This document shows positions 1-52,534 of a stretch of 52,534 nt of DNA, in pieces. Below the pieces are notes generated by a model, which searched no databases, was not told where the DNA came from, and saw only the letters and a program-made list of their open reading frames with translations. Source of the stretch: Neocallimastix lanati (nom. inval.) (taxonomy: Eukaryota > Neocallimastigomycota > Neocallimastigomycetes > Neocallimastigales > Neocallimastigaceae); NCBI GenBank assembly GCA_016946835.1, contig JACVTC010000301.1, forward strand, positions 1 through 52,534, in the 5' to 3' direction. Made by a program: the position numbers and the translations under genes. The stretch's first letter is position 1, and every line of letters starts with the position of its first letter.

Positions 1-392
1 CATTATGATATTATACATTTTTATTATAACTATGTATTATAGGAGAAAAATTGTACACTAAACATATATCACGTGAATACATTTGATATGGAAGTTACGA
101 ATGTGTATAATATTTGTAATTCGCCATATTTTCAACGTATATTTTTATTTATTGTATTTTAGTATTAAAAAAATAATAAATAAAAGAATAAATAATTTTT
201 CTATTAAGAATTTTTTCTATTTTTATTTTTTTCCATTTTATTTTATTAATATTTTATTATAAAATATTTTAATAATAAAACCTTTATAAATGTTTAAAAA
301 AAAAAAATTTAACCCTTCCTATTCATTTATTTTTACAAGCCATATTGTAATACATAATGATCAAATATAAATATATCGAAATGCAACACTCC
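1..392. other. Left flank outside the array unit
   Basis: No gene is visible. The segment is A+T-rich with a weak resemblance near 30-70 to the unit sequence near 10090-10145: both have a TATGT(A/G)TTAT block, then an A run, then ACACTAAAC followed by TAT. It may therefore be a strongly diverged copy of a unit end. It finishes with the motif at 377-395, where homology to the other units starts. Confidence 0.5.
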
Positions 393-395
393 AAA
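377..395 (+). repeat. Left half of a 19-bp inverted repeat pair
   Basis: CGAAATGCAACACTCCAAA at 377-395 is the exact reverse complement of 6895-6913. It is far less A+T-rich than its surroundings. The other units lack it: at their junctions the sequence ending in TTTTATG replaces the first 16 bases, and shared sequence begins at the final AAA. It is either the end of an inserted element or a truncated inverted copy of the island that ends at 6913. Confidence 0.7.
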
Positions 396-1077
396 GTTAC
401 ACAAAATACTTTGACTAACATTAATTTATATAACATAAAATAAAGTAATAACTAAATTAACATAAATTATAAATATATATATACTTTATTACATAATATA
501 AAATAATTATTAAGTAGTTTTCATTATAAATAAATTAAAATTAATAATAATTTGTTAAAAAAAATTTTGTATTATAAATTTAAAAAAAAATTGTAACAAA
601 AAAAAATATAAAAAAATAGTAGGTATAATCCATTTAATTACTTATTTTTATATTAAATATAAATATTAGAAATAAAGTAATAATTTTTTTTATTATATTT
701 AAAAAAGAGTAAAACTAAATAATTTAAAAGATTTATAATTTATTTTTTTTTTTTTATTTTTAAAATATTTCATATAATAAACAAAAAAATATATATGAAA
801 GAATAAATAATAAATAGACACATAACTAAAAATTCTAAATTTATTATCTATATTACTATTTACAAAAGAAGATATTGCATTTTATATAAGGAATTAAAGA
901 ATTAGTACATTATTAAAATTTTATATAAAAATATCATAATATAATCTTTAAAAATCAATTTTAATAAAATATAAAAGAAATTTTAAATAGAATATAATAA
1001 TAAAGAAAAATATTCCTTATTTTAATGATAATTAAATTAAATTAAATTAAATTAAATTAAATTTAAAAAAAAAAAAA
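393..1077 (+). promoter_or_regulatory. 5' flank and leader of the unit-1 gene (diverged)
   Basis: This stretch upstream of the first gene copy is homologous to 10570-11246 but differs by many substitutions and small indels, including about 45 extra bases near 831-878. It ends in a (AATTA)n pentamer run (about 1029-1060) and a poly-A run that reaches directly into the ATG at 1078. An A-rich leader next to the start is common in A+T-rich eukaryotes and supports this ATG. No specific promoter box can be called in sequence this A+T-rich. Confidence 0.4.
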
Positions 1078-4000
1078 ATGGTGAATTATCGATATTTAAA
1101 TAATTATAGAGATAATAATATTAACAATATATTTTTAAGAAGAAGTAATAAATTTAGTGTAAAAAAGGAAGAAGATTTAAATGACTATTTCAAAAATAAT
1201 ATTATTACCACAATAGGTAATAAACCAAAGTATTCTTTTTTAAAAAATATCCTTGAAATTAAAAGTTGTAATCTTTTAAATTGTAAATTAGTATTAAATG
1301 GAAATGAAGTTGAATTTGAAAATGGAAAACTTATTACTACAACAGAAATAGTGAATAATGATGTTGATATTAAGATTTTAAAAGAATTAATTGAAGCAGA
1401 AACTAAGGAAATTAGAGAGATGATAGTTTTACCTCTAACTCTCAATGCCAATTTATCTACTCTAGGCTACATCATGGATGTTGAACTTTTAAAAATTGTA
1501 TCATTTTATGATAAAAATAATATTGAAAGATTAGTAAATATTTAATTTCGAAGTTTAAAGAATTCAATGATTCAGACGATGACTATAATCCTATTTATCC
1601 AAGTTTTCCTGGTGAAACTATAGATCCCAGTTCAATTTACCTATATTATTCTCAATGGCTTCATTACTTAGATCATTCCCCAGATTATGATAAAAAATCT
1701 CTCATTCCAAAAAGTTATCAATGGGGTATGAAAAAATTGGATCAAGAAGAAGAAAGTAATTCCAATTTTTTAAGTGAAATTTCAGTAGGAGATTCCAATG
1801 AAAAAAAACTAAAAATTATTTCTTATGGTGACGAAGAAGAATTTTGTCAATCTATGATGGTACTCATGCAATCTTCAGAAAATTTTGTTGAAAAGATGCA
1901 AATGACATTGATATATTTATGGGTAAGTAATAGATCATGAAAAATATATACCTAAACCAATCCGTAATTTAGAAAATTTAGCCCATGTCACCAACTCCTA
2001 TCTTAATTATTTTCGTGGTAAAAATTTACCATTTAATACCATTTATTCCTGGTTTAGTCATTTCAACATATCCTATGATGAAGTATTAATTATTGCTTTA
2101 GCATTTTCAAATCATTTTAATGTTGCTTCGATCTTAAAAAATATAGAAAATTTGAATATTTAGGTGATACACATCAAAAAATTTTAATGAAATTTTTAAA
2201 CGATTGCTCCGGAACTCATCGTTACAATGAATTTTTAAAAAAAAAGAAAGTATGGTCAAGACTTTGTGGAACTATTTATACGGATAATTTTATGAAGGAA
2301 TATCCAGAGTTGGTGAAAGATTTATTAAGAATTTCTAAGGAAGATGTTTTTAATTTTATTTCTATTAATCGATCTCGTAAATACATTGATTTTGATGAGG
2401 ATAAAGAAGAAGGAAGTGGAAACAACAGCAGTAGAGGAAATTTAGATGATCTCTATAAAAAGGAAATTGAAAAAGCTTTAAAAAGCAATAGTGAATTTCT
2501 TTCTTCAGCCACTTTTAAATCTTGTAATCTTTTAAGTAGTATTATTTCAGTGAATGGGACTGATTATGAATTTGAAAATGGAAATTATTATTAGATGAAG
2601 AGGAGGAAGAAGAGGATGAAGAACAGACGAACGAGAAGGAAAATGAAAATAATTCTAAAAGCAAGGAAGAATTATTTATGAAACCTTTAAAAAGTTTGAT
2701 GAATAAGGCCACCAAACTTATTCGACAAAAATTAAATATAGTTCTTTCTTTAAATGAAAATATTTCTAAATTAGGTTTTTGTATGGATATTCCACTCTTA
2801 AAGAAAATAGCGGTATATGACGAGTATGAAATTGAAGAAATCTATCAATTAATATCTTCAGAATTAGAAAATATAACATGTTCTCGAATCAATTATATGC
2901 CACCTTATTATAATTTCCCTCGTAATCATCTTTCCATAGAATTAACCTATAAAAGTTATTGTAAGTGGCTCCTTTCCTTGGAATTATTAAACTATGATCC
3001 AAATATGATTCCAACGAATTATAGAACTCGATTTGAACAGTATCACGATGCTGAAGTTATAGAAAATGAAGTAAGGAATATCAAATTAAAAAACTCTTTC
3101 TATCGGTCATAAAGATGAATTTTATCAAGTGATGATCCACCTCATGAGTGCCTCGGAAGCCATTTCCAAAGAAGATATTATGGATTTGCATTCCTTTATT
3201 AAGTATGAAGAGAATCGTTTAAAATATATTCCAGAAATGATTCCAAATAAAGAAAATCTTGCCAATATTATTTATCGATTGGTACTCTATTGTATGACTG
3301 AGTCACCACCTTTAGAGACCATTTTACCTTATTATACTAATGTTAATGATGTCTTAAGATTAGCTTTGGTCATGTCTGGAAATCAAGCCTCCGATTTAGG
3401 AAGATCAGTAAAATTTAAATCATTTAAAAATTCAGAAAGAAGAATATTAATGACACTCTTGAATAATTGCCGTAACCGTTATGAGGACTTTATGAAATAT
3501 AAAAATATGTGGGAAAGATTTTGTGAACGAGTACATCCTTCCAAATTCAAGAATCTTTATCCTGACTTAATAAATGATCTACTGGGAAGTTATCGTATAT
3601 TAGGTACTCCAGAACATAAAAAAATTAGAATGGAATATCGATTTTATCTTTCTCTCTATGAATTGGATGATCGATTTAAGGAATATAAAGAAAAGGTTCG
3701 TAAGTATGTTAAAGAATTAAAAAAAAAAAGAGAAGAAGAAAAGAAAAAGGAACAAGAAAAGAATGAAAATACAACTAGCACAACAAATAATACTATGAAC
3801 ACTACTTCTAATACCAATGATAATAATAATACTAATGATAATAATAATACTAATGATAATAACAATAATAATGAAAGTCTCATTAGAATTCGTGAAAGAT
3901 TGAATGTAATAAGAAATGATAAGATTTTTAATAATATAAATAAAGTATTAGGTGTGAGCGATCTTTTAATATTTCAGAACATCAAACATTCTTAAAAAAA

Positions 4001-6089
4001 TTTAATAGTATTGAAACTATGCCAAAGGATATAAGAGAATATATTCATCAATATTTATTGACAATTGCAGGCGTAGCCTATAGCAATCTATTAGTTATTA
4101 TTAATAATAATTTTCTAAATAATAGTAACTGTATTTATTGGGATTCAGAAAAACGAAAAAATATGGTTAAAAAAAATTATGAAATGGTGTATGAAGGATT
4201 ACCGGAAATTTTAATTCATCATAATGAAACTATTTTACCTACACTTAGAAGAGAACTTTTAGAAAAAAGAATTCAGGAGCTTCAACCATTCATTTTAAAA
4301 TTAAATAAACAAAATCTTCAATATAAAAAGGAAAGACCAACATTTAATTCTCAATGGACTGAATTTATGGTCAATCAACAAATAAATGAAGCCGCTCATT
4401 TGTTATCTCAAAAACCAGGAGTTTATCTTCGTCATTTAGATGAATTAATTACAAAGAGTCAAAATGAGGAGGAAATTAAAGAAATTATAACTTTTTTAGA
4501 AAAGGTAGCTCAAAAAGCTTCCGTTAAGGTACTGTTAAGTGTTATGGGCTATTTCCAAAATAGAATAGGAAAAAAAAATGAATATGAGAGCTTTTCTTAT
4601 TAAAAGTAATGATAATAGTAAAAGTAATAATAAGAAAGAGAGAGGAAGAAATGGTCATGGTAATTCCTCTATAAAAAGTTCCATTTATTATACAGATAAA
4701 GTTAAGGAACCTCTTAGAGAAGAACTTTGTCATCAAATAATTAAAATTATTGATGAAGCTCTTCTTCAAAAATTTAAAGATAAATCTCCATTCCATGGAG
4801 TTTATATTAGTCCAGAACTTCAAAAAATGTATATTCCTTTTGATCTCAGAAATGCTAGTAAAGGTTTAGAAAATTATACTAAAGGATCTCGATTAGATCT
4901 TTCCTTTAAAAATATTACTCAAGAAGAAAAGGAACAAATGGTAAAGGATGCAGAGATTGCACTTGAAAAGAAACAAGCCGAAGAAAAACAAATGTATGAT
5001 AAGAAAAAGAAGCATGAAATTGATCTCATCAATTTGAAATCAAGAATAAGTAAGAAGGAAAAAGAGATTGAAACGAAATCTAAAGCAATAAATACTCAAA
5101 ATAAATCAAAAAAAGAAATAAAACAAATCCTAAAACAATTGAATAAAGAATTAGAAAAAGACCGAAGAATAGAAACACGTTGTAGAAAAGATTTCAATAC
5201 CGCCTCAGTAAAATGGGAAAATCTAGAAAAACAGGTTCAAAAGCTTGAAAAGGATTTAGAGGATAAAAGAAATTGTCCAATCGGTGTCAGTTATAAAAGT
5301 ATTAGACTTTTCACCCTTGGATTTTCTAAATTAATTCTTGAAATATATGATGAAGATTATAATATGATGGCCCTCATTACTAAGAACTCCGATTCCGATT
5401 ATGGAACCAGTTATCAAAAACAATATCATCTATTTTTTGGTGAGGAATGGTCCACCGTATATGCCGATATAGATATTGATACCATTTTAGAACAGAAAGG
5501 AAGATATATTATGGTAAATATAGGTTCCGATTGTTGTTCATCTCAATTTGGATGGATGGAAAGAGAATTTGTTCATTCCGATGAACCTTTTGAACCATCA
5601 ACGGTTCGTCAAACCATTCAATTAAACTATCAAGGAGAAGCCAGTCCTATCGTTCTTGATTGTAAAACTCGTGAATTTATCTGGTTGGACTATTCATTCC
5701 CTCAGAAATATTATGAAAAGTTTGTTATAGCTTATCATCGATATAAAAAAATGATGCGTCATCTCAACGCTAATAATTATCAACCTGATGATGTTTATTC
5801 TGAAGAAAAAATAATGACTACAACGGATAATTATAATAAATTATTAGCTCTTAATTCGAAGATTAAAAAGAGTATCTTTTATTACTTTATGGAACCCATA
5901 CGACTTTCAATAGCTGATTTAATTCAAATTCATATTCAAGCCAGAGGAGGAAAGTATTTAGAAAAAGAAGAAGATTTAAGAGACGAAGATACTGCCTTTT
6001 ACCCTTATATGCCTTATATTAAGAAAGAAAAGGTACATTATATTAATTGTAATCAATTAGAAGTTCTACTATCCGATTATATGAATTGA
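1078..6089 (+). pseudogene. Unit 1 copy of the large MXAN_6230/SCO0854-like gene, multiply frameshifted
   Basis: The sequence aligns along its whole length with the intact gene at 11247-16244 but is broken. Single-base losses occur near 1533, 2128, 2583 and 3966, two losses occur within the rearranged stretch 1888-1945, and single-base gains occur near 3091 and 4577. The first reading frame stops at 1545 after 155 codons; open pieces then follow at 1728-1940, 2187-2594, 2678-3112, 3129-3995, 4019-4603 and 4578-6089. True substitutions lie between the start and about 2623 (for example Tyr-His to Ser-Arg near 2373 and Val to Ala near 2509). There is also an 18-bp gain in the Asn-rich repeat near 3835. 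From 4578 to the end the protein is identical to the intact copies. It may be a decaying edge copy, a recombinant with a diverged paralogue, or partly consensus error. Confidence 0.8.
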
Positions 6090-6716
6090 TAAAAAAAAAA
6101 AATTATAATGAAACAAAGCAATATATTTATATATATACGTCATATATATAATATAAGTATTGATTAAATAAGAATTTAATAAAAATTTATAATAGTTATA
6201 ATAATATATTAAAAAAATCTTTTTTTTTTAAATTTTAAATATATTTTATTTAGTTTCCTTATATATATATTACAGATATATATTTATAGTTATATTATTA
6301 TTTTTTTTTTTTTTTATAATATATTGATATAAAAATCGGAATATTCAAATTTTAATAATTTTTTTTTTATATAATAATAAAATTAAATAATAAATATTAA
6401 TAATAAATCAAATTTTATATATTATTAATTTTGTGTATTACTTTTAAAAAGAATTCTTTACTTAAAAATCAATATGTAATTAAATTTTTAATATGTATAT
6501 TAATATTAATATATATATATAATATACAATATATTTAAATAAAAGTATAATATATATAAATTTTAAAATATAAATATAATATTTTTATTTAAAAAACTAT
6601 ATATATATATATTAAGAAAAATTAAGAAAAAAAATATATATAAATTTAAATATGATAGTAATAGAAAATAAAAAAAAATAAAAAAAAAAAAATAAAGTTT
6701 ATTTATAATATAAAAT

Positions 6717-6899
6717 CCACAAAGATTAGAACTCTTTTTCCAGGTCCATGGAAAAGGAATAGCCTATATCAGGTTTACTAATTACAATTTTCTGCGATTA
6801 TGATGATAATCGATGGTTATCCTTTCTAAAGTAGATTCTAGTACGAAAAGTGTAAATTAGAATACTGGAAGACTGTTGAAAGTGAACCTGATCTTTTGG
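6717..6899 (+). ncRNA. Candidate structured RNA or foldback island, unit 1
   Basis: An island of ordinary base composition in very A+T-rich DNA folds with its ends paired. Helix 1 pairs 6717-6725 with 6892-6899 (8 pairs, one bulged C). Helix 2 is a hairpin, 6733-6742 with 6749-6758 and loop GGTCCA. Helix 3 pairs 6769-6779 with 6881-6891 (11 pairs, one G-U) and abuts helix 1 without a gap. Helix 4 pairs 6795-6801 with 6806-6812 around GATG. Helix 5 pairs 6830-6840 with 6858-6866 with a two-base bulge. A U-rich single strand (AATTTTCTG, 6786-6794) before helix 4 only loosely resembles an Sm site. I cannot assign it to a known RNA family. It could instead be a decayed foldback element or a degraded coding fragment. 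Strand is chosen only by the fold as read. Confidence 0.35.
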
Positions 6900-6913
6900 A
6901 GTGTTGCATTTCG
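6895..6913 (-). repeat. Right half of the 19-bp inverted repeat pair
   Basis: This is the exact reverse complement of 377-395. It overlaps the 3' strand of helix 1 of the structured island and the left arm of the 465-bp palindrome. Together with 377-395 it brackets the unit-1 gene at a spacing of about 6.5 kb. No convincing target-site duplication is visible outside the pair. Confidence 0.65.
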
Positions 6914-7369
6914 TAACGTGGCTTGTAAATTTAAATTTGATTCATAATTTAACAGCCTATATCTTTTTCTTTTTTAAATTATTGTAAATTAATATATAAA
7001 TAAAAATAGAAATAAATATAAATTGGTTAATTTTTTTTTTTTTTTTAAATGAAATTTAGATATTATTATTAAATATTTATTAATTTTAGCAAAAATATTA
7101 AAATATATCTTAAATACTAAAATATATCTTTAAAATTAAATATTATTTTGTATTTTATTATATATTTTGTTAGTATTTTAACAGAAAATACTAAAATATA
7201 ATAAATATTACCATATATTATTTTAAAAAAAGATATTAAAATATTTTTTTATTATTTTATTATTTATTAAAAATTAAATATTATTATTTATTTATTATAA
7301 TTTAAGCCACTCTTACATCAACGGTTTTTTAAAGTACACATTTCATATAGAGCCACGTTACGAAATGCA
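6905..7369. repeat. MITE-like inverted repeat, 19-bp arms, unit 1
   Basis: The left arm 6905-6923 and the right arm 7351-7369 (AGCCACGTTACGAAATGCA) are perfect reverse complements, enclosing about 427 bp of A+T-rich DNA without an ORF. Inside is a second hairpin, 7170-7179 with 7185-7194. Small size, terminal inverted repeats and no coding capacity fit a miniature inverted-repeat element, but no clear target duplication is seen. Two further inverted pairs overlap or follow it: 7361-7374 with 7429-7442 and 7478-7491 with 7626-7639. Confidence 0.5.
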
Positions 7370-7628
7370 CCACTTCTGCTTTAAACTTGATATGTAGTAA
7401 CATTGGAATATGTTCAATTAATAATGATAGTGGTGCATTTCGCCAATTTTTGAAAACATGTGGCGCATTAAAATGTGGCATTTCGCCAAATTGAAAATTA
7501 TTAAATAAATAAATCAATAAATAAAATATTATTAAATATTATTAATATTGAATAGAAACAAGTTTAAAAAAAATTATTTTGAATAAATATTTATTTATTT
7601 ATTCATTTATTTATATCAATACTCCATT

Positions 7629-7673
7629 TGGCGAAATGCAACCTGGCGAAATGCAATTTGGAGAAATGCAACT
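7629..7673 (+). repeat. Three tandem 15-mers TGGCGAAATGCAAYY, unit 1
   Basis: Copies lie at 7629-7643, 7644-7658 and 7659-7673, the last with A for C at position 4. All carry the GAAATGCAA core that also forms the arms of the inverted repeats upstream. A run of exact 15-bp spacing suggests either repeated element termini or a protein-binding array. Confidence 0.75.
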
Positions 7674-8381
7674 CTCCCATTAATAATATCATGTAGTATC
7701 TACATATTATCGTTGTAATTAATCTATTGTTTTTTTACTTTAGAATTATTTTGTATATGTATTTTTCTATTTAAACTCACATGTAGCTATTGTAAAATGG
7801 AAATATAGGAGATTGATTCTCTCCAAAGTTTGTATTTAAGACATTATTTAGCGGATGGGAATCTTTTTATATTTTTTCACTACTAACATTTTTTTCTTTA
7901 CATGTACATTCTAGTTATTATATGATTATTCAATAGAAAAGTTTTACGTTTTAAAGAGCTTTATTAATTGAAAAGAAAACAATTATTGAAAAGATAAAAA
8001 AAAAAAAAAAAAAAAAAAAAGATTATTCATTATAATAGAATATACAAGTGGCTTATTTTACTTAAATATCTTTGCACAAAGATTTTTGAATCGATAATTT
8101 TCTAACCCTTGTGAAAAATTATAAATATTATTACAGCAATGCAAGATAAAATCAATACTTTATAAAATCAAACATTTACAAAATCATCAAGAACAACGAT
8201 ATAATTCAAGTTTTCATATATTCAACACTACCATTTTTTTAATATTATTTATAGGGAGTTTATTTTCTCTTTTATTTTTTTTACTTTTATTTTATTATAT
8301 ATATATTAAAAACAAAATAATTATCTATTTTTATTTTTATTATTATTTTTATTTTTTACTTCTTTTATTTTATTTTTTTAG

Positions 8382-8476
8382 GCTTACCTTCTCATTCGGA
8401 TCAACTGAATCGATTTTCTGAACATTATCGTGAACTAGTTTTTGATGTTACTCACCATAGTCTGGATAATGAATAA
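8382..8476 (+). CDS. Possible 3'-terminal exon of an unrecognised gene, unit 1
   Basis: A long T-rich tract ends in TTTTTTTAG at 8381, a good 3' splice site. After it a frame stays open for about 30 codons of ordinary composition to TAA at 8474-8476, with a C-terminus ending FDVTHHSLDNE. Codons in this island are not the A/T-only kind seen around it. A matching upstream exon is not certain: an open stretch ending at about 8204 before GTTTTC would join in the right phase, but that donor is weak. I recognise no family. It may be a stranded exon carried along when the unit was amplified. Confidence 0.3.
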
Positions 8477-8576
8477 AAAAAATTACTTTATATTTAAACT
8501 TTTATTATTTGTTTTATTTTATTCAATTTTAACTAATATCACATTTTATAAAAGCTTTAAATTATATTTAAAAGAT

Positions 8577-8930
8577 AAATAAAATAAAATAAAATAAATA
8601 GTTGAAATATAAATATAAAGTACAGATTAAATAAAATAAAATATAATAAAATAAAATAAATAGTAAAATATGAATATAAAGTACAGATTAAATAAAATAA
8701 AATAAAATAAATAGTAAAATATGAATATAAAGTACAGATTAAATAAAATAAAATAAAATAAATAGTAAAATATGAATATAAAGTACAGATTAAATAAAAT
8801 AAAATAGAATAAAATTAATAGTAAAATATGAATATAAAATACAGATTGAATAAAATAAAATAAAATAAAATAAATAGTAAAATATGAATATAAAGTACAG
8901 ATTGAATAAAATAAAATAAGATAAAAGAGA
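8577..8930 (+). repeat. Minisatellite of ~51-61 bp units with TAAAA runs, unit 1
   Basis: About six copies of a motif made of (TAAAA)n, then ATAGTAAAATATGAATATA, then AAGTACAGATT. Length varies with the number of TAAAA pentamers. It is followed by three exact 13-mers TTTTATTTGATAC at 8935-8947, 8948-8960 and 8961-8973. Confidence 0.85.
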
Positions 8931-9860
8931 ATTCTTTTATTTGATACTTTTATTTGATACTTTTATTTGATACTTTTATTTTATTATATAATTATATATA
9001 TATATAGTATGATTTCAACAAAAATTATATAAATATTAATTATAATTAATATCAGAAAGATTATTTTTTTTTTTTATTTTTAAATATTATTTAATTCACT
9101 GAAAAAATAAGGCAAAAAAAAAAAAAAAATTTTTTTGGTTTTGGAAAATGCTTTTTTTAACAAATAATATAGCAATTAAATCAGATAATTACAAAATATT
9201 AAAAAATACAATATAAATTATATTAAATTTATGTTATTCCATTAGAATATCAACTATATTATTAGAAATATAAAAATTTATTAGTTTTATGTGATATTCG
9301 TTATGTATTGAATTTCTTTTACTATATATAATTTATAAAAAGTTAAAAAGTTATTTATTCAATTATTATACAAAAAAATTTATATATTATAATTTAGGTT
9401 TTAATTATTATAAAATGTGATAATTATATATTAAATAAATGATAACTACAACATTATATTAAAACTTTCTAAATATAAAATATAATTACAAAGATTTAAT
9501 ATACAAGGTAATTTTTCTATGTATATTGAAATTATCATTTTCTGTAATAATTTATATGTAAAGTATTTTATTAAAGATTAAATAAATGATTTTTTCACAA
9601 TCAATTTAAGCAAGTAAAAAAATAAATATTTATTTATATAAATGATATAAAAAATTTTCTTAGTTAACCACTTTAAAAAAATATTATTTTAGTATTATAT
9701 ATTTACATTTTAACCTATAAATTAACCTAAATAGTTTAAATATTTTTATATATGTTTTTTATGTATTAATATATTAAAGAATAATAAAATTAATTTAAAT
9801 ATATATATATTTATTTTAAAAAAAAATTGATTTAAAAATTATTGTTTGATGTATAAATTT

Positions 9861-9978
9861 GTAATAATAATTATTAATAATAAATAATAATAATAATAAT
9901 AAAAATAATAATAATAATTTATAATAAGAATAATTGGAATAAGAATAATAATTTATAATAATAATAATAATAATAATG

Positions 9979-10018
<40 letters not shown>

Positions 10019-10060
10019 TAATAATAATAATGATAATAATTTATAATTGATAATAATGAT
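9861..10060. repeat. TAA/TAATGA trinucleotide tract, unit 1
   Basis: Near-continuous TAA triplets are interrupted by TGA, TTTATAA and AAGAATAA variants. This is simple-sequence DNA with no coding signal. Confidence 0.85.
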
Positions 10061-10516
10061 ATATGTTGTTTATTTAATATAATAATACATATGTGTTATG
10101 GTTAACAAGGAAAAAAAAATAGATTTACACTAAACGTATTTCAATATTTTTTTTATTATTTTATAATTACAATATTATTTCTACCAAAGAAAAACAATAA
10201 CAAGAATAAGAATTAATATTAATTATTATATATAGTAAAGTATTAATAATATATAATTATAAATAGATATAATAAATAAGAATATATATAATAATTATAT
10301 ATATTATATGAATAATATAAACTATTTTATTATATAAACTTTAATATTTTAAAATATAAAGTGTAAATTAATATTTAAGAAATATATATAAAAAATGTAA
10401 TATAATAAATACAATATATAAATAATATAAAATACAAATTATAATATAAAATATATAATAATATAAATTATTATAATAAGATATAAATTAAATATCTGAA
10501 TATATAAATATTCAAA

Positions 10517-10548
10517 TATACAAATATGTTGCTACACATATTTGTATA
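10517..10548. repeat. Hairpin next to the unit 1/2 junction
   Basis: A perfect 12-bp stem (10517-10528 with 10537-10548) around the loop TTGCTACA lies about 20 bp before the point where homology to the unit-1 left edge begins (10570). In sequence this A+T-rich, short stems occur by chance, but the loop and position are constant in all units. Confidence 0.4.
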
Positions 10549-11246
10549 ATATCATTTGTTACTTTTATGAAAGTTACACAAAATACTCAGACTAACATTA
10601 ATTTATATAACATAAAATAAACACAATAACTAACTTAACCATAAAAAATAAATATAAATATACTTTAATTATATAATATATAAAATAATATTAATAAATA
10701 TATAAAATAATTATTAAGTTGTTTTCTATATAAATAAATTATAAAGTTAATAATTTGATAAAAAAAAAATAAAATTTATATTATTTATAGTTTTAAAAAA
10801 AATATGTAGCAAAAAAAATAGAAAAAAATAGTAGGCATAATCCATTTAACCACTTATTTTTATATTAAATATAAATATTTGAAATAAAGTAATAATTTTT
10901 TTTAACATATTTAAAAAAGAGTAAAACTATTTAAATAATTTTAAAAGGTATATAATTTTTTTTTATTATTTTTAAAATATTTCTAATAATAAATAAAAAA
11001 TTATATATGAAAGAATAAATAATATATAGATAAATAACTTGTTACATTTTATATAAGGAATTAAGACAATTATTAAAATTTTATATAAAATATATGTATT
11101 CATAATATTAATTTTTAAAAATCTAATTTTAATAAAATTATAAAAGAAGTTTTAAATAAAATATAATAATAAAGAAAAATATTCCTTATTTTAATGATAA
11201 TTAAATTAAATTAAATTAAATTAAATTAAATTTAAAAAAAAAAAAA

Positions 11247-14200
11247 ATGGTGAATTATCGATATTTAAATAATTATAGAGATAATAATATTAACAATATA
11301 TTTTTAAGAAGAAGTAATAAATTTAGTGTAAAAAAGGAAGAAGATTTAAATGACTATTTCAAAAATAATATTATTACCACAATAGGTAATAAACCAAAGT
11401 ATTCTTTTTTAAAAAATATCCTTGAAATTAAAAGTTGTAATCTTTTAAATTGTAAATTAGTATTAAATGGAAATGAAGTTGAATTTGAAAATGGAAAACT
11501 TATTACTACAACAGAAATAGTGAATAATGATGTTGATATTAAGATTTTAAAAGAATTAATTGAAGCAGAAACTAAGGAAATTAGAGAGATGATAGTTTTA
11601 CCTCTAACTCTCAATGCCAATTTATCTACTCTAGGCTACATCATGGATGTTGAACTTTTAAAAATTGTATCATTTTATGATAAAAATAATATTGAAAGAT
11701 TAAGTAAATATTTAATTTCGAAGTTTAAAGAATTCAATGATTCAGACGATGACTATAATCCTATTTATCCAAGTTTTCCTGGTGAAACTATAGATCCCAG
11801 TTCAATTTACCTATATTATTCTCAATGGCTTCATTACTTAGATCATTCCCCAGATTATGATAAAAAATCTCTCATTCCAAAAAGTTATCAATGGGGTATG
11901 AAAAAATTGGATCAAGAAGAAGAAAGTAATTCCAATTTTTTAAGTGAAATTTCAGTAGGAGATTCCAATGAAAAAAAACTAAAAATTATTTCTTATGGTG
12001 ACGAAGAAGAATTTTGTCAATCTATGATGGTACTTATGCAATCTTCAGAAAATTTTGTCGAAGAAGATGTACAAGATATTAATACATTTATGATTAAAGT
12101 AATAGATCACGAAAAATATATACCTAAACCAATCCTTAATTTAGAAAATTTAGCCCATGTCACCAACTCCTATCTTAATTATTTTCGTGGTAAAAATTTA
12201 CCATTTAATACCATTTATTCCTGGTTTAGTCATTTCAACATATCCTATGATGAAGTATTAATTATTGCTTTAGCATTTTCAAATCATTTTAATGTTGCTT
12301 CGAATCTTAAAAAATATAGAAAATTTGAATATTTAAGTGATACACATCAAAAAATTTTAATGAAATTTTTAAACGATTGCTCCGGAACTCATCGTTACAA
12401 TGAATTTTTAAAAAAAAAGAAAGTATGGTCAAGACTTTGTGGAACTATTTATACGGATAATTTTATGAAGGAATATCCAGAGTTGGTGAAAGATTTATTA
12501 AGAATTTCTAAGGAAGATGTTTTTAATTTTATTTCTATTAATCGATATCATAAATACATTGATTTTGATGAGGATAAAGAAGAAGGAAGTGGAAACAACA
12601 GCAGTAGAGGAAATTTAGATGATCTCTATAAAAAGGAAATTGAAAAAGCTTTAAAAAGCAATAGTGAATTTCTTTCTTCAGTTACTTTTAAATCTTGTAA
12701 TCTTTTAAGTAGTATTATTACAGTGAATGGGACTGATTATGAATTTGAAAATGGAAAATTATTATTAGATGAAGAGGAGGAAGAAGAGGATGAAGAGCAG
12801 ACGAACGAGAAGGAAAATGAAAATAATTCTAAAAGCAAGGAAGAATTATTTATGAAACCTTTAAAAAGTTTGATGAATAAGGCCACCAAACTTATTCGAC
12901 AAAAATTAAATATAGTTCTTTCTTTAAATGAAAATATTTCTAAATTAGGTTTTTGTATGGATATTCCACTCTTAAAGAAAATAGCGGTATATGACGAGTA
13001 TGAAATTGAAGAAATCTATCAATTAATATCTTCAGAATTAGAAAATATAACATGTTCTCGAATCAATTATATGCCACCTTATTATAATTTCCCTCGTAAT
13101 CATCTTTCCATAGAATTAACCTATAAAAGTTATTGTAAGTGGCTCCTTTCCTTGGAATTATTAAACTATGATCCAAATATGATTCCAACGAATTATAGAA
13201 CTCGATTTGAACAGTATCACGATGCTGAAGTTATAGAAAATGAAGTAAGGAATATCAAATTAAAAACTCTTTCTATCGGTCATAAAGATGAATTTTATCA
13301 AGTGATGATCCACCTCATGAGTGCCTCGGAAGCCATTTCCAAAGAAGATATTATGGATTTGCATTCCTTTATTAAGTATGAAGAGAATCGTTTAAAATAT
13401 ATTCCAGAAATGATTCCAAATAAAGAAAATCTTGCCAATATTATTTATCGATTGGTACTCTATTGTATGACTGAGTCACCACCTTTAGAGACCATTTTAC
13501 CTTATTATACTAATGTTAATGATGTCTTAAGATTAGCTTTGGTCATGTCTGGAAATCAAGCCTCCGATTTAGGAAGATCAGTAAAATTTAAATCATTTAA
13601 AAATTCAGAAAGAAGAATATTAATGACACTCTTGAATAATTGCCGTAACCGTTATGAGGACTTTATGAAATATAAAAATATGTGGGAAAGATTTTGTGAA
13701 CGAGTACATCCTTCCAAATTCAAGAATCTTTATCCTGACTTAATAAATGATCTACTGGGAAGTTATCGTATATTAGGTACTCCAGAACATAAAAAAATTA
13801 GAATGGAATATCGATTTTATCTTTCTCTCTATGAATTGGATGATCGATTTAAGGAATATAAAGAAAAGGTTCGTAAGTATGTTAAAGAATTAAAAAAAAA
13901 AAGAGAAGAAGAAAAGAAAAAGGAACAAGAAAAGAATGAAAATACAACTAGCACAACAAATAATACTATGAACACTACTTCTAATACCAATGATAATAAT
14001 AATACTAATGATAATAACAATAATAATGAAAGTCTCATTAGAATTCGTGAAAGATTGAATGTAATAAGAAATGATAAGATTTTTAATAATATAAATAAAG
14101 TATTAGGTGTGAGCGATCTTTTTAATATTTCAGAACATCAAACATTCTTAAAAAAATTTAATAGTATTGAAACTATGCCAAAGGATATAAGAGAATATAT

Positions 14201-16244
14201 TCATCAATATTTATTGACAATTGCAGGCGTAGCCTATAGCAATCTATTAGTTATTATTAATAATAATTTTCTAAATAATAGTAACTGTATTTATTGGGAT
14301 TCAGAAAAACGAAAAAATATGGTTAAAAAAAATTATGAAATGGTGTATGAAGGATTACCGGAAATTTTAATTCATCATAATGAAACTATTTTACCTACAC
14401 TTAGAAGAGAACTTTTAGAAAAAAGAATTCAGGAGCTTCAACCATTCATTTTAAAATTAAATAAACAAAATCTTCAATATAAAAAGGAAAGACCAACATT
14501 TAATTCTCAATGGACTGAATTTATGGTCAATCAACAAATAAATGAAGCCGCTCATTTGTTATCTCAAAAACCAGGAGTTTATCTTCGTCATTTAGATGAA
14601 TTAATTACAAAGAGTCAAAATGAGGAGGAAATTAAAGAAATTATAACTTTTTTAGAAAAGGTAGCTCAAAAAGCTTCCGTTAAGGTACTGTTAAGTGTTA
14701 TGGGCTATTTCCAAAATAGAATAGGAAAAAAAATGAATATGAGAGCTTTTCTTATTAAAAGTAATGATAATAGTAAAAGTAATAATAAGAAAGAGAGAGG
14801 AAGAAATGGTCATGGTAATTCCTCTATAAAAAGTTCCATTTATTATACAGATAAAGTTAAGGAACCTCTTAGAGAAGAACTTTGTCATCAAATAATTAAA
14901 ATTATTGATGAAGCTCTTCTTCAAAAATTTAAAGATAAATCTCCATTCCATGGAGTTTATATTAGTCCAGAACTTCAAAAAATGTATATTCCTTTTGATC
15001 TCAGAAATGCTAGTAAAGGTTTAGAAAATTATACTAAAGGATCTCGATTAGATCTTTCCTTTAAAAATATTACTCAAGAAGAAAAGGAACAAATGGTAAA
15101 GGATGCAGAGATTGCACTTGAAAAGAAACAAGCCGAAGAAAAACAAATGTATGATAAGAAAAAGAAGCATGAAATTGATCTCATCAATTTGAAATCAAGA
15201 ATAAGTAAGAAGGAAAAAGAGATTGAAACGAAATCTAAAGCAATAAATACTCAAAATAAATCAAAAAAAGAAATAAAACAAATCCTAAAACAATTGAATA
15301 AAGAATTAGAAAAAGACCGAAGAATAGAAACACGTTGTAGAAAAGATTTCAATACCGCCTCAGTAAAATGGGAAAATCTAGAAAAACAGGTTCAAAAGCT
15401 TGAAAAGGATTTAGAGGATAAAAGAAATTGTCCAATCGGTGTCAGTTATAAAAGTATTAGACTTTTCACCCTTGGATTTTCTAAATTAATTCTTGAAATA
15501 TATGATGAAGATTATAATATGATGGCCCTCATTACTAAGAACTCCGATTCCGATTATGGAACCAGTTATCAAAAACAATATCATCTATTTTTTGGTGAGG
15601 AATGGTCCACCGTATATGCCGATATAGATATTGATACCATTTTAGAACAGAAAGGAAGATATATTATGGTAAATATAGGTTCCGATTGTTGTTCATCTCA
15701 ATTTGGATGGATGGAAAGAGAATTTGTTCATTCCGATGAACCTTTTGAACCATCAACGGTTCGTCAAACCATTCAATTAAACTATCAAGGAGAAGCCAGT
15801 CCTATCGTTCTTGATTGTAAAACTCGTGAATTTATCTGGTTGGACTATTCATTCCCTCAGAAATATTATGAAAAGTTTGTTATAGCTTATCATCGATATA
15901 AAAAAATGATGCGTCATCTCAACGCTAATAATTATCAACCTGATGATGTTTATTCTGAAGAAAAAATAATGACTACAACGGATAATTATAATAAATTATT
16001 AGCTCTTAATTCGAAGATTAAAAAGAGTATCTTTTATTACTTTATGGAACCCATACGACTTTCAATAGCTGATTTAATTCAAATTCATATTCAAGCCAGA
16101 GGAGGAAAGTATTTAGAAAAAGAAGAAGATTTAAGAGACGAAGATACTGCCTTTTACCCTTATATGCCTTATATTAAGAAAGAAAAGGTACATTATATTA
16201 ATTGTAATCAATTAGAAGTTCTACTATCCGATTATATGAATTGA
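11247..16244 (+). CDS. Large MXAN_6230/SCO0854-like protein, 1665 aa, intact (unit 2)
   Basis: One uninterrupted frame with no introns; the ATG follows a poly-A run and the frame ends TGA then TAA. The N-terminal module occurs twice. Residues 63-418 and 483-837 share SCNLL, EFENGKL (79-85 and 499-505), N.N.S.LG (123-130 and 561-568), a helical block with L(M)..LN.C (371-378, 792-799) and P.L..DLL near the end. Then come a Lys/Glu linker (about 870-898), a Thr/Asn repeat (899-928), a helical part with QKPGVYLRHLDEL (1107-1119) and SVKVLLSVMGYFQNR (1144-1158), KGSRLDL (1264-1270), a charged coiled coil (about 1276-1392) and a beta-rich end with DIDID and GRYIMVNIG (1459-1478). These patterns recall the bacterial MXAN_6230/SCO0854 family, of unknown function, which is annotated with a RING domain; no RING cysteines are evident here. 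No signal peptide or membrane span is seen, so it is probably cytosolic. The family call is from memory. Confidence 0.85.
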   Translation: MVNYRYLNNYRDNNINNIFLRRSNKFSVKKEEDLNDYFKNNIITTIGNKPKYSFLKNILEIKSCNLLNCKLVLNGNEVEFENGKLITTTEIVNNDVDIKILKELIEAETKEIREMIVLPLTLNANLSTLGYIMDVELLKIVSFYDKNNIERLSKYLISKFKEFNDSDDDYNPIYPSFPGETIDPSSIYLYYSQWLHYLDHSPDYDKKSLIPKSYQWGMKKLDQEEESNSNFLSEISVGDSNEKKLKIISYGDEEEFCQSMMVLMQSSENFVEEDVQDINTFMIKVIDHEKYIPKPILNLENLAHVTNSYLNYFRGKNLPFNTIYSWFSHFNISYDEVLIIALAFSNHFNVASNLKKYRKFEYLSDTHQKILMKFLNDCSGTHRYNEFLKKKKVWSRLCGTIYTDNFMKEYPELVKDLLRISKEDVFNFISINRYHKYIDFDEDKEEGSGNNSSRGNLDDLYKKEIEKALKSNSEFLSSVTFKSCNLLSSIITVNGTDYEFENGKLLLDEEEEEEDEEQTNEKENENNSKSKEELFMKPLKSLMNKATKLIRQKLNIVLSLNENISKLGFCMDIPLLKKIAVYDEYEIEEIYQLISSELENITCSRINYMPPYYNFPRNHLSIELTYKSYCKWLLSLELLNYDPNMIPTNYRTRFEQYHDAEVIENEVRNIKLKTLSIGHKDEFYQVMIHLMSASEAISKEDIMDLHSFIKYEENRLKYIPEMIPNKENLANIIYRLVLYCMTESPPLETILPYYTNVNDVLRLALVMSGNQASDLGRSVKFKSFKNSERRILMTLLNNCRNRYEDFMKYKNMWERFCERVHPSKFKNLYPDLINDLLGSYRILGTPEHKKIRMEYRFYLSLYELDDRFKEYKEKVRKYVKELKKKREEEKKKEQEKNENTTSTTNNTMNTTSNTNDNNNTNDNNNNNESLIRIRERLNVIRNDKIFNNINKVLGVSDLFNISEHQTFLKKFNSIETMPKDIREYIHQYLLTIAGVAYSNLLVIINNNFLNNSNCIYWDSEKRKNMVKKNYEMVYEGLPEILIHHNETILPTLRRELLEKRIQELQPFILKLNKQNLQYKKERPTFNSQWTEFMVNQQINEAAHLLSQKPGVYLRHLDELITKSQNEEEIKEIITFLEKVAQKASVKVLLSVMGYFQNRIGKKMNMRAFLIKSNDNSKSNNKKERGRNGHGNSSIKSSIYYTDKVKEPLREELCHQIIKIIDEALLQKFKDKSPFHGVYISPELQKMYIPFDLRNASKGLENYTKGSRLDLSFKNITQEEKEQMVKDAEIALEKKQAEEKQMYDKKKKHEIDLINLKSRISKKEKEIETKSKAINTQNKSKKEIKQILKQLNKELEKDRRIETRCRKDFNTASVKWENLEKQVQKLEKDLEDKRNCPIGVSYKSIRLFTLGFSKLILEIYDEDYNMMALITKNSDSDYGTSYQKQYHLFFGEEWSTVYADIDIDTILEQKGRYIMVNIGSDCCSSQFGWMEREFVHSDEPFEPSTVRQTIQLNYQGEASPIVLDCKTREFIWLDYSFPQKYYEKFVIAYHRYKKMMRHLNANNYQPDDVYSEEKIMTTTDNYNKLLALNSKIKKSIFYYFMEPIRLSIADLIQIHIQARGGKYLEKEEDLRDEDTAFYPYMPYIKKEKVHYINCNQLEVLLSDYMN

Positions 16245-16874
16245 TAAAAAAAAAAAATTATAATGAAACAAAGCAATATATTTATATATATACGTCATAT
16301 ATATAATATAAGTATTGATTAAATAAGAATTTAATAAAAATTTATAATAGTTATAATAATATATTAAAAAAATCTTTTTTTTTTAAATTTTAAATATATT
16401 TTATTTAGTTTCCTTATATATATATTACAGATATATATTTATAGTTATATTATTATTTTTTTTTTTTTTTTATAATATATTGATATAAAAATCGGAATAT
16501 TCAAATTTTAATAATTTTTTTTTTATATAATAATAAAATTAAATAATAAATATTAATAATAAATCAAATTTTATATATTATTAATTTTGTGTATTACTTT
16601 TAAAAAGAATTCTTTACTTAAAAATCAATATGTAATTAAATTTTTAATATGTATATTAATATTAATATATATATATAATATACAATATATTTAAATAAAA
16701 GTATAATATATATAAATTTTAAAATATAAATATAATATTTTTATTTTAAAAAACTATATATATATATATTAAGAAAAATTAAGAAAAAAAATATATATAA
16801 ATTTAAATATGATAGTAATAGAAAATAAAAAAAAAATAAAAAAAAAAAAATAAAGTTTATTTATAATATAAAAT

Positions 16875-17062
16875 CCACAAAGATTAGAACTCTTTTTCCA
16901 GGTCCATGGAAAAGGAATAGCCTATATCAGGTTTACTAATTACAATTTTCTGCGATTATGATGATAATCGATGGTTATCCTTTCTAAAGTAGATTCTAGT
17001 ACGAAAAGTGTAAATTAGAATACTGGAAGACTGTTGAAAGTGAACCTGATCTTTTGGAGTGT
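16875..17062 (+). ncRNA. Candidate structured RNA island, unit 2
   Basis: The sequence is identical to the unit-1 island, so all five helices are kept; identity also means that it gives no covariation test. The 19-bp partner at 377 has no counterpart in this unit. Confidence 0.33.
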
Positions 17063-17528
17063 TGCATTTCGTAACGTGGCTTGTAAATTTAAATTTGATT
17101 CATAATTTAACAGCCTATATCTTTTTCTTTTTTAAATTATTGTAAATTAATATATAAATAAAAATAGAAATAAATATAAATTGGTTAATTTTTTTTTTTT
17201 TTTTTAAATGAAATTTAGATATTATTATTAAATATTTATTAATTTTAGCAAAAATATTAAAATATATCTTAAATACTAAAATATATCTTTAAAATTAAAT
17301 ATTATTTTGTATTTTATTATATATTTTGTTAGTATTTTAACAGAAAATACTAAAATATAATAAATATTACCATATATTATTTTAAAAAAAGATATTAAAA
17401 TATTTTTTTATTATTTTATTATTTATTAAAAATTAAATATTATTATTTATTTATTATAATTTAAGCCACTCTTACATCAACGGTTTTTTAAAGTACACAT
17501 TTCATATAGAGCCACGTTACGAAATGCA
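17063..17528. repeat. MITE-like inverted repeat, unit 2
   Basis: The 19-bp arms 17063-17081 and 17510-17528 are unchanged from unit 1. The interior differs only by one base in the T run near 17190-17204. Confidence 0.5.
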
Positions 17529-17787
17529 CCACTTCTGCTTTAAACTTGATATGTAGTAACATTGGAATATGTTCAATTAATAATGATAGTGGTGCATTTC
17601 GCCAATTTTTGAAAACATGTGGCGCATTAAAATGTGGCATTTCGCCAAATTGAAAATTATTAAATAAATAAATCAATAAATAAAATATTATTAAATATTA
17701 TTAATATTGAATAGAAACAAGTTTAAAAAAAATTATTTTGAATAAATATTTATTTATTTATTCATTTATTTATATCAATACTCCATT

Positions 17788-17832
17788 TGGCGAAATGCAA
17801 CCTGGCGAAATGCAATTTGGAGAAATGCAACT
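17788..17832 (+). repeat. Three tandem GAAATGCAA 15-mers, unit 2
   Basis: Same three copies as in unit 1, without change. Confidence 0.75.
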
Positions 17833-18543
17833 CTCCCATTAATAATATCATGTAGTATCTACATATTATCGTTGTAATTAATCTATTGTTTTTTTACTTT
17901 AGAATTATTTTGTATATGTATTTTTCTATTTAAACTCACATGTAGCTATTGTAAAATGGAAATATAGGAGATTGATTCTCTCCAAAGTTTGTATTTAAGA
18001 CATTATTTAGCGGATGGGAATCTTTTTATATTTTTTCACTACTAACATTTTTTTCTTTACATGTACATTCTAGTTATTATATGATTATTCAATAGAAAAG
18101 TTTTACGTTTTAAAGAGCTTTATTAATTGAAAAGAAAACAATTATTGAAAAGATAAAAAAAAAAAAAAAAAAAAAAAAAAAGATTATTCATTATAATAGA
18201 ATATACAAGTGGCTTATTTTACTTAAATATCTTTGCACAAAGATTTTTGAATCGATAATTTTCTAACCCTTGTGAAAAATTATAAATATTATTACAGCAA
18301 TGCAAGATAAAATCAATACTTTATAAAATCAAACATTTACAAAATCATCAAGAACAACGATATAATTCAAGTTTTCATATATTCAACACTACCATTTTTT
18401 TAATATTATTTATAGGGAGTTTATTTTCTCTTTTATTTTTTTTACTTTTATTTTATTATATATATATTAAAAACAAAATAATTATCTATTTTTATTTTTA
18501 TTATTATTTTTTATTTTTTACTTCTTTTATTTTATTTTTTTAG

Positions 18544-18638
18544 GCTTACCTTCTCATTCGGATCAACTGAATCGATTTTCTGAACATTATCGTGAACTAG
18601 TTTTTGATGTTACTCACCATAGTCTGGATAATGAATAA
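18544..18638 (+). CDS. Possible 3'-terminal exon, unit 2
   Basis: The polypyrimidine-TTTAG at 18543, the open frame and the TAA at 18636-18638 are all preserved. The preceding T-rich tract is one base longer than in unit 1. Confidence 0.3.
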
Positions 18639-18738
18639 AAAAAATTACTTTATATTTAAACTTTTATTATTTGTTTTATTTTATTCAATTTTAACTAATA
18701 TCACATTTTATAAAAGCTTTAAATTATATTTAAAAGAT

Positions 18739-19092
18739 AAATAAAATAAAATAAAATAAATAGTTGAAATATAAATATAAAGTACAGATTAAATAAAATA
18801 AAATATAATAAAATAAAATAAATAGTAAAATATGAATATAAAGTACAGATTAAATAAAATAAAATAAAATAAATAGTAAAATATGAATATAAAGTACAGA
18901 TTAAATAAAATAAAATAAAATAAATAGTAAAATATGAATATAAAGTACAGATTAAATAAAATAAAATAGAATAAAATTAATAGTAAAATATGAATATAAA
19001 ATACAGATTGAATAAAATAAAATAAAATAAAATAAATAGTAAAATATGAATATAAAGTACAGATTGAATAAAATAAAATAAGATAAAAGAGA
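18739..19092 (+). repeat. TAAAA minisatellite, unit 2
   Basis: Same order of repeat variants as in unit 1, so the minisatellite has not changed copy number since the units separated. Confidence 0.85.
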
Positions 19093-20021
19093 ATTCTTTT
19101 ATTTGATACTTTTATTTGATACTTTTATTTGATACTTTTATTTTATTATATAATTATATATATATATAGTATGATTTCAACAAAAATTATATAAATATTA
19201 ATTATAATTAATATCAGAAAGATTATTTTTTTTTTTTATTTTTAAATATTATTTAATTCACTGAAAAAATAAGGCAAAAAAAAAAAAAAATTTTTTTGGT
19301 TTTGGAAAATGCTTTTTTTAACAAATAATATAGCAATTAAATCAGATAATTACAAAATATTAAAAAATACAATATAAATTATATTAAATTTATGTTATTC
19401 CATTAGAATATCAACTATATTATTAGAAATATAAAAATTTATTAGTTTTATGTGATATTCGTTATGTATTGAATTTCTTTTACTATATATAATTTATAAA
19501 AAGTTAAAAAGTTATTTATTCAATTATTATACAAAAAAATTTATATATTATAATTTAGGTTTTAATTATTATAAAATGTGATAATTATATATTAAATAAA
19601 TGATAACTACAACATTATATTAAAACTTTCTAAATATAAAATATAATTACAAAGATTTAATATACAAGGTAATTTTTCTATGTATATTGAAATTATCATT
19701 TTCTGTAATAATTTATATGTAAAGTATTTTATTAAAGATTAAATAAATGATTTTTTCACAATCAATTTAAGCAAGTAAAAAAATAAATATTTATTTATAT
19801 AAATGATATAAAAAATTTTCTTAGTTAACCACTTTAAAAAAATATTATTTTAGTATTATATATTTACATTTTAACCTATAAATTAACCTAAATAGTTTAA
19901 ATATTTTTATATATGTTTTTTATGTATTAATATATTAAAGAATAATAAAATTAATTTAAATATATATATATTTATTTTAAAAAAAAATTGATTTAAAAAT
20001 TATTGTTTGATGTATAAATTT

Positions 20022-20139
20022 GTAATAATAATTATTAATAATAAATAATAATAATAATAATAAAAATAATAATAATAATTTATAATAAGAATAATTGGAA
20101 TAAGAATAATAATTTATAATAATAATAATAATAATAATG

Positions 20140-20179
<40 letters not shown>

Positions 20180-20220
20180 TAATAATAATAATGATAATAA
20201 TTTATAATTGATAATAATGA
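20022..20220. repeat. TAA tract, unit 2
   Basis: Same interruption pattern as the unit-1 tract. An unchanged microsatellite of this length indicates very recent copying. Confidence 0.85.
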
Positions 20221-20687
20221 TATATGTTGTTTATTTAATATAATAATACATATGTGTTATGGTTAACAAGGAAAAAAAAATAGATTTACACTAAACGTAT
20301 TTCAATATTTTTTTTATTATTTTATAATTACAATATTATTTCTACCAAAGAAAAACAATAACAAGAATAAGAATTAATATTAATTATTATATATAGTAAA
20401 GTATTAATAATATATAATTATAAATAGATATAATAAATAAGAATATATATAATAATTATATATATTATATGAATAATATAAACTATTTTATTATATAAAC
20501 TTTAATATTTTAAAATATAAAGTGTAAATTAATATTTAAGAAATATATATAAAAAATGTAATATAATAAATACAATATATAAATAATATAAAATACAAAT
20601 TATAATATAAAATATATAATAATATAAATTATTATAATAAGATATAAATTAAATATCTGAATATATAAATATTCAAATATACAAATA

Positions 20688-20719
20688 TGTTGCTACACAT
20701 ATTTGTATAATATCATTTG
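20688..20719. repeat. Junction hairpin, unit 2/3
   Basis: A 12-bp stem with TTGCTACA loop, 11 bp before the junction at 20731. Confidence 0.4.
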
Positions 20720-21408
20720 TTACTTTTATGAAAGTTACACAAAATACTCAGACTAACATTAATTTATATAACATAAAATAAACACAATAACTAACTTAAC
20801 CATAAAAAATAAATATAAATATACTTTAATTATATAATATATAAAATAATATTAATAAATATATAAAATAATTATTAAGTTGTTTTCTATATAAATAAAT
20901 TATAAAGTTAATAATTTGATAAAAAAAAAATAAAATTTATATTATTTATAGTTTTAAAAAAAATATGTAGCAAAAAAAATAGAAAAAAATAGTAGGCATA
21001 ATCCATTTAACCACTTATTTTTATATTAAATATAAATATTTGAAATAAAGTAATAATTTTTTTTAACATATTTAAAAAAGAGTAAAACTATTTAAATAAT
21101 TTTAAAAGGTATATAATTTTTTTTTATTATTTTTAAAATATTTCTAATAATAAATAAAAAATTATATATGAAAGAATAAATAATATATAGATAAATAACT
21201 TGTTACATTTTATATAAGGAATTAAGACAATTATTAAAATTTTATATAAAATATATGTATTCATAATATTAATTTTTAAAAATCTAATTTTAATAAAATT
21301 ATAAAAGAAGTTTTAAATAAAATATAATAATAAAGAAAAATATTCCTTATTTTAATGATAATTAAATTAAATTAAATTAAATTAAATTAAATTTAAAAAA
21401 AAAAAAAA

Positions 21409-24400
21409 ATGGTGAATTATCGATATTTAAATAATTATAGAGATAATAATATTAACAATATATTTTTAAGAAGAAGTAATAAATTTAGTGTAAAAAAGGA
21501 AGAAGATTTAAATGACTATTTCAAAAATAATATTATTACCACAATAGGTAATAAACCAAAGTATTCTTTTTTAAAAAATATCCTTGAAATTAAAAGTTGT
21601 AATCTTTTAAATTGTAAATTAGTATTAAATGGAAATGAAGTTGAATTTGAAAATGGAAAACTTATTACTACAACAGAAATAGTGAATAATGATGTTGATA
21701 TTAAGATTTTAAAAGAATTAATTGAAGCAGAAACTAAGGAAATTAGAGAGATGATAGTTTTACCTCTAACTCTCAATGCCAATTTATCTACTCTAGGCTA
21801 CATCATGGATGTTGAACTTTTAAAAATTGTATCATTTTATGATAAAAATAATATTGAAAGATTAAGTAAATATTTAATTTCGAAGTTTAAAGAATTCAAT
21901 GATTCAGACGATGACTATAATCCTATTTATCCAAGTTTTCCTGGTGAAACTATAGATCCCAGTTCAATTTACCTATATTATTCTCAATGGCTTCATTACT
22001 TAGATCATTCCCCAGATTATGATAAAAAATCTCTCATTCCAAAAAGTTATCAATGGGGTATGAAAAAATTGGATCAAGAAGAAGAAAGTAATTCCAATTT
22101 TTTAAGTGAAATTTCAGTAGGAGATTCCAATGAAAAAAAACTAAAAATTATTTCTTATGGTGACGAAGAAGAATTTTGTCAATCTATGATGGTACTTATG
22201 CAATCTTCAGAAAATTTTGTCGAAGAAGATGTACAAGATATTAATACATTTATGATTAAAGTAATAGATCACGAAAAATATATACCTAAACCAATCCTTA
22301 ATTTAGAAAATTTAGCCCATGTCACCAACTCCTATCTTAATTATTTTCGTGGTAAAAATTTACCATTTAATACCATTTATTCCTGGTTTAGTCATTTCAA
22401 CATATCCTATGATGAAGTATTAATTATTGCTTTAGCATTTTCAAATCATTTTAATGTTGCTTCGAATCTTAAAAAATATAGAAAATTTGAATATTTAAGT
22501 GATACACATCAAAAAATTTTAATGAAATTTTTAAACGATTGCTCCGGAACTCATCGTTACAATGAATTTTTAAAAAAAAAGAAAGTATGGTCAAGACTTT
22601 GTGGAACTATTTATACGGATAATTTTATGAAGGAATATCCAGAGTTGGTGAAAGATTTATTAAGAATTTCTAAGGAAGATGTTTTTAATTTTATTTCTAT
22701 TAATCGATATCATAAATACATTGATTTTGATGAGGATAAAGAAGAAGGAAGTGGAAACAACAGCAGTAGAGGAAATTTAGATGATCTCTATAAAAAGGAA
22801 ATTGAAAAAGCTTTAAAAAGCAATAGTGAATTTCTTTCTTCAGTTACTTTTAAATCTTGTAATCTTTTAAGTAGTATTATTACAGTGAATGGGACTGATT
22901 ATGAATTTGAAAATGGAAAATTATTATTAGATGAAGAGGAGGAAGAAGAGGATGAAGAGCAGACGAACGAGAAGGAAAATGAAAATAATTCTAAAAGCAA
23001 GGAAGAATTATTTATGAAACCTTTAAAAAGTTTGATGAATAAGGCCACCAAACTTATTCGACAAAAATTAAATATAGTTCTTTCTTTAAATGAAAATATT
23101 TCTAAATTAGGTTTTTGTATGGATATTCCACTCTTAAAGAAAATAGCGGTATATGACGAGTATGAAATTGAAGAAATCTATCAATTAATATCTTCAGAAT
23201 TAGAAAATATAACATGTTCTCGAATCAATTATATGCCACCTTATTATAATTTCCCTCGTAATCATCTTTCCATAGAATTAACCTATAAAAGTTATTGTAA
23301 GTGGCTCCTTTCCTTGGAATTATTAAACTATGATCCAAATATGATTCCAACGAATTATAGAACTCGATTTGAACAGTATCACGATGCTGAAGTTATAGAA
23401 AATGAAGTAAGGAATATCAAATTAAAAACTCTTTCTATCGGTCATAAAGATGAATTTTATCAAGTGATGATCCACCTCATGAGTGCCTCGGAAGCCATTT
23501 CCAAAGAAGATATTATGGATTTGCATTCCTTTATTAAGTATGAAGAGAATCGTTTAAAATATATTCCAGAAATGATTCCAAATAAAGAAAATCTTGCCAA
23601 TATTATTTATCGATTGGTACTCTATTGTATGACTGAGTCACCACCTTTAGAGACCATTTTACCTTATTATACTAATGTTAATGATGTCTTAAGATTAGCT
23701 TTGGTCATGTCTGGAAATCAAGCCTCCGATTTAGGAAGATCAGTAAAATTTAAATCATTTAAAAATTCAGAAAGAAGAATATTAATGACACTCTTGAATA
23801 ATTGCCGTAACCGTTATGAGGACTTTATGAAATATAAAAATATGTGGGAAAGATTTTGTGAACGAGTACATCCTTCCAAATTCAAGAATCTTTATCCTGA
23901 CTTAATAAATGATCTACTGGGAAGTTATCGTATATTAGGTACTCCAGAACATAAAAAAATTAGAATGGAATATCGATTTTATCTTTCTCTCTATGAATTG
24001 GATGATCGATTTAAGGAATATAAAGAAAAGGTTCGTAAGTATGTTAAAGAATTAAAAAAAAAAAGAGAAGAAGAAAAGAAAAAGGAACAAGAAAAGAATG
24101 AAAATACAACTAGCACAACAAATAATACTATGAACACTACTTCTAATACCAATGATAATAATAATACTAATGATAATAACAATAATAATGAAAGTCTCAT
24201 TAGAATTCGTGAAAGATTGAATGTAATAAGAAATGATAAGATTTTTAATAATATAAATAAAGTATTAGGTGTGAGCGATCTTTTTAATATTTCAGAACAT
24301 CAAACATTCTTAAAAAAATTTAATAGTATTGAAACTATGCCAAAGGATATAAGAGAATATATTCATCAATATTTATTGACAATTGCAGGCGTAGCCTATA

Positions 24401-26406
24401 GCAATCTATTAGTTATTATTAATAATAATTTTCTAAATAATAGTAACTGTATTTATTGGGATTCAGAAAAACGAAAAAATATGGTTAAAAAAAATTATGA
24501 AATGGTGTATGAAGGATTACCGGAAATTTTAATTCATCATAATGAAACTATTTTACCTACACTTAGAAGAGAACTTTTAGAAAAAAGAATTCAGGAGCTT
24601 CAACCATTCATTTTAAAATTAAATAAACAAAATCTTCAATATAAAAAGGAAAGACCAACATTTAATTCTCAATGGACTGAATTTATGGTCAATCAACAAA
24701 TAAATGAAGCCGCTCATTTGTTATCTCAAAAACCAGGAGTTTATCTTCGTCATTTAGATGAATTAATTACAAAGAGTCAAAATGAGGAGGAAATTAAAGA
24801 AATTATAACTTTTTTAGAAAAGGTAGCTCAAAAAGCTTCCGTTAAGGTACTGTTAAGTGTTATGGGCTATTTCCAAAATAGAATAGGAAAAAAAATGAAT
24901 ATGAGAGCTTTTCTTATTAAAAGTAATGATAATAGTAAAAGTAATAATAAGAAAGAGAGAGGAAGAAATGGTCATGGTAATTCCTCTATAAAAAGTTCCA
25001 TTTATTATACAGATAAAGTTAAGGAACCTCTTAGAGAAGAACTTTGTCATCAAATAATTAAAATTATTGATGAAGCTCTTCTTCAAAAATTTAAAGATAA
25101 ATCTCCATTCCATGGAGTTTATATTAGTCCAGAACTTCAAAAAATGTATATTCCTTTTGATCTCAGAAATGCTAGTAAAGGTTTAGAAAATTATACTAAA
25201 GGATCTCGATTAGATCTTTCCTTTAAAAATATTACTCAAGAAGAAAAGGAACAAATGGTAAAGGATGCAGAGATTGCACTTGAAAAGAAACAAGCCGAAG
25301 AAAAACAAATGTATGATAAGAAAAAGAAGCATGAAATTGATCTCATCAATTTGAAATCAAGAATAAGTAAGAAGGAAAAAGAGATTGAAACGAAATCTAA
25401 AGCAATAAATACTCAAAATAAATCAAAAAAAGAAATAAAACAAATCCTAAAACAATTGAATAAAGAATTAGAAAAAGACCGAAGAATAGAAACACGTTGT
25501 AGAAAAGATTTCAATACCGCCTCAGTAAAATGGGAAAATCTAGAAAAACAGGTTCAAAAGCTTGAAAAGGATTTAGAGGATAAAAGAAATTGTCCAATCG
25601 GTGTCAGTTATAAAAGTATTAGACTTTTCACCCTTGGATTTTCTAAATTAATTCTTGAAATATATGATGAAGATTATAATATGATGGCCCTCATTACTAA
25701 GAACTCCGATTCCGATTATGGAACCAGTTATCAAAAACAATATCATCTATTTTTTGGTGAGGAATGGTCCACCGTATATGCCGATATAGATATTGATACC
25801 ATTTTAGAACAGAAAGGAAGATATATTATGGTAAATATAGGTTCCGATTGTTGTTCATCTCAATTTGGATGGATGGAAAGAGAATTTGTTCATTCCGATG
25901 AACCTTTTGAACCATCAACGGTTCGTCAAACCATTCAATTAAACTATCAAGGAGAAGCCAGTCCTATCGTTCTTGATTGTAAAACTCGTGAATTTATCTG
26001 GTTGGACTATTCATTCCCTCAGAAATATTATGAAAAGTTTGTTATAGCTTATCATCGATATAAAAAAATGATGCGTCATCTCAACGCTAATAATTATCAA
26101 CCTGATGATGTTTATTCTGAAGAAAAAATAATGACTACAACGGATAATTATAATAAATTATTAGCTCTTAATTCGAAGATTAAAAAGAGTATCTTTTATT
26201 ACTTTATGGAACCCATACGACTTTCAATAGCTGATTTAATTCAAATTCATATTCAAGCCAGAGGAGGAAAGTATTTAGAAAAAGAAGAAGATTTAAGAGA
26301 CGAAGATACTGCCTTTTACCCTTATATGCCTTATATTAAGAAAGAAAAGGTACATTATATTAATTGTAATCAATTAGAAGTTCTACTATCCGATTATATG
26401 AATTGA
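21409..26406 (+). CDS. Large MXAN_6230/SCO0854-like protein, 1665 aa, intact (unit 3)
   Basis: The predicted protein is identical to the product at 11247-16244, residue for residue as far as I compared. The start is again fixed by the poly-A leader (here 15 A including the ATG). With the unit-2 copy this is one of two undamaged copies, so the reference sequence of the protein is secure. If the array is real, the locus could express several identical messages and raise dosage. Confidence 0.85.
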   Translation: MVNYRYLNNYRDNNINNIFLRRSNKFSVKKEEDLNDYFKNNIITTIGNKPKYSFLKNILEIKSCNLLNCKLVLNGNEVEFENGKLITTTEIVNNDVDIKILKELIEAETKEIREMIVLPLTLNANLSTLGYIMDVELLKIVSFYDKNNIERLSKYLISKFKEFNDSDDDYNPIYPSFPGETIDPSSIYLYYSQWLHYLDHSPDYDKKSLIPKSYQWGMKKLDQEEESNSNFLSEISVGDSNEKKLKIISYGDEEEFCQSMMVLMQSSENFVEEDVQDINTFMIKVIDHEKYIPKPILNLENLAHVTNSYLNYFRGKNLPFNTIYSWFSHFNISYDEVLIIALAFSNHFNVASNLKKYRKFEYLSDTHQKILMKFLNDCSGTHRYNEFLKKKKVWSRLCGTIYTDNFMKEYPELVKDLLRISKEDVFNFISINRYHKYIDFDEDKEEGSGNNSSRGNLDDLYKKEIEKALKSNSEFLSSVTFKSCNLLSSIITVNGTDYEFENGKLLLDEEEEEEDEEQTNEKENENNSKSKEELFMKPLKSLMNKATKLIRQKLNIVLSLNENISKLGFCMDIPLLKKIAVYDEYEIEEIYQLISSELENITCSRINYMPPYYNFPRNHLSIELTYKSYCKWLLSLELLNYDPNMIPTNYRTRFEQYHDAEVIENEVRNIKLKTLSIGHKDEFYQVMIHLMSASEAISKEDIMDLHSFIKYEENRLKYIPEMIPNKENLANIIYRLVLYCMTESPPLETILPYYTNVNDVLRLALVMSGNQASDLGRSVKFKSFKNSERRILMTLLNNCRNRYEDFMKYKNMWERFCERVHPSKFKNLYPDLINDLLGSYRILGTPEHKKIRMEYRFYLSLYELDDRFKEYKEKVRKYVKELKKKREEEKKKEQEKNENTTSTTNNTMNTTSNTNDNNNTNDNNNNNESLIRIRERLNVIRNDKIFNNINKVLGVSDLFNISEHQTFLKKFNSIETMPKDIREYIHQYLLTIAGVAYSNLLVIINNNFLNNSNCIYWDSEKRKNMVKKNYEMVYEGLPEILIHHNETILPTLRRELLEKRIQELQPFILKLNKQNLQYKKERPTFNSQWTEFMVNQQINEAAHLLSQKPGVYLRHLDELITKSQNEEEIKEIITFLEKVAQKASVKVLLSVMGYFQNRIGKKMNMRAFLIKSNDNSKSNNKKERGRNGHGNSSIKSSIYYTDKVKEPLREELCHQIIKIIDEALLQKFKDKSPFHGVYISPELQKMYIPFDLRNASKGLENYTKGSRLDLSFKNITQEEKEQMVKDAEIALEKKQAEEKQMYDKKKKHEIDLINLKSRISKKEKEIETKSKAINTQNKSKKEIKQILKQLNKELEKDRRIETRCRKDFNTASVKWENLEKQVQKLEKDLEDKRNCPIGVSYKSIRLFTLGFSKLILEIYDEDYNMMALITKNSDSDYGTSYQKQYHLFFGEEWSTVYADIDIDTILEQKGRYIMVNIGSDCCSSQFGWMEREFVHSDEPFEPSTVRQTIQLNYQGEASPIVLDCKTREFIWLDYSFPQKYYEKFVIAYHRYKKMMRHLNANNYQPDDVYSEEKIMTTTDNYNKLLALNSKIKKSIFYYFMEPIRLSIADLIQIHIQARGGKYLEKEEDLRDEDTAFYPYMPYIKKEKVHYINCNQLEVLLSDYMN

Positions 26407-27036
26407 TAAAAAAAAAAAATTATAATGAAACAAAGCAATATATTTATATATATACGTCATATATATAATATAAGTATTGATTAAATAAGAATTTAATAAA
26501 AATTTATAATAGTTATAATAATATATTAAAAAAATCTTTTTTTTTTAAATTTTAAATATATTTTATTTAGTTTCCTTATATATATATTACAGATATATAT
26601 TTATAGTTATATTATTATTTTTTTTTTTTTTTTATAATATATTGATATAAAAATCGGAATATTCAAATTTTAATAATTTTTTTTTTATATAATAATAAAA
26701 TTAAATAATAAATATTAATAATAAATCAAATTTTATATATTATTAATTTTGTGTATTACTTTTAAAAAGAATTCTTTACTTAAAAATCAATATGTAATTA
26801 AATTTTTAATATGTATATTAATATTAATATATATATATAATATACAATATATTTAAATAAAAGTATAATATATATAAATTTTAAAATATAAATATAATAT
26901 TTTTATTTTAAAAAACTATATATATATATATTAAGAAAAATTAAGAAAAAAAATATATATAAATTTAAATATGATAGTAATAGAAAATAAAAAAAAAATA
27001 AAAAAAAAAAAATAAAGTTTATTTATAATATAAAAT

Positions 27037-27224
27037 CCACAAAGATTAGAACTCTTTTTCCAGGTCCATGGAAAAGGAATAGCCTATATCAGGTTTACTA
27101 ATTACAATTTTCTGCGATTATGATGATAATCGATGGTTATCCTTTCTAAAGTAGATTCTAGTACGAAAAGTGTAAATTAGAATACTGGAAGACTGTTGAA
27201 AGTGAACCTGATCTTTTGGAGTGT
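27037..27224 (+). ncRNA. Candidate structured RNA island, unit 3
   Basis: No change from units 1 and 2; the helix-forming segments keep the same spacing. Confidence 0.33.
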
Positions 27225-27691
27225 TGCATTTCGTAACGTGGCTTGTAAATTTAAATTTGATTCATAATTTAACAGCCTATATCTTTTTCTTTTTTAAATT
27301 ATTGTAAATTAATATATAAATAAAAATAGAAATAAATATAAATTGGTTAATTTTTTTTTTTTTTTTTTAAATGAAATTTAGATATTATTATTAAATATTT
27401 ATTAATTTTAGCAAAAATATTAAAATATATCTTAAATACTAAAATATATCTTTAAAATTAAATATTATTTTGTATTTTATTATATATTTTGTTAGTATTT
27501 TAACAGAAAATACTAAAATATAATAAATATTACCATATATTATTTTAAAAAAAGATATTAAAATATTTTTTTATTATTTTATTATTTATTAAAAATTAAA
27601 TATTATTATTTATTTATTATAATTTAAGCCACTCTTACATCAACGGTTTTTTAAAGTACACATTTCATATAGAGCCACGTTACGAAATGCA
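27225..27691. repeat. MITE-like inverted repeat, unit 3
   Basis: Arms lie at 27225-27243 and 27673-27691. The total is one base longer than in unit 2, in the internal T run. Confidence 0.5.
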
Positions 27692-27950
27692 CCACTTCTG
27701 CTTTAAACTTGATATGTAGTAACATTGGAATATGTTCAATTAATAATGATAGTGGTGCATTTCGCCAATTTTTGAAAACATGTGGCGCATTAAAATGTGG
27801 CATTTCGCCAAATTGAAAATTATTAAATAAATAAATCAATAAATAAAATATTATTAAATATTATTAATATTGAATAGAAACAAGTTTAAAAAAAATTATT
27901 TTGAATAAATATTTATTTATTTATTCATTTATTTATATCAATACTCCATT

Positions 27951-27995
27951 TGGCGAAATGCAACCTGGCGAAATGCAATTTGGAGAAATGCAACT
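27951..27995 (+). repeat. Three tandem GAAATGCAA 15-mers, unit 3
   Basis: Three copies, unchanged. Confidence 0.75.
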
Positions 27996-28704
27996 CTCCC
28001 ATTAATAATATCATGTAGTATCTACATATTATCGTTGTAATTAATCTATTGTTTTTTTACTTTAGAATTATTTTGTATATGTATTTTTCTATTTAAACTC
28101 ACATGTAGCTATTGTAAAATGGAAATATAGGAGATTGATTCTCTCCAAAGTTTGTATTTAAGACATTATTTAGCGGATGGGAATCTTTTTATATTTTTTC
28201 ACTACTAACATTTTTTTCTTTACATGTACATTCTAGTTATTATATGATTATTCAATAGAAAAGTTTTACGTTTTAAAGAGCTTTATTAATTGAAAAGAAA
28301 ACAATTATTGAAAAGATAAAAAAAAAAAAAAAAAAAAAAAAAGATTATTCATTATAATAGAATATACAAGTGGCTTATTTTACTTAAATATCTTTGCACA
28401 AAGATTTTTGAATCGATAATTTTCTAACCCTTGTGAAAAATTATAAATATTATTACAGCAATGCAAGATAAAATCAATACTTTATAAAATCAAACATTTA
28501 CAAAATCATCAAGAACAACGATATAATTCAAGTTTTCATATATTCAACACTACCATTTTTTTAATATTATTTATAGGGAGTTTATTTTCTCTTTTATTTT
28601 TTTTACTTTTATTTTATTATATATATATTAAAAACAAAATAATTATCTATTTTTATTTTTATTATTATTTTTTATTTTTTACTTCTTTTATTTTATTTTT
28701 TTAG

Positions 28705-28799
28705 GCTTACCTTCTCATTCGGATCAACTGAATCGATTTTCTGAACATTATCGTGAACTAGTTTTTGATGTTACTCACCATAGTCTGGATAATGAATAA
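28705..28799 (+). CDS. Possible 3'-terminal exon, unit 3
   Basis: The acceptor AG at 28703-28704 and TAA at 28797-28799 are preserved. Confidence 0.3.
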
Positions 28800-28899
28800 A
28801 AAAAATTACTTTATATTTAAACTTTTATTATTTGTTTTATTTTATTCAATTTTAACTAATATCACATTTTATAAAAGCTTTAAATTATATTTAAAAGAT

Positions 28900-29253
28900 A
28901 AATAAAATAAAATAAAATAAATAGTTGAAATATAAATATAAAGTACAGATTAAATAAAATAAAATATAATAAAATAAAATAAATAGTAAAATATGAATAT
29001 AAAGTACAGATTAAATAAAATAAAATAAAATAAATAGTAAAATATGAATATAAAGTACAGATTAAATAAAATAAAATAAAATAAATAGTAAAATATGAAT
29101 ATAAAGTACAGATTAAATAAAATAAAATAGAATAAAATTAATAGTAAAATATGAATATAAAATACAGATTGAATAAAATAAAATAAAATAAAATAAATAG
29201 TAAAATATGAATATAAAGTACAGATTGAATAAAATAAAATAAGATAAAAGAGA
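28900..29253 (+). repeat. TAAAA minisatellite, unit 3
   Basis: Same variant order as units 1 and 2, followed by the three 13-mers. Confidence 0.85.
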
Positions 29254-30182
29254 ATTCTTTTATTTGATACTTTTATTTGATACTTTTATTTGATACTTTT
29301 ATTTTATTATATAATTATATATATATATAGTATGATTTCAACAAAAATTATATAAATATTAATTATAATTAATATCAGAAAGATTATTTTTTTTTTTTAT
29401 TTTTAAATATTATTTAATTCACTGAAAAAATAAGGCAAAAAAAAAAAAAAATTTTTTTGGTTTTGGAAAATGCTTTTTTTAACAAATAATATAGCAATTA
29501 AATCAGATAATTACAAAATATTAAAAAATACAATATAAATTATATTAAATTTATGTTATTCCATTAGAATATCAACTATATTATTAGAAATATAAAAATT
29601 TATTAGTTTTATGTGATATTCGTTATGTATTGAATTTCTTTTACTATATATAATTTATAAAAAGTTAAAAAGTTATTTATTCAATTATTATACAAAAAAA
29701 TTTATATATTATAATTTAGGTTTTAATTATTATAAAATGTGATAATTATATATTAAATAAATGATAACTACAACATTATATTAAAACTTTCTAAATATAA
29801 AATATAATTACAAAGATTTAATATACAAGGTAATTTTTCTATGTATATTGAAATTATCATTTTCTGTAATAATTTATATGTAAAGTATTTTATTAAAGAT
29901 TAAATAAATGATTTTTTCACAATCAATTTAAGCAAGTAAAAAAATAAATATTTATTTATATAAATGATATAAAAAATTTTCTTAGTTAACCACTTTAAAA
30001 AAATATTATTTTAGTATTATATATTTACATTTTAACCTATAAATTAACCTAAATAGTTTAAATATTTTTATATATGTTTTTTATGTATTAATATATTAAA
30101 GAATAATAAAATTAATTTAAATATATATATATTTATTTTAAAAAAAAATTGATTTAAAAATTATTGTTTGATGTATAAATTT

Positions 30183-30300
30183 GTAATAATAATTATTAAT
30201 AATAAATAATAATAATAATAATAAAAATAATAATAATAATTTATAATAAGAATAATTGGAATAAGAATAATAATTTATAATAATAATAATAATAATAATG

Positions 30301-30340
<40 letters not shown>

Positions 30341-30381
30341 TAATAATAATAATGATAATAATTTATAATTGATAATAATGA
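30183..30381. repeat. TAA tract, unit 3
   Basis: Same length and interruptions as in unit 2. Confidence 0.85.
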
Positions 30382-30838
30382 TATATGTTGTTTATTTAAT
30401 ATAATAATACATATGTGTTATGGTTAACAAGGAAAAAAAAATAGATTTACACTAAACGTATTTCAATATTTTTTTTATTATTTTATAATTACAATATTAT
30501 TTCTACCAAAGAAAAACAATAACAAGAATAAGAATTAATATTAATTATTATATATAGTAAAGTATTAATAATATATAATTATAAATAGATATAATAAATA
30601 AGAATATATATAATAATTATATATATTATATGAATAATATAAACTATTTTATTATATAAACTTTAATATTTTAAAATATAAAGTGTAAATTAATATTTAA
30701 GAAATATATATAAAAAATGTAATATAATAAATACAATATATAAATAATATAAAATACAAATTATAATATAAAATATATAATAATATAAATTATTATAATA
30801 AGATATAAATTAAATATCTGAATATATAAATATTCAAA

Positions 30839-30870
30839 TATACAAATATGTTGCTACACATATTTGTATA
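30839..30870. repeat. Junction hairpin, unit 3/4
   Basis: Stem and loop unchanged; the junction follows at 30892. Confidence 0.4.
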
Positions 30871-31568
30871 ATATCATTTGTTACTTTTATGAAAGTTACA
30901 CAAAATACTCAGACTAACATTAATTTATATAACATAAAATAAACACAATAACTAACTTAACCATAAAAAATAAATATAAATATACTTTAATTATATAATA
31001 TATAAAATAATATTAATAAATATATAAAATAATTATTAAGTTGTTTTCTATATAAATAAATTATAAAGTTAATAATTTGATAAAAAAAAAATAAAATTTA
31101 TATTATTTATAGTTTTAAAAAAAATATGTAGCAAAAAAAATAGAAAAAAATAGTAGGCATAATCCATTTAACCACTTATTTTTATATTAAATATAAATAT
31201 TTGAAATAAAGTAATAATTTTTTTTAACATATTTAAAAAAGAGTAAAACTATTTAAATAATTTTAAAAGGTATATAATTTTTTTTTATTATTTTTAAAAT
31301 ATTTCTAATAATAAATAAAAAATTATATATGAAAGAATAAATAATATATAGATAAATAACTTGTTACATTTTATATAAGGAATTAAGACAATTATTAAAA
31401 TTTTATATAAAATATATGTATTCATAATATTAATTTTTAAAAATCTAATTTTAATAAAATTATAAAAGAAGTTTTAAATAAAATATAATAATAAAGAAAA
31501 ATATTCCTTATTTTAATGATAATTAAATTAAATTAAATTAAATTAAATTAAATTTAAAAAAAAAAAAA

Positions 31569-34500
31569 ATGGTGAATTATCGATATTTAAATAATTATAG
31601 AGATAATAATATTAACAATATATTTTTAAGAAGAAGTAATAAATTTAGTGTAAAAAAGGAAGAAGATTTAAATGACTATTTCAAAAATAATATTATTACC
31701 ACAATAGGTAATAAACCAAAGTATTCTTTTTTAAAAAATATCCTTGAAATTAAAAGTTGTAATCTTTTAAATTGTAAATTAGTATTAAATGGAAATGAAG
31801 TTGAATTTGAAAATGGAAAACTTATTACTACAACAGAAATAGTGAATAATGATGTTGATATTAAGATTTTAAAAGAATTAATTGAAGCAGAAACTAAGGA
31901 AATTAGAGAGATGATAGTTTTACCTCTAACTCTCAATGCCAATTTATCTACTCTAGGCTACATCATGGATGTTGAACTTTTAAAAATTGTATCATTTTAT
32001 GATAAAAATAATATTGAAAGATTAAGTAAATATTTAATTTCGAAGTTTAAAGAATTCAATGATTCAGACGATGACTATAATCCTATTTATCCAAGTTTTC
32101 CTGGTGAAACTATAGATCCCAGTTCAATTTACCTATATTATTCTCAATGGCTTCATTACTTAGATCATTCCCCAGATTATGATAAAAAATCTCTCATTCC
32201 AAAAAGTTATCAATGGGGTATGAAAAAATTGGATCAAGAAGAAGAAAGTAATTCCAATTTTTTAAGTGAAATTTCAGTAGGAGATTCCAATGAAAAAAAA
32301 CTAAAAATTATTTCTTATGGTGACGAAGAAGAATTTTGTCAATCTATGATGGTACTTATGCAATCTTCAGAAAATTTTGTCGAAGAAGATGTACAAGATA
32401 TTAATACATTTATGATTAAAGTAATAGATCACGAAAAATATATACCTAAACCAATCCTTAATTTAGAAAATTTAGCCCATGTCACCAACTCCTATCTTAA
32501 TTATTTTCGTGGTAAAAATTTACCATTTAATACCATTTATTCCTGGTTTAGTCATTTCAACATATCCTATGATGAAGTATTAATTATTGCTTTAGCATTT
32601 TCAAATCATTTTAATGTTGCTTCGAATCTTAAAAAATATAGAAAATTTGAATATTTAAGTGATACACATCAAAAAATTTTAATGAAATTTTTAAACGATT
32701 GCTCCGGAACTCATCGTTACAATGAATTTTTAAAAAAAAGAAAGTATGGTCAAGACTTTGTGGAACTATTTATACGGATAATTTTATGAAGGAATATCCA
32801 GAGTTGGTGAAAGATTTATTAAGAATTTCTAAGGAAGATGTTTTTAATTTTATTTCTATTAATCGATATCATAAATACATTGATTTTGATGAGGATAAAG
32901 AAGAAGGAAGTGGAAACAACAGCAGTAGAGGAAATTTAGATGATCTCTATAAAAAGGAAATTGAAAAAGCTTTAAAAAGCAATAGTGAATTTCTTTCTTC
33001 AGTTACTTTTAAATCTTGTAATCTTTTAAGTAGTATTATTACAGTGAATGGGACTGATTATGAATTTGAAAATGGAAAATTATTATTAGATGAAGAGGAG
33101 GAAGAAGAGGATGAAGAGCAGACGAACGAGAAGGAAAATGAAAATAATTCTAAAAGCAAGGAAGAATTATTTATGAAACCTTTAAAAAGTTTGATGAATA
33201 AGGCCACCAAACTTATTCGACAAAAATTAAATATAGTTCTTTCTTTAAATGAAAATATTTCTAAATTAGGTTTTTGTATGGATATTCCACTCTTAAAGAA
33301 AATAGCGGTATATGACGAGTATGAAATTGAAGAAATCTATCAATTAATATCTTCAGAATTAGAAAATATAACATGTTCTCGAATCAATTATATGCCACCT
33401 TATTATAATTTCCCTCGTAATCATCTTTCCATAGAATTAACCTATAAAAGTTATTGTAAGTGGCTCCTTTCCTTGGAATTATTAAACTATGATCCAAATA
33501 TGATTCCAACGAATTATAGAACTCGATTTGAACAGTATCACGATGCTGAAGTTATAGAAAATGAAGTAAGGAATATCAAATTAAAAACTCTTTCTATCGG
33601 TCATAAAGATGAATTTTATCAAGTGATGATCCACCTCATGAGTGCCTCGGAAGCCATTTCCAAAGAAGATATTATGGATTTGCATTCCTTTATTAAGTAT
33701 GAAGAGAATCGTTTAAAATATATTCCAGAAATGATTCCAAATAAAGAAAATCTTGCCAATATTATTTATCGATTGGTACTCTATTGTATGACTGAGTCAC
33801 CACCTTTAGAGACCATTTTACCTTATTATACTAATGTTAATGATGTCTTAAGATTAGCTTTGGTCATGTCTGGAAATCAAGCCTCCGATTTAGGAAGATC
33901 AGTAAAATTTAAATCATTTAAAAATTCAGAAAGAAGAATATTAATGACACTCTTGAATAATTGCCGTAACCGTTATGAGGACTTTATGAAATATAAAAAT
34001 ATGTGGGAAAGATTTTGTGAACGAGTACATCCTTCCAAATTCAAGAATCTTTATCCTGACTTAATAAATGATCTACTGGGAAGTTATCGTATATTAGGTA
34101 CTCCAGAACATAAAAAAATTAGAATGGAATATCGATTTTATCTTTCTCTCTATGAATTGGATGATCGATTTAAGGAATATAAAGAAAAGGTTCGTAAGTA
34201 TGTTAAAGAATTAAAAAAAAAAAGAGAAGAAGAAAAGAAAAAGGAACAAGAAAAGAATGAAAATACAACTAGCACAACAAATAATACTATGAACACTACT
34301 TCTAATACCAATGATAATAATAATACTAATGATAATAACAATAATAATGAAAGTCTCATTAGAATTCGTGAAAGATTGAATGTAATAAGAAATGATAAGA
34401 TTTTTAATAATATAAATAAAGTATTAGGTGTGAGCGATCTTTTTAATATTTCAGAACATCAAACATTCTTAAAAAAATTTAATAGTATTGAAACTATGCC

Positions 34501-36565
34501 AAAGGATATAAGAGAATATATTCATCAATATTTATTGACAATTGCAGGCGTAGCCTATAGCAATCTATTAGTTATTATTAATAATAATTTTCTAAATAAT
34601 AGTAACTGTATTTATTGGGATTCAGAAAAACGAAAAAATATGGTTAAAAAAAATTATGAAATGGTGTATGAAGGATTACCGGAAATTTTAATTCATCATA
34701 ATGAAACTATTTTACCTACACTTAGAAGAGAACTTTTAGAAAAAAGAATTCAGGAGCTTCAACCATTCATTTTAAAATTAAATAAACAAAATCTTCAATA
34801 TAAAAAGGAAAGACCAACATTTAATTCTCAATGGACTGAATTTATGGTCAATCAACAAATAAATGAAGCCGCTCATTTGTTATCTCAAAAACCAGGAGTT
34901 TATCTTCGTCATTTAGATGAATTAATTACAAAGAGTCAAAATGAGGAGGAAATTAAAGAAATTATAACTTTTTTAGAAAAGGTAGCTCAAAAAGCTTCCG
35001 TTAAGGTACTGTTAAGTGTTATGGGCTATTTCCAAAATAGAATAGGAAAAAAAATGAATATGAGAGCTTTTCTTATTAAAAGTAATGATAATAGTAAAAG
35101 TAATAATAAGAAAGAGAGAGGAAGAAATGGTCATGGTAATTCCTCTATAAAAAGTTCCATTTATTATACAGATAAAGTTAAGGAACCTCTTAGAGAAGAA
35201 CTTTGTCATCAAATAATTAAAATTATTGATGAAGCTCTTCTTCAAAAATTTAAAGATAAATCTCCATTCCATGGAGTTTATATTAGTCCAGAACTTCAAA
35301 AAATGTATATTCCTTTTGATCTCAGAAATGCTAGTAAAGGTTTAGAAAATTATACTAAAGGATCTCGATTAGATCTTTCCTTTAAAAATATTACTCAAGA
35401 AGAAAAGGAACAAATGGTAAAGGATGCAGAGATTGCACTTGAAAAGAAACAAGCCGAAGAAAAACAAATGTATGATAAGAAAAAGAAGCATGAAATTGAT
35501 CTCATCAATTTGAAATCAAGAATAAGTAAGAAGGAAAAAGAGATTGAAACGAAATCTAAAGCAATAAATACTCAAAATAAATCAAAAAAAGAAATAAAAC
35601 AAATCCTAAAACAATTGAATAAAGAATTAGAAAAAGACCGAAGAATAGAAACACGTTGTAGAAAAGATTTCAATACCGCCTCAGTAAAATGGGAAAATCT
35701 AGAAAAACAGGTTCAAAAGCTTGAAAAGGATTTAGAGGATAAAAGAAATTGTCCAATCGGTGTCAGTTATAAAAGTATTAGACTTTTCACCCTTGGATTT
35801 TCTAAATTAATTCTTGAAATATATGATGAAGATTATAATATGATGGCCCTCATTACTAAGAACTCCGATTCCGATTATGGAACCAGTTATCAAAAACAAT
35901 ATCATCTATTTTTTGGTGAGGAATGGTCCACCGTATATGCCGATATAGATATTGATACCATTTTAGAACAGAAAGGAAGATATATTATGGTAAATATAGG
36001 TTCCGATTGTTGTTCATCTCAATTTGGATGGATGGAAAGAGAATTTGTTCATTCCGATGAACCTTTTGAACCATCAACGGTTCGTCAAACCATTCAATTA
36101 AACTATCAAGGAGAAGCCAGTCCTATCGTTCTTGATTGTAAAACTCGTGAATTTATCTGGTTGGACTATTCATTCCCTCAGAAATATTATGAAAAGTTTG
36201 TTATAGCTTATCATCGATATAAAAAAATGATGCGTCATCTCAACGCTAATAATTATCAACCTGATGATGTTTATTCTGAAGAAAAAATAATGACTACAAC
36301 GGATAATTATAATAAATTATTAGCTCTTAATTCGAAGATTAAAAAGAGTATCTTTTATTACTTTATGGAACCCATACGACTTTCAATAGCTGATTTAATT
36401 CAAATTCATATTCAAGCCAGAGGAGGAAAGTATTTAGAAAAAGAAGAAGATTTAAGAGACGAAGATACTGCCTTTTACCCTTATATGCCTTATATTAAGA
36501 AAGAAAAGGTACATTATATTAATTGTAATCAATTAGAAGTTCTACTATCCGATTATATGAATTGA
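31569..36565 (+). pseudogene. Unit 4 copy of the large gene, single frameshift
   Basis: A single base is lost in a run of A near 32732-32739 (eight A instead of nine). The first frame therefore ends at 32789 after 406 codons, inside the first N-terminal module, and an ATG at 32786 overlaps that stop and opens the remaining 1259 codons to 36565. Apart from this base the encoded sequence matches the intact copies. One indel in a homopolymer is as likely to be a consensus error as a mutation, so the copy may be functional. If the frameshift is real, the downstream frame would give a protein with the second N-terminal module and the C-terminal module only, but eukaryotic translation of it would need reinitiation. 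Confidence 0.85.
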
Positions 36566-37195
36566 TAAAAAAAAAAAATTATAATGAAACAAAGCAATAT
36601 ATTTATATATATACGTCATATATATAATATAAGTATTGATTAAATAAGAATTTAATAAAAATTTATAATAGTTATAATAATATATTAAAAAAATCTTTTT
36701 TTTTTAAATTTTAAATATATTTTATTTAGTTTCCTTATATATATATTACAGATATATATTTATAGTTATATTATTATTTTTTTTTTTTTTTTATAATATA
36801 TTGATATAAAAATCGGAATATTCAAATTTTAATAATTTTTTTTTTATATAATAATAAAATTAAATAATAAATATTAATAATAAATCAAATTTTATATATT
36901 ATTAATTTTGTGTATTACTTTTAAAAAGAATTCTTTACTTAAAAATCAATATGTAATTAAATTTTTAATATGTATATTAATATTAATATATATATATAAT
37001 ATACAATATATTTAAATAAAAGTATAATATATATAAATTTTAAAATATAAATATAATATTTTTATTTTAAAAAACTATATATATATATATTAAGAAAAAT
37101 TAAGAAAAAAAATATATATAAATTTAAATATGATAGTAATAGAAAATAAAAAAAAAATAAAAAAAAAAAAATAAAGTTTATTTATAATATAAAAT

Positions 37196-37383
37196 CCACA
37201 AAGATTAGAACTCTTTTTCCAGGTCCATGGAAAAGGAATAGCCTATATCAGGTTTACTAATTACAATTTTCTGCGATTATGATGATAATCGATGGTTATC
37301 CTTTCTAAAGTAGATTCTAGTACGAAAAGTGTAAATTAGAATACTGGAAGACTGTTGAAAGTGAACCTGATCTTTTGGAGTGT
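37196..37383 (+). ncRNA. Candidate structured RNA island, unit 4
   Basis: Free of changes although indels are appearing elsewhere in this spacer; the island has few long homopolymers, so this is weak evidence of constraint. Confidence 0.33.
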
Positions 37384-37849
37384 TGCATTTCGTAACGTGG
37401 CTTGTAAATTTAAATTTGATTCATAATTTAACAGCCTATATCTTTTTCTTTTTTAAATTATTGTAAATTAATATATAAATAAAAATAGAAATAAATATAA
37501 ATTGGTTAATTTTTTTTTTTTTTTTTAAATGAAATTTAGATATTATTATTAAATATTTATTAATTTTAGCAAAAATATTAAAATATATCTTAAATACTAA
37601 AATATATCTTTAAAATTAAATATTATTTTGTATTTTATTATATATTTTGTTAGTATTTTAACAGAAAATACTAAAATATAATAAATATTACCATATATTA
37701 TTTTAAAAAAAGATATTAAAATATTTTTTTATTATTTTATTATTTATTAAAAATTAAATATTATTATTTATTTATTATAATTTAAGCCACTCTTACATCA
37801 ACGGTTTTTTAAAGTACACATTTCATATAGAGCCACGTTACGAAATGCA
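37384..37849. repeat. MITE-like inverted repeat, unit 4
   Basis: Arms 37384-37402 and 37831-37849 are perfect. Confidence 0.5.
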
Positions 37850-38108
37850 CCACTTCTGCTTTAAACTTGATATGTAGTAACATTGGAATATGTTCAATTA
37901 ATAATGATAGTGGTGCATTTCGCCAATTTTTGAAAACATGTGGCGCATTAAAATGTGGCATTTCGCCAAATTGAAAATTATTAAATAAATAAATCAATAA
38001 ATAAAATATTATTAAATATTATTAATATTGAATAGAAACAAGTTTAAAAAAAATTATTTTGAATAAATATTTATTTATTTATTCATTTATTTATATCAAT
38101 ACTCCATT

Positions 38109-38153
38109 TGGCGAAATGCAACCTGGCGAAATGCAATTTGGAGAAATGCAACT
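38109..38153 (+). repeat. Three tandem GAAATGCAA 15-mers, unit 4
   Basis: Three copies, unchanged. Confidence 0.75.
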
Positions 38154-38863
38154 CTCCCATTAATAATATCATGTAGTATCTACATATTATCGTTGTAATT
38201 AATCTATTGTTTTTTTACTTTAGAATTATTTTGTATATGTATTTTTCTATTTAAACTCACATGTAGCTATTGTAAAATGGAAATATAGGAGATTGATTCT
38301 CTCCAAAGTTTGTATTTAAGACATTATTTAGCGGATGGGAATCTTTTTATATTTTTTCACTACTAACATTTTTTTCTTTACATGTACATTCTAGTTATTA
38401 TATGATTATTCAATAGAAAAGTTTTACGTTTTAAAGAGCTTTATTAATTGAAAAGAAAACAATTATTGAAAAGATAAAAAAAAAAAAAAAAAAAAAAAAA
38501 AGATTATTCATTATAATAGAATATACAAGTGGCTTATTTTACTTAAATATCTTTGCACAAAGATTTTTGAATCGATAATTTTCTAACCCTTGTGAAAAAT
38601 TATAAATATTATTACAGCAATGCAAGATAAAATCAATACTTTATAAAATCAAACATTTACAAAATCATCAAGAACAACGATATAATTCAAGTTTTCATAT
38701 ATTCAACACTACCATTTTTTTAATATTATTTATAGGGAGTTTATTTTCTCTTTTATTTTTTTTACTTTTATTTTATTATATATATATTAAAAACAAAATA
38801 ATTATCTATTTTTATTTTTATTATTATTTTTTATTTTTTACTTCTTTTATTTTATTTTTTTAG

Positions 38864-38958
38864 GCTTACCTTCTCATTCGGATCAACTGAATCGATTTTC
38901 TGAACATTATCGTGAACTAGTTTTTGATGTTACTCACCATAGTCTGGATAATGAATAA
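38864..38958 (+). CDS. Possible 3'-terminal exon, unit 4
   Basis: Acceptor AG at 38862-38863, TAA at 38956-38958. The A run after the stop is one base longer than in units 1 to 3. Confidence 0.3.
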
Positions 38959-39058
38959 AAAAAAATTACTTTATATTTAAACTTTTATTATTTGTTTTAT
39001 TTTATTCAATTTTAACTAATATCACATTTTATAAAAGCTTTAAATTATATTTAAAGAT

Positions 39059-39411
39059 AAATAAAATAAAATAAAATAAATAGTTGAAATATAAATATAA
39101 AGTACAGATTAAATAAAATAAAATATAATAAAATAAAATAAATAGTAAAATATGAATATAAAGTACAGATTAAATAAAATAAAATAAAATAAATAGTAAA
39201 ATATGAATATAAAGTACAGATTAAATAAAATAAAATAAAATAAATAGTAAAATATGAATATAAAGTACAGATTAAATAAAATAAAATAGAATAAAATTAA
39301 TAGTAAAATATGAATATAAAATACAGATTGAATAAAATAAAATAAAATAAAATAAATAGTAAAATATGAATATAAAGTACAGATTGAATAAAATAAAATA
39401 AGATAAAAGAG
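39059..39411 (+). repeat. TAAAA minisatellite, unit 4
   Basis: Same variant order as the other units; one A is missing just before it. Confidence 0.85.
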
Positions 39412-40339
39412 AATTCTTTTATTTGATACTTTTATTTGATACTTTTATTTGATACTTTTATTTTATTATATAATTATATATATATATAGTATGATTTCAA
39501 CAAAAATTATATAAATATTAATTATAATTAATATCAGAAAGATTATTTTTTTTTTTTATTTTTAAATATTATTTAATTCACTGAAAAAATAAGGCAAAAA
39601 AAAAAAAAAATTTTTTTGGTTTGGAAAATGCTTTTTTTAACAAATAATATAGCAATTAAATCAGATAATTACAAAATATTAAAAAATACAATATAAATTA
39701 TATTAAATTTATGTTATTCCATTAGAATATCAACTATATTATTAGAAATATAAAAATTTATTAGTTTTATGTGATATTCGTTATGTATTGAATTTCTTTT
39801 ACTATATATAATTTATAAAAAGTTAAAAAGTTATTTATTCAATTATTATACAAAAAAATTTATATATTATAATTTAGGTTTTAATTATTATAAAATGTGA
39901 TAATTATATATTAAATAAATGATAACTACAACATTATATTAAAACTTTCTAAATATAAAATATAATTACAAAGATTTAATATACAAGGTAATTTTTCTAT
40001 GTATATTGAAATTATCATTTTCTGTAATAATTTATATGTAAAGTATTTTATTAAAGATTAAATAAATGATTTTTTCACAATCAATTTAAGCAAGTAAAAA
40101 AATAAATATTTATTTATATAAATGATATAAAAATTTTCTTAGTTAACCACTTTAAAAAAATATTATTTTAGTATTATATATTTACATTTTAACCTATAAA
40201 TTAACCTAAATAGTTTAAATATTTTTATATATGTTTTTTATGTATTAATATATTAAAGAATAATAAAATTAATTTAAATATATATATATTTATTTTAAAA
40301 AAAAATTGATTTAAAAATTATTGTTTGATGTATAAATTT

Positions 40340-40457
40340 GTAATAATAATTATTAATAATAAATAATAATAATAATAATAAAAATAATAATAATAATTTA
40401 TAATAAGAATAATTGGAATAAGAATAATAATTTATAATAATAATAATAATAATAATG

Positions 40458-40497
<40 letters not shown>

Positions 40498-40539
40498 TAA
40501 TAATAATAATGATAATAATTTATAATTGATAATAATGAT
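40340..40539. repeat. TAA tract, unit 4
   Basis: Same interruptions as the other units. Confidence 0.85.
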
Positions 40540-40995
40540 ATATGTTGTTTATTTAATATAATAATACATATGTGTTATGGTTAACAAGGAAAAAAAAATA
40601 GATTTACACTAAACGTATTTCAATATTTTTTTTATTATTTTATAATTACAATATTATTTCTACCAAAGAAAAACAATAACAAGAATAAGAATTAATATTA
40701 ATTATTATATATAGTAAAGTATTAATAATATATAATTATAAATAGATATAATAAATAAGAATATATATAATAATTATATATATTATATGAATAATATAAA
40801 CTATTTTATTATATAAACTTTAATATTTTAAAATATAAAGTGTAAATTAATATTTAAGAAATATATATAAAAAATGTAATATAATAAATACAATATATAA
40901 ATAATATAAAATACAAATTATAATATAAAATATATAATAATATAAATTATTATAATAAGATATAAATTAAATATCTGAATATATAAATATTCAAA

Positions 40996-41027
40996 TATAC
41001 AAATATGTTGCTACACATATTTGTATA
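40996..41027. repeat. Junction hairpin, unit 4/5
   Basis: Stem and loop unchanged; the junction follows at 41049. Confidence 0.4.
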
Positions 41028-41725
41028 ATATCATTTGTTACTTTTATGAAAGTTACACAAAATACTCAGACTAACATTAATTTATATAACATAAAATAAA
41101 CACAATAACTAACTTAACCATAAAAAATAAATATAAATATACTTTAATTATATAATATATAAAATAATATTAATAAATATATAAAATAATTATTAAGTTG
41201 TTTTCTATATAAATAAATTATAAAGTTAATAATTTGATAAAAAAAAAATAAAATTTATATTATTTATAGTTTTAAAAAAAATATGTAGCAAAAAAAATAG
41301 AAAAAAATAGTAGGCATAATCCATTTAACCACTTATTTTTATATTAAATATAAATATTTGAAATAAAGTAATAATTTTTTTTAACATATTTAAAAAAGAG
41401 TAAAACTATTTAAATAATTTTAAAAGGTATATAATTTTTTTTTATTATTTTTAAAATATTTCTAATAATAAATAAAAAATTATATATGAAAGAATAAATA
41501 ATATATAGATAAATAACTTGTTACATTTTATATAAGGAATTAAGACAATTATTAAAATTTTATATAAAATATATGTATTCATAATATTAATTTTTAAAAA
41601 TCTAATTTTAATAAAATTATAAAAGAAGTTTTAAATAAAATATAATAATAAAGAAAAATATTCCTTATTTTAATGATAATTAAATTAAATTAAATTAAAT
41701 TAAATTAAATTTAAAAAAAAAAAAA

Positions 41726-44700
41726 ATGGTGAATTATCGATATTTAAATAATTATAGAGATAATAATATTAACAATATATTTTTAAGAAGAAGTAATAAA
41801 TTTAGTGTAAAAAAGGAAGAAGATTTAAATGACTATTTCAAAAATAATATTATTACCACAATAGGTAATAAACCAAAGTATTCTTTTTTAAAAAATATCC
41901 TTGAAATTAAAAGTTGTAATCTTTTAAATTGTAAATTAGTATTAAATGGAAATGAAGTTGAATTTGAAAATGGAAAACTTATTACTACAACAGAAATAGT
42001 GAATAATGATGTTGATATTAAGATTTTAAAAGAATTAATTGAAGCAGAAACTAAGGAAATTAGAGAGATGATAGTTTTACCTCTAACTCTCAATGCCAAT
42101 TTATCTACTCTAGGCTACATCATGGATGTTGAACTTTTAAAAATTGTATCATTTTATGATAAAAATAATATTGAAAGATTAAGTAAATATTTAATTTCGA
42201 AGTTTAAAGAATTCAATGATTCAGACGATGACTATAATCCTATTTATCCAAGTTTTCCTGGTGAAACTATAGATCCCAGTTCAATTTACCTATATTATTC
42301 TCAATGGCTTCATTACTTAGATCATTCCCCAGATTATGATAAAAAATCTCTCATTCCAAAAAGTTATCAATGGGGTATGAAAAAATTGGATCAAGAAGAA
42401 GAAAGTAATTCCAATTTTTTAAGTGAAATTTCAGTAGGAGATTCCAATGAAAAAAACTAAAAATTATTTCTTATGGTGACGAAGAAGAATTTTGTCAATC
42501 TATGATGGTACTTATGCAATCTTCAGAAAATTTTGTCGAAGAAGATGTACAAGATATTAATACATTTATGATTAAAGTAATAGATCACGAAAAATATATA
42601 CCTAAACCAATCCTTAATTTAGAAAATTTAGCCCATGTCACCAACTCCTATCTTAATTATTTTCGTGGTAAAAATTTACCATTTAATACCATTTATTCCT
42701 GGTTTAGTCATTTCAACATATCCTATGATGAAGTATTAATTATTGCTTTAGCATTTTCAAATCATTTTAATGTTGCTTCGAATCTTAAAAAATATAGAAA
42801 ATTTGAATATTTAAGTGATACACATCAAAAAATTTTAATGAAATTTTTAAACGATTGCTCCGGAACTCATCGTTACAATGAATTTTTAAAAAAAAAGAAA
42901 GTATGGTCAAGACTTTGTGGAACTATTTATACGGATAATTTTATGAAGGAATATCCAGAGTTGGTGAAAGATTTATTAAGAATTTCTAAGGAAGATGTTT
43001 TTAATTTTATTTCTATTAATCGATATCATAAATACATTGATTTTGATGAGGATAAAGAAGAAGGAAGTGGAAACAACAGCAGTAGAGGAAATTTAGATGA
43101 TCTCTATAAAAAGGAAATTGAAAAAGCTTTAAAAAGCAATAGTGAATTTCTTTCTTCAGTTACTTTTAAATCTTGTAATCTTTTAAGTAGTATTATTACA
43201 GTGAATGGGACTGATTATGAATTTGAAAATGGAAAATTATTATTAGATGAAGAGGAGGAAGAAGAGGATGAAGAGCAGACGAACGAGAAGGAAAATGAAA
43301 ATAATTCTAAAAGCAAGGAAGAATTATTTATGAAACCTTTAAAAAGTTTGATGAATAAGGCCACCAAACTTATTCGACAAAAATTAAATATAGTTCTTTC
43401 TTTAAATGAAAATATTTCTAAATTAGGTTTTTGTATGGATATTCCACTCTTAAAGAAAATAGCGGTATATGACGAGTATGAAATTGAAGAAATCTATCAA
43501 TTAATATCTTCAGAATTAGAAAATATAACATGTTCTCGAATCAATTATATGCCACCTTATTATAATTTCCCTCGTAATCATCTTTCCATAGAATTAACCT
43601 ATAAAAGTTATTGTAAGTGGCTCCTTTCCTTGGAATTATTAAACTATGATCCAAATATGATTCCAACGAATTATAGAACTCGATTTGAACAGTATCACGA
43701 TGCTGAAGTTATAGAAAATGAAGTAAGGAATATCAAATTAAAAACTCTTTCTATCGGTCATAAAGATGAATTTTATCAAGTGATGATCCACCTCATGAGT
43801 GCCTCGGAAGCCATTTCCAAAGAAGATATTATGGATTTGCATTCCTTTATTAAGTATGAAGAGAATCGTTTAAAATATATTCCAGAAATGATTCCAAATA
43901 AAGAAAATCTTGCCAATATTATTTATCGATTGGTACTCTATTGTATGACTGAGTCACCACCTTTAGAGACCATTTTACCTTATTATACTAATGTTAATGA
44001 TGTCTTAAGATTAGCTTTGGTCATGTCTGGAAATCAAGCCTCCGATTTAGGAAGATCAGTAAAATTTAAATCATTTAAAAATTCAGAAAGAAGAATATTA
44101 ATGACACTCTTGAATAATTGCCGTAACCGTTATGAGGACTTTATGAAATATAAAAATATGTGGGAAAGATTTTGTGAACGAGTACATCCTTCCAAATTCA
44201 AGAATCTTTATCCTGACTTAATAAATGATCTACTGGGAAGTTATCGTATATTAGGTACTCCAGAACATAAAAAAATTAGAATGGAATATCGATTTTATCT
44301 TTCTCTCTATGAATTGGATGATCGATTTAAGGAATATAAAGAAAAGGTTCGTAAGTATGTTAAAGAATTAAAAAAAAAAAGAGAAGAAGAAAAGAAAAAG
44401 GAACAAGAAAAGAATGAAATACAACTAGCACAACAAATAATACTATGAACACTACTTCTAATACCAATGATAATAATAATACTAATGATAATAACAATAA
44501 TAATGAAAGTCTCATTAGAATTCGTGAAAGATTGAATGTAATAAGAAATGATAAGATTTTAATAATATAAATAAAGTATTAGGTGTGAGCGATCTTTTTA
44601 ATATTTCAGAACATCAAACATTCTTAAAAAAATTTAATAGTATTGAAACTATGCCAAAGGATATAAGAGAATATATTCATCAATATTTATTGACAATTGC

Positions 44701-46717
44701 AGGCGTAGCCTATAGCAATCTATTAGTTATTATTAATAATAATTTTCTAAATAATAGTAACTGTATTTATTGGGATTCAGAAAAAACGAAAAAATATGGT
44801 TAAAAAAAATTATGAAATGGTGTATGAAGGATTACCGGAAATTTTAATTCATCATAATGAAACTATTTTACCTACACTTAGAAGAGAACTTTTAGAAAAA
44901 AGAATTCAGGAGCTTCAACCATTCATTTTAAAATTAAATAAACAAAATCTTCAATATAAAAAGGAAAGACCAACATTTAATTCTCAATGGACTGAATTTA
45001 TGGTCAATCAACAAATAAATGAAGCCGCTCATTTGTTATCTCAAAAACCAGGAGTTTATCTTCGTCATTTAGATGAATTAATTACAAAGAGTCAAAATGA
45101 GGAGGAAATTAAAGAAATTATAACTTTTTTAGAAAAGGTAGCTCAAAAAGCTTCCGTTAAGGTACTGTTAAGTGTTATGGGCTATTTCCAAAATAGAATA
45201 GGAAAAAAAATGAATATGAGAGCTTTTCTTATTAAAAGTAATGATAATAGTAAAAGTAATAATAAGAAAGAGAGAGGAAGAAATGGTCATGGTAATTCCT
45301 CTATAAAAAGTTCCATTTATTATACAGATAAAGTTAAGGAACCTCTTAGAGAAGAACTTTGTCATCAAATAATTAAAATTATTGATGAAGCTCTTCTTCA
45401 AAAATTTAAAGATAAATCTCCATTCCATGGAGTTTATATTAGTCCAGAACTTCAAAAAATGTATATTCCTTTTGATCTCAGAAATGCTAGTAAAGGTTTA
45501 GAAAATTATACTAAAGGATCTCGATTAGATCTTTCCTTTAAAAATATTACTCAAGAAGAAAAGGAACAAATGGTAAAGGATGCAGAGATTGCACTTGAAA
45601 GAAACAAGCCGAAGAAAAACAAATGTATGATAAGAAAAAGAAGCATGAAATTGATCTCATCAATTTGAAATCAAGAATAAGTAAGAAGGAAAAAGAGATT
45701 GAAACGAAATCTAAAGCAATAAATACTCAAAATAAATCAAAAAAAGAAATAAAACAAATCCTAAAACAATTGAATAAAGAATTAGAAAAAGACCGAAGAA
45801 TAGAAACACGTTGTAGAAAAGATTTCAATACCGCCTCAGTAAAATGGGAAAATCTAGAAAAACAGGTTCAAAAGCTTGAAAAGGATTTAGAGGATAAAAG
45901 AAATTGTCCAATCGGTGTCAGTTATAAAAGTATTAGACTTTTCACCCTTGGATTTTCTAAATTAATTCTTGAAAATATATGATGAAGATTATAATATGAT
46001 GGCCCTCATTACTAAGAACTCCGATTCCGATTATGGAACCAGTTATCAAAACAATATCATCTATTTTTTGGTGAGGAATGGTCCACCGTATATGCCGATA
46101 TAGATATTGATACCATTTTAGAACAGAAAGGAAGATATATTATGGTAAATATAGGTTCCGATTGTTGTTCATCTCAATTTGGATGGATGGAAAGAGAATT
46201 TGTTCATTCCGATGAACCTTTTGAACCATCAACGGTTCGTCAAACCATTCAATTAAACTATCAAGGAGAAGCCAGTCCTATCGTTCTTGATTGTAAAACT
46301 CGTGAATTTATCTGGTTGGACTATTCATTCCCTCAGAAATATTATGAAAAGTTTGTTATAGCTTATCATCGATATAAAAAAATGATGCGTCATCTCAACG
46401 CTAATAATTATCAACCTGATGATGTTTATTCTGAAGAAAAATAATGACTACAACGGATAATTATAATAAATTATTAGCTCTTAATTCGAAGATTAAAAAG
46501 AGTATCTTGTATTACTTATGGAACCCATACGACTTTCAATAGCTGATTTAATTCAAATTCATATTCAAGCCAGAGGAGGAAAGTATTTAGAAAAAGAAGA
46601 AGATTTAAGAGACGAAGATACTGCCTTTTACCCTTATATGCCTTATATTAAGAAAGAAAGGTACATTATATTAATTGTAATCAATTAGAAGTTCTACTAT
46701 CCGATTATATGAATTGA
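41726..46717 (+). pseudogene. Unit 5 copy of the large gene, about ten frameshifts
   Basis: Relative to the intact copies, single bases are lost near 42453, 44418, 44558, 45600, 46049, 46440, 46516 and 46659, and gained near 44783 and 45973; one substitution (T to G) lies near 46509. The first frame stops at 42460 after 244 codons. Later open pieces are 42502-44448, 44585-44803, 44796-45668, 45623-45982 and 46142-46444, and the original stop TGA is at 46715-46717. Almost every change lengthens or shortens a homopolymer by one, which is the error pattern of uncorrected long reads, so inactivation in the cell is not established. Confidence 0.8.
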
Positions 46718-47348
46718 TAAAAAAAAAAAATTATAATGAAACAAAGCAATATATTTATATATTATACGTCATATATATAATATAAGTATTGATTAAATAA
46801 GAATTTAATAAAAATTTATAATAGTTATAATAATATATTAAAAAAATCTTTTTTTTTAAATTTTAAATATATTTTATTTAGTTTCCTTATATATATATTA
46901 CAGATATATATTTATAGTTATATTATTATTTTTGTTTTTTTTTTATAATATATTGATATAAAAATCGGAATATTCAAATTTTAATAATTTTTTTTTTTAT
47001 ATAATAATAAAATTAAATAATAAATATTAATAATAAATCAAATTTTATTATATTATTAATTTTGTGTATTACTTTTAAAAAGAATTCTTTACTTAAAAAT
47101 CCATATGTAATTAAATTTTTAATATGTATATTAATATTAATATATATATATAATATACAATATATTTAAATAAAAGTATAATATATATAAATTTTAAAAT
47201 ATAAATATAATATTTTTATTTAAAAAACTATATATATATATATTAAGAAAAATTAAGAAAAAAAATATATATAAATTTAAATATGATAGTAATAGAAAAT
47301 AAAAAAAAAATAAAAAAAAAAAAATAAAGTTTATTTATAATATAAAAT

Positions 47349-47536
47349 CCACAAAGATTAGAACTCTTTTTCCAGGTCCATGGAAAAGGAATAGCCTATA
47401 TCAGGTTTACTAATTACAATTTTCTGCGATTATGATGATAATCGATGGTTATCCTTTCTAAAGTAGATTCTAGTACGAAAAGTGTAAATTAGAATACTGG
47501 AAGACTGTTGAAAGTGAACCTGATCTTTTGGAGTGT
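47349..47536 (+). ncRNA. Candidate structured RNA island, unit 5
   Basis: No change from the other units, so five copies of the island are present in the window. Confidence 0.33.
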
Positions 47537-48003
47537 TGCATTTCGTAACGTGGCTTGTAAATTTAAATTTGATTCATAATTTAACAGCCTATATCTTTTT
47601 CTTTTTTAAATTATTGTAAATTAATATATAAATAAAAATAGAAATAAATATAAATTGGTTAATTTTTTTTTTTTTTTTTAAATGAAATTTAGATATTATT
47701 ATTAAATATTTATTAATTTTAGCAAAAATATTAAAATATATCTTAAATACTAAAATATATCTTTAAAATTAAATATTATTTTGTATTTTATTATATATTT
47801 TGTTAGTATTTTAACAGAAAATACTAAAATATAATAAATATTACCATATATTATTTTAAAAAAAGATATTAAAATATTTTTTTTATTATTTTATTATTTA
47901 TTAAAAATTAAATATTATTATTTATTTATTATAATTTAAGCCACTCTTACATCAACGGTTTTTTAAAGTACACATTTCATATAGAGCCACGTTACGAAAT
48001 GCA
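47537..48003. repeat. MITE-like inverted repeat, unit 5
   Basis: Arms 47537-47555 and 47985-48003 are perfect; one extra T occurs near 47876-47884. Confidence 0.5.
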
Positions 48004-48262
48004 CCACTTCTGCTTTAAACTTGATATGTAGTAACATTGGAATATGTTCAATTAATAATGATAGTGGTGCATTTCGCCAATTTTTGAAAACATGTGGCGC
48101 ATTAAAATGTGGCATTTCGCCAAATTGAAAATTATTAAATAAATAAATCAATAAATAAAATATTATTAAATATTATTAATATTGAATAGAAACAAGTTTA
48201 AAAAAAATTATTTTGAATAAATATTTATTTATTTATTCATTTATTTATATCAATACTCCATT

Positions 48263-48307
48263 TGGCGAAATGCAACCTGGCGAAATGCAATTTGGAGAAA
48301 TGCAACT
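48263..48307 (+). repeat. Three tandem GAAATGCAA 15-mers, unit 5
   Basis: Three copies, unchanged. Confidence 0.75.
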
Positions 48308-49017
48308 CTCCCATTAATAATATCATGTAGTATCTACATATTATCGTTGTAATTAATCTATTGTTTTTTTACTTTAGAATTATTTTGTATATGTATTTTT
48401 CTATTTAAACTCACATGTAGCTATTGTAAAATGGAAATATAGGAGATTGATTCTCTCCAAAGTTTGTATTTAAGACATTATTTAGCGGATGGGAATCTTT
48501 TTATATTTTTTCACTACTAACATTTTTTTCTTTACATGTACATTCTAGTTATTATATGATTATTCAATAGAAAAGTTTTACGTTTTAAAGAGCTTTATTA
48601 ATTGAAAAGAAAACAATTATTGAAAAGATAAAAAAAAAAAAAAAAAAAAAAAAAAGATTATTCATTATAATAGAATATACAAGTGGCTTATTTTACTTAA
48701 ATATCTTTGCACAAAGATTTTTGAATCGATAATTTTCTAACCCTTGTGAAAAATTATAAATATTATTACAGCAATGCAAGATAAAATCAATACTTTATAA
48801 AATCAAACATTTACAAAATCATCAAGAACAACGATATAATTCAAGTTTTCATATATTCAACACTACCATTTTTTTAATATTATTTATAGGGAGTTTATTT
48901 TCTCTTTTATTTTTTTTACTTTTATTTTATTATATATATATTAAAAACAAAATAATTATCTATTTTTATTTTTATTATTATTTTTTATTTTTTACTTCTT
49001 TTATTTTATTTTTTTAG

Positions 49018-49112
49018 GCTTACCTTCTCATTCGGATCAACTGAATCGATTTTCTGAACATTATCGTGAACTAGTTTTTGATGTTACTCACCATAGTCTG
49101 GATAATGAATAA
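49018..49112 (+). CDS. Possible 3'-terminal exon, unit 5
   Basis: Acceptor AG at 49016-49017, TAA at 49110-49112; the frame stays open despite the indels elsewhere in this unit. Confidence 0.3.
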
Positions 49113-49211
49113 AAAAAATTACTTTATATTTAAACTTTTATTATTTGTTTTATTTTATTCAATTTTAACTAATATCACATTTTATAAAAGCTTTAAATTA
49201 TATTTAAAAGA

Positions 49212-49567
49212 TAAATAAAATAAAATAAAATAAATAGTTGAAATATAAATATAAAGTACAGATTAAATAAAATAAAATATAATAAAATAAAATAAATAGT
49301 AAAATATGAATATAAAGTACAGATTAAATAAAAATAAAATAAAATAAATAGTAAAATATGAATATAAAGTACAGATTAAATAAAATAAAATAAAATAAAT
49401 AGTAAAATATGAATATAAAGTACAGATTAAATAAAATAAAATAGAATAAAATTAATAGTAAAATATGAATATAAAATACAGATTGAATAAAATAAAATAA
49501 AATAAAATAAATAGTAAAATATGAATATAAAGTACAGATTGAATAAAATAAAATAAGATAAAAGAGA
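49212..49567 (+). repeat. TAAAA minisatellite, unit 5
   Basis: Same variant order, with one extra A in the third copy near 49331. Confidence 0.85.
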
Positions 49568-50497
49568 ATTCTTTTATTTGATACTTTTATTTGATACTTT
49601 TATTTGATACTTTTATTTTATTATATAATTATATATATATATAGTATGATTTCAACAAAAATTATATAAATATTAATTATAATTAATATCAGAAAGATTA
49701 TTTTTTTTTTTTATTTTTAAATATTATTTAATTCACTGAAAAAATAAGGCAAAAAAAAAAAAAAATTTTTTTGGTTTTGGAAAATGCTTTTTTTAACAAA
49801 TAATATAGCAATTAAATCAGATAATTACAAAATATTAAAAAATACAATATAAATTATATTAAATTTATGTTATTCCATTAGAATATCAACTATATTATTA
49901 GAAATATAAAAATTTATTAGTTTTATGTGATATTCGTTATGTATTGAATTTCTTTTACTATATATAATTTATAAAAAGTTAAAAAGTTATTTATTCAATT
50001 ATTATACAAAAAAATTTATATATTATAATTTAGGTTTTAATTATTATAAAATGTGATAATTATATATTAAATAAATGATAACTACAACATTATATTAAAA
50101 CTTTCTAAATATAAAATATAATTACAAAGATTTAATATACAAGGTAATTTTTCTATGTATATTGAAATTATCATTTTCTGTAATAATTTATATGTAAAGT
50201 ATTTTATTAAAGATTAAATAAATGATTTTTTCACAATCAATTTAAGCAAGTAAAAAAATAAATATTTATTTATATAAATGATATAAAAAATTTTCTTAGT
50301 TAACCACTTTAAAAAAATATTATTTTAGTATTATATATTTACATTTTAACCTATAAATTAACCTAAATAGTTTAAATATTTTTATATATGTTTTTTATGT
50401 ATTAATATATTAAAGAATAATAAAATTAATTTAAATATATATATATTTATTTTAAAAAAAAATTGATTTAAAAATTATTGTTTGATGTATAAATTTG

Positions 50498-50614
50498 TAA
50501 TAATAATTATTAATAATAAATAATAATAATAATAATAAAAATAATAATAATAATTTATAATAAGAATAATTGGAATAAGAATAATAATTTATAATAATAA
50601 TAATAATAATAATG

Positions 50615-50654
<40 letters not shown>

Positions 50655-50697
50655 TAATAATAATAATGATAATAATTTATAATTGATAATAATGATA
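50498..50697. repeat. TAA tract, unit 5
   Basis: Same interruptions as the other units. Confidence 0.85.
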
Positions 50698-51152
50698 TAT
50701 GTTGTTTATTTAATATAATAATACATATGTGTTATGGTTAACAAGGAAAAAAAAATAGATTTACACTAAACGTATTTCAATATTTTTTTTATTATTTTAT
50801 AATTACAATATTATTTCTACCAAAGAAAAACAATAACAAGAATAAGAATTAATATTAATTATTATATATAGTAAAGTATTAATAATATATAATTATAAAT
50901 AGATATAATAAATAAGAATATATATAATAATTATATATATTATATGAATAATATAAACTATTTTATTATATAAACTTTAATATTTTAAAATATAAAGTGT
51001 AAATTAATATTTAAGAAATATATATAAAAAATGTAATATAATAAATACAATATATAAATAATATAAAATACAAATTATAATATAAAATATATAATAATAT
51101 AAATTATTATAATAAGATATAAATTAAATATCTGAATATATAAATATTCAAA

Positions 51153-51184
51153 TATACAAATATGTTGCTACACATATTTGTATA
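51153..51184. repeat. Junction hairpin, unit 5/6
   Basis: Stem and loop unchanged; the junction follows at 51206. Confidence 0.4.
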
Positions 51185-51883
51185 ATATCATTTGTTACTT
51201 TTATGAAAGTTACACAAAATACTCAGACTAACATTAATTTATATAACATAAAATAAACACAATAACTAACTTAACCATAAAAAATAAATATAAATATACT
51301 TTAATTATATAATATATAAAATAATATTAATAAATATATAAAATAATTATTAAGTTGTTTTCTATATAAATAAATTATAAAGTTAATAATTTGATAAAAA
51401 AAAAATAAAATTTATATTATTTATAGTTTTAAAAAAAATATGTAGCAAAAAAAATAGAAAAAAAATAGTAGGCATAATCCATTTAACCACTTATTTTTAT
51501 ATTAAATATAAATATTTGAAATAAAGTAATAATTTTTTTTAACATATTTAAAAAAGAGTAAAACTATTTAAATAATTTAAAAGGTATATAATTTTTTTTA
51601 TTATTTTTAAAAATATTTCTAATAATAAATAAAAAATTATATATGAAAGAATAAATAATATATAGATAAATAACTTGTTACATTTTATATAAGGAATTAA
51701 GACAATTATTAAAATTTTATATAAAATATATGTATTCATAATATTAATTTTTAAAAATCTAATTTTAATAAAATTATAAAAGAAGTTTTAAATAAAATAT
51801 AATAATAAAGAAAAATATTCCTTATTTTAATGATAATTAAATTGAAATTAAATTAAATTAAATTAAATTTAAAAAAAAAAAAA

Positions 51884-52534
51884 ATGGTGAATTATCGATA
51901 TTTAAATAATTATAGAGATAATAATATTAACAATATATTTTTAAGAAGAAGTAATAAATTTAGTGTAAAAAAGGAAGAAGATTTAAATGAACTATTTCAA
52001 AAATAATATTATTACCACAATAGGTAATAAACCAAAGTATTCTTTTTTTAAAAAATATCCTTGAAATTAAAAGTTTGTAATCTTTTAAATTGTAAATTAG
52101 TATTAAATGGAAATGAAGTTGAATTTGAAAATGGAAAACTTATTACTACAACAGAAATAGTGAATAATGATGTTGATATTAAGATTTTAAAAGAATTAAT
52201 TGAAGCAGAAACTAAGGAAATTAGAGAGATGATAGTTTTACCTCTAACTCTCAATGCCAATTTATCTACTCTAGGCTACATCATGGATGTTGAACTTTAA
52301 AAATTGTATCATTTTATGATAAAAATAATATTGAAAGATTAAGTAAATATTAATTTCGAAGTTTAAAGAATTCAATGATTCAGACGATGACTATATCCTA
52401 TTTATCCAAGTTTCCTGGTGAAACTATAGATCCCAGTTCAATTTACCTATATTATTCTCAATGGCTTCATTACTTAGATCATTCCCCAGATTATGATAAA
52501 AAATCTCTCATTCCAAAAAAGTTATCAATGGGGT
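51884..52534 (+). pseudogene. Unit 6 copy of the large gene, 5' part only, frameshifted and cut by the window end
   Basis: The ATG at 51884 follows the usual poly-A leader. One extra A near 51990 brings a stop at 52004-52006 after 40 codons. Two more single-base gains near 52042 and 52075 restore the frame, which stays open to TAA at 52298-52300, caused by loss of one T. Further single-base losses lie near 52351, 52395 and 52411 and a gain near 52519. This is the highest indel density in the window, in its last 650 bases, and supports a low-quality contig end. Confidence 0.8.

Follow-up and report, generated by a model that had tools for sequence, protein, structure and literature searches.

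A chromosomal tandem array of a gene related to a bacterial TerD-fold family in the anaerobic fungus Neocallimastix lanati

The window analyzed here is the whole of contig C226 of Neocallimastix lanati (52,534 nucleotides), with the neighboring contigs C85 and C223 used to locate the edges of the array that it carries. C226 contains five units of ~10.16 kb arranged head to tail followed by the beginning of a sixth, each unit consisting of a single gene without interruptions (1665 or 1671 codons when intact) and a spacer of ~5.2 kb. When the window is compared with itself, a shift of one unit aligns 41,546 columns with 99.70% identity, additional alignments occur at shifts of 2, 3 and 4 units, and the first 40 bases of the gene recur without a mismatch at positions 1078, 11247, 21409, 31569, 41726 and 51884. 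From these exact starts the unit lengths are 10,169, 10,162, 10,160, 10,157 and 10,158 bases. The self-comparison and the six gene starts thus confirm a preliminary description of this DNA as holding at least five head-to-tail units, and a chance origin of the pattern is out of the question. At the assembly level there are at least six copies of the gene on C226 at one locus. Since the window is a whole contig, its right end, which truncates the sixth gene, is a mere assembly stop.

All six gene copies lie on the forward strand. Copy 1 (1078..6089) belongs to a type that we call A and has a frame broken at codon 155, whereas copies 2 to 5 belong to type B, so that the repetition of one gene in every unit stands but its identity from unit to unit does not. 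Copy 2 (11247..16244) has an intact frame of 1665 codons coding for protein P0001, and copy 3 (21409..26406) is intact and identical to it. Copy 4 (31569..36565) is broken at codon 406 into two overlapping open reading frames, copy 5 (41726..46717, the end being approximate) has its first break at codon 244 with more downstream, and the 651 bases of copy 6 (51884..52534) that precede the contig end have a break at codon 40 and are of type B at the single marker covered. Between the genes lie spacers 1 (6090..11246), 2 (16245..21408), 3 (26407..31568), 4 (36566..41725) and 5 (46718..51883). Spacer 2 includes a dispersed repeat (17838-18541) and a minisatellite (18739-19088). A second gene in the spacer was ruled out, as the longest open reading frame of spacer 2 is 62 amino acids, and so was a known RNA, as Rfam gave no match in 11000-21500; no tRNA is present in the window. 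The spacer microsatellites had been described as unchanged from unit to unit and this is borne out by the absence of any substitution shared among the 8 spacer copies. The 11 single substitutions that do occur are confined to two spacers, those lying closest to the right-hand ends of C226 and C85; the remaining differences are short indels.

The left flank (1..392) is shared with C85 from position 290569, and its bases 100-392 are a dispersed genomic repeat with matches on many contigs. A repeated stretch does begin at 393 as previously described, but this is not a clean start of the array. Specifically, 393..875 is a diverged (~80%) edge that is homologous (79-83% identity) to the final portion of the inner spacer, and near-identity with the inner units begins at 875. 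The diverged spacer sequence extends leftward beyond the window to about C85:289,000. Overall, C85 (316 kb) enters the array from the left, with window positions 1-25602 aligning to it, and C223 leaves the array on the right. The outer flanks are ~80% diverged spacer copies, in contrast to the near-identical inner spacers, and with head-to-tail units whose inner copies are more alike than the edges this locus looks like a tandem array under concerted evolution. At either end, on C85 and on C223, the array runs into chromosomal flanking sequence. The array is therefore chromosomal, and a free circle as the only origin of the repeats, which the preliminary description had left open, is disfavored; there may be an additional circular pool of the unit beside the chromosomal array.

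We searched protein P0001 against family profiles and it matched NCBIfam NF041916 (MXAN_6230/SCO0854 family RING domain protein) in 5 stretches at 169.8 bits (E 8.1e-50), far under the curated cut-off of 600 bits, which the three paralogs in the fungus (143.4 to 329.9 bits) likewise do not reach. P0001 matched no Pfam family at E values up to 1 and thus has no RING domain (PF14447) by Pfam, unlike a Streptomyces member of NF041916 in which this domain is present. PADLOC returned 0 families for P0001. Sequence searches of the PDB gave one row at E 0.54 and, in a further search, a designed protein (E 0.5) and TerD 2kxt (E 0.89). The TerD family itself (PF02342) had no match in the host genome and matched 2 of 14 control genomes.

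The assignment to a TerD-fold family rests on the structure model of a bacterial relative, L048. This model (mean pLDDT 89.3) has TerD 3ibz as its best PDB match (E 3.5e-7), indicating that part of L048 has the fold of TerD (PF02342; 3ibz, 2qz7) in its predicted structure. A fungal piece gave a poor model (mean pLDDT 64.6) for which the PDB search gave no match with an E value of 0.001 or lower. Over most of its length the L048 model was also matched by phage proteins, for example the Lactobacillus phage LpeD cytoplasmic protein (E 7.3e-32, 19% identity), listed without a named function, and it matched one predicted phage TROVE protein (E 2.9e-5). The latter is the extent of the likeness to TROVE, the Ro60-type RNA-binding helical repeats, as no TROVE match was obtained with Pfam and no solved TROVE structure occurred among the 50 PDB rows listed for the L048 model. 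The array protein is distantly related to a bacterial family that has a TerD fold, and the modeled likeness suggests that this family perhaps has a TROVE-like helical part. The earlier label of a possible conflict or stress protein holds only at the level of the family, by way of the TerD-fold part of the modeled bacterial relative.

There are two differences between the amplified gene and its relatives. The first is that its helical module is doubled (33% identity over 375 columns). The second concerns the acidic ligand motif at which TerD binds calcium. The corresponding D-x-D-L-S and H-S-G-D-I motifs occur in all 52 aligned relatives (one lacking the H) and are absent from the array protein, with the alignment of P0001 in this region being uncertain (alignment A2, 52 relatives plus the window piece; alignment A4 holds 45 relatives). 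Among the paralogs, the one on C82 retains them. Given the loss in the array protein, TerD-like sensing of a ligand by the amplified version is improbable, judging from the alignment, and the working part of the protein more likely lies in the helical modules.

The host genome was found to carry four loci of the family. Note that two weak matches on C346 and C588 cover the RING part of the NF041916 profile only and are not counted as members. The four fungal loci form one clade with a support of 100 among gut-type Bacillota and viral contigs, and the forks around it (support 95, 80 and 83) hold Lachnospiraceae, another Bacillota MAG, a faecal scaffold and viral contigs. The branch leading to the fungal clade is long, at 1.09. 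This is a quick tree without bootstrap, made from collections that held no other eukaryotes. Its rows are 66 relatives, the 4 fungal loci (with those of the array gene and of C90 trimmed to the later part), L043 and L044; 71 of 103 loci were read for open reading frames, and 5 of these were excluded from the tree as partial (3) or short (2). A survey of the neighbors of the bacterial genes (88 of 180 neighbor open reading frames, from 47 of 48 loci) provided no functional lead, with 147 Pfam families observed and none of the 25 shown occurring in more than 2 of the 88. RNA 3'-phosphate cyclase and Hen1_N were each seen in 1 of the 88, the cyclase being placed at L087 by a reading of the sequence letters.

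We consider it probable that the locus is a chromosomal tandem array of a captured gene of bacterial family, with an older duplication, a recent expansion and a role in dosage. A two-phase history is indicated by the ~80% divergence of the outer flanks as compared with the near-identity of the inner units, and by the same contrast the recent amplification and the strong homogenization that had been proposed as alternatives both stand. In this scenario the fungus would have acquired a gene of the TerD-fold family from a gut bacterium or phage, and the gene would have been duplicated to four loci, with the helical module doubled in the amplified one. One locus would then have been duplicated long ago and lately expanded via unequal crossing-over and gene conversion, processes that would also keep the units alike. 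The array would most likely act by dosage, with more copies giving more protein, and the product may be a cytoplasmic binding or scaffold protein for a stress or conflict response.

A less likely possibility is that the expansion is neutral and transient, a product of unequal exchange that is useless to the fungus. The close likeness of the inner units marks the expansion as recent, as such a reading would have it, and the three other loci found are single. Constraint between the two gene types is also weak. Types A and B are 25 substitutions and 18 bases apart, and with 7 of these substitutions synonymous and 18 non-synonymous the pN/pS of ~0.59 suggests a constraint that is weak at best. Furthermore, 5 of the 10 copies seen have broken frames, 2 of these 5 being cut by contig ends. 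However, the other 5 of the 10 retain an intact frame, of 1665 codons in two copies on C226 and one on C223 and of 1671 codons in two on C85, so that intact copies occur in both types and on three contigs. The breaks also look like errors, as they rise towards contig ends and fall mostly in homopolymers. For example, behind the same flank on C85 copy 1 is intact with 1671 codons and differs from copy 1 of C226 by 0 substitutions and at most 9 indel events (a count inflated by gap placement), 6 of the 9 in homopolymers, which rules out copy 1 as a true pseudogene. Copy 1 is the sole copy for which an intact counterpart demonstrates error. Copy 5 has 12 indel events, 10 of them in homopolymers. 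Thus, sequence error probably accounts for most of the broken copies; it is a cause that we infer in the case of copies 4 and 5, since copy 4 is covered by C226 alone and no second contig covers copy 5. Broken frames may also reflect real variation between nuclei.

It is unlikely that the chromosomal array is short, with two or three units, and that C226 was lengthened by the assembler or by an extrachromosomal circle of the unit. Such a reading would account for the fact that the left flank of C85 recurs on C226, which nevertheless conflicts with C85 in unit 2. From this one common flank C226 reads A-B-B-B-B-B and C85 reads A-A-B, so that either the structure of the array varies or one of the contigs is misjoined. 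The inner units are also indistinguishable, which would allow an assembler to miscount them, and a search for a second-haplotype contig of the unique left flank found none, with the first 1.9 kb of the query matching elsewhere only in pieces of <50 bases (40 of 2605 candidates scored). Against this, C85 by itself spans the flank, two complete units and a portion of a third, C223 independently carries the other edge, and the contigs coming from either side break off within the array, as expected of a long array.

As to whether the array serves dosage or diversification, as the preliminary description had put it, dosage is the better putative role, and the near-likeness of the inner units, with one short divergent tract, lends little support to diversification. 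A locus at which gene conversion generates variants of a recognition protein is very improbable, since the clustering of the A/B changes (21 of the 22 changed codons within 152-517, and 10 of the 22 within 271-288) is outweighed by units that are otherwise identical save for probable errors and the right edge (where the last gene, on C223, has 14 changes relative to type B, all within its last 191 codons), by a per-site non-synonymous change below the synonymous one, and by the finding of no outside donor close enough to A or B among the matches listed when the genome was searched with the gene and the protein.

Turning to known systems, CUP1 of Saccharomyces cerevisiae is described in PMC4232551 as a tandem array encoding a copper-binding metallothionein, the copy number of which can be changed by unequal crossing-over. 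The present locus is likewise a head-to-tail fungal gene array, but it differs from CUP1 in having a gene of 1665-1671 codons and edges that diverged long ago, and in being seen in one assembly only. By title, among the matches listed, no publication on the array or on a TROVE-TerD fusion was found, and literature searches for MXAN_6230, for a prokaryotic RING finger with TerD, and for Neocallimastigomycota tandem gene duplication with PacBio found no paper.

With this array, a bacterial family about which little is understood is found in a eukaryote. With both edges assembled, an internal A/B marker and intact copies available, changes in copy number could be followed directly in an anaerobic fungus. 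The sensor-like motif was lost in the very gene that multiplied, and because of this the role of the helical part of the family becomes testable. A more speculative and quite doubtful extension is that a bacterial or phage conflict protein was rebuilt, through a second helical module and loss of the sensor motif, and amplified as a dosage-tuned platform for intracellular defence or RNA handling, with array length differing between the nuclei of one culture. The host genome (199 Mb) looks like that of an anaerobic gut fungus, with at least 150 matches to CBM_10 (dockerins; 150 of 1440 candidates scored), relative to matches in 0 of the 14 control genomes.

The array occupies contig C226, whose 52,534 bases equal the window, in an assembly of 199 Mb and 762 contigs. 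To the right of a left flank at bases 1-392, sequence matches to the gene start place six genes at 1078, 11247, 21409, 31569, 41726 and 51884, with unit lengths of 10,157-10,169 bases and with every unit holding a single uninterrupted gene and a spacer of ~5.2 kb. The intact frame on C226, found in copies 2 and 3, is 1665 codons, and the GC content of the window is 20%. Contig C85 (316 kb) shares the left flank of C226 and then carries two complete units, with the contig ending 4,186 bases into the next one. Contig C223 (3.7 Mb) begins within a spacer, contains one gene and continues into the right flank. Since flank is joined to array on both C85 and C223, the array locus is chromosomal, and by the assembly the array is longer than the assembler was able to cross. 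Comparison of the end of C226 with the start of C223 gave 0 mismatches and 17 gaps along 5.3 kb, and these two ends may overlap. Such an overlap would make six gene copies also the minimum for the array, provided that C226 is right.

Two gene types are present in the array. Type A comprises C226 copy 1 and C85 copies 1 and 2, with all other copies belonging to type B (C226 copy 6 being assigned by a single marker). The types differ by 25 substitutions, of which 7 are synonymous and 18 non-synonymous (pS 0.0075, pN 0.0044), and additionally by 18 bases, in frame; 21 of the 22 changed codons fall in codons 152-517. Read from the same left flank, the order is A-A-B on C85 versus A-B-B-B-B-B on C226. 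Either the culture contains arrays of differing structure or one of the two contigs is misjoined.

Coding copies 2 and 3 of C226 do not differ in any of 5,156 alignment columns, nor do coding copies 1 and 2 of C85 in any of 5,138. Overall, the frame is intact in 5 of the 10 gene copies seen across C226, C85 and C223, with three more being whole but broken (C226 copies 1, 4 and 5) and two both broken and truncated where their contig stops. Indel events in the coding parts, some counts of which are inflated by gap placement, number up to 9 in C226 copy 1 (6 in homopolymers), 2 in copy 4 (1), 12 in copy 5 (10), 8 in the 651 bases present of copy 6 (6) and 25 in C85 copy 3 (15). Sequence error is the likeliest cause of most frame breaks, as demonstrated for copy 1 alone, which is broken on C226 and intact on C85 with 0 substitutions between the two versions.

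Among eight spacers, no substitution is common to two copies; 11 substitutions occur singly, all of them in the two spacers closest to where C226 and C85 end on the right. At the left edge, bases 393-875 and ~2 kb farther left beyond the window align piecewise to the inner spacer at 79-90% identity. On C223, the right edge has 80-83% identity to the start of the spacer, and the last gene has 14 changes relative to type B, all within its final 191 codons. This outer divergence combined with inner identity is the pattern expected of unequal crossing-over and conversion. Approximately 1.8 kb of spacer is absent from both edges and carries dispersed repeats, and repeats may therefore have mediated the original duplication. 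The longest ORF of spacer 2 is only 62 codons, no Rfam family matched within 11000-21500, and no tRNA was found in the window. A minisatellite with a period of 56 or 163 bases is located at 18739-19088 and at the same place in the other spacers, and numerous contigs carry relatives of it, most with 77-93% identity.

The array protein matches NCBIfam NF041916 (MXAN_6230/SCO0854 RING family) with an E of 8.1e-50, a match falling far under the family cut-off, as well as phrog_33734 (E 6.5e-28). It matched no family in Pfam or PADLOC, and a PDB sequence search returned one chance-level row (E 0.54). Four family loci were found in this genome, namely the array and single loci on C90 (2215-codon frame), C82 (1016 codons) and C3 (1040 codons). 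Bacterial genomes yielded 78 family loci (best 80 of 108 relatives retained, from 200 stretches) and viral contigs yielded 25 (from 85 stretches), with 4 of these 25 contigs exceeding 300 kb. Among phage records, Rhodococcus phage Weasels2 matches the family in part, over 11% of the query (E 2e-6), and Xanthomonas phage XacN1 weakly, over 4% (E 8e-3). In a quick tree of 72 rows built without bootstrap, in which this fungus is the only eukaryote in the collections searched, the four fungal proteins group together in a single clade with support of 100. The forks enclosing this clade (support 95, 80 and 83) contain Lachnospiraceae, one other Bacillota MAG, a human-faeces scaffold and viral contigs, with a viral contig as the nearest row. 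The tree fits acquisition of the gene by the fungus from either a gut bacterium or a phage, a reading tempered by the long stem on which the fungal clade sits. Bacterial-like versions of other genes in anaerobic gut fungi have been reported and taken as transfers (PMC8106346).

The structure model of a Lachnospiraceae relative (L048; mean pLDDT 89.3) matched four PDB chains at E <=0.001 (3.5e-7 to 5.8e-5), which are 3ibz and two chains of 2qz7 (TerD or homologue) and 2qng (named as function unknown). Against viral models it gave 12 matches at this threshold, 4 of them spanning most of the length and one being a phage TROVE-domain protein (E 2.9e-5). The fungal piece comprising residues 480-1665 of the array protein modeled poorly (mean pLDDT 64.6) and gave no structure match at E <=0.001. 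A helical module is doubled in the array protein, with residues 62-418 having 33% identity to residues 482-837. The motifs D-x-D-L-S and H-S-G-D-I occur in every one of the 52 relatives aligned (51 of them with the H) and are kept in the C82 and C3 paralogs. Both are missing from the array protein in an alignment that is uncertain over the motif stretch, and apparently from C90, as judged by eye from its translation. When C82 is matched to the array copies, approximately residues 756-826, the site of the motifs, are likewise skipped.

It has been proposed that TerD domains recognise nucleotide derivatives and that TROVE proteins serve RNA repair (PMC7159879, PMC7824862). We infer a putative cytoplasmic stress or conflict role for the array protein, with the helical modules as its putative working part and with amplification that would act via dosage. 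Neutral expansion of the array is a serious rival to this dosage role. The CUP1 array of yeast (PMC4232551) makes the present array known in kind; with its gene, host and edge structure it is a good new example of such an array.

The genome yields at least 150 fungal-dockerin (CBM_10) matches, with 150 of 1440 candidates scored, and there are none in 14 control genomes. Dockerin-rich genomes of this kind are typically those of anaerobic gut fungi, and the matches, together with the 20% GC of the window, suggest that the host is one of them. Dockerin-gene clusters are located at C106:76-210 kb, C112:2.94-3.01 Mb, C740:723-775 kb, C761:563-587 kb and C490:707-722 kb, and many genes in them score identically, suggesting that the genome has further tandem gene families. 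Upstream of the array, an ORF at C85:283.4-284.6 kb (L040:7352-8551) appears by eye to begin with two dockerin-like repeats rich in cysteine, behind which lies an esterase-like part. To the right of the array, a sequence that includes an aspartate/serine-repeat ORF occurs twice (C223:17823-18717 and 27051-28000), ~9.2 kb apart and with 94-96% identity, and the pieces between these copies resemble by eye a Copia-type retroelement (ORFs in L041).
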